From Selenomonadaceae bacterium (GTDB taxonomy: Bacteria; Bacillota; Negativicutes; Selenomonadales; Selenomonadaceae): a DNA stretch of 55,740 bases. The position numbers were made by a program, and so were the translations under genes. Below are positions 1 to 55,740 of this stretch, piece by piece (the first letter of the stretch is position 1; each line of letters starts with the position of its first letter). The notes below the pieces were generated by a model. That model saw nothing but the letters and a program-made list of their open reading frames with translations. It ran no database searches and was not told the origin of the DNA. The stretch is from NCBI GenBank assembly GCA_017554235.1, contig JAFZIV010000021.1, forward strand, positions 1 to 55,740, given 5' to 3'.

Positions 1-25
1 GCAATTTTCAGAGAATCAACTCTGA

Positions 26-141
26 TTCGGTGAAGATGGCTGAGTGGAAGCACCTGTTCCCATTCCGAACACAGCAGTTAAGCACTCATACGCCGAAGGT
101 ACTGAACTGGAAACGGTTTGGAAGACTAGGTATTCGCCGAT
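26..141 (+). rRNA. rrf: 5S ribosomal RNA
   Basis: The terminal helix pairs TCGGTGAA at 27-34 with TTCGCCGA at 133-140 (one G-U pair), enclosing about 114 nt. The interior carries the conserved 5S stretch CCATTCCGAACACAGCAGTT and the CGCCGAAGGTA segment. A small hairpin (CAGAG/CTCTG) at 9-24 just upstream is probably part of the 23S-5S spacer, so this should be the tail of an rRNA operon whose 16S and 23S genes lie left of the window. Confidence 0.93.
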
Positions 142-147
142 AAATTT

Positions 148-220
148 TCCTCGATAGCTCAGTCGGTAGAGCACCTGACTGTTAATCAGGGAGTCACTGG
201 TTCGAGTCCAGTTCGGGGAG
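148..220 (+). tRNA. tRNA-Asn (GTT)
   Basis: Full cloverleaf: acceptor 148-154/213-219, anticodon loop CTGTTAA giving GTT, T-arm ACTGG-TTCGAGT-CCAGT. Discriminator G220. The 3' CCA is not encoded. It begins only 7 nt after the 5S helix, so it is probably co-transcribed with the rRNA operon. Confidence 0.96.
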
Positions 221-233
221 TTTTTACAAATAG

Positions 234-258
234 ACAAGCCGCTAAGTTGGCTTGTTTT
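234..258 (+). terminator. Hairpin with short T-run after tRNA-Asn
   Basis: ACAAGCC at 234-240 pairs with GGCTTGT at 249-255 and is followed by TTTT. It could end the rRNA-tRNA-Asn transcript, or be a partial terminator or processing hairpin inside a longer tRNA transcript, because no clear promoter is visible before the next tRNA. Confidence 0.55.
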
Positions 259-282
259 GTAGATTAATGCGGGTTGTCCCAA

Positions 283-355
283 TGGGGTATAGCCAAGTCG
301 GTTAAGGCACGGGACTTTGACTCCCGCACCGTTGGTTCGAGTCCAGCTACCCCAG
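283..355 (+). tRNA. tRNA-Gln (TTG)
   Basis: Acceptor TGGGGTA/TACCCCA (283-289/348-354), anticodon loop CTTTGAC giving TTG, discriminator G355. CCA is not encoded. Confidence 0.96.
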
Positions 356-363
356 TTATATAT

Positions 364-439
364 GACTTACTAGCTCAATTGGTAGAGCACCTGACTCTTA
401 ATCAGTAGGTTCGGGGTTCGATTCCCCGGTGGGTCACCA
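364..439 (+). tRNA. tRNA-Lys (CTT), CCA encoded
   Basis: Acceptor GACTTAC/GTGGGTC (364-370/429-435), anticodon loop CTCTTAA giving CTT (reads AAG). Discriminator A436 is followed by an encoded CCA at 437-439. It is the only tRNA of this array with a genomic CCA. Confidence 0.95.
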
Positions 440-447
440 AATAAAAT

Positions 448-520
448 GGACGATTAGCTCAGCTGGGAGAGCATCTCGTTTACACCGAGGGGGTCGGCAG
501 TTCGATCCTGTCATCGTCCA
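448..520 (+). tRNA. tRNA-Val (TAC)
   Basis: Acceptor GGACGAT/ATCGTCC (448-454/513-519), anticodon loop TTTACAC giving TAC, discriminator A520, no encoded CCA. Confidence 0.95.
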
Positions 521-525
521 TCAAA

Positions 526-599
526 GGCCCGGTAGTTTAGTTGGTTAGAATGCCGCCCTGTCACGGCGGAGATCGTCGGTTCAAGTCCGATTCGGGTCG
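526..599 (+). tRNA. tRNA-Asp (GTC)
   Basis: Acceptor GGCCCGG pairs with TCGGGTC using G-U pairs (526-532/592-598). The anticodon is GTC in CTGTCAC. Discriminator G599, no encoded CCA. Confidence 0.95.
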
Positions 600-651
600 T
601 TATATTTTCCTTCGTTTATGAAATTAATCTGAACGGGGGGGGGTATAAGGT

Positions 652-978
652 ATGAAACACTTTTTAACAGTTGCAGTTTTGACTCTTATGTTGATTATAG
701 GCGGAAGTCAAGTTAATCAGGCAGAGGCTTATCGTCATCATGTAGGTCAGCTTTATGACGGAAGGCAAGTTTATTTGCTTACTGAAACGTTGAGAGGAAC
801 TTACGACGATTTTAATTGTATAGCTGTTGCCAGTGGACGATATGAAGAAGAAATTCATTATAGCTTTTGGCGTAGCAACGGTAGTATGTATTACCGAAAT
901 TCTTTAAGAGGTCAAAACATGTTGGTAAGCAGTAGTAATATAGCTACAAATATTTTAAATTATTATAGAGGATATTAA
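652..978 (+). CDS. Small secreted protein of unknown function
   Basis: A 108-residue protein whose N-terminus is a classical signal peptide: Lys at 3, a hydrophobic core at about 5-18, and a likely signal peptidase I site after Ala-Glu-Ala near residue 26. The mature part (about 82 residues) is rich in Tyr, Arg, Ser and Asn. I recognise no domain. The gene sits inside a tRNA array, between tRNA-Asp and tRNA-Phe. A run of nine G (635-643) lies 8 nt before the ATG and is the only Shine-Dalgarno-like element besides AAGG directly abutting the start, so tract length could affect translation. The export prediction is solid; function is unknown. Confidence 0.7.
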   Translation: MKHFLTVAVLTLMLIIGGSQVNQAEAYRHHVGQLYDGRQVYLLTETLRGTYDDFNCIAVASGRYEEEIHYSFWRSNGSMYYRNSLRGQNMLVSSSNIATNILNYYRGY

Positions 979-985
979 TTGTATC

Positions 986-1058
986 GCCTCGGTAGCTCAG
1001 TTGGTAGAGCAGGGGACTGAAAATCCCCGTGTCCGTGGTTCGATTCCGCGCTGAGGCA
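986..1058 (+). tRNA. tRNA-Phe (GAA)
   Basis: Acceptor GCCTCGG/CTGAGGC (986-992/1051-1057), anticodon GAA in CTGAAAA, discriminator A1058. CCA is not encoded. It starts 8 nt after the stop codon of the preceding protein gene. Confidence 0.96.
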
Positions 1059-1061
1059 TAC

Positions 1062-1134
1062 GCTGGCTTAGCTCAATTGGCAGAGCAACTGATTTGTAAT
1101 CAGTAGGTTGTAGGTTCAAGTCCTATAGCCAGCT
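1062..1134 (+). tRNA. tRNA-Thr (TGT)
   Basis: Acceptor GCTGGCT/AGCCAGC (1062-1068/1127-1133), anticodon TGT in the loop TTTGTAA, discriminator T1134, no encoded CCA. Confidence 0.95.
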
Positions 1135-1144
1135 TAAAAATTTT

Positions 1145-1215
<71 letters not shown>

Positions 1216-1221
1216 TTAAAT

Positions 1222-1305
1222 GCCGGGGTGGCGGAACTGGCAGACGCAAGGGACTTAAAATCCCTCGAGGGCAACCTCGTATCGGTTCGATTCCGATTCT
1301 CGGCA
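1222..1305 (+). tRNA. tRNA-Leu (TAA)
   Basis: Class II tRNA with a long variable arm (CGAGGGCAACCTCG). Acceptor GCCGGGG/TCTCGGC (1222-1228/1298-1304), anticodon TAA in CTTAAAA, discriminator A1305, no encoded CCA. Confidence 0.95.
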
Positions 1306-1335
1306 TTAAGTTTTTGACATAGGAGAATTTTTTTT

Positions 1336-1677
1336 ATGACTAAAGAAAATCTGATTGCTACGGCTAAAGAGTTGATTGCCGCACCTAGTTGTTGTATGAC
1401 ACTTAAAGAAAAGGCGCAGTCGTGGATTAATTCTCCTGATGATAAAACTATCGCCAAAGAATTTATTGCTGAACTTGAAAAAGACGTAACCGGCATTGAT
1501 GACCTTGTAGCTTTTGCAAATTCTCCGCAAGCTGTTCAAATCTTCGGTGAAGACGGTGCTAAAAATTTTGCCGCTCATGCTAATGAATTGAAAGCTAACG
1601 GCGCAAAATATTGCGATTGTGCGGCGTGCACTATAGGGCTTAAGATTTTGGAAAACAAAGAAATTATTCTCGGCTAA
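1336..1677 (+). CDS. Small conserved cysteine-containing cytoplasmic protein
   Basis: A 113-residue soluble protein with no signal peptide or membrane segment. It has a Cys-Cys pair at residues 19-20 and a C-terminal Cys-Asp-Cys-Ala-Ala-Cys cluster near residue 93, suggesting metal binding or thiol chemistry. The pattern resembles short Negativicutes proteins that I recall being named 'molecular chaperone Hsp90', but nothing in the sequence supports an Hsp90 domain, so I do not assign that role. The AGGAGA ribosome binding site (about 1321) is well spaced from the ATG. The next gene follows after 19 bp with its own GGAGGT site, so the two are probably one transcript embedded between tRNA-Leu genes. 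Confidence 0.75.
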   Translation: MTKENLIATAKELIAAPSCCMTLKEKAQSWINSPDDKTIAKEFIAELEKDVTGIDDLVAFANSPQAVQIFGEDGAKNFAAHANELKANGAKYCDCAACTIGLKILENKEIILG

Positions 1678-1696
1678 AAATTTTCGGAGGTCTTTT

Positions 1697-1960
1697 ATGA
1701 ATTTGTATTTGGTGTCCTGTGAATTTAATGCTGATGACGAGTACGAAGATTTTGCCGCCGCCGTTGATGAATATCCTGCATGGCGTCATCTTTTCGGTAC
1801 ACAGTGGTTTATCTGTTCCGAAGATTCAGCAGAGGAAATTTACGAAAATTTGATGTCGACCTTGTTTGAAGGCGATTTTATATTTGTCTGTGAAATCAGC
1901 GGTAATTATGCGTCATATATTCCTGAAGAAACTGCAGAGTGGATGGAGCGTAATTTATAA
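1697..1960 (+). CDS. Small acidic protein, possibly Cas2/SinR-like ferredoxin fold
   Basis: An 87-residue acidic protein preceded by CGGAGGTC and an ATG at good spacing. The order of elements, namely an N-terminal beta strand (LYLVSCEF), a helix with a Tyr-Pro-Ala-Trp turn, a central strand (TQWFICS), a helix with SAEEIYENL, a strand (DFIFVCEI) and a final NYA..IP segment, resembles the small Cas2-like 'SinR family' proteins found outside CRISPR loci. That comparison is from memory and is weak. No CRISPR array or cas gene is present. It is probably co-transcribed with the 113-residue gene before it and ends 9 bp before tRNA-Leu(CAG). Confidence 0.65.
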   Translation: MNLYLVSCEFNADDEYEDFAAAVDEYPAWRHLFGTQWFICSEDSAEEIYENLMSTLFEGDFIFVCEISGNYASYIPEETAEWMERNL

Positions 1961-1969
1961 TAAAATTAA

Positions 1970-2052
1970 GCGGTAGTGGCGGAATGGCAGACGCGCTAGC
2001 TTCAGGCGCTAGTGGGGGCGACCCTGTGGAGGTTCAAGTCCTCTCTGCCGCA
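1970..2052 (+). tRNA. tRNA-Leu (CAG)
   Basis: Class II tRNA. Acceptor GCGGTAG/CTGCCGC (1970-1976/2045-2051), anticodon CAG in the loop TTCAGGC, discriminator A2052, no encoded CCA. Confidence 0.95.
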
Positions 2053-2063
2053 TAAAAATTTAT

Positions 2064-2092
2064 TTGACAAAATAAATTTTATCTGATATACT
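2064..2092 (+). promoter_or_regulatory. Sigma-A promoter of tRNA-Leu(GAG)
   Basis: TTGACA (2064-2069) and TATACT (2087-2092) are separated by exactly 17 bp. The predicted start lies about 20 nt before the mature 5' end of the following tRNA, so that tRNA has its own strong promoter. Confidence 0.85.
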
Positions 2093-2121
2093 TCAATGCG
2101 TTTTGATGAAACGTTCGTTAA

Positions 2122-2205
2122 GCGGTCGTGGTGGAATAGGCAGACACGCTACTTTGAGGGGGTAGTCCTCGTTTGGGGGTGTGAGTTCAAGTCTCACCGA
2201 CCGCA
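2122..2205 (+). tRNA. tRNA-Leu (GAG)
   Basis: Class II tRNA. Acceptor GCGGTCG/CGACCGC (2122-2128/2198-2204), anticodon GAG in the loop TTGAGGG, discriminator A2205, no encoded CCA. This is the last gene of the array. Confidence 0.95.
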
Positions 2206-2220
2206 TTAAAAAATCTGAAA

Positions 2221-2245
2221 GGCTCGACAATGTCGGGTCTTTTTT
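2221..2245 (+). terminator. Rho-independent terminator of the tRNA array
   Basis: GGCTCGAC (2221-2228) pairs with GTCGGGTC (2232-2239) over a 3-nt loop and is followed by six T. It lies 15 nt after tRNA-Leu(GAG). Confidence 0.85.
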
Positions 2246-2306
2246 AGTGTCGTCGATGAACATTAAAAAAATTTTTATATGGTGTGTACAAAATTCAAAA
2301 AAACGC

Positions 2307-2335
2307 TTGCTTTTTTAATAATTCTAAAATAAAAT
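2307..2335 (+). promoter_or_regulatory. Candidate promoter of the PTS permease gene
   Basis: TTGCTT (2307-2312), a 17-bp spacer and TAAAAT (2330-2335), about 85 nt upstream of the ATG. The remaining leader shows no obvious antiterminator hairpin, so how the gene is regulated cannot be read from the sequence. Confidence 0.45.
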
Positions 2336-2421
2336 ATCGAAGGATTTTTTTAGTAATACTAGGGGAATTATGGAAAAATCTGCTCGGAGGTAAATTTTTT
2401 TTTAAGCAAGGAGGTTATCCC

Positions 2422-4611
2422 ATGAGCGACTCTGGCGGCTCGGCATTTGCTGTTGCCCAACAGATTGGTAAATCATTATTCCTGCCGATCGCAGTATTGC
2501 CTTTTGCGGGCGTACTTTTGGGTATAGGCGCATCATTCTCAAATCCTACCACAATAGCGGCGTATGGCTTGCAAAGCATACTCCACGAAGGCGGCGGATT
2601 ATTCAGCTTTATGCTGATTCTCTCTAATGTCGGCGGTGCGATTTTCGGCAATTTGCCATTGATTTTCGCGCTGGCGGTTGCACTCGGTATGGCGAAAAAG
2701 GAAAAAGGTATCGCTGTACTTGGTGCTGCAATTTTCTATCTCGTCATGTTGACGACGATTAATGTATTTTTAACTCTTGACGGCACGCTTGTTAATGGTG
2801 CTGTCAACCCTGAAGCAGGTGTTCGCGACGGTGCTATTGCAACTGTTCTCGGTATCACGACTTTGCAGATGGGTGTTTTCGCAGGTATCGTAACAGGTCT
2901 TGCGGCGGCTGAAATTTGTAACCGTTTTTACAAAACTCAACTTCCCCCTGCGTTTGCATTTTTCGGCGGCACTCGTTTTATCCCGATTGCAAGCATGATC
3001 TTCGGTATCTTGACAGGCTTCATTATGTACCTTATTTGGCCTTTCATTCAGTCAGGCATTTTCAAACTTGGTGACATAGTTAAGGCGTCAGGTTATTTTG
3101 GTACATTCTTCTTCGGTTGTTGCGAACGTGCGTTAATTCCTTTCGGACTTCATCACATTTTCTATCTGCCTTTCTGGCAAACAGGTCTTGGCGGTACTGC
3201 CGTTATCGACGGACAGACAGTCATGGGCGCGCAAAACATTTTCTTTGCGGAACTTGCATCACCTAACACCGAACATTTCTCAGTTGAAGCTTGCCGTTTC
3301 TTAACGGGTAAATTCCCCTTCATGATGGCTGGTCTTCCTGCGGCGGCTTATGCAATGTACACCTGCGCACGTCCTGAAAAGAGAAAAGCGGCTGGTTCAT
3401 TGCTCTTCTCCGTCGGTCTTACTTCATTCTTGACGGGTATCACCGAGCCTATCGAATTTACCTTCTTGTTCCTTGCGAAAGAACTCTTTGGTATCCACGT
3501 CATTTACGCAGGTCTTGCCTTTGCAACGTGTCACTTTTTGGGAATTGCAATAGGTACGACATTCTCTGACGGTTTAATCGACTTCATTTTGTACGGCGTA
3601 TTGCCCGGTCAGGCAAAATCCAACTGGATGATGATGTTGCCGGTCTTTGCAGTCTATGCTGTATTGTACTTCGTAACGTTTAAATTCTTCATTATGAAGT
3701 GGGATCTCAAGACTCCGGGTCGTGAGGCTGATGATGAAGAAGTTAAGATGATGTCTAAAGCTGATTATCAAAAAGCTACGGGCGTCGGCGTTGCAGGTGG
3801 CGGCGCGGCTAGTGTTCCCGCTGATTTCGATATGAAGTCTGCTACAATTCTTAAAGGCGTCGGCGGCGTCGATAACGTTACCGAAATTGACTGCTGTGCT
3901 ACACGTCTCCGCTTGACGTTGAAAGACGGCTCCGTAGTTGACGAAGGTATTTTGAAGAGTACCGGCGCAGGCGGCGTTGTCATTAAGGGTAACGCAATTC
4001 AAGTTATCTACGGACCGAGTGTCACGATTGTTAAGGCAAACTTTGAAGAATTTGTCGAAGCAATTCGCGAAGGCAAAATCGATCGCGCTATGGTTGAAGC
4101 GGCTACCGGCGGTGGTAGTTCTGCGGCGGCTGAACCCGAAGCTCCTAAGATGAAAGACGCTGTACTTGGCGCACATCTTACCGGTCGTATGATGCTTATG
4201 AATGAAGTTCCTGACGACGGCTTTGCATCACGCGCTATGGGCGACGGTGTTGCGGTTGAACCTACCGAAGGAAAACTTTATGCACCGGCTGACGGTACGA
4301 TTAACCTTGTATTTCCGACTAAGCACGCAGTTGGTATGGTAACTCCTGACGGTACCGAAATTCTTATGCATATCGGTATCGATACTGTTAAACTTGAAGG
4401 CAAACACTTTGAAGTTCACGTCCAAGAAAATCAAGAAGTCAAGCGCGGCGATCTCCTCGTTACCTTCGACATTGACGCGATCCACAAAGCAGGCTACCCT
4501 GTTACCACACCGCTCATTATCACCAACACTGCCGCTTATCGCGCAGTTCGTCCTCTCAAGACCGGTGACGTTAAAGCCGGACAGGATGACCTCGTTGAAG
4601 TCTTAGGCTAG
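2422..4611 (+). CDS. ptsG: PTS system glucose/N-acetylglucosamine-family EIICBA permease
   Basis: A 729-residue membrane permease that imports a hexose while phosphorylating it at the expense of phospho-HPr. The order is IIC (about 1-430, multiple hydrophobic segments, FGLHHIFY and the sugar-binding loop GITEPIEF), IIB (phospho-cysteine Cys492 in CCATRLR) and IIA at the C-terminus (His635 in TKHAVGM and catalytic His650 in MHIGID, 15 residues apart as in IIA-Glc). Family features favour glucose over GlcNAc, but specificity is not certain. The start at 2422 is chosen because AAGGAGG lies just before it; an in-frame codon at 2284 has no ribosome binding site. It stands alone with its own promoter and terminator. 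Confidence 0.9.
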   Translation: MSDSGGSAFAVAQQIGKSLFLPIAVLPFAGVLLGIGASFSNPTTIAAYGLQSILHEGGGLFSFMLILSNVGGAIFGNLPLIFALAVALGMAKKEKGIAVLGAAIFYLVMLTTINVFLTLDGTLVNGAVNPEAGVRDGAIATVLGITTLQMGVFAGIVTGLAAAEICNRFYKTQLPPAFAFFGGTRFIPIASMIFGILTGFIMYLIWPFIQSGIFKLGDIVKASGYFGTFFFGCCERALIPFGLHHIFYLPFWQTGLGGTAVIDGQTVMGAQNIFFAELASPNTEHFSVEACRFLTGKFPFMMAGLPAAAYAMYTCARPEKRKAAGSLLFSVGLTSFLTGITEPIEFTFLFLAKELFGIHVIYAGLAFATCHFLGIAIGTTFSDGLIDFILYGVLPGQAKSNWMMMLPVFAVYAVLYFVTFKFFIMKWDLKTPGREADDEEVKMMSKADYQKATGVGVAGGGAASVPADFDMKSATILKGVGGVDNVTEIDCCATRLRLTLKDGSVVDEGILKSTGAGGVVIKGNAIQVIYGPSVTIVKANFEEFVEAIREGKIDRAMVEAATGGGSSAAAEPEAPKMKDAVLGAHLTGRMMLMNEVPDDGFASRAMGDGVAVEPTEGKLYAPADGTINLVFPTKHAVGMVTPDGTEILMHIGIDTVKLEGKHFEVHVQENQEVKRGDLLVTFDIDAIHKAGYPVTTPLIITNTAAYRAVRPLKTGDVKAGQDDLVEVLG

Positions 4612-4676
4612 TTATAAGACGGCTTTAAGCTAAGCGAAAAGTTGAAAGCTAATATCGAGCATTTACCATAAACCCC

Positions 4677-4723
4677 AAGCAGACAGTCAGTCGCAAATTT
4701 CCGCGATTGGCTGTTTGCTTTTA
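4677..4723 (+). terminator. Rho-independent terminator after the PTS gene
   Basis: An 18-bp stem (4677-4694 with 4703-4720, a few G-U pairs) with an 8-nt loop, ending in TTTT. It closes the PTS transcript 65 nt after the stop codon and 17 nt before the next ATG. Confidence 0.88.
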
Positions 4724-4739
4724 TCAGAAAGGAAATTTT

Positions 4740-5438
4740 ATGAGAAAAAAAATTAAACGTAAATCCACTAAGCCCGTTGAAGTCGTCAAGGAAGACCCTA
4801 CTTCATGGAGCGGCTTTTTTAAAAATTATCCGCGTATAATAGGAATGTTTATCCTGCTTTTATTTTTGCCGCCAATAGGTTGGTTTTTCGCCTACAAATT
4901 TTCGCCCTACGATAAAAAAACTACGATTGGAATTTCCGTTGTCTGTACGGCTTTTTTTGTCTACGCGGTTTTCATTTCGCCCCAACATGAATGGATTGAT
5001 AACGCTAAACTTACCCGCGCAGATTTTTGCACGCGATACAGTGAACAGGCTACCAAACTTGCGCCGCGCTTAAGTCTTACGATTGACGAAGAAAAAATTT
5101 CTGCCAACGGAGAAAATTTCAGCTATAAATTTAATGATAATCTTGAAATTTCCGCGCAGGTTCAAAATAATTTTGTCAGGGAAGTTACCGTGACTGCCGA
5201 GCCGAAAACTACTGATGATTCCTTTCAAGCGTTGAATAGTTTTGGGCTTGTAATTGCGACGCTTAGCCCCGAACTCAATCAAGATAAACGCGGTGAGATT
5301 TTACGGGAACTTCATATGCTTGATAAGAGTATTTCTGATGATTTAAATGAGTCTACGGAAAGCGGCAGAATTACTTATGGCGTCAAAACTTCTTCGGAAA
5401 AATTAATTTTTACGGCGCGGATTAATGCCGATTTTTGA
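4740..5438 (+). CDS. Membrane protein of unknown function, two TM helices
   Basis: A 232-residue protein. A basic N-terminus (KKIKRKSTK) is followed by two closely spaced hydrophobic helices (about residues 34-54 and 62-80) and a predominantly polar 150-residue C-terminal domain. I do not recognise the domain. The ATG at 4740 is preceded by GAAAGGA; earlier in-frame codons lie inside the upstream terminator. It lies 86 nt before polC on the same strand and may share its transcript, but nothing in it suggests a replication role. It contains two copies (5015 and 5152) of the dispersed octamer CCGCGCAG. Confidence 0.75.
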   Translation: MRKKIKRKSTKPVEVVKEDPTSWSGFFKNYPRIIGMFILLLFLPPIGWFFAYKFSPYDKKTTIGISVVCTAFFVYAVFISPQHEWIDNAKLTRADFCTRYSEQATKLAPRLSLTIDEEKISANGENFSYKFNDNLEISAQVQNNFVREVTVTAEPKTTDDSFQALNSFGLVIATLSPELNQDKRGEILRELHMLDKSISDDLNESTESGRITYGVKTSSEKLIFTARINADF

Positions 5439-5524
5439 CGCGTAAAGCCTTTTCACGAATTAGACAGCAGAATTATTTTCGGTTAAAATATGCAGACTTA
5501 AAATTTTTCTGCGAGGTGAATAAA

Positions 5525-8500
5525 ATGCCGTGTGAACTTAGACCACAAGAAAAAGCCATTGAAAATTTATTGAGACAGTTTCCGTTTGAAGAGGAACAGA
5601 TTAAAAATTTCGTGGAATTTTTTTTCCTTCGCAGAGTTATCATTCGTGAAGATGGTCTTATTGTAGATTTTTTGTATCTTGAAAGCATTAAGCCGACTTT
5701 GGAATTTACGCAGAAGGTGGAATATTTTTTCCAGCTGAATTTTAATGACAAGCTGACCTGCGAATTTAGCAAGACGCCTAAAAGAACTTTGCTGACGTAT
5801 AAATTTCACAGAAAACAACAGGATATTTGGGATAAATCTTTAATGCCTTTAAAGCCGCCGCAAATATTTAATCCCAATGATTTTCCCGATGAATTTATAC
5901 CTGCAGACGTTCCCATAACTATGCCAATTAAAACGTCAAAATCTGCGCGGGTAAACAAAGAAGACGAAATTATATTTGAAGATAATTCATTGCCGCTTGT
6001 ACACGAAGGCAGGGAAGTTATCACGCCGCAAAGAAAAACTGACGTACAAAAAAATATTGTCCCTACCGATAAAATTTTCGTCGAAAAAATTTCCGGCTCT
6101 GTCAAGAATATTGCTGATATTTATCTTATGGACGAAGCCACCGCTCATAAAGTCATAATCATAGGTGAACTTATGCACGATGACAGAAACGGTGCTAAAC
6201 TGCGCGAATTTAAAACAGGAACCTGCTCGGTAAGTTTTGCATTAGTGGACGACACGGACGGAATTTTTTGTAAGAAAATTTTTGACGCTAAGGAGCAGGC
6301 GGAAAATTTTCAGTCACGCATTAAAGATTTATCCTGCATAAAAATTAAAGGCACTGCGCGTTTTGATAAATATTCCGAAGAAATGACGGTAATGATTGAA
6401 ACAATTCAGCCCTTAGACACGGCTAAAAATCCTCGCGAAGATAACGCCGAAGTCAAGCGCGTTGAATTGCACGTTCACACGACGATGAGCGCAATGGATT
6501 CAATTATTTCGCCCGAAAAGTTGATTACAACTGCCGCAAATTGGAATTGGTCAGCCGTCGCGATAACGGATCACGGAGTTGTACAAGCCTTTCCATTTGC
6601 CGCTGATGTTGCCGAAAAACTTGCCAAGAAGGGTAAACATATCAAAATTATTTACGGTATGGAAGGCTACCTCACGACGGAAGAAAATCAGAAGTACGCC
6701 TATCACGTAATTTTGTTGGCTAAAAATAAAGTTGGTCTCGGCAATTTGTATCGCCTTGTGTCAATCAGTCAGTTAAAATATTTTTATCGTAAGCCGCGTA
6801 TTCCCAAAGACATTTTAGCGAAATTCCGCGAAGGTCTGATAATTGGTTCAGCTTGTGCGCAGGGCGAATTAATCAGCGCGATTCTTGAAGGCAAGGACGA
6901 CGTAGAGATTGACGAAATTGCAAATTTTTATGATTACATTGAAATTCAACCGATTCACAATAATAACTTTATAAAAGATTCGGAACAATTCCCTACAATT
7001 AAAACTGACGAAGATTTAAAAAATCTTAATCGTCGCGTTGCCGACATTGCACAAAAACTTAATAAGCCGTTGGTTGCAACTTGTGACGCGCACTTTTTAG
7101 ATCCTGAAGATGACATTTTCCGCGCAATTATGATGAGCGGCAAGGGATTTGATAACGCCGATAATCAGCCGCCAATTTTTTTACGCACTACCGAAGAAAT
7201 GTTAAAAGAATTTGATTACCTTGACGAAGATTTAGCTTATCAAGCGGTTGTGACTAATCCTAACGCTATTGCTGATTCGATTGAAGAATTAAAGCCGATT
7301 CCTGACGGTTTATATTCGCCGCAAATGCCCGGCGCGGACGCAGAGATTACCGAAATGTCCTACAAGCGTGCAATGGCTTTATACGGCGACCCGTTGCCTA
7401 AAATCGTTAAGGACAGACTTGAACAGGAACTTCGACCGATAACCACGCACGGCTTTTCGGTGTTGTATCTTATCGCTCAAAAGTTGGTTAAGAAGTCCAA
7501 TGACGACGGTTACTTAGTAGGCTCACGCGGCTCGGTAGGTTCATCATTTGTAGCGGCAATGACGGGCATTACTGAAGTTAATCCCTTGCCGCCGCATTAT
7601 CGTTGCCCTAAATGTCAGCACAGCGAATTTTTCACGAAAGGCGAAGCAGGTTGCGGTTACGACTTGCCAAATAAAAATTGTCCGATCTGTGGTCACCCGT
7701 TGATTAAAGACGGTCACGATATACCTTTTGCGGTTTTCTTGGGATTCGACGGCGACAAAGTCCCTGACATTGACTTAAACTTTTCGGGCGAATATCAATC
7801 AGCCGCGCATAAGTACACCGAAATTTTATTTGGGCGGCATAACGTCTACCGCGCAGGTACAATTTCAACTGTTGCAGAAAAGACAGCTTACGGTTTTGTG
7901 AAAAAATATTATGACGAACGCGACAAGAAAAAGCACGGTTCATTTATCGCCAAAATGGCTAATGGTTTTACCGGCGTCAAGCGCACGACTGGACAACACC
8001 CCGCAGGTATTATGGTTGTGCCACGTGATATGGACATACACTATTTTACGCCAATTCAACGTCCTGCAGAGGATAAAACTTCCACGACGATTACGACGCA
8101 CTTTGATTATCATTCTATAAGCTCACGTCTCGTAAAACTCGATATACTCGGACACGACGACCCGACGGTTATCAAAATGCTTGAAAATATTACGCACATT
8201 GATCCGCTTAAAATTCCGCTTGACGACAAACCTACGTTAAGTTTATTTTCGTCGACAAAGGCGATTGGTTTAAAACCTTCGCAAATTGGTACGAAGTCGG
8301 GAACTTTCGGCATACCTGAATTTAGGACAAGTTTTACGCGTGCAATGATTGATGACACTTCGCCGAAATGTTTTAGTGATTTGGTGAGAATTTCGGGATT
8401 TTCGCACGGTACGGACGTATGGCTTGGCAATGCGCAGGAACTTATTAAAAATCAAATTTGCACGCTGCAGGACGCTATATCTGCGCGTGATGATATTATG

Positions 8501-9202
8501 ATGTACTTGATTCATAACGGCGTTGAAGCTTTGAAGGCTTTCAAAATTATGGAAGGTGTCCGCAAAGGCAAGGGCATTAAACCTGATGATGTTGAAATGT
8601 TGCGGTCAAATAATATTCCTGAATGGTACATTGATTCTTGCCAAAAGATTAAATATTTGTTCCCACGTGCCCACGCTACGGCTTACGTTATGATGGCTTA
8701 TCGAATTGCTTATTGTAAAGTTCATTACCCGCTGGCTTATTATTCGGCTTATTTTTCTATCCGCGCAGATGAATTTAATGCGGACGAAATTGCGCAGGGC
8801 GAAAATTTTGTCAAGATGAAAATTGAGGAGTTAGAAAAACTTTCTCAAACGCGTAAGCTTGAATTGAAAGAAAATGAAAAATTAGCAGTTTTGCAAGTCG
8901 CCTATGAAATGTTCCTGCGCGGAATGGGCGTTGAGCGCGTGAATTTGTACGAATCGGACGCAGAAAAATTCATCGTGTTGGATAGGGAAAATAAACTTTT
9001 ACCGCCGTTATCGTCTCTTGTAGGAGTCGGAGTTGTCGCCGCCCGTAACATTGCAACTGCGCGGAAGGACGGAGAATTTTCATCGATACAGGATTTAGTT
9101 CAACGTTCGGGCATAAATAAAACTGCCGTTGAAGCTCTTAGAAATCATGGCAGTCTTAAAGGTATGGAGGAAACGAATCAAATTTCATTGTTCGGCTTTT
9201 AA
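5525..9202 (+). CDS. polC: PolC-type DNA polymerase III alpha subunit lacking the exonuclease domain
   Basis: A 1225-residue replicative polymerase. The order is an N-terminal domain (1-170), an OB fold (about 205-300), PHP (from about 310: ELHVHTTMS, ITDHGVVQ, CDAH), the polymerase core with SRGSVGSS, a Cys4 zinc module (CPKC...CPIC), the catalytic acidic motif PDIDLNFSGEYQ and KLDILGHDDPT, then tandem HhH and C-terminal domains ending NQISLFGF. Canonical Firmicutes PolC is about 1430 residues because a DEDD exonuclease of about 190 residues splits the PHP domain. Here PHP runs straight from IIYGMEGY to YHVILLAKN (about 6665-6710) and no FDxETTG motif exists. The start at 5525 follows GAGGTGA; a TTG at 5435 is also in frame but has no ribosome binding site. 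Confidence 0.95.
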   Translation: MPCELRPQEKAIENLLRQFPFEEEQIKNFVEFFFLRRVIIREDGLIVDFLYLESIKPTLEFTQKVEYFFQLNFNDKLTCEFSKTPKRTLLTYKFHRKQQDIWDKSLMPLKPPQIFNPNDFPDEFIPADVPITMPIKTSKSARVNKEDEIIFEDNSLPLVHEGREVITPQRKTDVQKNIVPTDKIFVEKISGSVKNIADIYLMDEATAHKVIIIGELMHDDRNGAKLREFKTGTCSVSFALVDDTDGIFCKKIFDAKEQAENFQSRIKDLSCIKIKGTARFDKYSEEMTVMIETIQPLDTAKNPREDNAEVKRVELHVHTTMSAMDSIISPEKLITTAANWNWSAVAITDHGVVQAFPFAADVAEKLAKKGKHIKIIYGMEGYLTTEENQKYAYHVILLAKNKVGLGNLYRLVSISQLKYFYRKPRIPKDILAKFREGLIIGSACAQGELISAILEGKDDVEIDEIANFYDYIEIQPIHNNNFIKDSEQFPTIKTDEDLKNLNRRVADIAQKLNKPLVATCDAHFLDPEDDIFRAIMMSGKGFDNADNQPPIFLRTTEEMLKEFDYLDEDLAYQAVVTNPNAIADSIEELKPIPDGLYSPQMPGADAEITEMSYKRAMALYGDPLPKIVKDRLEQELRPITTHGFSVLYLIAQKLVKKSNDDGYLVGSRGSVGSSFVAAMTGITEVNPLPPHYRCPKCQHSEFFTKGEAGCGYDLPNKNCPICGHPLIKDGHDIPFAVFLGFDGDKVPDIDLNFSGEYQSAAHKYTEILFGRHNVYRAGTISTVAEKTAYGFVKKYYDERDKKKHGSFIAKMANGFTGVKRTTGQHPAGIMVVPRDMDIHYFTPIQRPAEDKTSTTITTHFDYHSISSRLVKLDILGHDDPTVIKMLENITHIDPLKIPLDDKPTLSLFSSTKAIGLKPSQIGTKSGTFGIPEFRTSFTRAMIDDTSPKCFSDLVRISGFSHGTDVWLGNAQELIKNQICTLQDAISARDDIMMYLIHNGVEALKAFKIMEGVRKGKGIKPDDVEMLRSNNIPEWYIDSCQKIKYLFPRAHATAYVMMAYRIAYCKVHYPLAYYSAYFSIRADEFNADEIAQGENFVKMKIEELEKLSQTRKLELKENEKLAVLQVAYEMFLRGMGVERVNLYESDAEKFIVLDRENKLLPPLSSLVGVGVVAARNIATARKDGEFSSIQDLVQRSGINKTAVEALRNHGSLKGMEETNQISLFGF

Positions 9203-9217
9203 AAAATTTTATGAAAC

Positions 9218-9252
9218 AAAAAAAGAGTAGATTTTGTATCTATTCTTTTTTT
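9218..9252. terminator. Bidirectional terminator between polC and the glycosyltransferase gene
   Basis: A 14-bp stem, A7GAGTAGA (9218-9231) with TCTATTCT7 (9239-9252), around a 7-nt loop. The A and T ends provide a U-tract on both strands for the converging genes. Confidence 0.85.
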
Positions 9253-9256
9253 ATGT

Positions 9257-10516
9257 TTAATCGCCGCGTCTCTCAAAGTTTTTCATATCATCATAGGACA
9301 TTGAGCGCGTATGTTGAGTGTGCGCCCATTCGTGTTCGTTACGGTGGATAAAGCCCAGAAAAATTATCGGTATCCACGTGTAAATGAAAATCGGATAAAG
9401 CAACATATAAAACCACGATTTAATTTTTGCGCGGACTTTTATCAAAATTATCATCGGCAAAAGGTATTGTCCAATCATTATCGCCGTCATAATTTGCGAA
9501 GGCATTACCGAATAAATGTTTGTGAAAATCGGTCCTGTCGCCAGCTGAATGTAGCTGATAACCATAAAAAACGCTGACAACATTAAAAAATGCGGTTGCA
9601 ATAAATAAATACATCCGTCCCAAATTCGTATGTCTTTTTGCCGCCAACCTTCGACGATTAATTTTGGTATAAACCTGTGAGCAACGTCAAATTGTCCTTG
9701 CGCCCAACGTTTTCTTTGTGTCCAAGATTGTTTGAAAGTCAACGGCTTTTCATCATAAACAACAGCGTCATGCGCCCAAGTAGTTTTTAAACCTTCGGCA
9801 AGTGACTTCATTGTAAATTCCATATCTTCGGTTAAGCAAGTCGCCCGCCAACCGTGATGTTTCAACACTTCAACCGTAATGCACATGCCCGTACCGCCGA
9901 GTACCGCCGACAATCCTATATTCGTTTTGGCAAGGTGCGACACGTGATCTATTATCCAAAACGCTATAGCAAAAGTTCCCGATACCCAAGTATCATAAGG
10001 GTTTTTCGCGTCAAGGAAACCTTGAATAATTTTATCTCCCTTGCAAAGTCTGTTATTCATTTCCATTAAAAAATTTGGATGAACTAAATTATCAGCGTCA
10101 AAAATCGCAACGGCGTCATAAATTTTACCGTCTTTCTCCATTGCGAAAATTTTTTCAAACATCCATTCAAGAGCAAAGCCTTTACTTTTTTTCTCTTTGT
10201 CAAAACGTACACAGACAATAGCTCCAGCCTTTTCGGCAATCTCGGCTGTATTATCGTGGCAATTATCCGCAATTACGTAAACGTCGTAAAGTTCACGTGG
10301 ATATTTCAACGACAAAAGATTTTTTATCAGCGGAGCGATAACCGCGCTTTCATTGTGCGCCGCAACTATGACGGCGAATTTTTTTTGAGGCGTGGTAATT
10401 TTTTTCTCTGACCGACGCCACATTCCGCAAAATCCTATTATGAAAAAGTACATCGTGAACAGAAAAAGTATTATCTGCAACGGTACCATCACTACATCAA
10501 GCGGGTAATTAAACAA
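9257..10516 (-). CDS. Family 2 membrane glycosyltransferase (processive type)
   Basis: A 419-residue inner-membrane glycosyltransferase. One N-terminal hydrophobic helix (about 8-30) is followed by a GT-A domain (VIVAAHNE, IADNCHDNT, the DAD metal motif in IFDADN, the TED acid, and the QRKRW motif typical of processive beta-synthases), then C-terminal membrane helices (about 305-395). It probably polymerises or transfers a cell-surface sugar; donor and product cannot be read from the sequence. The start is a TTG with GGAG 8 nt upstream. It is the last gene of a long minus-strand series and ends at the bidirectional terminator shared with polC. Confidence 0.85.
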   Translation of the reverse strand: MFNYPLDVVMVPLQIILFLFTMYFFIIGFCGMWRRSEKKITTPQKKFAVIVAAHNESAVIAPLIKNLLSLKYPRELYDVYVIADNCHDNTAEIAEKAGAIVCVRFDKEKKSKGFALEWMFEKIFAMEKDGKIYDAVAIFDADNLVHPNFLMEMNNRLCKGDKIIQGFLDAKNPYDTWVSGTFAIAFWIIDHVSHLAKTNIGLSAVLGGTGMCITVEVLKHHGWRATCLTEDMEFTMKSLAEGLKTTWAHDAVVYDEKPLTFKQSWTQRKRWAQGQFDVAHRFIPKLIVEGWRQKDIRIWDGCIYLLQPHFLMLSAFFMVISYIQLATGPIFTNIYSVMPSQIMTAIMIGQYLLPMIILIKVRAKIKSWFYMLLYPIFIYTWIPIIFLGFIHRNEHEWAHTQHTRSMSYDDMKNFERRGD

Positions 10517-10549
10517 TTAGCTATCTCCATTCACGATTAAAATTTTTAC

Positions 10550-11014
10550 TTAAATCCAAAAAAATTCCGTAATATCCTTAAACTTTCCACGATGATTCTT
10601 GTAAAGTTTCTGATTCGTTGTCTTACAAAATAAATCGCCAAGATTTTCACGATAACTTCCGACTTTTACGTAATCAAAAATTTTCATCCATTCTTCGGGA
10701 AAAATTTCTCTTCCTGAATAAAGTGCAGTTTTTAAATTCAAACGTCGCACAAATTTTACGTGATTAAAAAATTCTATGTGCTCTACAATTTTATTATTGC
10801 CCTCGCCCAAAAAACAAACGCAAGTTATCTGTGTAAGATATGCGGTGACAAATGAAATTATATTGTCTTTCAAGATATTTCCGTAATCGCAAAATTTCAA
10901 ATCAGGATAGTGGCAATTTTTACAATGATTTTGACAGCCTGAAATATAAATACATAAAGATTTTTCAGAAGGAATTTCTAAGGTGCTTACACCTATTTCG
11001 GTATAGTAGAGCAT
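10550..11014 (-). CDS. Radical SAM protein of the NrdG (anaerobic RNR activase) type
   Basis: A 154-residue protein with the radical SAM cysteine motif CQNHCKNC (Cys-x3-Cys-x2-Cys) in a YISGCQNHCKNCHYPDL context, as in small NrdG-like activases, and a C-terminal NQKLYKN segment like the NQR-Y end of that family. Established NrdG proteins install the glycyl radical on the class III ribonucleotide reductase NrdD. No nrdD is present here, so the partner is unknown and the protein could be a NrdG paralogue. The ATG at 11014 lacks a good ribosome binding site; an upstream in-frame codon at 11104 would overlap the preceding gene. Confidence 0.72.
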   Translation of the reverse strand: MLYYTEIGVSTLEIPSEKSLCIYISGCQNHCKNCHYPDLKFCDYGNILKDNIISFVTAYLTQITCVCFLGEGNNKIVEHIEFFNHVKFVRRLNLKTALYSGREIFPEEWMKIFDYVKVGSYRENLGDLFCKTTNQKLYKNHRGKFKDITEFFWI

Positions 11015-11037
11015 TACGTTTTCACGATTAAAATTTT

Positions 11038-11403
11038 TTATTCCAATATGGCAATGATAATTAATATCCACACTATAACGGCAATCATAATAGCCGGTGA
11101 CCACATCAAAATTTTTTCGATTAACTGATTCATCGGAATATTTTTTTCAACGGTTGAAATTTTTTTCTCCAAAGAATAATTCCGATTATTTAGTTCGTGA
11201 ATTGTGTTATTTAATGCGCTGTAATGCTGATAACGTTCAGCGTCTAATTTGTAAACATCATCGTGCAAAATTTTGAAGGCTTCGTAAAATTTAGAGTTTA
11301 ACTCGTAATTACTTTGTTCATTGTCAAGTTTGAGCTTTTTAATTTCATTTTCAAGACTCTCAACTTTTCCAATAAGATAATCAAGTTTTTCATCGGTAGT
11401 CAA
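11038..11403 (-). CDS. Coiled-coil protein with a C-terminal membrane anchor
   Basis: A 121-residue protein. Residues about 5-95 are charged and heptad-like (EKLDYLIGKVESLENEIKKL and following), predicting a coiled coil, and a single hydrophobic helix at about 98-118 forms a tail anchor. I do not recognise a family. The start is TTG at 11403: GGAGGTGA sits 4 nt upstream, whereas an in-frame ATG further upstream has no ribosome binding site and would overlap pssA. It lies 19 bp after pssA and 23 bp before the radical SAM gene on the same strand, so the three are probably co-transcribed. Confidence 0.72.
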   Translation of the reverse strand: MTTDEKLDYLIGKVESLENEIKKLKLDNEQSNYELNSKFYEAFKILHDDVYKLDAERYQHYSALNNTIHELNNRNYSLEKKISTVEKNIPMNQLIEKILMWSPAIMIAVIVWILIIIAILE

Positions 11404-11422
11404 AAAATCACCTCCGCTAATT

Positions 11423-12124
11423 TTACACTTCACGTGACATTAATGTCAAAAGGGAATTTACAATTCCGAAAACTGCGTAGGTTGAAAAAATTGCCGTCAA
11501 AATACCTTGCCAAATTGCTTCACGTGAAAAATACATTATTGCCGCAAACATCGCAACCGCAATAATTATAGCGACAGGAAAAATTTTTTCTCCGCCGCCT
11601 TTGAAGTCTGGATAATGAACGTGACTAACCATTAAGTAAGCTACAACAATTATAGTAATTGGATAGACCATTCCAAAATTTTCGGGGTGAACGTCTAACG
11701 CCGTAAATAAAAGTGTCGTCGACGCAACGATACAACCGCCTGCAGGAATCGCCAGCCCCATAAAAAATCCATGTACAATATTTGTGCTGACGTTGAATCT
11801 TGCAAGCCGCCACATTCCGCATAATGCAAAAATTATCGCCGCCGCTTGTCCGATTCGTCCGAAATTATGAAGACAGAACGAATACGCCAAATAAGCCGGT
11901 GCAATTCCAAATGAGCCTAAATCGCAGAGAGAATCCATTTCCTTGCCGAAGTCCGACGCTACACCTAATGCCCGCGCTACTCGTCCGTCAAGTCCGTCAG
12001 CAATTAACGCCAACAATATAAAAATCGAGGCGTAAAAATAATTTTCCTCAAACGTCGCCAATATCGAACACATTCCGAAAAATAAATTCGCCGCCGTACA
12101 AATATTTGGTAACATTCTTTTCAA
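11423..12124 (-). CDS. pssA: CDP-diacylglycerol-serine O-phosphatidyltransferase
   Basis: A 233-residue polytopic inner-membrane enzyme that makes phosphatidylserine, the precursor of phosphatidylethanolamine. The CDP-alcohol phosphotransferase motif is complete (DGLDGRVARALGVASDFGKE, then MDSLCD), located between the first two of about seven hydrophobic segments. The N-terminal region (LPNICTAANLFFGMCSI) is typical of PssA. The start is TTG at 12124 because GAGGTG precedes it at good spacing; an in-frame ATG at 12154 has none. No psd gene is adjacent. It lies 36 bp downstream of a secreted transglutaminase-like gene on the same strand. Confidence 0.9.
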   Translation of the reverse strand: MKRMLPNICTAANLFFGMCSILATFEENYFYASIFILLALIADGLDGRVARALGVASDFGKEMDSLCDLGSFGIAPAYLAYSFCLHNFGRIGQAAAIIFALCGMWRLARFNVSTNIVHGFFMGLAIPAGGCIVASTTLLFTALDVHPENFGMVYPITIIVVAYLMVSHVHYPDFKGGGEKIFPVAIIIAVAMFAAIMYFSREAIWQGILTAIFSTYAVFGIVNSLLTLMSREV

Positions 12125-12160
12125 ATTAAACACCTCGATTTTAAATTTAAACATACAGAT

Positions 12161-13303
12161 TTATTTTGATTTTGTAGCATCAATAGCGTAGAACATATAC
12201 TTCCCGCGTCTGGTAATGTTCATGAAAACGTTCCAGCCTTCTTGCGGCAAAATATCGTTAAGCAAATGAGAGTTTGAAAAATTTGCGTCTATATAACGTT
12301 CATCATAAGGACACATTGCAAAAGATAATCTCCAGCCGTTGACGGTGGCATTACGCGCCATTTCACGAAGTGCCGCCTCTGCATTTGGCGCATCTATTCC
12401 AAAATATTTTCCGTGCGTAGTGTTGTATTCATTCGTTTTGTAAAAATACGCGCTGTCGGGAGTGCGTTGTAAATTATACGGCTCAATATCAGGCTCCCAA
12501 GAATGCGTTTCCTTCGCAATGTCAGCAGGCACATTAAAATAAATGTAATTGTTGTATTCCAAATCAGAATTTGTGAAAGAAGCGTCGTCCCAAGTCGCAT
12601 CGACGAAATAACTTTTATTGCCAAATTTTATTGTAGCCCAAGTGTGTCCGCTGCCGCCGGCTTGTCCTTCCATTCTGCTTACGTCAAAGCCGCACATTCT
12701 TGCCAACATAATAAACGCATCTGTATAACCTTGACAATTTGCGCGTCCGTCAAGAAGTGCGCCAATAGCTGAAGAAAATCTCGCCCCAAATGGGACATTA
12801 CCTTCCGCGTAAAAGGTAACGTTATTTGTTATCTTATTGTGAATAAAAAGTTCCTGTTGAAGAGCGGTAGGTTGTTGCAAAGCTCCATTGACGATATGGA
12901 CAGCCGCGTTATAAAGTTGCATTTCGTCTGCTGTTAAAAAAGACGTATCGCCGTGTTGATAGGCATAAGCTACGCGAGCACCGGGAGTGTTGGTAATTTC
13001 GCCCAGCGCGTAAATATCTTGTCCGTCTCTTTTCACAACATTAAAGACACCTGCCCAAATCGGAGCAATTTTAAAAAGATCCTGCCCCGTCAGTTCCTCA
13101 TCGGTAAAGTTGAGACCGCTGAAAATTACGGGGATAACCGTTTTTAAATTTTTATCGCACTCTCTAAGATAATTTGCGAAATCTTTTTTGCTTGTGAAAC
13201 GCGGCGCGGAGTTCCAGTCAACCTGCGCGGAATTTGCGGCAGAGGCAACACTTTGCCAGACGATAAAACAAACCGTCAATATTAAATTAAAAATTTTAAC
13301 CAT
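12161..13303 (-). CDS. Secreted transglutaminase-like protein
   Basis: A 380-residue exported protein. A signal peptide (1-22, ending SVASA) is followed by about 130 residues without recognised motifs and a transglutaminase/protease-like core. The catalytic triad is visible as Cys190 (RANCQGYTDAF), His220 (SGHTWATI) and Asp235 (FVDATWDD). Such domains act as cysteine peptidases or amide-linkage enzymes at the cell surface; the substrate is unknown. It lies 12 bp downstream of the nhaC-like gene and is probably in the same transcript. Confidence 0.85.
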   Translation of the reverse strand: MVKIFNLILTVCFIVWQSVASAANSAQVDWNSAPRFTSKKDFANYLRECDKNLKTVIPVIFSGLNFTDEELTGQDLFKIAPIWAGVFNVVKRDGQDIYALGEITNTPGARVAYAYQHGDTSFLTADEMQLYNAAVHIVNGALQQPTALQQELFIHNKITNNVTFYAEGNVPFGARFSSAIGALLDGRANCQGYTDAFIMLARMCGFDVSRMEGQAGGSGHTWATIKFGNKSYFVDATWDDASFTNSDLEYNNYIYFNVPADIAKETHSWEPDIEPYNLQRTPDSAYFYKTNEYNTTHGKYFGIDAPNAEAALREMARNATVNGWRLSFAMCPYDERYIDANFSNSHLLNDILPQEGWNVFMNITRRGKYMFYAIDATKSK

Positions 13304-13315
13304 TAATCTAACCTT

Positions 13316-14839
13316 TCATTGATTTTCATCCGGCGCACTGACTGTAGCACGAATCACGAACATTGCCGCAACTATACACGCTAAACTTACGGCAAGTCCA
13401 ATCCAACCGTTTTGAGTGAGACCTGCGACTAAAAATCCTGCCGCACAACACTCTGCAACGACTAACACGTAGGGAACTTGTGTAGCAACGTGTTCAATGT
13501 GGTTACACTGCGCACCCGCCGACGCTAAAATTGTTGTGTCTGAAATAGGTGACGCATGGTCGCCGCAAACTGAACCTGACAATATCGCCGCTATGCAAAC
13601 TACCAATAAATTATTTGCTTCAGCGTCATGCAAGTTCATAAATACTGACATTGCAATAGGAATTAAAATTCCGAATGTTCCCCAGCTTGTTCCCGTCGCG
13701 AATGCTAAACAAATTGACACGATGAAAAATAAAACCGGAAGAAACATTACCAACGACGTATACTCTTGTACGATTGTACCAACATAGCCGCCTAAATTCA
13801 AGTAGTCACTGCCGCAAATTCCTGATAAAGTCCACGCCAAGCACAAAATAAATATAGCGGGAACCATTGCCTTAAATCCCTGCGAGTAGCATTCGCAGTA
13901 CTCCGAAAAATTTATTACTCTGCGCGGAAGATAAAGAACTGATATAAAAATCAACGCGATAAATGAACCGAGTGCCAACGCCTTCGACGCGTCACAATCT
14001 GCAAACGCATCAGCTATCGACTTACCTTCATTTATTCCGCCCGTGTAAAGCATTCCGTAGATACATAACGCGATTAATACGATAAGAGGTAAAACCAAGT
14101 CGACGATTTTTCCGTTGCCGACAGAAATATTTTTGACTTCGCCCGCGTCTTGATATTCGACGGGGATTTTTAATTCGTCTAAATTTTCGTTTACAGATTT
14201 ACGCATCGTCGCAAAATCTCTTCCGCTTGCCACAATGAATGCCATAAAAATCATTGTCAAAATTGCATAGAAATTAAACGGGATTGTATGAAGGAAAAGT
14301 AAAAAGCCGTCTATAAGTGAATCTTCAGGGAGTGATGAACTGACTGCCGCCGCCCAACTTGATACCGGCGCAATTATGCAGACGGGAGCTGCCGTTGAGT
14401 CGATGACATAAGCTAACTTTGCACGGGCAATTTTAAATTTATCTGTAACTGGACGCATTACCGTTCCAACCGTCAAACAGTTAAAATAGTCGTCGATAAA
14501 AATTAAAACTCCTAAAAATGCCGTTACGCCGAGCGCAGATTTTTTTCCTGAAATTGTCCGCCGCGCCCAATCGCCGTATGCACGAGTTGCACCCGACCGC
14601 GTTATTGCTGCTACCAAAATTCCTAAGATGACGAGGAACGCCAAAATATTTACGTTGTCACCGATTTTGCCGGACATTATATCAAAAAATGTCGTGATTG
14701 ATTCCAGAAAATTTCCGCCCGTAAAAATCATCGCACCTGAAAAAATTCCGATTATCAGTGAAAAATAAACTTCCTTCGTAACAAGTGCCAGCACGATTGT
14801 TATTAACGGCGGCAACATTGCCATTGCGCTAACTTCCAT
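13316..14839 (-). CDS. NhaC-family Na+/H+ antiporter-like permease
   Basis: A 507-residue polytopic membrane protein with about 12 hydrophobic segments. Family-typical signatures include FIDDYFNCLTVGTVMRPVTD, STAAPVCIIAPVSSWAA and the late GSVCGDHASPISDTTIL segment. It belongs to the NhaC/YuiF-type antiporters that exchange cytoplasmic Na+ for protons, sometimes coupled to amino-acid exchange. The ATG is preceded by AAAGGG. It lies 29 bp after the TPR gene and 12 bp before the transglutaminase-like gene; no functional link is apparent. Confidence 0.88.
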   Translation of the reverse strand: MEVSAMAMLPPLITIVLALVTKEVYFSLIIGIFSGAMIFTGGNFLESITTFFDIMSGKIGDNVNILAFLVILGILVAAITRSGATRAYGDWARRTISGKKSALGVTAFLGVLIFIDDYFNCLTVGTVMRPVTDKFKIARAKLAYVIDSTAAPVCIIAPVSSWAAAVSSSLPEDSLIDGFLLFLHTIPFNFYAILTMIFMAFIVASGRDFATMRKSVNENLDELKIPVEYQDAGEVKNISVGNGKIVDLVLPLIVLIALCIYGMLYTGGINEGKSIADAFADCDASKALALGSFIALIFISVLYLPRRVINFSEYCECYSQGFKAMVPAIFILCLAWTLSGICGSDYLNLGGYVGTIVQEYTSLVMFLPVLFFIVSICLAFATGTSWGTFGILIPIAMSVFMNLHDAEANNLLVVCIAAILSGSVCGDHASPISDTTILASAGAQCNHIEHVATQVPYVLVVAECCAAGFLVAGLTQNGWIGLAVSLACIVAAMFVIRATVSAPDENQ

Positions 14840-14868
14840 TTAACACGAACCCTTTCAACCAATTAATT

Positions 14869-16359
14869 TTAAAATATTCCTCTAATTTTTTCTATGATAG
14901 TTTTTACAAGATTTTTGAGATCATCAGGTATGGGAACGCCCAAATTTCCTGCATTGTCGAGAATTGACAGTAATTCGTATAACAAAAATAAAAATATGGT
15001 AGGATTCCTAAGCTTTAAATCTATCAATTGGGCTTCGTCTATTTCGTTCATAACCATAACGATTGCAAGAAAAATAGCTTTCTGTGAAAATTTCTGTAAT
15101 GCAAATCCTGCAGTTAAATTTCTTGACTTCGACGCATAAGCAATAGATAAAATAAAATCTACCATCATAACGATAACAAAAACTTTCAGAAAACCGTTGA
15201 TTTTTCCCGTTGCTCCCGGATGGCGAATCGTCAAAAAAATCTTTCCTACAGAGTCAAGGGCATTCCAGCAGATTTGTGCTTTTTTTTCGTATTCTTCTCT
15301 TTGCTCTTTAGTAAGTTCTTTTTTAAGATTATCAATTTCCAGAAGTTCTTTATAGTCAACAAACGCATTTCCATAATCGTTCAATTTTTCGTTGTAAACA
15401 TCAGCGCGTTTGGCATAAGCCGATATATAATTCGGATTAAGTTTTATAGCCTTTGAAAAATCATTTATGGCATTTTCATATTCACCAATCTCACAATACA
15501 TTGAACCGCGATTTGTATAAACTATTTCGGGCTTATAAGAACTACTTGACTCAAGAAGTTCCGTATATTTAGCTATTGCAATATGTGGATTCTTTTCTAT
15601 ATCTTGAGCCATTAAAGCCAAATAAAAACGCGCCTCTTCACAGTTGGCGTCTAACTCAATTGCCTTGTCAAAATCAATCTTAGCTTCATCATATTCTTTA
15701 AGATTGTAATTGACAACGCCGGCTTTAGCATAATTAGCTATTGCCTCTTTAGTTTTTTGCTGAGTTTCATAAATGCCGGCGCGTCCTCTATAAGCATTCG
15801 CATATTTTTCATCAATCTGAATTGCTTTATTAAAATCTTTTTCCGCGTCATCATATTTTTGCAAATAATAATTAGCCCAACCTCGATTAGTATAATTTAT
15901 TGCATTGCCATTGATATTGACTGCCGCATCAAAAGACGACAATGCTGATGCGTAATTTTCGCTATAGTAATACTTATCACCTGCAGTTTTAAAGTTTTCT
16001 TCAGCGGATTCATTTTTCCCTTGAGTTTGGTAAACATAAGCACGTCCATCATAAGCTTCCGCAAAATCTTCATCAATCTGAATTGCTTTATTAAAATCTT
16101 TAATTGCCTCATCAAAGTTTTTAAGCATGTAATTAGCCCAACCTCGATTAGAATAATATAAGGCGTTTTTGTCATCCAGACTAAGGGCAGCGTTGTATTC
16201 TGCCAATGCTGCTTGATAATTTTCGGCGTTATAGTAAGTATCGCCCTGATTGTTATGCGCTTCGGCTTCAGCATTTTCTGCAAAGGCAATTTGATTCGCC
16301 GACGCAAAAGCAATCAAAATCGCTAATACGCCCGTCAAAAAATATTTAGCAAATGACAT
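14869..16359 (-). CDS. Exported TPR-repeat protein with a C-terminal membrane region
   Basis: A 496-residue protein. A signal peptide (about 1-28, ending IAFA) precedes a series of tetratricopeptide repeats to about residue 345, with units of the form GWANYMLKNFDEAIKDFNKA. The C-terminal 140 residues contain two hydrophobic helices. TPR arrays are protein-interaction scaffolds; the partner is unknown. Two adjacent TPR pairs are near-identical at DNA level with an offset of 261 bp (15809 vs 16070), showing an internal duplication. The start at 16359 is taken because AAGGAG precedes it; an upstream in-frame codon overlaps the hisC stop. Confidence 0.82.
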   Translation of the reverse strand: MSFAKYFLTGVLAILIAFASANQIAFAENAEAEAHNNQGDTYYNAENYQAALAEYNAALSLDDKNALYYSNRGWANYMLKNFDEAIKDFNKAIQIDEDFAEAYDGRAYVYQTQGKNESAEENFKTAGDKYYYSENYASALSSFDAAVNINGNAINYTNRGWANYYLQKYDDAEKDFNKAIQIDEKYANAYRGRAGIYETQQKTKEAIANYAKAGVVNYNLKEYDEAKIDFDKAIELDANCEEARFYLALMAQDIEKNPHIAIAKYTELLESSSSYKPEIVYTNRGSMYCEIGEYENAINDFSKAIKLNPNYISAYAKRADVYNEKLNDYGNAFVDYKELLEIDNLKKELTKEQREEYEKKAQICWNALDSVGKIFLTIRHPGATGKINGFLKVFVIVMMVDFILSIAYASKSRNLTAGFALQKFSQKAIFLAIVMVMNEIDEAQLIDLKLRNPTIFLFLLYELLSILDNAGNLGVPIPDDLKNLVKTIIEKIRGIF

Positions 16360-16373
16360 AATGAATATTCTCC

Positions 16374-17435
16374 TTAACTTGATTTTAACCAATTTGAAAT
16401 TACATTGAAGACTTCATCGTTTTCTGCGCGAGTACCGATAGAAATACGCAGACAATTTTTGAGAGCCTGCGCGGACGGTGAGAAATACCTTACTCCAATA
16501 TCAATCGATTCAAGATAATTTTTAAGTTGCTCCGCCTTTTCGTGACGAATCAAAATAAAATTCGTATGTGAAGGAAAAACTTCAAGCGCGGGAATGTTTT
16601 TAAGCTGTTCAGAGATACGTTTACGCTCGGCAATAGTCATCTGAATACGCGGTGTAAATTCGTCGCGCATTTGGTAGACAATATCAGCCGTTGCCAAACT
16701 CAAAGTATTCATATGATACGGCATAAAAGATTTCCCAATCATACGAGTTACGTCAGCATTAGCAATCATATAGCCGACACGTGCGCCCGCTAATCCGTAA
16801 GCCTTAGAAAAAGTTCTTGCGACAATCAGGTTGGGATATTTCGCGACAAGTTTAAACGCACTATGCCCGTAAAATTCCACGTAAGCTTCATCAATCAGGA
16901 ATGCACAATCGATTGACTTAGCAATTTTTTCAATGTCATCAACCGTCAACGTATTGCCTGTAGGATTGTTAGGGTTGCAGATAACCGCCAAATCTGCGCG
17001 GGATTCGCGAACAGTTTTAATAAATCCGTCAACGTCAACGTCAAAATTTTTATCAAGTTCAAATGGGACGGCTTGACTTTCTGCCGCCTTCGCATAAATT
17101 TTATACATAGAAAAACTCGGCGTAGGATAAACGACTTTGTGACCGTTGCCTCCGAATGTATGAAAAATTTTTTCTATAATCTCGCTTGAACCGCCACCCA
17201 ATAAAATTTGATTCTCCTTGACGGAAAAATTACGCGCAATCTGTTCAACCAGCGAATAATATTCCTCATTGGGATAGCGATTAAAAGCAACATAAGACAG
17301 CCGATTTATAACGCGCTCTTCGACAAGCGGCGGCAAGTTCATTGTTGATTCGTTAGCATTTACTTTTATTCTGTAATCGCGTTCCACTCCGTCATAGGAC
17401 GGCATTTCTTCAAGACCGTTTCGATACGTCAGCAT
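16374..17435 (-). CDS. hisC: Histidinol-phosphate aminotransferase
   Basis: A 353-residue PLP-dependent class II aminotransferase that converts imidazole-acetol phosphate to histidinol phosphate in histidine synthesis. Key segments are NANESTMNLPP, GGGSSEIIEKIF, NPNNPTGN, DEAYVEF and the PLP-lysine region ARTFSKAYGLAGARVGY. No other his gene is nearby. The ATG at 17435 has no Shine-Dalgarno sequence: the upstream 65 bp is a heptamer-repeat array that fills the gap to purH. An internal Met at residue 11 is an alternative start, but it would remove conserved N-terminal sequence. Confidence 0.9.
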   Translation of the reverse strand: MLTYRNGLEEMPSYDGVERDYRIKVNANESTMNLPPLVEERVINRLSYVAFNRYPNEEYYSLVEQIARNFSVKENQILLGGGSSEIIEKIFHTFGGNGHKVVYPTPSFSMYKIYAKAAESQAVPFELDKNFDVDVDGFIKTVRESRADLAVICNPNNPTGNTLTVDDIEKIAKSIDCAFLIDEAYVEFYGHSAFKLVAKYPNLIVARTFSKAYGLAGARVGYMIANADVTRMIGKSFMPYHMNTLSLATADIVYQMRDEFTPRIQMTIAERKRISEQLKNIPALEVFPSHTNFILIRHEKAEQLKNYLESIDIGVRYFSPSAQALKNCLRISIGTRAENDEVFNVISNWLKSS

Positions 17436-17439
17436 TTGT

Positions 17440-17503
17440 TTAGGGAATAAGGAATAGTGAATAGTGAAAAATATTATCCCTTAACCCTTATTCCCTTTCC
17501 CTC
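17440..17503. repeat. Degenerate heptamer repeat array with inverted arms (purH-hisC gap)
   Basis: The left arm reads GGGAATAAGG plus tandem TAGTGAA units; the right arm reads TTATCCCTTAACCC and CCTTATTCCC, the exact complement of the left. The array fills the whole gap between the purH stop and the hisC start. Similar arrays occur at 22150-22232 and 45283-45368, and weaker relatives elsewhere in the window. Confidence 0.75.
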
Positions 17504-17504
17504 C

Positions 17505-18671
17505 TTAATGATAAAATAATCTGATATGTGTCATAGCCATTGCAATATTATATTTGTCGCAAGTCTCAATAACATTATCGTCACGCACCGAACCGCCGGC
17601 TTGCGCAATAAATTCAACGCCGGATTTATGGGCGCGTTCGACATTATCACCAAATGGGAAGAAAGCATCAGACGCTAAAGATACTCCGCGCAGATTTTTC
17701 AGCCACTCAATTTTTTCTTCGTCGGTAAATTTTTTTGGACGTTCAGTGAAAATCCGTTGCCAATCGCCGTTCAATAAATCGTCACTTTCATTTCCAATAT
17801 AAACGTCGATAGCGTTATCGCGGTCGGGACGCTTAACGTCATTTCTAAACGGCAGATTTAAAACTTGCGGACTTTGACGCAAAAACCAAAAATCAGCTTT
17901 ATTTCCTGCAAGTCTCGTGCAATGGACGCGGCTTTGTTGTCCCGCACCAATACCGATAGCTTGTCCGCCTTTCGCGTAGCAAACAGAATTTGACTGCGTA
18001 TATTTCAAAGTTATCAGCGCAATCATCAAATCACGTTGCGCGTCAGCAGGAATAATTTTATTTTTCGTAGGAATATCTTGTAAGCAATCAGCAGAAATTT
18101 TTATGTCGTTACGTTGTTGCTCGAAAGTCACGCCGAAAAGTTGTTTGCGTTCAATCGTCGGCGGCACGTAGTCAGGATTAATTTTCAGAACAAGGTAAGT
18201 GCCTTTACGCTTGGATTTCAAAATTTCCAACGCCTTATCTGTATAGCTCGGCGCAATAATTCCGTCGCTGACTTCGCGCTTGAGATATTCGGCGGTGGAT
18301 TCGTCGCACTCGTCAGATAAAATAGCAAAATCGCCGTAGGAACTCATACGATCCGCACCACGCGCACGAACATACGCGGTAGCAATGGGACTCAATTCCT
18401 TATCGGCGAAATAAATTTTTTTCAGTACATCATCAAGCGGAAGACCAACTGCCGCGCCTGCAGGACTTGTATGTTTAAAAGACGCCGCAGCAGGAAGATT
18501 TGTTGCCGCCTTCAATTCGCTGACGAGTTGCCAACCGTTAAGCGCGTCCAAAAGATTAATATAACCGGGCTTGCCGTTCAAAACTTCAAACGGAATTTCT
18601 CCCGACTCCATAAAAATCCGCGCAGGTTTCTGATTAGGATTGTTACCATACTTCAAAGCCAATTCATTCAT
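17505..18671 (-). CDS. purH: Stand-alone AICAR formyltransferase (PurH C-domain only)
   Basis: A 388-residue enzyme that formylates AICAR with 10-formyl-tetrahydrofolate, the ninth step of purine synthesis. Motifs include LKYGNNPNQKPA, SFKHTSPAGAAVG, the TLKYTQSNSVCYAKGGQAIG segment and the C-terminal FFPFGDNVERAHKSGVEFIAQ-type region. The usual bacterial PurH is bifunctional (about 510 residues); the N-terminal IMP cyclohydrolase domain is absent here, so cyclisation must come from another gene. AGGAGG precedes the ATG. A long leader with its own promoter and an internal terminator hairpin lies upstream. Confidence 0.9.
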   Translation of the reverse strand: MNELALKYGNNPNQKPARIFMESGEIPFEVLNGKPGYINLLDALNGWQLVSELKAATNLPAAASFKHTSPAGAAVGLPLDDVLKKIYFADKELSPIATAYVRARGADRMSSYGDFAILSDECDESTAEYLKREVSDGIIAPSYTDKALEILKSKRKGTYLVLKINPDYVPPTIERKQLFGVTFEQQRNDIKISADCLQDIPTKNKIIPADAQRDLMIALITLKYTQSNSVCYAKGGQAIGIGAGQQSRVHCTRLAGNKADFWFLRQSPQVLNLPFRNDVKRPDRDNAIDVYIGNESDDLLNGDWQRIFTERPKKFTDEEKIEWLKNLRGVSLASDAFFPFGDNVERAHKSGVEFIAQAGGSVRDDNVIETCDKYNIAMAMTHIRLFYH

Positions 18672-18709
18672 AAAAATTTCCTCCTCAAAAAAATTTCCTC
18701 CTTAACGTC

Positions 18710-18740
18710 AAAAACGCGGGCAATTTCCGAACACCCGCGT
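18710..18740 (-). terminator. Terminator hairpin in the purH leader
   Basis: On the minus strand ACGCGGG (18740-18734) pairs with CCCGCGT (18720-18714) and is followed by a run of five T. It lies about 40 nt before the purH start and about 165 nt after the predicted transcription start. It therefore acts either as an attenuator of purH or as the end of a separate small RNA. Confidence 0.7.
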
Positions 18741-18900
18741 TTTTTTGCCGCCTTTGACATTCTCCACTTTGGAAATTTTTAAGTAACTAAGCAAGCTTAA
18801 TTCTTAAAGGACTAGCCAAAGCCCATTCCTGTCGTCTTTCAACTTCAGACTCTTTTTGCAATTAATTGTTTTCGCCCAAAAACAATTAATCAATTCCGCC
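18711..18900 (-). ncRNA. Candidate structured leader RNA or small RNA upstream of purH
   Basis: The roughly 190-nt segment between a promoter and a terminator contains several strong local hairpins: a perfect 12-bp stem (ATTAATTGTTTT with AAAACAATTAAT, around 18855-18890), a GTCT/AGAC hairpin, and AATTAAGC/GCTTAGTT nested in TTAAG/CTTAA (around 18780-18810). It does not match the ZTP, THF, purine or PRPP riboswitch cores as I remember them, nor a 6S-like closing stem. It may regulate purH by attenuation or be an independent RNA. Confidence 0.4.
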
Positions 18901-18907
18901 AAAGCGT

Positions 18908-18936
18908 ATGTTAGCATATCTCAAATTAATTTACAA
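18908..18936 (-). promoter_or_regulatory. Promoter of the purH leader
   Basis: On the minus strand TTGTAA (18936-18931), a 17-bp spacer and TAACAT (18913-18908). Predicted start near 18900. Confidence 0.7.
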
Positions 18937-18997
18937 GTATTGAAGAAAAAATTTTTATAATTCATTACAATTTTTTTATCAAATCGTTTAATTTAAA

Positions 18998-19567
18998 TCA
19001 TTTTTCTTCGCTTAATTTGCGAAGGACTTTGCAGGGATTACCGAAAGCCAAAACTCTGCTCGGAATATCTTTGCTGACAAGAGATTTTGCGCCGATAACG
19101 GTATTGTCGCCAATCGTCACGCCCGGCAAAATTGAAACGTCCGCGCCAATCCATACGTTATTGCCTATGCTAATTGGTTTTGCTATTTCTAAGCCCTCGT
19201 TACGTTTTTCAACGTCAAGCGGATGAATCGCAGTATAAAAACCGCAATTTGGACCGATAAAACATTTTTTGCCAAACTCAATTTTCGCGCAGTCCATAAG
19301 ATAAACGTTGTGATTAAAAAAAGTTCCGGCTCCAAGAAAAATGTTGTAGCCGTAATCGACCATAAACGGCGACATAATCTCTACGGCGTCGACATCAACA
19401 TTTGGAAGAATCTTAGCCAAAATTTTACGCCGAGTTTCATCATCAGCAAGTTTCGTGGTGTTGAAGTCAAGACAGAGGTCTTTAACAAAAATTCTTTCGC
19501 GCATTAATTCTTCATCAAAATTGGCGTTGTACCATTCGCCTTTGAGCATATCAGTTTTTGCAGTCAA
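18998..19567 (-). CDS. Sugar O-acetyltransferase (Maa/NodL type, left-handed beta-helix)
   Basis: A 189-residue cytoplasmic acetyltransferase. The N-terminal Maa-type cap (MLKGEWYNANFDEELMRER) is followed by hexapeptide repeats (IGPNCGFYTAIHPLD with the catalytic His, IGNNVWIGADVSILPGV, IGDNTVIGAKSLVSKD). It transfers acetyl from acetyl-CoA to a sugar such as maltose or a galactoside; the substrate is not determinable. The start is TTG at 19567 with GAGGTG 6 nt upstream; the GTG further upstream lies inside that ribosome binding site. Another acetyltransferase of the superfamily is encoded at 40729-41343. Confidence 0.87.
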   Translation of the reverse strand: MTAKTDMLKGEWYNANFDEELMRERIFVKDLCLDFNTTKLADDETRRKILAKILPNVDVDAVEIMSPFMVDYGYNIFLGAGTFFNHNVYLMDCAKIEFGKKCFIGPNCGFYTAIHPLDVEKRNEGLEIAKPISIGNNVWIGADVSILPGVTIGDNTVIGAKSLVSKDIPSRVLAFGNPCKVLRKLSEEK

Positions 19568-19636
19568 GTTAATCACCTCAAGAATTTTTTCGCACCGTCA
19601 AATAAAAAAATTCCAACGACGTAATGAATAGATTTT

Positions 19637-20209
19637 TTAAATTCCAAATATAGCTTTATTTTTACAAATTCCTATAATTAACAGATTTTGTATCAAATTT
19701 TTCGGTGTTGTATTAAAAAATTTCCTCTCTGAAATATCATATTCGCCTAAATAAATATGGTTTTTTTTATCAACATTCAAACCGTATTCAACCAATTTTT
19801 TTACACATTCATCACGCATAAATTTTCTTTCTTCTTGCGTTGCACTTTGCGGTGAAGAAATTTTTATTTGAATATCAAAAGTAATTCTTTCTGCATTTTG
19901 ACCTTTTGTGAGATTTACAGAAGTCAACATCTTATTATTCTTTGTGAGAAGAAAAATCCTATAGAAATCTTTTACATTTTTATAAAGCTGAAATGCAATT
20001 GGATATTCATCAGAATTTATTTTCAAAGTATATTCCAAATTTCTTCCGAAAAAATTTTCTTCGCTCAAATAACCGCCCTGATTGTTAATACTATTTTTGA
20101 TTCCTTTTTCGCAAATGCAATTATTTCCGAGTAAATCAAATTCAAAATTTCCGACTTGGCAAAGTTTCTTTGAAATTTCTTCGCAAATTTTATCATCAAC
20201 TTTTTTCAT
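19637..20209 (-). CDS. Hypothetical protein, AT-rich gene
   Basis: A 190-residue soluble protein rich in Lys, Asn, Ile and Phe, with scattered cysteines and no signal peptide or membrane segment. I do not recognise it. TGGAGGT precedes the ATG at good spacing, which supports translation. Its base composition is visibly more AT-rich than the neighbouring acetyltransferase and argH genes, and it is followed on the same strand by nothing functionally related. Together with the 108-residue gene upstream it may be a small acquired insertion. Confidence 0.65.
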   Translation of the reverse strand: MKKVDDKICEEISKKLCQVGNFEFDLLGNNCICEKGIKNSINNQGGYLSEENFFGRNLEYTLKINSDEYPIAFQLYKNVKDFYRIFLLTKNNKMLTSVNLTKGQNAERITFDIQIKISSPQSATQEERKFMRDECVKKLVEYGLNVDKKNHIYLGEYDISERKFFNTTPKNLIQNLLIIGICKNKAIFGI

Positions 20210-20295
20210 AAAATTACCTCCAAAACCTTCTTGCCGTATGAAAAATCTTCCCTTCTAAAAAAATCCCAACGAACTCTGCTGAGATTTTTATTTTT

Positions 20296-20622
20296 TCAAA
20301 AATTATTTTTATCAAGAAAATATTTACTTACTTCGTGCTGATAAATTTTTTCATCAACAAACTCAAATTTTTTCCAAAACTCTGCAAGCCTGTTCAATAA
20401 ACTTTTTGTACTTTTTGAATGGTTTTCATTTTCTGACAAAATAATAAAATCTAAATTAGCTGCCGCAACTTCTGTTTCATAAGAAAAAATTCTTGTGACA
20501 TTTTTAAATTTCATTGCAGATATAACTCCAATATTTTGATTGCTGTCAAATTTTTTTGAAGTGTAATTTTCACCATTCATAACAAAATTTTGCAAATTAA
20601 AAATGATTTCTTCGTTTGACAA
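20296..20622 (-). CDS. Hypothetical protein, AT-rich gene
   Basis: A 108-residue acidic protein with no recognised motif, signal peptide or membrane helix. The start is TTG at 20622 because GGAGGAG lies 6 nt upstream; an earlier in-frame TTG is upstream of that site. It lies between the argH terminator and the 190-residue unknown gene, on the same strand as both, with an AT-rich composition like its downstream neighbour. Function unknown. Confidence 0.6.
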   Translation of the reverse strand: MSNEEIIFNLQNFVMNGENYTSKKFDSNQNIGVISAMKFKNVTRIFSYETEVAAANLDFIILSENENHSKSTKSLLNRLAEFWKKFEFVDEKIYQHEVSKYFLDKNNF

Positions 20623-20683
20623 AATAATCTCCTCCAAAAGATTTTTCAAAAATTATTTCGACTTTCAAAATAATTTTTCCTGC

Positions 20684-20719
20684 AAAAAAAACGGTACGCC
20701 CACATCAGTAAACGTACCG
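20684..20719 (-). terminator. Rho-independent terminator of argGH
   Basis: On the minus strand CGGTACG (20719-20713) pairs with CGTACCG (20698-20692) and is followed by eight T. It lies 19 nt past the argH stop codon. Confidence 0.88.
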
Positions 20720-20737
20720 CCAAAAACTTTTTATGCT

Positions 20738-22147
20738 TTATTCTTCACTTTCAAAGCTTGAAAAAATTCTTTGCATTAATTCTTTAGCATAGAAAATTTG
20801 CATTTCAACTTGTTCAGTCGAAGTGCCGCCGTAAGAATCCCGCGCATTTACGCAAGTTTCCGGCTTAATCGCGTCGAAAATATCTTCGTCAAATTTATCA
20901 GAAAAAGTTTTATATTCGTCAAGTTTTAAGTCTTTCAGATAAATTCCGCGCTCAATGCAATGGTGAACAATTTTTCCTGAAATTTCGTGCGCTTGTCTGA
21001 AAGGTAAATTTTTCTTAACAAGATAATCTGCTAAATCAGTCGCGTTGCTGAAATCTTCCTCAACTGCGCGGCGCATATTTTCAGACTTAACCTTCATACC
21101 TTCGATAATCTGCGCGAAAACAATTAAGCAAAATTTAAGCGTCTCTACCGCGTCAAAAAGCCCTTCCTTATCTTCCTGCAAATCTTTATTGTAAGCAAGC
21201 GGCAAAGCTTTCATCGTCGTAAACATCGCCATTAAGTGACCGATAACGCGTCCGGTTTTTCCGCGTACAAGTTCGGGAACGTCGGGATTTTTTTTCTGCG
21301 GCATCATCGAAGAGCCTGTACAATGCGCATCGTCTAATTCAATGAAATTAAATTCGCGACTGCTCCACAAAATTAATTCTTCACTCAACCTCGAAAGATG
21401 AATCATCATAATTGACGCCGTTGACATAAATTCCAAAATGTAATCTCTGTCACTTACCGCGTCTAAACTGTTTCTGTAGAGCAATTCAAATTTCAATTCG
21501 TGTTGAACAAATTTCCTGTCAATCGGAAAAGTTGTACCCGCCAATGCGCCCGCGCCCAACGGCATAAAATCTGCGGAACGATATGCGTTAATAAGTCGCG
21601 CATAATCTCTTTCAAGCATCCAAAAATATGCAAGCATGTGATGAGAAAATAAAATAGGTTGTGCGCGTTGTAAGTGCGTGTAGCCCGGCATAATGACGCC
21701 CAAATTTTTTTCTGCCGCTAAAATAAATTCTTTCATAAGATTTAACAGCAACGCGCAGATTTTTGAAATTTCATCGCGTACATACAAATGCATATCAAGG
21801 GCAACTTGATCATTACGACTCCGCGCAGTGTGTAAACGTCCTCCCGCCTCGCCAATTAAATCCGTCAACGCCTTTTCAATGTTCAAATGAATATCTTCGT
21901 ATTCAGTTTTGAAATCAAATTCGTTATTTTCGATTTTCTGAAGAATTTTATTCAGACCGTCAATAATTTTCTGCGCGTCATCTTCGGAAATAATTTCACA
22001 CTTCGCAAGCATTTTCGCATGGGCGATTGAACCTTGAATGTCATATTTGTAAAGCCGCCAATCAAAATTTATCGACGCTTGAAAATCATTAATCGTCTTG
22101 TCCGTCGATTTTTCAAAACGTCCGCCCCAAAGTTTTTCGTTGCTCAT
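20738..22147 (-). CDS. argH: Argininosuccinate lyase
   Basis: A 469-residue cytoplasmic enzyme that splits argininosuccinate into arginine and fumarate. It has the fumarase/lyase superfamily signature [12 protein letters not shown], the [13 protein letters not shown] segment and the [13 protein letters not shown] segment. It follows argG on the same strand and ends at a good terminator, so the pair forms the last two steps of arginine synthesis. The ATG at 22147 has no Shine-Dalgarno sequence: an AT-rich heptamer-repeat array directly abuts it. The N-terminus ([17 protein letters not shown]) matches the family, so the start is right. Confidence 0.95.
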
Positions 22148-22149
22148 TT

Positions 22150-22232
22150 TTTAGTGAATAGTGGTTAGTGAATAGTTAATAGTGATCAGTTTTTAACTAT
22201 TCACTATTAACTATTAACTATTCACTATATTC
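22150..22232. repeat. Heptamer repeat array with inverted arms between argG and argH
   Basis: Units TAGTGAA, TAGTTAA and TAGTGAT on the left and TTAACTA, TTCACTA on the right form a long inverted repeat with a short loop around 22190. The array supplies the final codons and stop of argG (residues NIVNS then TAA at 22214-22216) and runs up to the argH start codon. Confidence 0.8.
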
Positions 22233-23434
22233 CCTCCTTTCACCAATGCGCGAACTTTAAGCGGCAATCCAAATAAATTTATAAATCCTGTTGCATCAGC
22301 TTGATTATAAACGTCATCGTGTTCAAAAGTTACAAATTCTTTGCTGTAAAGCGAATAAGGAGATTTTGAACCGGCGGAAATAATATTTCCTTTATAAAGT
22401 TTAAGCTTAACCGTACCGCTGACAGTTTTCTGAGTTTCGTCGACAAATGCCGCCAATGCCTCACGCAAAGGACAGAACCACATACCGTCATAAACCAATT
22501 CGCCATACTTAACAGCTACGTGTTGCTTGAAATGGAAAGTCGCGCGGTCAAGGCAGAGATATTCCAATTCGCGATGTGCATAATATAAAATCGAACCGGC
22601 AGGATTTTCATAAACGCCACGACTCTTCATACCGACTAAACGATTTTCGCAAATGTCAACGATACCAATTCCATTTCTCGCACCAATTTCATTAAGTTCG
22701 GTTACGAGTTCAACGGAATTTTTCTTGACACCGTTAATTGCAACGGGAATGCCCGCTTCAAAGTCAATAGAAATTTCTTCAGGTTTATCAGGCGCATCTT
22801 CAGGAGCTTTTGAGATAAGGAACATTGAATTATTAGGCGCGTTGAACGGGTCTTCAAGGTCTGAACCTTCGTGCGACAAGTGCCAAATATTTCTGTCCAT
22901 GCTGTACTTTTTATTTTCTGCTGCAATCGGAATATTATGAGCCTTCGCGTACTCAATTTCTGATTCGCGTGAATCAAGTTCCCATTCTCTCCAAGGGGCA
23001 ATAATTTTGAGTTCAGGCGCAAGAGCCTTAACCGTCAATTCAAAACGTACTTGATCGTTACCTTTACCCGTCGCGCCGTGTGCAACTGCTTCCGCACCTT
23101 CCGCCTTAGCAATTTCAACGAGTTTTTTAGCGATTATCGGACGTGCAAAGGACGTTCCCAATAAATATTTTTCCTCATAAACCGCATTAGCTTTAAGCGT
23201 CGGGAAAATATAATTTTCGATAAAATCTTTCGTCAAATCTTCAATGAAAACTTTCGACGCGCCGGACTTTAACGCTTTTTCGCGAACAACATTAAGTTCA
23301 TCACCTTGACCTACGTCCGCGCAAACCGCTATAACTTCACAACCGTAATTTTCTTTGAGCCAAGGAATTATTACCGACGTATCCAAGCCGCCGGAATATG
23401 CCAAAACAACTTTTGAAATTTTTTCTTTAGCCAT
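22214..23434 (-). CDS. argG: Argininosuccinate synthase
   Basis: A 406-residue ATP-dependent enzyme that condenses citrulline and aspartate. It shows the N-type ATP pyrophosphatase motif AYSGGLDTS at about residues 13-21, the [12 protein letters not shown] segment, and the [19 protein letters not shown] loop typical of one ArgG subgroup. The start at 23434 is supported by GGAGG; an in-frame ATG at 23473 lies near the promoter. The last five residues and the stop codon are encoded by a heptamer-repeat array, so the original 3' end appears to have been overwritten. It is co-transcribed with argH. Confidence 0.95.
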
Positions 23435-23477
23435 TAAAAAATTTTCCTCCAAACATAATGATTTTTTAAACATCTAG

Positions 23478-23505
23478 ATTTTAGCACAAAAAAAAACTGC
23501 GTCAA
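23478..23505 (-). promoter_or_regulatory. Promoter of argGH
   Basis: On the minus strand TTGACG (23505-23500), a 16-bp spacer and TAAAAT (23483-23478), about 35 nt before the argG start. No clear ARG box palindrome is visible. Confidence 0.7.
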
Positions 23506-23593
23506 CTTTTAGCGTTGAGATTTAGAGATATTGCATAAGTATAATTAAACTGTTAAAATTTTTAAAATAAAAGTTTAGGTGGTCGAAGCAGTA

Positions 23594-24229
23594 TTGAAAA
23601 ATTATAGGACAGTTGCAGACGAAGAAATTTTTTCTGCAGAGTATGAAATTAAAAAATCAAAATTTATAGCGCATGTAAAGCACGTTGAAACGGAAGAAAA
23701 TGCGCGGGAATTTGTCCAAATGATTCGTAAAAAATATTTTGACGCGACGCATAATTGTTCGGCGTGGATTTTGGGAGAAACAGGTAATCTTCAAAAATCT
23801 AATGATGACGGCGAACCGGGCGGCACGGCTGGCAATCCTATTTTGGAGACGATAAAGAAAAATGAATTGACGAATACAGTCATTGTTGTCACGCGATATT
23901 TCGGCGGCATAAAGTTGGGAGCAGGCGGCTTGATTCGCGCTTATTCACACACTGCCGCGTTGGGATTGGATGCCGCTAAAATTTTTCGTATGACGACGTT
24001 CCAAAAAATTTCCTTAACTCTTGAATATAATTTCCTCGCGCAGGTTGAAAATTTTTTGCGTAATAAAAAAATTACCGTCACCAATTCAGATTATACCGAT
24101 GTTGTGACGTTGACAATTAGGCTTTTGCCTGATGAAGTTGAAAATTTTTTAGTTGAGTTGACAGACTTAACGGCGGCAAATTTTTTACACGAACTTCAAG
24201 AAAAAATTTTAGTTCCAATGGAAATTTAA
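23594..24229 (+). CDS. yigZ: YigZ/IMPACT family protein
   Basis: A protein of about 211 residues with the UPF0029 N-terminal domain (KKSKFIAHVKHV, then the conserved HNCSAWILGE, SNDDGEPGGTAGNPIL and VVVTRYFGGIKLGAGGLIRAY blocks) and the small C-terminal domain. Members are linked to translation-associated or stress functions, but the biochemical role is unsettled. The start is uncertain: TTG at 23594 has AGGTGG about 11 nt upstream, while GTG at 23579 has no ribosome binding site. It is divergent from argG and ends at a terminator shared with the opposing gene. Confidence 0.88.
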   Translation: MKNYRTVADEEIFSAEYEIKKSKFIAHVKHVETEENAREFVQMIRKKYFDATHNCSAWILGETGNLQKSNDDGEPGGTAGNPILETIKKNELTNTVIVVTRYFGGIKLGAGGLIRAYSHTAALGLDAAKIFRMTTFQKISLTLEYNFLAQVENFLRNKKITVTNSDYTDVVTLTIRLLPDEVENFLVELTDLTAANFLHELQEKILVPMEI

Positions 24230-24234
24230 AAAAA

Positions 24235-24267
24235 TCCTCCTCCAAGTTTGGAAGAGGAAATTTTTTT
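24235..24267. terminator. Terminator between yigZ and the SH3 protein gene
   Basis: A 12-nt arm starting TCCTCCTCCAAG pairs (11 of 12) with TTTGGAAGAGGA, and seven T follow on the plus strand. It ends yigZ; on the other strand the downstream A-run also gives a short U-tract. Confidence 0.75.
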
Positions 24268-24300
24268 ACGCCCGTAATCAGTAATGGTTACGCCTTCTAT

Positions 24301-24807
24301 TTAATTTTGATTTCTTCCACGATAATTCCAATCTACTCTATCGGCGAGAATATAACCGTAAGCACCGTTAGGAGCTTTCACAAGGTAGAAATCTGGGGCT
24401 TCCGGAAGACTGAAATAAGCGGCATCGATATACCATACCCAATGACCTGACTGGATTTCCACAATTTTTTGTGAATGTGTTGAGGGACCTTCAAAAAGAG
24501 ATGCACGTTCAATCATCATTCCAATCTTTAAATCATTGGGTTCTTCATCTGAAAGGTAATCCGCAAGCACATAGCCTCTATGTCTGCCGTAACGTACACA
24601 ATAAAAACCGTTTTCATAGTCGCCTATAATGGCTACGCCTTGTCCGAGCGGAATTTGCGTAATTTCATTGGCGTAAACTGAAGGTGACTCCCTCAAAGTT
24701 ATTGACTGTTCACAGTTGGCTACGAAGAGTACGTGAGTTGCCGAAGTTGACGCTGAAAACATTGTAAACGCCATTAAAAACGCCGCAATTAAAATGAATT
24801 TTTTCAA
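24301..24807 (-). CDS. Secreted protein with two bacterial SH3-like domains
   Basis: A 168-residue exported protein: a signal peptide (1-23, ending TSA), then two SH3b-like units (about 30-90: SITLRESPSVYANEITQIPLG...RGYVLADYL; about 95-160: ASLFEGPSTHSQKI...YGYILADRV). SH3b domains commonly bind peptidoglycan or other wall polymers; no catalytic domain is attached. The start is TTG at 24807 with AAAGGCGA upstream. It lies 36 bp downstream of gpmI on the same strand. Confidence 0.78.
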   Translation of the reverse strand: MKKFILIAAFLMAFTMFSASTSATHVLFVANCEQSITLRESPSVYANEITQIPLGQGVAIIGDYENGFYCVRYGRHRGYVLADYLSDEEPNDLKIGMMIERASLFEGPSTHSQKIVEIQSGHWVWYIDAAYFSLPEAPDFYLVKAPNGAYGYILADRVDWNYRGRNQN

Positions 24808-24843
24808 GAAAAATCATCGCCTTTAAAAATTTTCCGCGCAGAT

Positions 24844-26379
24844 TTATTTCAGCGTGACAAGATTTTTACCCGTCATCTCCGCCGGAATTTCCATACCCGC
24901 CAAAGTCAAAAGCGTAGGTGCAACGTCACAAAGTGCGCCTTCCTTAACTTCTGCGACGCGATCTGACACTACGATAATCGGAACAGGGTTAGTTGTATGT
25001 GCGGTGAACGGCTCTTTCAGTTTGTAATCGAACATTTGATCCGCGTTGCCGTGATCCGCGATAATGACAACTTCGCCGCCGACTTTCTTCATGCACTCAA
25101 TGAAAATGCCAACGCATACGTCAACCGTTTCAACCGCTTTAACTGCCGCTTTCATAACGCCGGTATGTCCAACCATATCGCCGTTAGCGTAGTTCAAAAT
25201 GATGAAGTCGTATTTTTCTGAAAGGATAGCTTCAGCAACTTTCAACGTAACGGTAGGTGCGCTCATTTCCGGCTTAAGGTCGTAAGTTGCAACTTTAGGC
25301 GAAGGTACCAAAATTCTATCTTCACCTGCGTAGGGTTCCTCAACGCCGCCGTTAAAGAAGAAAGTAACGTGCGCATATTTTTCAGTTTCAGCAATACGAA
25401 GTTGTGTAAGACCAGCCTTGCTGATTGTTTCTCCGAGACCGTTGGAAACACTTTCGGGCGGGTAAGCAACTTCAACGTTGAGACCTTCCTCATACTGCGT
25501 CATTGTCACGAAAGGAACTGCCTTAAGTTCTTCGACACGCGGGAAACCTTCAAATTTTTCATCGGTGAAAGCGTGCGTCAATTCGCGAGCACGGTCTGGG
25601 CGGAAGTTGAAGAAAATAATTCCGTCATTAGCTTTAATGCCGTCATAATCGCCGACAACTACGGGGATAACAAATTCGTCAGTAACTTTGTTGTCGTAGG
25701 ATTCTTTAATCGCCGTCGCAGAATCAGATTTTTTCGGCGCGTCAGCCTTAGCAATGGCGTCATAAGCTTTTTGAACTCTGTCCCAACGTTTGTCACGATC
25801 CATAGCGTAATAACGTCCTGAAATCGTTGCAATCTGTCCAATGCCAATTTCTTTAATTTTTTCTTCAAGAGTTGCAAGATATTCAGCGGCAGAACTCGGC
25901 GGAACGTCGCGCCCGTCAAGGAATGCGTGAACGTAAACTTTTTGAACGCCTTTTTCCTTAGCCATTTTAAGTAAGCCGTAAAGGTGATCCGTGTGACTGT
26001 GAACGCCGCCGGGACTAAGCAAGCCGAAAAGATGAAGTGCGCCGCCGCTCGATACGACTTTATCAGTTACGCCGACAAGTGCTTTGTTCGTGAAAAATTC
26101 GCCGTCACGAATTGCCTTTGTAATTTTGGTAAGCGGCTGATAAATAATTCTGCCCGCGCCGATATTCATATGACCGACTTCGGAGTTGCCCATTTGTCCA
26201 TCAGGAAGACCGACATATTCACCGGACGCTTGCAATTTAGCGTTGGGATATTTTTTTACCAATTCATCAAGTACAGGCGTGTTACCAACTTGAATTGCGT
26301 TGTACTTATCGGTAACGTCGCCAATACCCCAACCGTCCATAATAATTAAACAAATCGGTGCGTGTTTAATTGTTGCCAT
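24844..26379 (-). CDS. gpmI: 2,3-bisphosphoglycerate-independent phosphoglycerate mutase
   Basis: A 511-residue Mn-dependent glycolytic enzyme that interconverts 3- and 2-phosphoglycerate. Alkaline-phosphatase superfamily motifs are present: IIMDGWGIGD, nucleophile Ser66 in MGNSEVGHMNIGAGR, the HAFLDGRDVPP segment, and the late metal ligands in IIADHGNADQM and FTAHTTNPVP. It follows the PGK-TIM fusion and gap genes on the same strand (with a small NTF2-like gene between), giving a lower-glycolysis cluster. Confidence 0.95.
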   Translation of the reverse strand: MATIKHAPICLIIMDGWGIGDVTDKYNAIQVGNTPVLDELVKKYPNAKLQASGEYVGLPDGQMGNSEVGHMNIGAGRIIYQPLTKITKAIRDGEFFTNKALVGVTDKVVSSGGALHLFGLLSPGGVHSHTDHLYGLLKMAKEKGVQKVYVHAFLDGRDVPPSSAAEYLATLEEKIKEIGIGQIATISGRYYAMDRDKRWDRVQKAYDAIAKADAPKKSDSATAIKESYDNKVTDEFVIPVVVGDYDGIKANDGIIFFNFRPDRARELTHAFTDEKFEGFPRVEELKAVPFVTMTQYEEGLNVEVAYPPESVSNGLGETISKAGLTQLRIAETEKYAHVTFFFNGGVEEPYAGEDRILVPSPKVATYDLKPEMSAPTVTLKVAEAILSEKYDFIILNYANGDMVGHTGVMKAAVKAVETVDVCVGIFIECMKKVGGEVVIIADHGNADQMFDYKLKEPFTAHTTNPVPIIVVSDRVAEVKEGALCDVAPTLLTLAGMEIPAEMTGKNLVTLK

Positions 26380-26417
26380 CGCTTAAATTCCCCCTATAAA
26401 AATTTTCAACTAAAAAT

Positions 26418-26861
26418 TTATTGTGCGCCTAAAGCGCGTTTGTCGCTGATAAGAAAATGCGTATCACGAGCTCTAATCAGCCAAATACCTTTTTGTCTTT
26501 CGTAAATATCTTCGTGATAAATACAATGTTCGGTTATCATCTCCATGCCGTTTTCTTCGGTAACTTGAACCAAGCGGCAGAAGAGAAGTCCCGTTGCCGT
26601 GCCTTTGGTAACAAAATCGATTATGTGTTGCCCGTTCAAGCAATGAGACCTTTTAACCTTACTTGACAATTTTCTAATCGAACTTTCAAAGTATTTCATA
26701 CCCGTGAGTTCCAAAAATTTGTTATCGCCGTAGTAAATGCTGTATTGAGCATTCTGCGCAAAAAATCTTTTCATCTCAGAGGCATTGCCTTCATATTTTG
26801 AAATTTGTCCGACAAGTTTTTGAATTTCTAAAATATCGCTAATATTTTCTTGGGTCATCAT
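26418..26861 (-). CDS. NTF2/SnoaL-like fold protein
   Basis: A 147-residue soluble protein that looks like a SnoaL/NTF2-like cone: an N-terminal helical segment (ISDILEIQKLVGQISKYEG), a middle strand-rich part, and the C-terminal YERQKGIWLIRARDTHFL segment. Such proteins are small-molecule enzymes or binding proteins; no catalytic set can be named. The start at 26861 follows GAGGGTGAG; an adjacent second ATG (26858) is equally possible. It is placed between the terminator of the PGK-TIM gene and gpmI. Confidence 0.65.
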   Translation of the reverse strand: MMTQENISDILEIQKLVGQISKYEGNASEMKRFFAQNAQYSIYYGDNKFLELTGMKYFESSIRKLSSKVKRSHCLNGQHIIDFVTKGTATGLLFCRLVQVTEENGMEMITEHCIYHEDIYERQKGIWLIRARDTHFLISDKRALGAQ

Positions 26862-26902
26862 TCTACTCACCCTCAAAAATTAATTTTTGCGTGTTAAGTA
26901 AA

Positions 26903-26952
26903 AGCCGCCAACTCGGCAACTAGCAACTAAACTAGCCACTAAATTGGCGGCT
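26903..26952 (-). terminator. Terminator of the PGK-TIM gene
   Basis: On the minus strand AGCCGCCAA (26952-26944) pairs perfectly with TTGGCGGCT (26911-26903) and is followed by TTTTA. The 32-nt loop holds short CTAGTTTAGTTGCTAGTT-type repeats. Confidence 0.75.
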
Positions 26953-27014
26953 CATTACGAACTCTGGATTAAGAGTTTAGAATTAAAGAAATCCGTTTAA
27001 CTCTTTACTCTTAA

Positions 27015-28952
27015 CTAGAAATTAACAATCGCGCTGAAGTCTTGAGCTTTAAGGGACGCACCGCCGACCAATGCACCGTCAACGTTAGGTTGTTTCATAA
27101 GGTCTTTAATCGTAGCAGGTTTAACACTTCCGCCGTATTGAATACGAATTGCGTCTGCCGCCTCTTGACCGAATTTAGCCGCAACAGCTTCACGAATAGC
27201 CTTGCAGACTTCTTCAGCTTGTTCAAATGTCGCAGTCTTGCCAGTGCCAATAGCCCAAATCGGCTCGTAAGCAATGACGAGTTTCTTAACTTCTTTGGGT
27301 GCAAAGCCTTCAAGAGCCGCATTAATCTGATTTACAACGTGGGCAATGTAAGTTCCAGCCTCACGAATTTCAAGGGACTCACCACAGCAGATAATCGGAG
27401 TAATACCTGCATTGAAAGCTGCCTTAGCGCGTTTGTTGACGCCTTCATCGGTTTCGCCGAAATAATCGCGGCGTTCACTGTGTCCAAGTACAACGTAATC
27501 AACGCCAATTTCATTAAGCATGCCGGTTGAAATTTCGCCGGTATACGCGCCTTTAGCTTCCCAGTGAACATTCTGCGCACCAACGTGAATATTCGTGCCT
27601 TTAACAGCTTTAGCAACAGCATCAAGCGCGGTAGCAGTCGGGCATACTACAACGCGACAAGGAGGATTCTTTACAAGCGGAATCAACTCTTCGACAAGAG
27701 CTGTACCTTCTTTAATGGTGTTATTCATCTTCCAGTTGCCGGCAATAATCGGAGTACGTCCTACGCCGTCAATCGCATCGATACCGGGCAAAACTTTTCC
27801 TTCGAGGTATTCAAGGGTTGCGCCGCCACCGGTGGAAATGTGGGAAATTTTCTTATCGAGACCGGTTTTCTTCAACGCCGCAATGGAGTCACCGCCGCCG
27901 ACGATTGAAATTGCGCCTTTTTCGGTTGCGTCTGCAACAGCTTTAGCAACTGCGAGAGTACCTTTTGCAAAGTTATCAAACTCGAAAACGCCCATAGGTC
28001 CGTTCCAAATAATTGTCTTTGCGCCTTCAAGAGCTTTGACATATTCTTCGGAAGTCTTTTCGCCGCTATCAAGACCCATCCAATCAGCAGGACATTGATC
28101 AACGGGAACAGTCTTAAATTCTGCGTCAGCCGCAAATTTGTTGGCAACAACGAGGTCAACCGGCAGTACAACTTTAACGCCTTTTTCAGCCGCTTTTTCA
28201 AGCAAACTCTTAGCAAGGTCAACTTTGTCAGCCTCAAGCAGGGAAGTACCGACTTCATAGCCTTTAGCCTTGTCGAAAGTATGAGCCATACCGCCGCCGA
28301 TAATAATCGTGTCAACTTTATCAATCATATTGCTGATAACGCCGATTTTATCTGAAACTTTTGCGCCGCCGATAATTCCGACGAAAGGACGTTGAGGATT
28401 TTCAAGAGTTTTGCCAATGTAGTTAATTTCTTTTTCCATAAGGAAACCGGAAGCGGTCTCAAGGAAATGGGTAATTCCGACGTTGGAAGCATGAGCGCGG
28501 TGAGCCATACCGAAAGCATCATTAACGGCGATGTCAGCAAGTGCGGCAAGTTTTTTCGCAAATGCAGGTTTATTTTTCTTCTCTTCTTTGTGATAGCGAA
28601 GATTCTCAAGAAGGAGGATTTCGCCGGGTTGAAGTTCAGCGGCAGCTTTTTCTGCAGGTTCGCCAATGCAATCTTCCGCCCATTTTACTTCTTTGCCCAA
28701 AATTTCGCTGAGTTTCTTAGCAATAGGTTTGGTGGAGAATTTCGGTTCGCGAGCTTCGGTAGGTCTGCCGAGATGGCAACCGATAATGACAGCCGCACCC
28801 TGTTCGAGCAAGTAGTTGAGAGTGTCGAGAGTAGCGTCAATGCGTTTGGTATTGGTGATATTCAGGTTTTCGTCCATAGGAACGTTGTAATCGACGCGAA
28901 GGAAAACTTTTTTACCTTTCAAGTTAATGTCACGAATATTTTTCTTATCCAT
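27015..28952 (-). CDS. pgk-tpiA: Fused phosphoglycerate kinase - triosephosphate isomerase
   Basis: A single 645-residue reading frame with two complete glycolytic enzymes. Residues 1-395 are PGK ([28 protein letters not shown], and the GGGDSIAAL nucleotide loop near 352). Residues about 400-645 are TIM, with catalytic Lys408 (AGNWKMN), His491 (LGHSERR) and Glu563 ([11 protein letters not shown]), plus the phosphate loop IQYGGSV. The junction [18 protein letters not shown] has no stop, ribosome binding site or frameshift. PGK-TIM fusions are known in Thermotoga; elsewhere the genes are separate. The start at 28952 follows GGGAGGT. It lies directly downstream of gap. Confidence 0.96.
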
Positions 28953-29018
28953 CAGAAAACCTCCCAAAAGTTTAAAAACTATATTATAAATTTTAATTCA
29001 CAATTCTTAATTCTTAAT

Positions 29019-29062
29019 TAAAAAAGCGGCTCGGCCCAACATGTAAGAAGAGCCGGACCGCT
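29019..29062 (-). terminator. Terminator of gap
   Basis: On the minus strand AGCGGTCCGGC (29062-29052) pairs (10 of 11) with GCCGAGCCGCT (29035-29025) and is followed by six T. It separates gap from the PGK-TIM gene, although read-through is possible. Confidence 0.8.
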
Positions 29063-29118
29063 AAAGTTTTCAGACTTTTTTAGCGTTAGCTTGTAGTGTC
29101 CTGCAAACTAAACTAGAA

Positions 29119-30162
29119 TTACTTCAATTCAGCAAAGTATTTGATAGTGCGAACCATCTGGCTGGTATAGCTGTTTTCGTTGTCGTACCAAGAAACAACC
29201 TGTACCAAAGTGTTGCCGTCGCCAATCGGGCTTACCATTGTCTGGGTAGCATCGAAGAGTGAACCATACTTCATACCGATAATATCGCTGGAAACGATTT
29301 CTTCTTCGTTGTAGCCAAAGGACTCGTTAGCCGCTGCTTTCATAGCGTCATTAATTTGCTCTTTGGTAACTTCGCCTTTAACAACCGCAAACAGAAGAGT
29401 AGTTGAGCCGGTAGGAGTAGGAACGCGTTGTGCTGCGCCGATCAGTTTGCCTTTGAGTTCAGGAATAACCAAGCCGATAGCTTTTGCTGCGCCGGTGCTG
29501 TTCGGAACAATGTTGCATGCGCCTGCACGTGCACGACGGAGATCGCCTTTACGTTGCGGACCATCAAGGATCATTTGATCGCCGGTGTATGCGTGAATTG
29601 TTGCCATAATGCCGCTTTGAATCGGAGCAAGATTGTGCAGAGCCTGCGTCATCGGTGCCAAGCAGTTCGTTGTGCAAGATGCAGCCGAAAGAACTTTAAC
29701 ATCAGGAGTCAAAGTCTTATGGTTGACATTGTAAACGATTGTCGGGAGATCGTTGCCTGCCGGTGCAGAAATGACGACTTTCTTTGCGCCGCCCGTCAAA
29801 TGAGCTTCAGCTTTTGCTTTGCTGGTGTAGAAACCGGTGCATTCAAGAACGACATCAACATCATGTTTTCCCCACGGAATTTCTGCCGCATTCGGGATTT
29901 TGTAGATGATGATCTTCTTGCCGTCAACGACGATGTAGTTATCTTCGCCTTCGCCGTCATGAGCTTCTACGGTGTGGAGACCTTCACCGATTTTGCCCTG
30001 ATAGCCGCCCTGCGCGGTGTCATATTTGAGAAGGTGCGCAAGCATCTTCGGGCTGGTAAGATCGTTGATAGCGACCACTTCATAGCCCTCTGCGGCAAAC
30101 ATTTGACGGAATGCGAGACGTCCGATACGACCAAATCCGTTGATAGCAACTTTTACTGCCAT
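29119..30162 (-). CDS. gap: Glyceraldehyde-3-phosphate dehydrogenase
   Basis: A 347-residue NAD-dependent glycolytic enzyme. It carries the Rossmann motif INGFGRIGR, the catalytic cysteine in [12 protein letters not shown], the HAYTGDQ segment, and the C-terminal [15 protein letters not shown] motif. GGGAGGT precedes the ATG, and a near-consensus promoter lies upstream. With PGK-TIM and GpmI downstream it forms the triose part of glycolysis. Codon choice is biased, with few dispersed octamers, in line with high expression. Confidence 0.97.
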
Positions 30163-30224
30163 TTAAAAATACCTCCCTAACAGTTGTGAAAAAATTTTGG
30201 ATTATTAACCCTTAAGCTGTAGTT

Positions 30225-30253
30225 ATGTTACACCAATTTTTTAAAAGTGTCAA
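30225..30253 (-). promoter_or_regulatory. Promoter of gap
   Basis: On the minus strand TTGACA (30253-30248), a 17-bp spacer and TAACAT (30230-30225), about 60 nt upstream of the gap start. The remaining stretch to aroK (30254-30436) is AT-rich, and I see nothing else definite in it. Confidence 0.85.
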
Positions 30254-30436
30254 CAGGAATTTTCGGAACATTTCTAATTTCATTGTAATTTCATAAATTA
30301 GGCGTGACAACACTTTCCGCTATAATTGACAAAAAATTTTCTGCCTAAAGTTAGAGTTGACAAGAAAAAATTTAGCGGCATTTTTATCACATAATCAGGT
30401 ACAATAAAATCTGAATTAAAAGTCATTTTGAAATTT

Positions 30437-30946
30437 TTATAACCTAAAATGTTTACAAATGTCGCCCATAATTTGTAACGGCGACCAATCCGTTGTGTCA
30501 ATCGTATAATCAGCTTGAGAATAAAATTTTTGTCGTTCACTCAAAAGTTTTTTTATCGTAGCAAGGCGGTCTTCGTCGCTGTCAAGCACGGGACGTTCAC
30601 CGCGCCTTTCAGTGCGTCTAAAAATTTCTTCAGGTTCAGTCGTAAGACAAACAATTACGCCGGAATCTTTCAGCAAGCGTAAATTTTCTTCGTCTTTGAC
30701 TGTACCGCCGCCGGTTGCAATAACTAATCCTCGTCGTTGAGTAATTTCCTTTACAGCTTTTTTTTCTAGTTCACGGAAATATTTTTCGCCGTACATTTCA
30801 AAAATTTGCGGGATGGTAATTCCTGCGTCCTGCTCAATTTTTTGATCAATGTCGACGAAACCGCGCCCTAACTTTTCGGCTAAAAGTTTTCCAAGACTGG
30901 TTTTTCCCGTCCCCATAAATCCGATAAGAACCAAATTATTTTTCAT
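30437..30946 (-). CDS. aroK: Shikimate kinase
   Basis: A 169-residue P-loop kinase that phosphorylates shikimate in aromatic amino-acid synthesis. It shows the Walker A motif GFMGTGKTS (residues about 9-17), the shikimate-binding DIDQKIEQ, the GGGTV loop near residue 80 and the lid arginines in RRTERRGERPVL. It follows the LCP gene by 22 bp. Its only ribosome-binding sequence is the G-rich TAAGGGATAAGGG, which is a copy of the dispersed heptamer repeat. Confidence 0.93.
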   Translation of the reverse strand: MKNNLVLIGFMGTGKTSLGKLLAEKLGRGFVDIDQKIEQDAGITIPQIFEMYGEKYFRELEKKAVKEITQRRGLVIATGGGTVKDEENLRLLKDSGVIVCLTTEPEEIFRRTERRGERPVLDSDEDRLATIKKLLSERQKFYSQADYTIDTTDWSPLQIMGDICKHFRL

Positions 30947-30968
30947 TTTTTACCCTTATCCCTTAAAG

Positions 30969-32429
30969 CTAATTTCGCGTTTTATTGGACTCGTTACGAC
31001 GCGGCACGTCAAAAGGTTCATCAACACTGCGGTAACGTTCAAAATTATCATTGCTTCGACTATCGGAATAATTGCGGTCATCATAAACGCGCCTATCAGA
31101 ATCAGTACGATTATTTGAATAATTGCGCTCGTCATATCTGCGCGGCGTGTCGTCCCGACTGTAATCACGTTGATAACCACTCCTTGAATCATCCGTTGTA
31201 TTTGTCGAATAATCTGAAGAATCATCGCGGCTATAATCGTAAGTAGTATAATCTCGACGGCTGTTTTCAGTAGTATCACGGCGGCTGTCATTATCCGACG
31301 TATAACTTCTGCGGTTATGATAGTTGTCATCGCTACTACTATCATCGTAATTGCGTCTGGAATTTTCGCGTCGATGAACGATATTTCCCGCGCTATCAGG
31401 AACGCCTACCGCGTTATCAGGGATAGAATCATTGTATTCATCAGCGTCACGTTCTGCGCGGCGGCGTAAACTTGAATCGACGGAAACTCCTAAACCTTCC
31501 GCCATTGCAAAACGAATTTCTTCAACGTCAGGAATCCAATAACTAACATCATCAATGTAAAGAGGATAGCCCGGCACCATATCAGTTACAAGCCCGTTGG
31601 ACTTTGCGGCTTTGAGAGTACCGGCAAGCTCCAAAAGTTCACGGAAAGACATATCGGTATCAATGGCGTACATAACTTCGCGAATAATGTCGGGAATGTG
31701 TACAATAATTTCGGGCGACGTAACTTTATCCATACAAGCTTCCATAAATTGTTGCTGACGTTTAACCCTTCCAATATCGCCTTCTTCATCGCGATAACGT
31801 ACATAAGTTACGGCAGTTTTTCCGTCCATATGTTGACGACCGGGATACAAATCAATGATAAGCCCGCCGTCATCGTCCCAAGGATCTTCGTAATACATAC
31901 GTTTTGGAACATAAATATCCACGCCGCCTATGGCGTCAATAATTTTTACAAAACTTCGAACGTTAATCATAACATAATGGTCAATGTCAATGCCCAGAAG
32001 ATTTTCTACAGTTTTTTCGGTAAGAGGTTCACCGCCGTAGGCATACGCGGCGTTAATTTTGTCGAAACCGTAACCGTAAATCCTAACACGAGTATCACGC
32101 GGAATTGAAAGTAAAGTAGTTTGATCCGTGTGCGGGTCTACAGTAGCAACCATTAATGTATCGGAGCGTCCGACATCATCTTCGCGGACATCGACACCCA
32201 TAATTAAAATAGTTGCCTTGTCACTAGCTTTTATTAATTCTTCGCTTGGATTTTCTCTATCTTTTTCCATTTGCGTTACAGGAGGTTTTTTCTTGCCATC
32301 AAAAATACTCGACGTTGCAAGGAGTGCCCCCGCAACGGCGGAAGTTACAAAACATATTAACAAAAAGAAAAAAAGTACCAGCCGACTTTTTGAACGAGTT
32401 CGACGCGGCGGAATATTTTTATTTTCCAA
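30969..32429 (-). CDS. LytR-CpsA-Psr (LCP) family protein with a disordered tail
   Basis: A 486-residue membrane-anchored extracytoplasmic protein. A basic N-terminus and a TM helix (about 16-40) precede the LCP catalytic domain (about 70-250: GVDVREDDVGRSDTLM, SIPRDTRVRIYGYGFDKINA, ITYVRYRDEEGDIGR-like block with the conserved Arg-Arg region). The family transfers wall polymers to peptidoglycan. Residues about 330-486 are a low-complexity tail rich in Arg, Asp, Ser, Tyr and Asn with repeated YSRDD/NYSDxR motifs, predicted disordered. The start is TTG at 32429 with a GGGATGGTG site upstream. It probably forms an operon with aroK. Confidence 0.9.
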   Translation of the reverse strand: MENKNIPPRRTRSKSRLVLFFFLLICFVTSAVAGALLATSSIFDGKKKPPVTQMEKDRENPSEELIKASDKATILIMGVDVREDDVGRSDTLMVATVDPHTDQTTLLSIPRDTRVRIYGYGFDKINAAYAYGGEPLTEKTVENLLGIDIDHYVMINVRSFVKIIDAIGGVDIYVPKRMYYEDPWDDDGGLIIDLYPGRQHMDGKTAVTYVRYRDEEGDIGRVKRQQQFMEACMDKVTSPEIIVHIPDIIREVMYAIDTDMSFRELLELAGTLKAAKSNGLVTDMVPGYPLYIDDVSYWIPDVEEIRFAMAEGLGVSVDSSLRRRAERDADEYNDSIPDNAVGVPDSAGNIVHRRENSRRNYDDSSSDDNYHNRRSYTSDNDSRRDTTENSRRDYTTYDYSRDDSSDYSTNTTDDSRSGYQRDYSRDDTPRRYDERNYSNNRTDSDRRVYDDRNYSDSRSNDNFERYRSVDEPFDVPRRNESNKTRN

Positions 32430-32478
32430 AACACCATCCCTTTATACGTAATTCTTAATGATTTTTTATTTTTTTAAA

Positions 32479-32507
32479 ATTTTATATAAACATTTCTAAA
32501 AAGTCAA
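32479..32507 (-). promoter_or_regulatory. Promoter of the LCP gene
   Basis: On the minus strand TTGACT (32507-32502), a 17-bp spacer and TAAAAT (32484-32479), about 50 nt before the LCP start. Confidence 0.7.
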
Positions 32508-32613
32508 TCAAAGATTTTTCGACGCAACTTGATTGTAATTTAAAAATTTTGCTTCAATATGGCGTGATTAATGGCAGTTGATAAATTTCAAGTTGGTAAA
32601 GAATTTTTTGTTT

Positions 32614-32731
32614 ATTGAATATACTTTTCTCTTTGACGCAAAGAGAAAAGTAACAAAAGAGAAACAGCCCGCAGCCTTCGCATCACGCTCAGGGTGCGGG
32701 CGGGCGCACGTCCTTGTGCGCCTCTTATTTT
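32614..32731. repeat. Three-hairpin intergenic repeat, copy 1
   Basis: Begins ATTGAATATACTTTTCTCTT, followed by an inverted repeat CTTTTCTCTTTG/CAAAGAGAAAAG, the link TAACAAAAGAGAAAC, a GCCCGC/GCGGGC hairpin, and GGGCGCAC-GTCCTT-GTGCGCC. A second copy with the same architecture is at 47579-47692. This fills most of the 400-bp gap between the LCP and rpoB genes; no gene is apparent in the rest. Confidence 0.85.
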
Positions 32732-32770
32732 TTAATCGTACGCTTTAAATTTAATTTTTACATTAAACCG

Positions 32771-32808
32771 AAAAAATTAACCGTGACAACTATCAAGTCA
32801 TCACGGCT
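32771..32808 (-). terminator. Terminator of rpoB
   Basis: On the minus strand AGCCGTGA (32808-32801) pairs with TCACGGTT (32786-32779) and is followed by AATTTTTT. It lies about 20 nt after the rpoB stop, so the rpoB transcript ends there without rpoC. Confidence 0.82.
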
Positions 32809-32828
32809 TTTAATTATCGAAAAATTTT

Positions 32829-35800
32829 TTAGTTATCTAAATCGTCTTCGTCGTTATAATCGCCAAATCCGTCGTCATCATCGCGCGAATAGCCGAACCC
32901 ATTATAATCATCATCGAGATTATTTTTGCGGCGTCTGCGATAAATTTTTTCTTCTTCATCAACATCCCGCAAATCTTCATCGGTAGGCTCTTTATCTAAC
33001 GAGAATCCAAAATCATCATCATCAAGTGGCAAAATATCACTTGCCGTATCGTCATCATAGTCGGAAATATCTTTTGCCAGTTCCTTCTTCAACTTCATAA
33101 GTCCGCCGTCCGCCGCCGTTTTATCTTTCATTGTACTAAATTTTACGTCAGGAACAAGTTTGGTAAAATCTGAAACGTCATCAGCAATAATGTCATCCGA
33201 ATCAGTTTCCGCTTTATCCTTCGGCGGTACAGGAACATCATGCTTGCCGTAATTGCCGACATCAACGCCTGTTTCCTTCGCCTTATCACGTATCGCGCGG
33301 TCGTCCTCGTCTTCTTCATCACGAATTACAATTTCTTTTGAGTCGCCACTCAAAACTTTTATGTCAAGCCCAATCGATTGCAATTCCTTAATCAAAACTT
33401 TGAATGATTCGGGAACGCCCGGTTCAGGAATATTATTTCCCTTGACAATAGCTTCATATGCCTTGACACGTCCAACAACGTCGTCAGATTTAACCGTTAA
33501 AATTTCTTGCAAAGTATAAGACGCGCCGTAAGCTTCCAACGCCCAAACTTCCATTTCGCCGAAACGCTGACCGCCGAATTGCGCTTTACCGCCCAAAGGC
33601 TGTTGAGTAACCAAGCTGTAGGGACCGGTTGAACGCGCGTGAATTTTATCGTCAACCAAATGGTGCAACTTCAACATATAAACGCAGCCAACAGTTACGT
33701 GATTTTCAAAAGGTTCACCCGTGCGCCCGTCATACAAAACAGTTTTACCGTCTTCATCAAGTCCGGCAAGTTTCATGGTATTCATAACATCTTCTTCGCG
33801 CGCGCCGTCGAATACAGGCGTTGCAATATGAAGACCAGCCTTTTCAACTTTCGGCATACCGTACTTTTCAACGTCGTAACCAAAAAGTTTAAGACGTTCC
33901 CGCGCATTTCTGGGATTGTCAGCGATTTTCAAACCAAGTTCACGAACAGCCATACCTAAATGAGTTTCTAAAACTTGACCGATATTCATACGCGACGGCA
34001 CGCCCAACGGATTCAACACAATATCAACAGGCGTTCCGTCCGGCAGGAAGGGCATATCCTCTTCACGCATAATCCTTGAGACAACGCCTTTGTTACCATG
34101 ACGACCTGACATTTTATCGCCGACAGAAATTTTTCTCTTCTGAGCAATGTAAACGCGAACTTGCTTGTTGACGCCGGGAGCCATTTCATCATTTTTATCA
34201 CGGGTAAAAATTTTTACGTCAACGATTTTGCCTGATTCACCATGCGGCACGCGCAGGGAAGTATCGCGAACTTCACGCGCCTTTTCGCCGAAAATTGCCC
34301 GCAGTAATCTTTCTTCCGCCGTCAATTCGGTTTCGCCCTTCGGTGTAACTTTACCAACTAAAATATCGCCGGGGCGAACGTCGGCACCAATCGCTATAAC
34401 GCCTTCGTCGTCAAGATTTACAAGCGCGTCCTCCGCAACGTTAGGAATATCGCGGGTAACTTCTTCAGGTCCTAACTTAGTATCGCGAGCGTCGCATTGA
34501 TGTTCATCAATATGAATCGACGTATAAATATCACGCTTAATCAGATTTTCGCTAAGTAAAATTGCGTCCTCGTAGTTGTAACCTTCCCAAGGCATATAGG
34601 CGACTAAAATATTATAGCCGAGTGCCAATTCGCCGTTATTCGTGGCAGGACCGTCAGCAATCGGTTGATTAACTTCGACGCTTTCACCTTTCTCGACCAG
34701 CGGAATTTGGTTGATACAAGTGCCTTGATTGGAGCGCACAAATTTTTGAAGATGATATTCATCTTTGGGATAAACATCAATGCGAATTATTGACGTATCA
34801 GAATCATTGACAATAACTTTACCAGCACGTTTAGCGTAAATAACTTCGCCCGTACCTTCAGCCAAAATTTTATCCTTCTTGATACGTTCATTTTTAATCG
34901 CGTTGTACTTAAAACCTTCAGGGATTATGTATTCGTCAAACATCTGCGCGGGTTCAATGAAAATTTTATTGTCCTCAATTTTTTTGACAAGTCCCGCACC
35001 TTTAGCACGGACAATCGTCCCAAAATTATCTGCTAATGGTTGAGCTTCACGAATCTGCGCACCAACTTTAGCGCGAACTCTTGCGCCCTGCGGAATTTCA
35101 TATTCTTCATCGTCAACTTTGACTTGAATCATATCAAAGGCAAAACTTAAAACCGTACCTTCACGTTTAGCGACAACTTGTCTGTCATCAACCTGCGCGA
35201 TTATTTCACCTGCTTTGATGCGCACACCTTTTTGAACAAGCGGCGTATAATGCGCGGGCAAAACGTATCTGTCAATCGGCGTGATTTTAATTTGAATGGA
35301 ACTTGCATCAACGTAAGTGACAACGCCGGAATTTTCGGCAAGAATCATTACGCCGGAGTCACAAGCGGCTTTATATTCCATACCCGTACCGACGAGCGGA
35401 GCTTGTGTCTTCAACAGCGGCACAGCTTGACGTTGCATATTTGCGCCCATCAATGCGCGGTTAGCATCGTCATTTTCAAGGAAGGGAATCATTGCCGTTG
35501 CGATTGATACAACCTGCTTAGGCGACACGTCCATATACTCAACGCGTTCACGTCTAACCCTTGTAGTTTCCTCTTTAACGCGGGCGGTTACTCTTTCATT
35601 AACAAACCAATCATTTTCGTCAAGCGGTTCATTCGCCTGCGCGATAACTAATTTTTCTTCCTCGTCCGCCGTAAGATACCTAACCTCATCAGTTACGCGG
35701 TGATTTTTCATATCAACTTTTCTATACGGCGTTTCCATAAATCCATAACGATTTATACGCGCGTAATTAGACAGCGAACCGATTAAGCCAATGTTAGGAC

Positions 35801-37403
35801 CTTCAGGCGTTTCAATAGGACACATTCTGCCGTAGTGAGAATTATGAACGTCACGCACTTCAAAGCCGGCGCGTTCACGACTTAAACCGCCCGGTCCAAG
35901 TGCTGACAATCTGCGCTTATGCGTCAACTCTGAAAGCGGGTTATGCTGATCCATAAACTGCGAAAGTTGCGATGAACCGAAAAATTCTTTAATCGCGGCA
36001 ACAACGGGACGAATATTAATCAAAATTTGCGGCGTGATAATTTCCGAATCTTGAATCGTCATACGTTCACGCACAACACGTTCCATACGCGTTAAGCCGA
36101 TACGAAATTGATTCTGTAAAAGTTCACCGACACTGCGGACGCGACGATTGCCTAAATGATCAATGTCATCAGTAGTTCCAACGCCGTTCATCAAATCCAA
36201 CATATAGCCTATTGAACTTATAATATCAGCAACGCAAATTGTTCGGTTATCCTTTATCGAAAGTTCCGGCGCACAAAGCATAGTCATATCGCCGTTTTCA
36301 GTTTTAATTTGAATGGGAATTGGCGTAAAGTAGCCGCGATGAATTTTATCAGGCGTCAACCCAAAAACTTCTTCTTCGCTACTTTCTTCAATAGCCTTTT
36401 CTATTTTTTGAATGTCATCTTCATTAATAACTTTAAATTTTTGAGTAACTTCACCTGTTTCAGGGTTGGTAACTTCTTCAAAAGCTTTAATCAAGACTTC
36501 GCCCGTGCCGTAGTCGATAATATCTTCAGCTAAAGTTTTACCGAGCAGACGACTTTTTAAACCAAGCTTTTTGGTAATTTTATAGCGTCCGACGGCGGCA
36601 AGATCATAACGTTTAGGATCGAAGAAAAGCGAATTTAAAAGTTGCTGGGAATTTTCAACGGTAGCAATAGGTTCGCCGGGACGCAGACGTTTATAAATTT
36701 CGCCGAGTGCCTTAGCGCGAGTATCAACTTCACTGTCGCGGATTAACTCTTCTTGAATGATTTCATTATTGCCGAAAAGTTCAAGGATTTCATCATCAGT
36801 TTCAAAACCTATTGCGCGAAGAAAATAAGTTACGGGCATTTTGCGGGTGCGGTCAATACGAACGCTTATGCTGTTATCGGAGGCGGTTTCAAGTTCAATC
36901 CACGCGCCGCGATTAGGGATAACGGTTGCGGTATAAATTTTCTTACCGGTCTGGTCAACCGTTTCACCGTAATAAGCACCGGGACTTCTTACAAGTTGGC
37001 TGACGATTACACGTTCTGCACCATTTATAACGAAAGTGCCGGTCTGCGTCATCAGCGGGAAGTCGCCCATAAAAACTTCCTGCTCCTTGACTTCGCCGCC
37101 ATTATCATTATTGACGAGCTGCACACTTACGCGAATCGGCGCGGAATATGTGCCGTCACGTTCCTTGCATTCTTCAAGGGTATATTTCGGCTCACCAAGT
37201 TTGAACTTACCGAAAAAAAGTTTTAAGTTTCCGTTAAAGTCACTTATCGGAGAAATGTCTCTCAAAATCTCTTCCAAGCCTTCGCGCAGAAACCATTCGT
37301 AGGATTTACGCTGAATATCAAGGAGGTGCGGCATTTCCATAACTTCCTTGATTCTGGCATAACTGTAGCGTGTCCGCTTGCCAACTCGAACAGGACTAAA
37401 CAT
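32829..37403 (-). CDS. rpoB: RNA polymerase beta subunit
   Basis: A 1524-residue beta subunit, well above the 1180-1240 of typical Firmicutes. The rifampicin region ([20 protein letters not shown], residues 474-493, and [11 protein letters not shown]) is standard, as are [26 protein letters not shown] and the C-terminal [18 protein letters not shown]. Two additions stand out. Residues about 715-880 insert several beta-rich [17 protein letters not shown]-type modules between GVVTYV and [12 protein letters not shown]. Residues about 1360-1524 form an Asp/Glu-rich tail with [16 protein letters not shown]. Neither rplL upstream nor rpoC downstream is present: L28 precedes it, and it is followed by a terminator and an LCP gene. 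Confidence 0.98.
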
Positions 37404-37460
37404 TCACTCAGTCACTCCTCTTTTTAGGGTTTAGCATCTAAAAATTTATTCCTACTAATT

Positions 37461-37495
37461 AAAAAAGCCCGCTGTATCTAGCAAGTACAACGCGC
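37461..37495 (-). terminator. Attenuator-like hairpin in the rpoB leader
   Basis: On the minus strand GCGCGTTGTA (37495-37486) pairs with TACAGCGGGC (37476-37467), with one mismatch, and is followed by six T. It lies between the rpoB promoter and the start codon, so it should terminate some of the rpoB transcripts. Confidence 0.65.
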
Positions 37496-37522
37496 GCCAT
37501 TAATTTCTTCATTTAATATCAC
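37478..37522 (-). CDS. Candidate 14-residue leader peptide of rpoB
   Basis: A GTG start with GGAGG 8 nt upstream opens a 14-codon frame (MILNEEINGARCTC) whose stop TAG lies in the loop of the attenuator hairpin. A second frame (37459-37512, 17 codons, ATG start) overlaps it and ends just after the hairpin. The ribosome binding site favours the first. Translation of either could influence hairpin formation. This is inference from layout only. Confidence 0.35.
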   Translation of the reverse strand: MILNEEINGARCTC

Positions 37523-37579
37523 AAAAAATTCCTCCACTTATGCGACAAAAAGCCGCCGAGTGATAAAACGGTAAAGGAA

Positions 37580-37608
37580 ATTATAACCATTAAAAACAAC
37601 TATGTCAA
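37580..37608 (-). promoter_or_regulatory. Consensus promoter of rpoB
   Basis: On the minus strand a perfect TTGACA (37608-37603), a 17-bp spacer and a perfect TATAAT (37585-37580), directly after the rpmB terminator. The predicted leader to the rpoB start is about 170 nt. Confidence 0.92.
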
Positions 37609-37611
37609 GAA

Positions 37612-37646
37612 ATAAAAAAACTTCGTAAGACTATTTCCTACGAAGA
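37612..37646 (-). terminator. Terminator of rpmB
   Basis: On the minus strand CTTCGTA (37645-37639) pairs with TACGAAG (37627-37621) across an 11-nt loop, then seven T. It isolates rpmB from rpoB. Confidence 0.88.
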
Positions 37647-37671
37647 ATTTTTTTCTTATAAATTCAAAACG

Positions 37672-37863
37672 TTAAATCGCACGTTGAACTTTTCCTGAAC
37701 GCAAGCAACGTGTACAAACATTTACTCTCTTAATTTCTCCGTCCACAACTGCACGAACGTGTTGAATATTCGGTTTCCATTTACGTTTCGTCTTTAAATG
37801 CGAATGACTGACATTCATTCCCGACATAATACCTTTGTGACAAACTTCACAATAATTAGCCAT
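37672..37863 (-). CDS. rpmB: Large ribosomal subunit protein L28
   Basis: A 63-residue ribosomal protein with the L28 core (ANYCEVCHKGIMSGMNVSHS, then KRKWKPNIQHVRA, then VCTRCLRSGKV). Both CxxC pairs (CEVC and CTRC) are present, so this is the zinc-binding form. AAGGAAGGTGA precedes the ATG at 37863; an in-frame codon further upstream lies in the promoter. It is monocistronic, with its own promoter and terminator. Confidence 0.96.
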   Translation of the reverse strand: MANYCEVCHKGIMSGMNVSHSHLKTKRKWKPNIQHVRAVVDGEIKRVNVCTRCLRSGKVQRAI

Positions 37864-37893
37864 AATTTCACCTTCCTTTAGGATAATGCGCAG

Positions 37894-37922
37894 ATTATAA
37901 CACAAGAAAAATTTTAGTGCAA
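37894..37922 (-). promoter_or_regulatory. Promoter of rpmB
   Basis: On the minus strand TTGCAC (37922-37917), a 17-bp spacer and TATAAT (37899-37894), about 30 nt before the L28 start. Confidence 0.85.
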
Positions 37923-37936
37923 ATTTTTTTATCTCG

Positions 37937-38821
37937 TCATCTCAATTTTATGTGAAATTTTTCAATCATCTTGACGGGGCGGTAAGATTCTTTCGCGCTC
38001 CTTATTCCCGCAATGCCTAAATCTTCCTCGCGATTGATGAAAGATAAATCTTTCCAAGTCTGCGCGAATTTCTGATTGATAGCGGCATACGCACCCTTAA
38101 TATCGAAGTCAGCCTTTTCAATATGAATTACCGCTGTATCAGAATTAATTTGCTCACCGATTGACAAAGCTACAACTTTACCGTCTAAAATTATTGCGCC
38201 GCCCTTTATGTCGAAAAAGTCGAAGTCGTCAAGCAGTTCAATAATCGCGGCACGTTCAAACGGCAACGCGGGATATTCCGTCAAGTCCCGTTCAGTGTAC
38301 CAAATATTAAGGCAATCGACGCATAACTTTTTAACTTCGTCCGTGAAGTCGGAAACATATTCTGCCGTCGGATATAATTTTTTGAAAGCGTTGACGTGAT
38401 TTTTTTTCTGATGATATTTTCTGCCGGACAAATTTATTAAATTCTGCGTGTTGTAAACGTAATCAAATCTGTCACGTTGCGGCAAAATCTCAAATTCTAA
38501 ATCAGAAATTTTTACTAACTGCTCAACAAAATTTTTCTCCGCATTGATGAAAATGTATTCGGCAGGATTTTTTTTATACTCGTCAACAATCTTTTTAACA
38601 GCAGTTTCAATCTGCGCGGCGTCGCAAAAAGGTTGCAAAAATTTATTGCCGTACTTCACAAATAAAACGTCATCTTCAACTACACAACGCGATTGATAAT
38701 ATTTTCGCCACATGTAAAAATTTGTGAAGTTAAACGCGGAATTATCGTGGTAAGTCAACTTTAAATACTTATCAAAAATCTTTTTATCGTCTTTTGTAAT
38801 TTCTTTAAAATCTATCGTCAT
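37937..38821 (-). CDS. DUF2156 (phosphatidylglycerol lysyltransferase C-domain-like) protein
   Basis: A 294-residue soluble protein with the GNAT-like double fold of DUF2156: N-terminal FNFTNFYMWRKYYQ and KYGNKFLQPF, the central GRKYHQKKNHVNAFKKLYP motif, and the C-terminal DLGIAGIRSAKESYRPVKMIEKF. Related domains in MprF transfer amino acids from aminoacyl-tRNA, but this stand-alone cytoplasmic form has no established substrate. It is preceded 6 bp upstream by a UDG-like gene on the same strand. Confidence 0.85.
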   Translation of the reverse strand: MTIDFKEITKDDKKIFDKYLKLTYHDNSAFNFTNFYMWRKYYQSRCVVEDDVLFVKYGNKFLQPFCDAAQIETAVKKIVDEYKKNPAEYIFINAEKNFVEQLVKISDLEFEILPQRDRFDYVYNTQNLINLSGRKYHQKKNHVNAFKKLYPTAEYVSDFTDEVKKLCVDCLNIWYTERDLTEYPALPFERAAIIELLDDFDFFDIKGGAIILDGKVVALSIGEQINSDTAVIHIEKADFDIKGAYAAINQKFAQTWKDLSFINREEDLGIAGIRSAKESYRPVKMIEKFHIKLR

Positions 38822-38827
38822 TACCTC

Positions 38828-39601
38828 CTAGTTAGATTTAATCCACTCGCAAACAGCATTTGTAAACTCGTCTTTATTCAAATATTGCGGATGCCCTGTC
38901 CTGAGAACACAAATTTCTAAATCGGCAAGTGTTGACGTACATTCGCGCCAAGATACATTTTTTGCACCGATTATTTTTCTTCCGTCAAACAAAATTTTAA
39001 ACGTGTCGAAAGCTTGCGGAATATAAGTGTCATAATACCATCCCGTGTAGAAAATTATATGCGTAGGACGAATAATTTTTATTTCTTCAGCAAGAATTCT
39101 CATTTGCCGAATACAATTTTCTTTGACAAAATCAGTTGTTGTATCTTCGCCGGCGGAGTTATTACACTTTACGATATTTGTGAAGGCAATATGTTCAAAA
39201 GAATCGTCGCCGAAAATTTTACCTGTGATTTCGCGCGTATAATTCCAATAAGCCCAGCCAACATTTTCCCAAAGCCAGCGACCGTCATCAAAAGCTTTAT
39301 GAAAATATCCTCGTTCTGGATTTTCAAAATAACCGCGTGCGGTTTTGCCTACGAACAAAATTTTTTTATGCTCGTTGTAAAAATTATTGCCGACACCCCA
39401 CGCAGTAACCGGCGAAGAAAGATTTTTAATTTTATTATGGCAACTTGAACATGTCGGACAATTTCCCACACCCCACGCAGTAACCGGCGAAGAAAGATTT
39501 TTAATTTTATTATGGCAACTTGAACATGTCGGACAATTTCCCATACCAATGCGCTTGTACATTTTCAAAAGTTCTTCTTCAATCGTATTAGGACAAGCCA
39601 T
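38828..39601 (-). CDS. Uracil-DNA glycosylase-like protein with an internal tandem duplication
   Basis: A 257-residue protein. Residues about 70-257 contain KILFVGKTARGYF, FTNIVKCNN, RPTHIIFYTGWY and LRTGHPQYLN, an arrangement that fits the uracil-DNA glycosylase-like fold, though catalytic activity is not proven. A 25-residue block holding CPTCSSCHNK is present twice in perfect tandem (residues about 20-69); the DNA copies of 75 bp at 39393-39467 and 39468-39542 are identical, so the duplication is very recent and doubles a CxxCxxC cluster. It sits 23 bp after the secreted hydrolase gene and 6 bp before the DUF2156 gene. Confidence 0.6.
   Translation of the reverse strand: MACPNTIEEELLKMYKRIGMGNCPTCSSCHNKIKNLSSPVTAWGVGNCPTCSSCHNKIKNLSSPVTAWGVGNNFYNEHKKILFVGKTARGYFENPERGYFHKAFDDGRWLWENVGWAYWNYTREITGKIFGDDSFEHIAFTNIVKCNNSAGEDTTTDFVKENCIRQMRILAEEIKIIRPTHIIFYTGWYYDTYIPQAFDTFKILFDGRKIIGAKNVSWRECTSTLADLEICVLRTGHPQYLNKDEFTNAVCEWIKSN
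39393..39542 (-). repeat. Perfect 75-bp tandem duplication inside a gene
   Basis: Positions 39393-39467 and 39468-39542 are identical and in frame (25 codons). The unit encodes a CxxCxxC-containing block. Confidence 0.95.
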
Positions 39602-39624
39602 AAAGTCTAACCTCCAAAAAAATT

Positions 39625-40728
39625 TTACAAGTTGACTCCGAAAAATCTTTCAATCTCATCAAACGGAATCTTTTTCATATTGTCGTACAAGTCAACGTGA
39701 TTAGCGTCAGGAACTATCATCAATTCCTTGTTATCGCCCTTCATCAAAATATAAGCGGTCTCCGAAAAATAACGGCTGTGAGCTTTTTCACCATGAATTA
39801 AAAGCACCGGCGTCTGAATCTCGTCAACATATGAAAGAAGCGGCATATTCATAAATGATAACGCGCTTGTAACGTTCCAGCCGTCATTGGAGTTAAGGGA
39901 GCGTTTATGATAACCGCGTTTCGTTTTGTAGTAGTCGTAATAATCTTTGACGTATTGCGGCGCGTCAGCAGGTAACGGGTCAGCCACACCGCCCGCACGT
40001 TGATAAATTCCGCGTCGATAATCGTTAGTGCGTTGACGATTTAAAGCTAAACGATTTCTTTGACGATCATTTTCAATCACGGCTTCATCTTTCTCATAAT
40101 CAAAATAGCCGTTGGCAATTACGCGGCTCATATCGTACATCGTCATTGTAACTGTAGCTTTAATGCGTGTATCAATCGCCGCCGCATTTAACGCCATACC
40201 GCCCCAGCCGCAAATTCCGATAATGCCGATTCTGTTGGCGTTGACATTTTGCAAAGTCGAAAGATAATCAATCGCCGCGCAGAAATCTTCCGTGTTAATG
40301 TCAGGCGATGCAACAAAACGTGGAGTGCCTCCGCTTTCTCCTGTAAATGACGGATCAAAGGCTATCGTCAAAAATCCACGATTCGCCATTTCCTGCGCGT
40401 ATAATCCCGATGACTGCTCTTTAACTGCGCCGAAAGGTCCGCATACAACAATAGCAGGAAGTTTACCTACATAATTTTTCGGCTCGTATAAATCAGCGGC
40501 AAGCGTAATTCCATAGCGATTGACGAAAGTTACTTTGCGATGATTAACTTGATTGCTCTTGGGAAAAACTTTATCCCACGCGCCTGTAAGATTTAATTTT
40601 TCAGGTTTAATTCTGCTTGTCGCCGCTTGATCTGCATTGCTAGCATAAGTTGTGTTAATCTGCGCGGCAAACGGCGTCATCAATCCGATAGCCAACGCCG
40701 CCGCTAAAAATTTTTTCGTAAAACTCAT
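39625..40728 (-). CDS. Secreted alpha/beta hydrolase
   Basis: A 367-residue exported protein: a signal peptide (about 1-30, ending TYAS) then a YcjY/dienelactone-hydrolase-like alpha/beta hydrolase (DLYEPKNYVGKLPAIVVCGPFG, the nucleophile region GIIGICGWGGMALNAA with Cys where many hydrolases have Ser, the acid near PVLLIHGE and the histidine in DANHVDLYD). An Arg/Asn-rich insert (about 215-245) precedes the lid. Substrate unknown. It is followed 23 bp later by the UDG-like gene; the acetyltransferase gene ends directly before it. Confidence 0.83.
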   Translation of the reverse strand: MSFTKKFLAAALAIGLMTPFAAQINTTYASNADQAATSRIKPEKLNLTGAWDKVFPKSNQVNHRKVTFVNRYGITLAADLYEPKNYVGKLPAIVVCGPFGAVKEQSSGLYAQEMANRGFLTIAFDPSFTGESGGTPRFVASPDINTEDFCAAIDYLSTLQNVNANRIGIIGICGWGGMALNAAAIDTRIKATVTMTMYDMSRVIANGYFDYEKDEAVIENDRQRNRLALNRQRTNDYRRGIYQRAGGVADPLPADAPQYVKDYYDYYKTKRGYHKRSLNSNDGWNVTSALSFMNMPLLSYVDEIQTPVLLIHGEKAHSRYFSETAYILMKGDNKELMIVPDANHVDLYDNMKKIPFDEIERFFGVNL

Positions 40729-41343
40729 TTAAACTTCCCCTTCATGGTTAGCAGACTGGTAACTTTCCGCGTCGAAATCCACTTTCTTAATAAATTTCGC
40801 GGGAATGCCGCCGACAACCGTGTAAGGTTCAACATCCTTTGTGACAACAGCTCCCGCTGCTACGACTGCCCATTCGCCAATCGTTACGCCTTGCAAAATC
40901 GTAGCATTACTTCCAATCCAAACATTGTCGCAAATTTTAATTGGCTTGTAACTCAACCTGCGATTAAGATTCGGTTCAAGCGCGTGAGTAGCCGTCGCCA
41001 ATACAACATTATGTCCAATGAAAACTCTGTCGCCAATCGTAATTCCGCCTTGATCTTGAAAGTGACAGCTGGAATTTACAAAAACATATTTTCCGAACGT
41101 GATATTTTTTCCGAAGTCAGCATAAAACGGCGGGAATAATCTAAAAGTCGAATCAACTTCCCTGCGTGTCAACCTTGACATAATTTGCACAATTTCTTCC
41201 GGCGTATGGTAGCTTGTATTTAATTCCATTTCAATGCGGCGCGTCTCTTGACACAAGTCCGCAAAAAATTTCCCGCGTTCAGGATTTTTCCGCGCAGAAT
41301 GATTTTCATCGCAAAAACTTTCGCGCAATTCGTCAAGTGTCAT
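40729..41343 (-). CDS. Hexapeptide-repeat acetyltransferase
   Basis: A 204-residue left-handed beta-helix acyltransferase (INSS-free N-terminus, then IGDRVFIGHNVVLATATHAL with the catalytic His, ICDNVWIGSNATILQGV, IGEWAVVAAGAVVTKDV). It resembles the Maa/LacA group and should acetylate a sugar hydroxyl. The start is ATG at 41343, with GAGGTGAA upstream; the GTG at 41352 is inside that site. It abuts the hydrolase gene and sits 5 bp after the lipoprotein gene, so the three are probably co-transcribed. A paralogue of the superfamily is at 18998-19567. Confidence 0.85.
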   Translation of the reverse strand: MTLDELRESFCDENHSARKNPERGKFFADLCQETRRIEMELNTSYHTPEEIVQIMSRLTRREVDSTFRLFPPFYADFGKNITFGKYVFVNSSCHFQDQGGITIGDRVFIGHNVVLATATHALEPNLNRRLSYKPIKICDNVWIGSNATILQGVTIGEWAVVAAGAVVTKDVEPYTVVGGIPAKFIKKVDFDAESYQSANHEGEV

Positions 41344-41348
41344 AAATT

Positions 41349-41819
41349 TCACCTCTCAAATTTAACAGTGACATCTCCGTTACCTAAAATTTTATCAAAC
41401 TCGTCAACATTTAAAATTTTTCCCAGTCGCGTGTAGCTGTAACTCGTCGAAAAATCTTCGTAGAAAATCACAACGTAACTTGAACTGTACAACATTAAAT
41501 CGCCCGCGTGAATCATACCTACGCGCTCATCAGCAGACGGCAAATTTTCATTGAATCGATAATATTTTTCGTTACCGTTAAGTTCCGTCATTGTGACTTC
41601 AAGTGGCAACTTTTCTAAAAATTTCCGCGCAGATTCGTTATCCTCAAGTACCTCGTCGAAAGTTTTTCCATTGACTATAATTTTAATATTCGTCGTAACC
41701 GTCTCCGTTTCTTGCGTAGGAACTTTTTCAACCTGCACGGGAACTTCTTTACTATCAGCGCAACCTGCAAATGTTATCAGCGTAAAAATTAACGCCGTCA
41801 TAAAAAATTTTTTAATCAT
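41349..41819 (-). CDS. Lipoprotein with a cyclophilin-like fold domain
   Basis: A 156-residue lipoprotein: a lipobox ending TFAGC at about residue 20, a short Thr/Val/Gln linker, then a cyclophilin-like domain (KIIVNGKTFDEVLEDNESARKFLEKLP..., GDLMLYSSSYVVIFYEDFSTSYSYTRLGKI). This domain is widespread in small bacterial proteins; the isomerase residues of true cyclophilins are not recognisable. It lies 15 bp after proS and 5 bp before the acetyltransferase gene. Confidence 0.75.
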   Translation of the reverse strand: MIKKFFMTALIFTLITFAGCADSKEVPVQVEKVPTQETETVTTNIKIIVNGKTFDEVLEDNESARKFLEKLPLEVTMTELNGNEKYYRFNENLPSADERVGMIHAGDLMLYSSSYVVIFYEDFSTSYSYTRLGKILNVDEFDKILGNGDVTVKFER

Positions 41820-41834
41820 TTTTTTACAATAAGC

Positions 41835-43547
41835 TTACAAATTTTTAAGCAACTCAAAAATTTTCGTAACGCAATCTGCGCGGTCAAAATGGAAAATTTC
41901 TCCGCTACGACGAACTTTAATTTCAACGGAATTGCTTTCCAAAGTTTTTGGACTAATCGTCACACGAATTGGATAACCTATCAAGTCACAATCTTTAAAC
42001 TTGACGCCTGCACGTTCCGTCCTGTCATCAAGCAGTACATCAACGCCTAAATTTTTCAACTCGTCATAAATTTTTTCAGCGTAATCAAGTTGTTCAGGAA
42101 CTTTCGCATTAACGGGAACAATTACAACTTCAAAAGGCGCAATCGCTCGCGTCCAAATAATTCCGTCCGCATCGTTATTCTGCTCAATCGCCGCCGCCAT
42201 TGTCCGACCGACGCCAATTCCGTAACAGCCCATTTCAAAAAATTTTTCCTTACCGTTTTCGTCAAGGAAAGTTGCATTGAGAGCCTTGCTGTATTTATTG
42301 CCGAGCGTGAACACTTGTCCGACTTCAATGCCGCGCGTCATCTTCAAACTTTTTCCGCAATGTGGGCAGGGATCGCCTTCCTGAACCATACGAATATCAG
42401 TTACGATAATTTTTTCTGCGTCGAAATCGCGTTTAGGATTGACGTTAATAAAATGCGTGTCAACTTCGTTAGCACCGGCAACCGCGTTGAACATTTCCAT
42501 AACCGTTAAATCTACGACGATAGCCGCGCCGTCTTTTAATCCAATCGGCGACATAAAGCCCGCGCAACCGCCAGCCTCATTAATCGCTGAATCTTCCGCC
42601 ATATGCAAATGTAAAGCGTTCGTCGCGTTTAAAACTTTTATTTCGTTTACTTCGTGGTCGCCGCGTACAAATGCCAAAATTAATCTGCCGTCATCATCTT
42701 GGAAGGCAACCGCTTTAATCGTCTTTTCAATCGGCACTTTCAAATAATTTTTCACCATTTCTATTGTATGACAATTCGGCGTTAAAACTTTTTCAAGCGG
42801 TTTCATTTCTTCGACTTCCGCGCAGATTACTTTCAATTCTGCTTTCTCGTCGCTAGCCGCGTAATCGCAACTCTCACAGTAAGCAATGGAACTCTCGCCG
42901 CTGGGAGCTAAAACCGTAAATTCGTGTGAATGCCCGCCGCCAATCGCTCCGTTATCAGCTTCGACTGCGCGGAATTTCAAGCCGCAACGTGTAAAAATTT
43001 TGTCGTAAGCGTCATACATTTTTTCGTAGGAAATATTCATACCGTCAAGGTCTTTGTCGAAGGAATATAAATCTTTCATTACAAATTCTCGACTGCGCAT
43101 TAAGCCGAAACGTGGACGAATTTCATCACGGTATTTATTTTGAATTTGATAGAGCATAAGCGGCAGTTGCTTATAAGAATTTACTTCGCCGCGAATCAAT
43201 GACGTTATCATTTCTTCGTGCGTGGGACCTAAACAAAATTCTCTGCCGTGACGATCTTTCATTCTCATCATTTCATCGCCATATACCGCCCAACGTCCCG
43301 ACTCTTGCCAAATTTCGGCGGGTTGAGTTATCGGCATCATAAGTTCCTGTCCGCCTTTAGCGTCCATTTCCTCACGAATTATTTGCATAATTTTTTTCAT
43401 TACTCGCCAGCCCAACGGAAGATAAGAATACATTCCGCCTGCTGATTTTCTGATTAAACCTGCGCGGAGCATAAGTTTATGGCTTATAAGTTCTGCTTCT
43501 GCGGGGACTGCGCGAAGTGTCGGCGCGTAAAATTCACTTGCTTTCAT
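41835..43547 (-). CDS. proS: Prolyl-tRNA synthetase (bacterial type with editing domain)
   Basis: A 570-residue class II synthetase. The catalytic motifs [17 protein letters not shown] and [17 protein letters not shown] are followed by the motif 2 region [21 protein letters not shown], the INS editing domain (about 225-380), motif 3 [17 protein letters not shown], and an anticodon domain (about 470-570). A CxxC pair (PCPHCGK) is also present. GAGGTGA precedes the ATG. It has its own promoter (43579-43607) and no T-box. Confidence 0.96.
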
Positions 43548-43578
43548 AATTTCACCTCAAAAAATTTTTTATTTCAAA

Positions 43579-43607
43579 ATTATATAAATTTTACTCTTTA
43601 AATGCAA
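43579..43607 (-). promoter_or_regulatory. Promoter of proS
   Basis: On the minus strand TTGCAT (43607-43602), a 17-bp spacer and TATAAT (43584-43579), about 32 nt before the proS start. The short leader leaves no room for a T-box. Confidence 0.82.
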
Positions 43608-43656
43608 TGAAAAATTAGAATACTCCTTCATTGTAAATATCATGTAAATTTGAAAG

Positions 43657-45267
43657 TTAGGATTTATCTTTGACAACAATTTTAGCAATGCCGTAATATT
43701 TGCAAACTCCGTCACGAGTTACGCCGTTGTCAAAATCCACAAAAAATACGTGACGCAATGCACGATTTTTTAAAGTTATCGGCGGGAAAGTTACGACCGG
43801 CTTATATTTTTCGGCGGCTTTTGCAACTTCATTTATTCGCCAATCGTTTTCTTGCTTCAAAGTGTAAGTTATGAACAACGCGGCTATGATAGTAAATCCT
43901 CCGATTGATAACGCACCTAATTTTAAAATCCTTGCAACTGACGGCACGGAAAATTTTTCGCGTACAAGCGGCAAACGTATTACCGCCACGATACCAATTA
44001 AAATCATTACTACCGAGCTGAATGTTGATCGCGCAGGAAATGTCGGCGCAAAAATCATTACAAGATTGTTGAATATCGCCAGCAAAAATAAAATCGTAGC
44101 GTAACGCACTTCAGCAAAATTTTTAAGCGCGTCGACGATGCCAAATTTTTTTACGCCCAATGCACGACGCAACGGCAGATAAATCAAAATTATTATCAGC
44201 CAATAAATTATCATCTCTTCGGACTTCGACATAAAATTTTCAAAGCGTTCAATAAATTTTTCGGACGTGTCAAGCGCGGGGAATATGTGATTGACGAAAA
44301 AATTGCTAATTGTCGTTGTAATTAAGCTGTCGAAGAAATACGAGATTGTAAAAATTATCGTGACGATGATTATAGGTTTAAGTTTTAAGGTTTTAGGGTT
44401 AAGAGTTTCGCCATCTTCTTTCAAAGAATTTAACGCGCAGATTAGAATTAATACGGCAGGCAAAAGATACAAAAACATTTCAGCATTACCCGCAATTTGA
44501 TTTCCTATGTGCGCCAAAATTCCTTTGCCCTCACCTTGCACGTCGTAGCGGACAAAATTTCCCGGCGCGGCGATTAAAATTATTGCTCCAATTAAACTTC
44601 CTAAACTTCCTGCCGCCGCCCAATGCATGGGGCGATTTTTTTTGTACAGATAAAAAGTTATTGCGCCAGTCAGCAAAGTTACAGTCACGCCTAAATTTTC
44701 TACAGAACATCCAGCGATTATTCCCATAAAAAACATTACGACTGCAGGTAAAATTTTTCCGCGCAGATTTATTTTTCCGGCTAATGTTAAATTGTACGGC
44801 AATAAAAATATCAACGCGGGAACTGCCGACCATAAATAAACCGTCGAGCCGCTTTTCCAAACTGCAACTTCTCCAAAATGTGGCAATGATAACCAAGTTA
44901 AAAGTCCTGTCACTGCTAAGATTATCGGTTCATCCAATTTAATTTCTCTTCGCGCGTGAAAGTAAATTAAAACTACCAATGCCGTAAATAAAATTGCGTT
45001 GGCAACGTCAAAAGGAAATTTCCCAAGCCATAAGAAAAAATTTAAACAGAATACCGTAAACGCTCTGCCGCCGTGTAAAAGATAATGTTGATACGTCGAT
45101 TCAAATACGTCTAAAATTGAGTTGACGTGAGTTTTTGTTCCCCAAATCATTGAGTAATCGTAATCGTCGCGGTGTAACGGCATTAAATAATTCAGCGTGA
45201 ACATTACCGCAAAAATTATGATTATAGGGATTAGGAAATAGGGATTAGGGAATAATTTTTTTTCCAA
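43657..45267 (-). CDS. Polytopic membrane protein (DUF6056-like)
   Basis: A 536-residue integral membrane protein with about 10-12 hydrophobic segments and a small C-terminal extracytoplasmic domain (about 470-536). The HRDDYDYS segment near residue 32, SGSTVYLWSAVPALIF and AAPGNFVRYD recall the DUF6056/GT-C-like membrane proteins involved in surface polysaccharides; that assignment is tentative. The start is TTG at 45267 with AAAGGAGG. Residues 5-16 (LFPNPYFLIP) and about 290-300 (LNPKTLKLKP) are encoded by in-frame copies of the dispersed heptamer-type repeat. Confidence 0.72.
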   Translation of the reverse strand: MEKKLFPNPYFLIPIIIIFAVMFTLNYLMPLHRDDYDYSMIWGTKTHVNSILDVFESTYQHYLLHGGRAFTVFCLNFFLWLGKFPFDVANAILFTALVVLIYFHARREIKLDEPIILAVTGLLTWLSLPHFGEVAVWKSGSTVYLWSAVPALIFLLPYNLTLAGKINLRGKILPAVVMFFMGIIAGCSVENLGVTVTLLTGAITFYLYKKNRPMHWAAAGSLGSLIGAIILIAAPGNFVRYDVQGEGKGILAHIGNQIAGNAEMFLYLLPAVLILICALNSLKEDGETLNPKTLKLKPIIIVTIIFTISYFFDSLITTTISNFFVNHIFPALDTSEKFIERFENFMSKSEEMIIYWLIIILIYLPLRRALGVKKFGIVDALKNFAEVRYATILFLLAIFNNLVMIFAPTFPARSTFSSVVMILIGIVAVIRLPLVREKFSVPSVARILKLGALSIGGFTIIAALFITYTLKQENDWRINEVAKAAEKYKPVVTFPPITLKNRALRHVFFVDFDNGVTRDGVCKYYGIAKIVVKDKS

Positions 45268-45282
45268 TTCAATCCTCCTTTG

Positions 45283-45368
45283 TAGTTAATAGTAAATGGT
45301 GAATAGTTAATAGTGATAAGTGAAAAATTCTAACCACTATTAACTATTCACTAATCACTATTCACTAA
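45283..45368. repeat. Heptamer repeat array with inverted arms
   Basis: The left arm has TAGTTAA, TAGTAAA, GGTGAATAG and TAGTGAT units; the right arm has CCACTATTAACTATTCACTA and further TTCACTA units, complementary over about 18 bp. It lies between the divergent membrane protein and response regulator genes and resembles the array at 22150-22232. Confidence 0.78.
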
Positions 45369-45464
45369 AATTAAAGTTTGATGAAATTTTGCGTCAAGGT
45401 ATTTCAATTATAACGCAATTAATGTATTATGTCGCCAGAAAATTTTTTAAGGGGGCGTTGAATT

Positions 45465-46157
45465 TTGGATAAACAAAAAATTTTGGTGGTAGAAGATACC
45501 GAACGCATAGCACGTTTACTGCAATTAAATTTACAGGCGGAAGGTTTCAAAGTGTCGATTGAAGGCAACGGACGCCGCGCCTATGAACGCATTATGCAGG
45601 AAGATTACGATTTAGTTTTGCTTGATATTATGTTGCCGGAAATGGACGGTTTTGAAATTTGCAAGAAGGTTCGTGAGATTAGCGAAATGCCGCCGATTAT
45701 TATGTTGACTGCTAAAGACGATCTTCAAGACAGAATTGCCGGCTTAAAACTTGGTGCCATCGATTATATGACAAAACCTTTTTCAACTGATGAACTTTTG
45801 ATTAGGATTCACAACACGCTGAAAGTTTACGCGCAGAGGGCTGACACTAATCAAAGAGTTACGCGATATGTTGTCAAAAATTTGGTATTATGTCCCGAGA
45901 CGCGGGAAGTTACTGTCAACAATGAACACATTGACTTGAGTCAAAAGGAATTTGACTTGCTGAAATATTTGTTGGAAAATAAGCGAATCGTGCTTAAACG
46001 CGATATGATTTTGGAAAAAGTTTGGGGCTACGATTATTACGGAGATACTAACGTTGTAGATGTTTACGTACATTCTCTTCGTAAAAAGATTGATGAGCGG
46101 TTCAATGAAAAATACATTCACACGGAGCGTGGCATTGGATATGTTATCCGCGATTAA
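45465..46157 (+). CDS. OmpR-family response regulator
   Basis: A 230-residue transcription regulator. The receiver domain (1-120) has the acidic pair E10-D11 (VVEDTE), phospho-acceptor Asp54 (LVLLDIMLPEMDG), Thr82 and Lys104 (MTKPF). The winged-helix domain (about 130-228) ends with RDMILEKVWGYDYYGDTNVVDVYVHSLRKKI and RTERGIGYVIRD-type sequence. The start is TTG at 45465 with AAGGGGGCG upstream. It overlaps or abuts the histidine kinase gene that follows, forming a two-component operon. The regulated genes cannot be inferred. Confidence 0.94.
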   Translation: MDKQKILVVEDTERIARLLQLNLQAEGFKVSIEGNGRRAYERIMQEDYDLVLLDIMLPEMDGFEICKKVREISEMPPIIMLTAKDDLQDRIAGLKLGAIDYMTKPFSTDELLIRIHNTLKVYAQRADTNQRVTRYVVKNLVLCPETREVTVNNEHIDLSQKEFDLLKYLLENKRIVLKRDMILEKVWGYDYYGDTNVVDVYVHSLRKKIDERFNEKYIHTERGIGYVIRD

Positions 46158-47565
46158 TAATGAGGTGATTCCAAAATTCTCCGTAAAAATTTTTTTCCAA
46201 CGCTTTTTCAAAAGATTTCAGGGTAAAAAAATTTCGTCGCAAATTGCGATAACTTACGCGCTTATTTTGTTTGTGGTACTGGTAATCTCAAATTTTTTTA
46301 CTAATGCAGGAATTAGTTATCTTTTTCATCATCAAGCCGCCCGTGCAATGGAGCTTGCTATAAATCGTATGGATAGAACTCTTGTTGACAGAGAAACTTT
46401 CTTTCGTATGAATATGGAACTTAACAGCGTTGTTATTCGCATAACCGATTCAAAAGGAATTGTTGTAGCCGATAACAGTCCGAATTTTCCTGACACAGAT
46501 AAAATGTTGACTGATATTGTTAAGGACAAACCTTTTTTTGCAAGTGACGATTATACGTTGATTGAGACTCCGCATTCCCTTGTATACTATAAAAAAATTC
46601 CTGTAAAAGTGGAAGGCGAAAATTTTAACGTCCACTTTTTTAGGACAATCACCTTTGAAAAAGAATTTATCAGCTATATGGCGTGGGGCAATTTGATTTT
46701 AGACGTTCTCGGTTTGGTTTTGTCGGTAAGTGCTGGATATTTCTTAATGAGGAAAGTTTTGCGCCCTTTGAGACAGGTTACGGAAACTGCGCGGGAAATA
46801 TCCAAAGGTGATATGAACAAAAGATTGATGGTTGATGAATCCGGAAACGAAGTCGTAGAATTGGCGGCAAGTTTTAATTTTATGCTGGACAAAATTCACG
46901 AAAGTTTTTCACGTCAACAACAATTTATTTCTGATGCTTCGCACGAATTACGCACGCCCGTCACGGTCATAAACGGCTATGCTGAACTGCTTAAAAAATT
47001 TGGTGCGCAGGATAAAGAATTGCTTGACGAGTCGATAATCGCCATAAAAAACGAATCTGATAATCTGAAAAATTTTTTGGATTCGCTGTTATTTTTGGCG
47101 CGGGCGGATCAAGGAAATCAACCGCTGGATAAACTTCCGATAAACTTAGAAAAAATTTTGCGTGAAGTCACAGACAAGTTTAACAATCCTCGCGTAAAAT
47201 TTTTCAGTAATGGAAATTTTGAGATGATTGGCGATGAATTTATGTTGAAAAAAATGTTCGGCGCGATTTTGGATAACGCCTTAAAGTACAGCAACGATGA
47301 TGTTACGGTTAAGCTCGAAACTTCAAATAACGAGGCGTCGGTTCATATAATCGACAGCGGCATAGGAATTTCTGACGAAGATAAACCGAAAATCTTTGAC
47401 AGATTTTTCCGCGCAGATAAATCACGTACAAAAAATGATGAAGATAAATCGGTAGGGTTAGGGCTTTCCGTTGCGAAATGGATTGCTGACAATCACGACA
47501 TTTCGATTGAGATTAACAGCGAACTTGAAAAAGGTACAGATTTTATTTTGGAGATTGTGGAGTAA
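46141..47565 (+). CDS. HAMP-containing sensor histidine kinase
   Basis: A kinase of about 474 residues: TM1 (about 30-55), an extracytoplasmic sensor (about 56-165), TM2 (about 168-190), HAMP (about 190-245), HisKA with the phospho-histidine in ISDASHELRTPVTVING, and HATPase with GAILDNALKYS, DSGIGISDED, IFDRFFRADKSR and GLGLSVAKWI. It should phosphorylate the response regulator encoded just upstream. The start is uncertain: ATG at 46141 overlaps the regulator stop by 17 bp, GTG at 46162 is an alternative, and neither has an ideal ribosome binding site. Confidence 0.9.
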   Translation: MLSAINNEVIPKFSVKIFFQRFFKRFQGKKISSQIAITYALILFVVLVISNFFTNAGISYLFHHQAARAMELAINRMDRTLVDRETFFRMNMELNSVVIRITDSKGIVVADNSPNFPDTDKMLTDIVKDKPFFASDDYTLIETPHSLVYYKKIPVKVEGENFNVHFFRTITFEKEFISYMAWGNLILDVLGLVLSVSAGYFLMRKVLRPLRQVTETAREISKGDMNKRLMVDESGNEVVELAASFNFMLDKIHESFSRQQQFISDASHELRTPVTVINGYAELLKKFGAQDKELLDESIIAIKNESDNLKNFLDSLLFLARADQGNQPLDKLPINLEKILREVTDKFNNPRVKFFSNGNFEMIGDEFMLKKMFGAILDNALKYSNDDVTVKLETSNNEASVHIIDSGIGISDEDKPKIFDRFFRADKSRTKNDEDKSVGLGLSVAKWIADNHDISIEINSELEKGTDFILEIVE

Positions 47566-47578
47566 AAAAATTTTTTTA

Positions 47579-47692
47579 ATTGAATATACTTTCTCTTTGG
47601 CGCAAAGAGAAAGTAACAAAGAGAAACATGCCCGCTGAAATCGCATCCGGCGATTTGCGCGGGCGGGGGCGCGTCCTTGCGCCCCTCTCCTA
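47579..47692. repeat. Three-hairpin intergenic repeat, copy 2
   Basis: Same architecture as 32614-32731: TTGAATATACTTTCTCTTTG, an 11-bp palindrome CTTTCTCTTTG/CAAAGAGAAAG, TAACAAAGAGAAAC, GCCCGC/GCGGGC, and GGGGCGC-GTCCTT-GCGCCCC. The second stem differs in sequence between copies while its ends are conserved. It lies between the kinase and ECF ATPase genes. Confidence 0.85.
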
Positions 47693-47726
47693 ATTTTATA
47701 TTTATCGAAATTTCAGGAGGAAAATT

Positions 47727-48554
47727 TTGGAAATTATCCGCGCAGAAAATTTGAGACACGTTTATAAAACTTCGGCGGGTGAAAAAGTTGCACTTGACGG
47801 CGTAAATTTTTCTATTAATGAAGGAGAGTTTATCGCGATAATCGGCATAAACGGCAGCGGTAAATCGACTTTGGCAAAACATTTTAACGCGCTCTTAATG
47901 CCGAGTGACGGGAAAATTTTTGTAGCAGGGCTTGATACTTCGGACAAAAAAAATTTATGGAGAGTTCGCGAAAATGTTGGAATGGTTTTTCAAAATCCCG
48001 ACAATGAAATTGTTGCCGCTGTAGTCGAAGATGACGTAGCTTTCGGTTGTGAAAATTTAGGTATTGAACCTGATGAAATTCAACGGCGCGTAAATTTTGC
48101 GCTTGACATTGTGAATATGAGCGCGTATAAAAAATTTTCTCCGAGCAAGTTAAGCGGCGGACAAAAACAGAGAATCGCAATAGCAGGCGTGTTGGCAATG
48201 CAGACAAAAATAATTGTCTTCGATGAGGCAACGGCGATGCTTGACCCTGCAGGGCGGCGCGAAATTTTAGACACAGTGCAACGTCTTCACGCGCAGGGCT
48301 TGACGATAATTTATATAACGCACTTTATGGAAGAAACGGCAGTTGCGGACAAAATTTTTTTAATGGAAGACGGCAAAATTTTAAAAATTGGAACTCCGCG
48401 CCAAATTTTTTCTGATGTAAAAGAGATTAAACGTCTTGGTCTTGATGTACCTGTAGCAGTGGAACTTGCCGAGAGGTTACGACGACGCGGCTTAAAATTT
48501 CCTAAAAATATTTTGACTGACGAAGAATTTATTAACGCTTGTTTAAACGTTTAG
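47727..48554 (+). CDS. ecfA1: Energy-coupling factor (ECF) transporter ATPase
   Basis: A 275-residue ABC ATPase of the EcfA1/CbiO type. Walker A is GINGSGKST; the Q-loop FQNPDNEIVAAVVEDDVAFG is diagnostic of ECF ATPases; the signature is LSGGQKQRIAIAG, and Walker B IIVFDEATAMLDP, followed by YITHFMEE. It energises vitamin or metal uptake together with a second ATPase, EcfT and an S-component, none of which is nearby. The start is TTG at 47727 with CAGGAGG upstream. Its last 23 bp overlap the 3' end of the convergent metI gene. It carries a copy of the dispersed octamer at its start (47738). Confidence 0.88.
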   Translation: MEIIRAENLRHVYKTSAGEKVALDGVNFSINEGEFIAIIGINGSGKSTLAKHFNALLMPSDGKIFVAGLDTSDKKNLWRVRENVGMVFQNPDNEIVAAVVEDDVAFGCENLGIEPDEIQRRVNFALDIVNMSAYKKFSPSKLSGGQKQRIAIAGVLAMQTKIIVFDEATAMLDPAGRREILDTVQRLHAQGLTIIYITHFMEETAVADKIFLMEDGKILKIGTPRQIFSDVKEIKRLGLDVPVAVELAERLRRRGLKFPKNILTDEEFINACLNV

Positions 48555-49185
48555 CTAAAGTGTTTCCTGAAAATTGGACGAGTTGAACCAGCACGATTAA
48601 AATTATTACCGTTGCTAACATAACTTCATGACGGAAACGTTGATAGCCGTAACGTATCGCTAAATCTCCCAATCCGCCGCCGCCGATTGCGCCTGCCATT
48701 GCCGATTCTCCGACAAGAGCAATTATTACAGTCGTCAACTGTGCCACGATACTAGGCATTGCTTCCGGCAATAAAACTTTCGTGATAATCTGCGCGGGAG
48801 TTGCGCCCATTGATAAAGCCGCCTCAACTAATCCTGCAGGAACTTCTTTCAAAGAAGTTTCAACTTGCCGCCCTATAAATGGGATTGACGCGATAACCAA
48901 CGGGACGATTGCCGCCGTTGTTCCTATCGCACTGCCGACAATAAATCTTGTCAGCGGAATTATTGCAACCATTAAAATTATAAACGGGATTGAACGAATT
49001 GCATTGACGATTGAGCCTACTGTTTGATTCAACGGTAAGCTTTCTAAAATTTGTCCTTTGTCAGTTGTATGCAATAAAACTCCCAATGGTATGCCGATTA
49101 ATGACGCTATTGCCATTGATACGACGACCATATAAACTGTTTCACCCAATGCCTTAGTCAGCAACGGAAGTATTTCTGCGAACAT
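48532..49185 (-). CDS. metI: Methionine ABC transporter permease
   Basis: A 217-residue inner-membrane permease with about five hydrophobic helices and the MetI landmarks KALGETVYMVVVS, GIPLGVLL, and the EAA loop EVPAGLVEAALSMGATPAQII. It pairs with MetN to import methionine. The ATG at 49185 has GAGGTG 7 nt upstream and lies within the end of metN (32-bp overlap), implying translational coupling. No metQ substrate-binding gene follows; instead the 3' end overlaps a convergent ECF ATPase gene. Confidence 0.9.
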   Translation of the reverse strand: MFAEILPLLTKALGETVYMVVVSMAIASLIGIPLGVLLHTTDKGQILESLPLNQTVGSIVNAIRSIPFIILMVAIIPLTRFIVGSAIGTTAAIVPLVIASIPFIGRQVETSLKEVPAGLVEAALSMGATPAQIITKVLLPEAMPSIVAQLTTVIIALVGESAMAGAIGGGGLGDLAIRYGYQRFRHEVMLATVIILIVLVQLVQFSGNTLAKRLNKR

Positions 49186-50215
49186 AACCAATCACCTCAA
49201 CGCGAACATCTTTACCGCTTAAAAAATTCAGCGCGTCTTGAACTGCACTTTCACCGCCGCTTAAACCGACGATAAATCGTCCGAAAGGTACGCCGTGAAT
49301 TTCATCAAGGTTACCGAAAAGCATTGTACATTCAACGCCTTGACAAGTACGAATCATCTCGGCAAGTACAGGATCATCTGCGCGGTCGCCCAAAAAATTT
49401 AAACGTAAAAGCAGGAGTGCGCCTTCGGTATGTTCCGCAGAAATTTTATTGCCGCGAAATGCCGCCGGTAATTCATTGGACAAAAGAACACTGATAAATT
49501 CTTTTGTAATTTCGTGTTGCGGATTGGTGAACACGTCAAGGACTAAACCTTTTTCAGCAATTTTGCCGTCGGAAATTACGGCTACCTTGTCGCAAATTTC
49601 TTTAATGACTTGCATTTCGTGCGTTATGACGACAACGGTTAATGCAAATTTTTTATTTATATCTTTAATCAACGCGAGAATAGACTTTGTAGTTTGCGGA
49701 TCGAGTGCGGAGGTTGCCTCATCACAAAGCAAAATTTTTGGATCTGATGCAAGTGCGCGGGCAATTCCTACGCGCTGTTTTTGTCCGCCGCTTAACTGCG
49801 CGGGATATTGTTTAGCTTTATCCTTCAATCCTACCAATTCAAGCAACGGTTCAACTTTTTTTGCGATAACATCAGACGGCGTCTTTGATAATGTCAGAGG
49901 AAATGCAATGTTATCATAAACCGTCGCCGAGCTTAACAAATTGAAATGCTGAAAAATCATGCCGATACTTTTTCTTGCTTCGCGCAGTTCACTTTCGGAA
50001 AGTTTCATCATATCTTGCCCGTCAACAATCACACTGCCGCTAGTCGGACGCTCCAACATATTTATGCAACGTACAAGCGTTGACTTGCCAGCACCGCTAA
50101 GACCGATTATGCCGTAAATTTCACCTTTCGCAATATCTAAATCGATACCTTTAAGCGCGTGAACTTTTCCCGATGGCGAATCATAAATTTTTTCAACTTT
50201 AGAAATTTTTATCAT
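49154..50215 (-). CDS. metN: Methionine ABC transporter ATP-binding protein
   Basis: A 353-residue ATPase. The ABC domain (1-240) has Walker A GLSGAGKST, signature LSGGQKQRVGIARAL and Walker B LLCDEATSALDP. A C-terminal NIL domain (about 265-345) binds methionine and inhibits transport, as known for MetN. CGAGGTTTC precedes the ATG. It is 53 bp downstream of the MsbA-like gene and overlaps metI. No SAM riboswitch or S-box is visible upstream, which fits co-transcription from further upstream. Confidence 0.92.
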   Translation of the reverse strand: MIKISKVEKIYDSPSGKVHALKGIDLDIAKGEIYGIIGLSGAGKSTLVRCINMLERPTSGSVIVDGQDMMKLSESELREARKSIGMIFQHFNLLSSATVYDNIAFPLTLSKTPSDVIAKKVEPLLELVGLKDKAKQYPAQLSGGQKQRVGIARALASDPKILLCDEATSALDPQTTKSILALIKDINKKFALTVVVITHEMQVIKEICDKVAVISDGKIAEKGLVLDVFTNPQHEITKEFISVLLSNELPAAFRGNKISAEHTEGALLLLRLNFLGDRADDPVLAEMIRTCQGVECTMLFGNLDEIHGVPFGRFIVGLSGGESAVQDALNFLSGKDVRVEVIGYVRRNTSVAD

Positions 50216-50268
50216 CAGAAACCTCGTTTAAAATTTTTTTGATTACACAAAATCTGCGCGGCAAAATT

Positions 50269-51999
50269 TTAATTCCTTACATTGCTGAATTGAATGTTAT
50301 AAAGATGGGAATAAACGCCGCCAAGTTTCAAAAGTTCATGGTGGGTTCCGTGTTCACAAATTCTGCCCTTGTCGATAACAAAAATTTGATCTGCCGCAAA
50401 AATTGTAGAAAGTCTGTGAGCGATAACAAAACTTGTACGCCCGACCATTAATTCATCAAGCGCGGACTGAACAATCTTTTCTGATTCTGTATCAAGTGCG
50501 CTGGTTGCCTCGTCCAAAATTAAAATTTGCGGATTCTTCAACATAGCCCGCGCAATCGCCATACGTTGACGTTGTCCGCCGCTTAAATTTAAACCGCGTT
50601 CACCAATCTGCGTCTGATAACCTTGCGGTAAGTCACGTATAAAATCATCAGCGTTAGCCGCCTTAGCCGCCGCAATAACTTCCTCGTCTGTCGCGTCAAG
50701 TCGACCGTAACGGATATTTTCCATTACCGTCGTGCTGAAAAGTACAGTTTCTTGCGGCACAATTCCAATTTGTTCGCGCAGAGATTTTACTGTAACTTCA
50801 CGAATATCAAGCCCGTCAATTTTAATCGCTCCGTCTGTTACGTCATAAAAGCGCGGAATTAAATTTGCAATCGTCGACTTACCCGCGCCAGAAGGTCCTA
50901 CAAAAGCTATCATCTGTCCCGGCTTAACGTCGAAGGTAACATTTTCAAGCGCGTTATGTTGCCCGTCATAGCTGAACGTGACGTTTTCAACACTGACATG
51001 TCCGCGAACTTTCGGCAAAATTTTAGCGTCTTTGCAATCGTTGACGGGTTCTTCCATATCGAGAACTGAAAAAATTCTGTCAATCGCCGCCATTGCCTGT
51101 TGAAGACGCCCGTAAATTCGCGACAATCTTTTAACTGGATTAGCAAGATTTACCGCGTAAGTTAGGAAAGCGACAAGTTCCCCCGCAGTCATCACACCGT
51201 GAACAACTTCATAACCGCCATACCAAACAATTAACGTTACGCCCAACGCCGCTAAAAATTCTACCGTCGGAGTCAATCGGCTTGTCAACTTTGCATTACG
51301 CATTGACGCATCAAAGTTCAAATTATTTTCGACAATGAACCGCTGTATTTCGTAATCTTCGCGGACAAAAGATTTTACAATGCGAATTGACGAAATACTT
51401 TCCTGCAACAGCGACGTTATGTCCGCCATTTTTTCTTGAATAAGAGTACCTGCACGCTTAATCTTTCGCCCAAGAATTTTCATCGTGTAACCGACCATTG
51501 GAATTGTTATCAGCGTCAGGAGCGTCAATTTCCAGTTGATATAAAGCATTAAACCGATTGAACCGATTAAAATTGCCGATTCGGTGACTAAATCAATTAG
51601 GTTATCGACAAGCGCAGATTGAACGGCGGCAACGTCATTTGTAACGTAGCTCATTGTTTCGCCGGTTTGATGTTTGTCGAAGTAAGCCATAGGCATTCGC
51701 TGAAATTTCCTAAACATAACTTCGCGAACGTCAGCAACTACGCGCTGCCCAATGTAAGATACAAGATAGGATTGCCAGTAATAAAAAAAGCCGCGAAACG
51801 CAAAAACTACCACGATACTAATCGCAATAAAATTCAGCGTTCCCATATTGCCGCCAGCCAAAACTTTATCTATCATATCCTTTATTATCCAAGGGAGATA
51901 AAGGTTGGCACTTGACGCCATTATTATGCAGAATACGGCAAGCCCTAAGCGTCCCAAGTAGGGCTTCATGTACATTAAAAGTCGTCTGTAATTTTTCAT
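50269..51999 (-). CDS. MsbA-like ABC exporter (lipid A/lipid flippase family)
   Basis: A 576-residue half-transporter: a six-helix type I exporter domain (about 10-310) joined to an ATPase domain with Walker A GPSGAGKST, signature LSGGQRQRMAIARA, Walker B ILILDEATSALD and the H-loop IAHRLST. The sequence is closest in feel to MsbA and related lipid or multidrug exporters; in a diderm Firmicute an MsbA role in lipid A-core export would make sense, but there are no LPS genes here to confirm it. Confidence 0.85.
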   Translation of the reverse strand: MKNYRRLLMYMKPYLGRLGLAVFCIIMASSANLYLPWIIKDMIDKVLAGGNMGTLNFIAISIVVVFAFRGFFYYWQSYLVSYIGQRVVADVREVMFRKFQRMPMAYFDKHQTGETMSYVTNDVAAVQSALVDNLIDLVTESAILIGSIGLMLYINWKLTLLTLITIPMVGYTMKILGRKIKRAGTLIQEKMADITSLLQESISSIRIVKSFVREDYEIQRFIVENNLNFDASMRNAKLTSRLTPTVEFLAALGVTLIVWYGGYEVVHGVMTAGELVAFLTYAVNLANPVKRLSRIYGRLQQAMAAIDRIFSVLDMEEPVNDCKDAKILPKVRGHVSVENVTFSYDGQHNALENVTFDVKPGQMIAFVGPSGAGKSTIANLIPRFYDVTDGAIKIDGLDIREVTVKSLREQIGIVPQETVLFSTTVMENIRYGRLDATDEEVIAAAKAANADDFIRDLPQGYQTQIGERGLNLSGGQRQRMAIARAMLKNPQILILDEATSALDTESEKIVQSALDELMVGRTSFVIAHRLSTIFAADQIFVIDKGRICEHGTHHELLKLGGVYSHLYNIQFSNVRN

Positions 52000-52008
52000 A
52001 CTAAATTT

Positions 52009-52416
52009 TTAAACATCCCAACCCAATTTTTCCGGCAACTTCCCATTATTTTGATAGTACAAAAAAATTTTTCGACAAAGTTTATACGAAATGAAATCCA
52101 AACCATTCGGTAAAGTTTTCCAAGTATGACTGCAATTTTTTATTTCAATATTACCAGCATTTAACAGTTCGTCGACCGAAAAGTCCACCAAAATTTTTTT
52201 CGTAAATTTTTTTCTTCGACCATTTGGCAATTTTTTTATTTTTTCATGTAATATCGGCTCAATCAGAGAACTTTTTCTAATCGTTATAAAACCGTCAAAA
52301 ATTTTTTCATCATTATAAAAACGTTCTTCATTAAAATTGTAAGAAAAATATTCATAAATTACAAAACTATCATCTTCAACAAATTTTCTACAAAATCCGC
52401 CGTATCCCAGACTCAT
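52009..52416 (-). CDS. Hypothetical protein of the methyltransferase-linked gene chain
   Basis: A 135-residue basic, aromatic-rich soluble protein with no recognised domain. The ATG overlaps the stop codon of the preceding 37-codon frame (ATGA arrangement), implying translational coupling. It is the last member of a chain of overlapping genes starting at the DNA methyltransferase remnant. A role as cognate restriction or accessory protein is possible but has no sequence support. Confidence 0.55.
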   Translation of the reverse strand: MSLGYGGFCRKFVEDDSFVIYEYFSYNFNEERFYNDEKIFDGFITIRKSSLIEPILHEKIKKLPNGRRKKFTKKILVDFSVDELLNAGNIEIKNCSHTWKTLPNGLDFISYKLCRKIFLYYQNNGKLPEKLGWDV

Positions 52417-52526
52417 AATTTTTTCCTTTTCGAATAAAGTTTTTTAATATTAGAAAAATAGCGCGAAAACCAATAAACATTTTTGAATGGGCTTTTCTGT
52501 ATTTTTTCGTGAAATGTTTCAGCCAT
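52413..52526 (-). CDS. Small ORF (37 residues) coupled to its neighbours
   Basis: ATG at 52526 overlaps the methyltransferase stop by 8 bp, and its TGA overlaps the ATG of the next gene by 4 bp. The product is a basic peptide (MAETFHEKIQKSPFKNVYWF and then Ser/Lys-rich). The double overlap suggests either a real coupled small gene or the 5' remnant of the following gene after a frameshift. Confidence 0.4.
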   Translation of the reverse strand: MAETFHEKIQKSPFKNVYWFSRYFSNIKKLYSKRKKL

Positions 52527-53279
52527 TGCGCCAATCTTCCTTTCCGTCAATCCTAGCTTGAGCAATTTTACAATACCGTAATGATTTTTCAATCAATATA
52601 AAATCTCTACCAAAATTTTTACTGGATACGGCAGTTGTCCCGGAACCTGCGAAAGGGTCTAAAATAATTTTTCCCGTCGTACTTGAAACAATTATATTAA
52701 TAAGTTCCTCTGGAAACGGCGCGGGGTGGGGATTATTCATTTCCTGCTTGACTTGCCAAACATCAGTATTTTTATTCGCACCTTTAGCAAGTTTGAAGGC
52801 TTTATTGCATAAAAGATAAATTTGCTCGGTCGTCGGCAAAAAATATCCGGGATTAAAATTAATTGCGCCGCTACGTTTCCACGTGATAATTTGTCGAAGA
52901 GGAAAACCATTTAAAATTTCTCGTCTATCTTCAATCAATCCATTTTGAACACGATTTTTATTATTATAAAAAACTGCGCCGTCGTCTTTAATTATTCGGC
53001 ACATTCTCTTTGCCACGCAACGTATTCATCATAAGGCATATTATCTTCGTGTTCTTCGTAACCGTTTTTAATCGCGGCATTTTTCCATTTTCCGCAATTT
53101 GTATTTTTTTTCAAGCCGTTGCCTGTAGAGTTCAGTAAATTATAAGGCGGCGAAGTAATTATAACATCAACACATTTATTCGGCATTGCTCGCATAATTT
53201 TTAGACAATCACCATAAATTATCTTATTTAAAAAATTCTCCAGAGAAAATTTTTCCTCAAATTCAACAATATCAGTCAT
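52519..53279 (-). pseudogene. DNA methyltransferase (beta-class, TSPPY type), frameshifted
   Basis: Two overlapping frames together form one amino-methyltransferase. The first (53279-52992) carries the catalytic motif IITSPPYNLL and ends abruptly after YDEYVAWQRECAE. The second (from about 53016) continues MCRIIKDDGAVFYNNKNRVQNG, with the target segment MNNPHPAPFPEELI and the AdoMet motif LDPFAGSGTTA. Family members read through the junction with about three extra residues, so a small deletion between short direct repeats (GAATGT) is likely. Unless frameshifting rescues it, the enzyme is inactive. It lies 9 bp after rtcB. Confidence 0.8.
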
Positions 53280-53288
53280 TAAAAAATT

Positions 53289-54494
53289 TCATCCTGCCTT
53301 AAAATTGTAAACGGGCTTCATTACGTCGATAATGTCAACCGTTTCTTTTATAACGTCAATAATTTCGTCGAGGGACTTATAAGCCATAGGCGATTCGTCA
53401 AGAGTAAATTCATTGACCGAAGTCGTATAAATGCCGCTCATTGCCTGCTTGAAGTCGTCAAGGTTAAGTTGCTCTTTAGCTTGAGTCCGTGAAAGTAAAC
53501 GTCCTGCACCATGCGGCGCGGAAAAATTCCAATCAGGATTTCCCTTGCCGATAGCCAAAACTGAACCGTCACGCATATTTATCGGTATCAAAACTTTTTC
53601 GCCTTTATGCGCGGCAATAGCACCTTTACGCAAAATTTTTTCTTCAACGTCAATGTAATTATGCGTCGTATGAAAACCTTCTCCGCCGCTGATACCTGTG
53701 CGATTCAATAAAATTCTTGCCATTGTCTCGCGATTCTTCCGCGCAAAGGCTTGACAATAAGCTAAGTCGTGCATGTACTGATGAAAATATTTTCCGTACA
53801 CGTGACACAAATCGGCAGGAACTTCAGGATTTTTTTCAGCAAAATTTTTCCGCAATGCTACCAACGTAGCTTGAATTTCTTTACGCCGACCTGCCTCTTT
53901 ATATTCGCGTATAATTTTTTCCTGTTCCTTGAAAAGTTCCTCTTTACCCTTCGCCAAATCAACCGCCAATGCCTGATAAATTTCAGCAACCTGCTTACCT
54001 AAATTTCTGCTACCCGAATGTATCACGAGAAAAAATTTTCCGTCACTTGACCTGTCAATCTCGATGAAATGATTGCCGCCGCCTAAAGTTCCCATACTTC
54101 TTTGAATCCAGCGCGTTTCCTTCAAACTTCGGTAACAATATAATTCCGTTAAATCTAGCTTTTCATTTCGACCATCCCAAACATTTTTTCCCGACGGAAT
54201 ATAATGCGCAGCCTCGTCAAATTTCTCAAAATCTATTTCGTCAACTTCCAACGGCACGGTGTACATTCCGCAACCTATGTCAACGCCCACAATATTTGGT
54301 ACAGCTTTATCGTCAACCGTCATAGTTGTGCCGATTGTACAGCCCGCGCCTTCATGAACGTCCGGCATAATTCTAATTTTACTGCCGCGAGTAAATTCAT
54401 AATCGCACATTCTCCGTATTTGTTCGCGTGCGCCGTCTCCAATCGTTTTCGCGAATGAAATAGCCGTGTTGACCTTGCCGATAATTTCTTCCAT
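53289..54494 (-). CDS. rtcB: RNA-splicing ligase RtcB
   Basis: A 401-residue GTP-dependent RNA ligase joining 2',3'-cyclic phosphate or 3'-phosphate ends to 5'-OH ends. Metal and guanylation residues are visible in GVDIGCGM, GTLGGGNHFIEI, IHSGSRNLGKQV, and the guanylated His in APHGAGRLLSR. GAAGGT precedes the ATG at 54494; an in-frame codon at 54578 would overlap the upstream gene. There is no archease or rtcA nearby. It lies only 4 bp downstream of the XpaC-TM2 gene, so they are likely co-transcribed. Confidence 0.94.
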   Translation of the reverse strand: MEEIIGKVNTAISFAKTIGDGAREQIRRMCDYEFTRGSKIRIMPDVHEGAGCTIGTTMTVDDKAVPNIVGVDIGCGMYTVPLEVDEIDFEKFDEAAHYIPSGKNVWDGRNEKLDLTELYCYRSLKETRWIQRSMGTLGGGNHFIEIDRSSDGKFFLVIHSGSRNLGKQVAEIYQALAVDLAKGKEELFKEQEKIIREYKEAGRRKEIQATLVALRKNFAEKNPEVPADLCHVYGKYFHQYMHDLAYCQAFARKNRETMARILLNRTGISGGEGFHTTHNYIDVEEKILRKGAIAAHKGEKVLIPINMRDGSVLAIGKGNPDWNFSAPHGAGRLLSRTQAKEQLNLDDFKQAMSGIYTTSVNEFTLDESPMAYKSLDEIIDVIKETVDIIDVMKPVYNFKAG

Positions 54495-54498
54495 AAGG

Positions 54499-55482
54499 TT
54501 ACCTTCTATCTCTGTCTTTGTCCATATACTGGAAATAAAAATCTTCGACAGGCATAAAAAGATAGCGGACGCCTTCAATAAAACTTATCCACGTCGGAAA
54601 AGAAGTCCAGCAAAATAAAATATACAGGATGCCTTGAAAAGTTTTTCCTTGATAAAATTTGTGTGCACCGATAGTTCCTAAAAATATTGCAAGCGCAGAC
54701 TGAATTAATTTGCGTTCAATAATTTCAGGACGTTTATTTTCAGGGAAGCCTTGAACAATTTCCCTAGTACGATTCGAGGTATAACGGACGCGGCTAAAGT
54801 CACGTCCTTCACGTCTTGTACTTGCAGATACCGGCATATTACGCAAATTGCTTGTATCCACTCCGCCTAAAGGTCTGTCTAAAAGGTCTGTATCAATTCT
54901 AACGTTATCGTATTGGTCACGTTGCCCGACTTCGACGGGATGACGTTTAATTCCCTCCGCGTCAAGTTGTTGCTCCATAACTGTAAGCTCGGCGTCAGCT
55001 GAAATTATTTGGTCATTAAGTACGTGTTCAAATTGTTCTTCATACGCCGCATCAAGTGACGACAACATTAACTTCATTTTATCTTTCAAATCCAAAACGC
55101 GATCCGTTGAAAGTCCCGTCGCTTCCAACTCTTGATACTGCTGAATAATTTTTACTGCGCGATCTTGATAATAATCAATGAACTTATAAGCCAATGAAAT
55201 ACGTTCAGGATGTTTTTCAAGATTCGAGATAAGATTTCCGGCGACGCGTTGCATTTTTTCAATTTGCGATGAAAGTTCCCTATCAGAAATTTTTTTACGC
55301 GATTCCTCAATATATTTGAAATCTGCCAACGCTTTCTCAAAATTTTCCTGTAAATATTCTGCGCGATCTGCTTCGAGTTCCTCTAAGTCAAGATGCGGCG
55401 TTCGATTTTTTTTCCAATCCCAAAAAGCCTTTCCGCCAAATATCGTTGCTACTGTTGCCAATATTACAAGTAAATAATCCAT
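54499..55482 (-). CDS. XpaC-like membrane protein fused to a TM2 domain
   Basis: A 327-residue protein: an N-terminal membrane helix (about 3-22), a long helical region (about 30-175) that resembles the XpaC/YceG-type '5-bromo-4-chloroindolyl phosphate hydrolysis' family (a name from screening, not a proven activity), a linker rich in Arg and Asp, then a TM2 domain (about 245-310: RKLIQSALAIFLGTIGAHKFYQGK with a second helix ILYILFCWTSFPTWISFIEG). The fusion suggests a membrane-associated helical scaffold. AGGAGGTG precedes the ATG at 55482. Confidence 0.7.
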   Translation of the reverse strand: MDYLLVILATVATIFGGKAFWDWKKNRTPHLDLEELEADRAEYLQENFEKALADFKYIEESRKKISDRELSSQIEKMQRVAGNLISNLEKHPERISLAYKFIDYYQDRAVKIIQQYQELEATGLSTDRVLDLKDKMKLMLSSLDAAYEEQFEHVLNDQIISADAELTVMEQQLDAEGIKRHPVEVGQRDQYDNVRIDTDLLDRPLGGVDTSNLRNMPVSASTRREGRDFSRVRYTSNRTREIVQGFPENKRPEIIERKLIQSALAIFLGTIGAHKFYQGKTFQGILYILFCWTSFPTWISFIEGVRYLFMPVEDFYFQYMDKDRDRR

Positions 55483-55684
55483 CTTCAACACCTCCTGCCG
55501 CAATTCTATCACAAAGATTTACAATGCGCTATTATTTCAAAAAATTTTTATGACTACTGAATTACAAAGTTTTTTTGCGGCTTGAAAAATTTTTGTAAAT
55601 TGTAAAATTAAGTTGAACAGAAAAAATTCCATAAACAACGTTCCTGTTGTAAAATAAATTTGTCATCCAAAGAGGAGGTTGGTT

Positions 55685-55740
55685 ATGGAACAGAGTAAGT
55701 GTAACACAAATTCGTCACATGAAGAAAGAGTAGTTATCCA
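55685..55740 (+). CDS. Start of an unidentified gene, truncated by the window end
   Basis: AGAGGAGG lies 7 nt before an ATG at 55685. The 18 visible codons begin MEQSKCNTNSSHEERVVI. This is too short to identify. The 200 bp between it and the divergent XpaC-TM2 gene is AT-rich and must hold promoters for both, but no strong consensus is visible. Confidence 0.55.
   Translation, partial: MEQSKCNTNSSHEERVVI

Follow-up and report, generated by a model that had tools for sequence, protein, structure and literature searches.

Uptake words, labels by which bacteria identify and import DNA from their own kind, are established in two bacterial families, the Neisseriaceae and the Pasteurellaceae (PMC3630211), and a case from a distant lineage, if true, would mean that the trait has evolved repeatedly. 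It is an old question whether molecular drive or selection for self-recognition makes such words spread. Natural competence has been described in Veillonella parvula, presumably a member of a related class; in that study, a screen of two genomes gave no uptake word of at least 10 bp at 100 or more copies, and 9-mers were left open. For the class treated here, no uptake word was described in the literature searched.

Here we describe an octamer, CCGCGCAG, found in a window of 55,740 nucleotides (the whole stretch analysed) and throughout the 2.27-Mb genome to which it belongs. The word is probably an uptake signal sequence, analogous to the neisserial DUS and the Pasteurellaceae USS and spread by biased uptake and recombination. 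Four options had been offered in the original prediction (an uptake signal, a HIP1-like motif, a recombination hotspot or a chromosome-orientation signal), and the uptake signal fits best because the word has dialects, even strands and an asymmetric form, and because several genes of an uptake machinery are present.

Abundance, form and placement of the word

Exact matching identified 37 copies of CCGCGCAG in the window, whereas 100 dinucleotide shuffles gave a mean of 1.32 and a maximum of 5. Fifteen copies lie on the plus strand (5015..5022, 5152..5159, 7849..7856, 8761..8768, 17686..17693, 18618..18625, 21821..21828, 24834..24841, 40275..40282, 41290..41297, 41625..41632, 42818..42825, 44759..44766, 47409..47416, 47738..47745) and 22 on the minus strand (5943..5950, 8915..8922, 9057..9064, 13223..13230, 13920..13927, 16467..16474, 16994..17001, 21064..21071, 30010..30017, 31138..31145, 31454..31461, 34944..34951, 38612..38619, 40660..40667, 41876..41883, 42965..42972, 43460..43467, 46787..46794, 48790..48797, 49378..49385, 49796..49803, 50254..50261). 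The original prediction had counted about 36 copies, about 14 and 22 by orientation; 35 of its coordinates were exact, 8925 was ten bases off and should read 8915, and the copy at 7849 had been overlooked. It was right that both orientations occur and that the word is missing from the PTS gene (2284-4611), gpmI (24844-26379), PGK-TIM (27015-28967) and the stretch beyond 50261; the copy at 24834, directly outside the 3' end of gpmI, stops 3 bases outside the gene. The window also contains 13 copies of CCGCGCAGATT.

Genome-wide, the word is over-represented, with 1,508 copies (755 + 753 per strand) compared to 91 + 103 for the same letters in reverse order, a crude control, since outside the genus some genomes exceed their own reversed-word count at low density (G054, 214 vs 46; G056, 92 vs 12). 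An order-3 Markov model of 396 kb of this genome predicted 18 copies where 286 were observed, likewise far above expectation. About 95% of the copies are in ORFs, where they occupy all six frames, and 297 coding copies were observed against 15.7 +/- 4.1 (maximum 26) in 100 synonymous shuffles. Codon pairs as the source of the enrichment are ruled out by these shuffles and by the spread over six frames; neither of the two counter-results named beforehand, a genome-wide count close to the Markov expectation and an origin from codon pairs in one frame, appeared, and the claim of a selected DNA word is supported.

CCGCGCAG is not a palindrome. In 285 aligned sites the common stretch is only about 12 bases, with T at -2..0, ATT at +9..+11 and at most 0.07 bit at the remaining positions. 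Many one-base variants had also been claimed, which held for position 1 only: in 590 kb of this genome TCGCGCAG was found 103 times (20.8 expected) and ACGCGCAG 75 times (23.0 expected), GCGCGCAG just twice (23.7 expected), and no other variant exceeded about 1.6 times expectation, with several falling below it.

A word of this kind could instead be HIP-like: methylation of the DNA, together with methyl-directed mismatch repair, would create and maintain it within the cell, and its dialects would track changes of methyltransferase. HIP1 is a dense GC-rich octamer; in some lineages alternate HIPs take its place, and most of its deviations fall on the end bases (PMC4390886), just as the deviations here cluster at position 1. 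A genome of the same genus, G036, has 22 occurrences of the palindrome TCCGCGCGGA in 104 kb. The HIPs of that paper are palindromes (PMC4390886), however, whereas in the source genome and three relatives favouring TCGCGCAG the NNGCGCNN/NNCGCGNN words with the highest enrichment included no palindromic relative. In the source genome GCGC and CGCG stood at 0.93 and 1.03 of expectation, and scanning about 26% of the genome crudely for motifs yielded no convincing m5C enzyme. A HIP1-like palindrome does not fit this genome, given the asymmetry of the word and the lack of any excess of GCGC or CGCG, and we consider a word kept by methylation unlikely.

Chi words are short, dense and skewed along replication. 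They also differ between species (PMC3630211). The word could be a Chi-type hotspot of recombination for AddAB or RecBCD, with recognition having changed in the clade that favours TCGCGCAG. Strand balance was read per contig because the contigs are unordered: the 422 sites, drawn from 26% of the genome, divided 208/214 between strands, the contigs did not differ from one another (chi-square 7.29, 13 df, p 0.89), and none of them was skewed (e.g. 35/31 over the 98.6 kb of contig C1). Chi in E. coli, taken as a control, numbered 23 vs 18 in two 50-kb stretches, an uninformative result without clear skew, and the argument therefore rests on the strand counts of the source genome. These even strands disfavour the hotspot option, which appears improbable.

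Spacing is clumped (CV 1.28), with 15 gaps of more than 5 kb where 8.5 were expected, and regular spacing was not found as a signature. Close pairs are rarer than expected (3.7% vs 7.4%), and the biggest word-free stretch (C1 11255-29744) opens with a repetitive ORF of 2,356 aa. A binding site for a protein that organises the chromosome or guides its replication would agree with the genome-wide spread of the word; nevertheless, the strands are even, the spacing is not, and the word is nearly absent in some species of the genus. Such a site is very improbable, and the chromosome-orientation signal originally proposed is contradicted by the 208/214 strand count.

Dialects and homologous sites within one genus

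The comparison covered 189 genomes of a Selenomonadaceae-like family, 66 in the genus of the source genome and 123 outside it. Placement by RpoB is loose, the best segment matching at 74% a MAG called Selenomonas ruminantium RUG14411 (among the best 80 of 596 loci). CCGCGCAG is enriched in this one genus; CGCGCAGATTT, with 201 copies in the source genome, did not exceed 14 copies in any of the 123 genomes outside. Within the genus, by the dialect rule applied here, 34 of the 66 genomes favour CCGCGCAG, with C at position 1 (C genomes), nine favour TCGCGCAG, with T at position 1 (T genomes), and 23 are weak or empty. The source genome has 382 T and 1,508 C forms, compared to 2,335 and 170 in G006, 2,294 and 132 in G127, 2,206 and 123 in G004, and 1,941 and 256 in G024. 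Alongside the two dialects, the genus includes one species with mixed forms and others almost without the word. Nothing clear emerged from a search for other dialects in the word-poor G003 and G013.

These dialects follow phylogeny as read from one gene tree with a midpoint root, in which the ComEC proteins of six T genomes form a single clade (support 100/98). Its labels were set by hand before the dialect rule, so that G028, G001 and G021 are labelled C there and weak by the rule; G036, G002 and G011, without a ComEC row, are absent from the tree. The change of dialect was seen a single time, which is too little to link the word with a particular protein.

Some homologous sites carry the T form. 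Across 124 site-genome pairs from seven T genomes the word of the source genome was kept in 2 and replaced by the T form in 38, whereas control words were kept at 14.8% and changed in form at 1.4% of homologous sites. With gapped alignment places left out, 40 of the 124 homologous words were identical or differed at the first base alone. In the window, the site at 43460 is TCGCGCAG in G006, G127 and G004, that at 41876 in G006 and G127 but not G004, and that at 42965 in G127 and G004, with CCGCGCGG in G006. Two T genomes had no T form at homologous sites (0/14 in G034, 0/11 in G019). Counts of conversion vary with the stretches used and the rule for keeping alignments (17/56, taking every alignment of at least 200 bases, vs 15/55). 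Converted sites were more frequent in those frames that make the exchange synonymous (13/25) than in other coding frames (4/29; Fisher p 0.0035). In close C genomes the word was retained at 44 of 77 sites, compared to 21.9% for control words and 28.9% for words with seven G/C, while per-base identity within the word (0.82-0.95) was barely above that of the flanks.

These sites also bear on the idea that a mobile repeat of REP or MITE type, scattered over the genome, is the carrier of the octamer. The source genome does hold a dispersed intergenic hairpin repeat, but the flank profile with its short common stretch, the placement of copies in ORFs in every frame, and homologous words that match or differ by the first base contradict such a carrier, which we regard as scarcely credible.

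Uptake machinery and proposed mechanism

The machinery survey took in ComEC, ATPases, secretin and pilins. It found ComEC, whose domains are DUF4131, Competence and Lactamase_B, two ATPases read as PilB and PilT, a secretin and pilins. A minor-pilin operon of four genes was complete in 28 of the 37 genomes with its first gene in the fetched locus, many loci being partial, and its third gene weakly matched a prepilin-peptidase-dependent-protein model. For the first operon protein, 18 loci (the source genome and 17 others) were tried and 13 aligned, the other five giving fragments only. GRxR arginines contribute to DNA binding by FimT (PMC8897410); 10 of the 13 aligned proteins carry GRxR at the C-terminal end, the source genome has GRWS instead, and the Pfam model GspH/FimT gave no match to any of the 13. 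A 125-aa pilin matched ComP_DUS below the cut-off (19.9 of 27.3 bits) and GspG better. The first gene of the operon and this GspG/ComP-like pilin are candidate receptors. Two genomes nearly without the word, G013 and G008, still carry ComEC, and G013 also retains the four-gene operon; the machinery therefore does not predict the word.

We infer that the bacteria are competent, that uptake depends on the word through a receptor, and that drive spreads it. The signal would be CCGCGCAG, frequently with T before it and A-T-T after it. A pilus-tip protein at the cell surface would bind DNA bearing the word, retraction of the type IV pilus would bring this DNA through the outer-membrane secretin and ComEC, and recombination into the chromosome would follow. 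Because word-bearing fragments would be imported more often, the word would spread, and biased gene replacement would maintain it at any site where the encoded protein can accommodate it. In one branch of the genus the receptor may have come to prefer T over C at position 1, after which the genome would have been rewritten to TCGCGCAG.

It seems reasonably likely, if less so than the uptake signal itself, that this is a third uptake-sequence system, of independent origin outside the two established families, in which a one-base change of preference rewrote genomes and can be traced at homologous sites in a genus that counts 66 species or more, some of them nearly word-free and one, G036, with a perhaps palindromic word. 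Since two dialects, a species with mixed forms and others almost lacking the word stand side by side, comparison within the genus could test molecular drive against selection for self-recognition. If the reading is true, the word may be of use in transforming members of this group.

Comparison with known systems

The neisserial DUS is likewise a short asymmetric word with many copies and with dialects, some one base apart, that track the core phylogeny (PMC3630211). It differs in word and taxon: the words here are CCGCGCAG and TCGCGCAG, compared with the canonical GCCGTCTGAA (PMC3630211). Gonococcal DUS lie in ORFs in 35% of cases (PMC1939737), as opposed to about 95% for CCGCGCAG, of whose four close pairs in 396 kb one is inverted. 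The DUS core shares with CCGCGCAG and TCGCGCAG the CTG triplet alone, easily a matter of chance.

Chi sites are short, dense and species-specific; they are strand-biased, whereas CCGCGCAG is not. Cyanobacterial HIP1 and the alternate HIPs resemble it as dense GC-rich octamers with replacements between lineages (PMC4390886). HIPs are, however, palindromes linked to methyltransferases, and CCGCGCAG is asymmetric.

The USS has a density similar to that of CCGCGCAG, but its word is AAGTGCGGT, unlike ours. T tracts flank the USS, whereas none was seen at helical distance within 45 bases of CCGCGCAG. Like CCGCGCAG, the USS is mostly coding, with 65% in H. influenzae (PMC1939737). Pasteurellaceae possess the minor-pilin operon comNOPQ, in which ComN/PpdA is the predicted receptor (PMC12616744), and the operon found here likewise comprises four genes.

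Abundance and placement of the octamer

Exact matching on both strands located 37 copies of the dispersed octamer CCGCGCAG in the window, 15 on the forward and 22 on the reverse strand, where 100 dinucleotide shuffles gave 1.32 on average; the copy positions given in the original prediction were correct save for one wrong coordinate and one missed copy. When the 8-mers of the window were ranked under an order-2 model, A/T runs occupied ranks 1-3, and CCGCGCAG with two words overlapping it ranks 4-6. The whole genome of this Selenomonadaceae bacterium (2,274,839 bases, 65 contigs) carries 755 + 753 copies, and 91 + 103 copies of the reversed word, i.e. the octamer read backwards. The genome-wide excess over a Markov expectation, which the original prediction had proposed to check, was borne out in a 396 kb sample (286 copies observed versus 18 expected, order-3 model). 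In this sample the commonest 12-mer built on CCGCGCAG was CCGCGCAGATTT. Around 285 sites, T was favoured at positions -2 to 0 and A, T and T at +9 to +11, while the remaining positions up to 45 bases away held 0.07 bit or less.

Codon usage is not the source of this excess. In 351 simple ORFs of at least 100 aa, taken longest first from 434,430 bases of the genome, 297 coding copies were counted versus 15.7 ± 4.1 (maximum 26) in 100 within-gene synonymous codon shuffles, and the codon-pair explanation raised earlier thus fails. All six reading frames were occupied (sense 17, 80 and 78; antisense 42, 42 and 38); 16 of 312 sites lay entirely outside ORFs, the density being 0.77 per kb within ORFs versus 0.32 outside. 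Nor is the word oriented on the chromosome: 590,517 bases held 208 forward and 214 reverse copies, with no deviating contig among them (chi-square 7.29, 13 df, p 0.89). These even strands weaken the explanation of CCGCGCAG as a Chi site. A second intracellular process, methylation-driven and resembling that of the highly iterated palindromes (HIP) of cyanobacteria, is weakened by the asymmetry of the word and by normal counts of GCGC and CGCG.

Copies were somewhat clumped (spacing CV 1.28, or 0.86 without gaps over 5 kb), and gaps under 100 bases (15 of 404) reached half of the expectation. One 18.5-kb stretch without CCGCGCAG, on contig C1 of the genome, includes a repetitive, secreted-looking ORF of 2,356 aa (locus L104, 12406-19476).

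Two further features of the DNA were observed. GGCC is nearly absent, with 30 sites in 590 kb of the genome (observed/expected 0.03), three of them in the window at 526, 3038 and 29033; the ratio was 0.01 to 0.49 in 26 other genus genomes sampled and 0.86 to 1.16 in five named loci of relatives. Judged from composition, a restriction target appears to be avoided here. A dispersed intergenic repeat of ~130 bases with two potential hairpins, at 47556-47710 and 32596-32725, occurs at 16 places in the sampled genome, both window copies included, and is numerous in four relatives (G002, G011, G025 and G128); Rfam gave no match in window 46500-48500, a span with one copy.

Two dialects within the genus

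The family label ‘Selenomonadaceae-like’ and the class were both inferred from an RpoB comparison, in which Selenomonas-type MAGs were nearest to the window. Among 189 family genomes, CGCGCAGATTT was abundant in many of the 66 of the same genus and reached at most 14 copies per genome in the 123 others. In sampled sequence of six relatives (G006, G004, G024, G033, G034 and G019) the top 8-mer was TCGCGCAG, the one-base variant with T at position 1. Whole-genome counts were sorted by a rule of our own, which asked for at least 300 copies and twice the count of the reversed word and let the larger of the two forms decide. Of the 66 genomes, 34 favoured the C form and 9 the T form, two of the latter (G123 and G131) weakly; the other 23 had the forms weakly or not at all. 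The strongest T genomes were G006 (2,335 T, 170 C) and G127 (2,294 T, 132 C), and the strongest C genomes G010 (2,103 C, 356 T), G124 (2,007 and 306) and the genome under study (1,508 and 382); G013 (3 C, 11 T), G008 (5 and 5) and G115 (8 and 2) were nearly empty.

In a ComEC tree of 32 genomes, its six T genomes formed one clade (support 100/98) adjoining the mixed G028 (420 C, 599 T), within a group otherwise C or poor in both forms; four word-poor genomes formed the outermost branch. The simplest reading would be an ancestral C form and a T form derived once, a reading taken from one gene tree with a midpoint root. Word-poor G036 has 22 copies of the palindrome TCCGCGCGGA in 104 kb (loci L134-L138 and L298). 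This palindrome has TCCGCGC in common with CCGCGCAG and may be either another dialect or a word of the HIP kind.

Alignment of seven T genomes to stretches of the genome yielded 124 site-genome pairs at 55 sites, not independent as the T genomes are related. CCGCGCAG was kept in 2 pairs and read as TCGCGCAG in 38, spread over 15 sites; control words (C first, at least six G/C) were kept in 14.8% and had T in place of the initial C in 1.4%. The T form was present at 11/34 sites in G006, 10/28 in G004, 7/13 in G024, 6/13 in G127 and 4/11 in G033, and at none of 14 in G034 and 11 in G019. Four close C genomes kept CCGCGCAG in 44 of 77 pairs (controls 21.9%, or 28.9% for words with seven G/C), per-base identity within it barely exceeding that of the flanks, and nearly word-free G013 kept it at 0 of 19 sites (control 7.0%). 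Frames in which the change is synonymous had the T form at 13 of 25 sites, compared with 4 of 29 for the other coding frames (Fisher p 0.0035); the octamer thus tends to adopt the dialect where protein sequence permits.

Putative uptake machinery and a candidate receptor

The ComEC of the genome has DUF4131, Competence and Lactamase_B domains; Competence domains were found in 58 and secretins in 57 of 60 genomes searched, this one included in both cases. It encodes a PilQ/GspD-like secretin and two ATPases that we read as PilB and PilT, in addition to the TadA of a Tad locus. A 3,537-aa ORF with GD-rich repeats and, by eye, a hydrolase-like part lies ~5 kb from the secretin gene (contig C36, locus L285, 5624-16237). 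The best matches of a 125-aa pilin were ComP_DUS in Pfam and GspG in NCBIfam, both scoring under the cut-off.

A four-gene pilin operon was complete in 28 of 37 genomes with its first gene in sampled loci, many of these loci being incomplete. pilT adjoins the operon in two genomes (G017, G022) and the first operon gene in two others (G023, G120); in the genome under study it is not beside the operon. Judged by its N-terminus, the protein of the first gene is a pilin, with a Pfam score at or slightly below cut-off, a modelled single long helix and strand-rich head (mean pLDDT 80.9), and a C-terminus ending in ...DSVGRxRG. The GRxR tail is present in 10 of 13 aligned proteins, and the protein of this genome has GRWS. 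According to the passages available from a study of FimT, C-terminal GRxR arginines contribute to DNA binding (PMC8897410). By this analogy the GRxR-tailed pilin is a candidate receptor for the octamer, as a lead and not as proof.

Comparison with known uptake words

Open-licence full text, which excludes most subscription papers and bioRxiv preprints, yielded no paper in which either octamer stands as a whole word and none combining ‘DNA uptake sequence’ with Negativicutes; among the matches listed there, as far as their available text goes, none described such a word for Selenomonas or related Firmicutes. Closest came a study of Veillonella parvula (PMC5397411), whose authors report that their search for an uptake word turned up none. 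Biased uptake followed by recombination would spread the octamer, and the pattern is what such a process predicts, since over-representation, even strands, asymmetry, genus-bound dialects and a mostly silent T form at homologous sites all match. The same process has been argued, in the available parts of PMC1939737 and PMC3630211, for the neisserial DUS and the Pasteurellaceae USS, to which CCGCGCAG would be analogous as a putative uptake signal.
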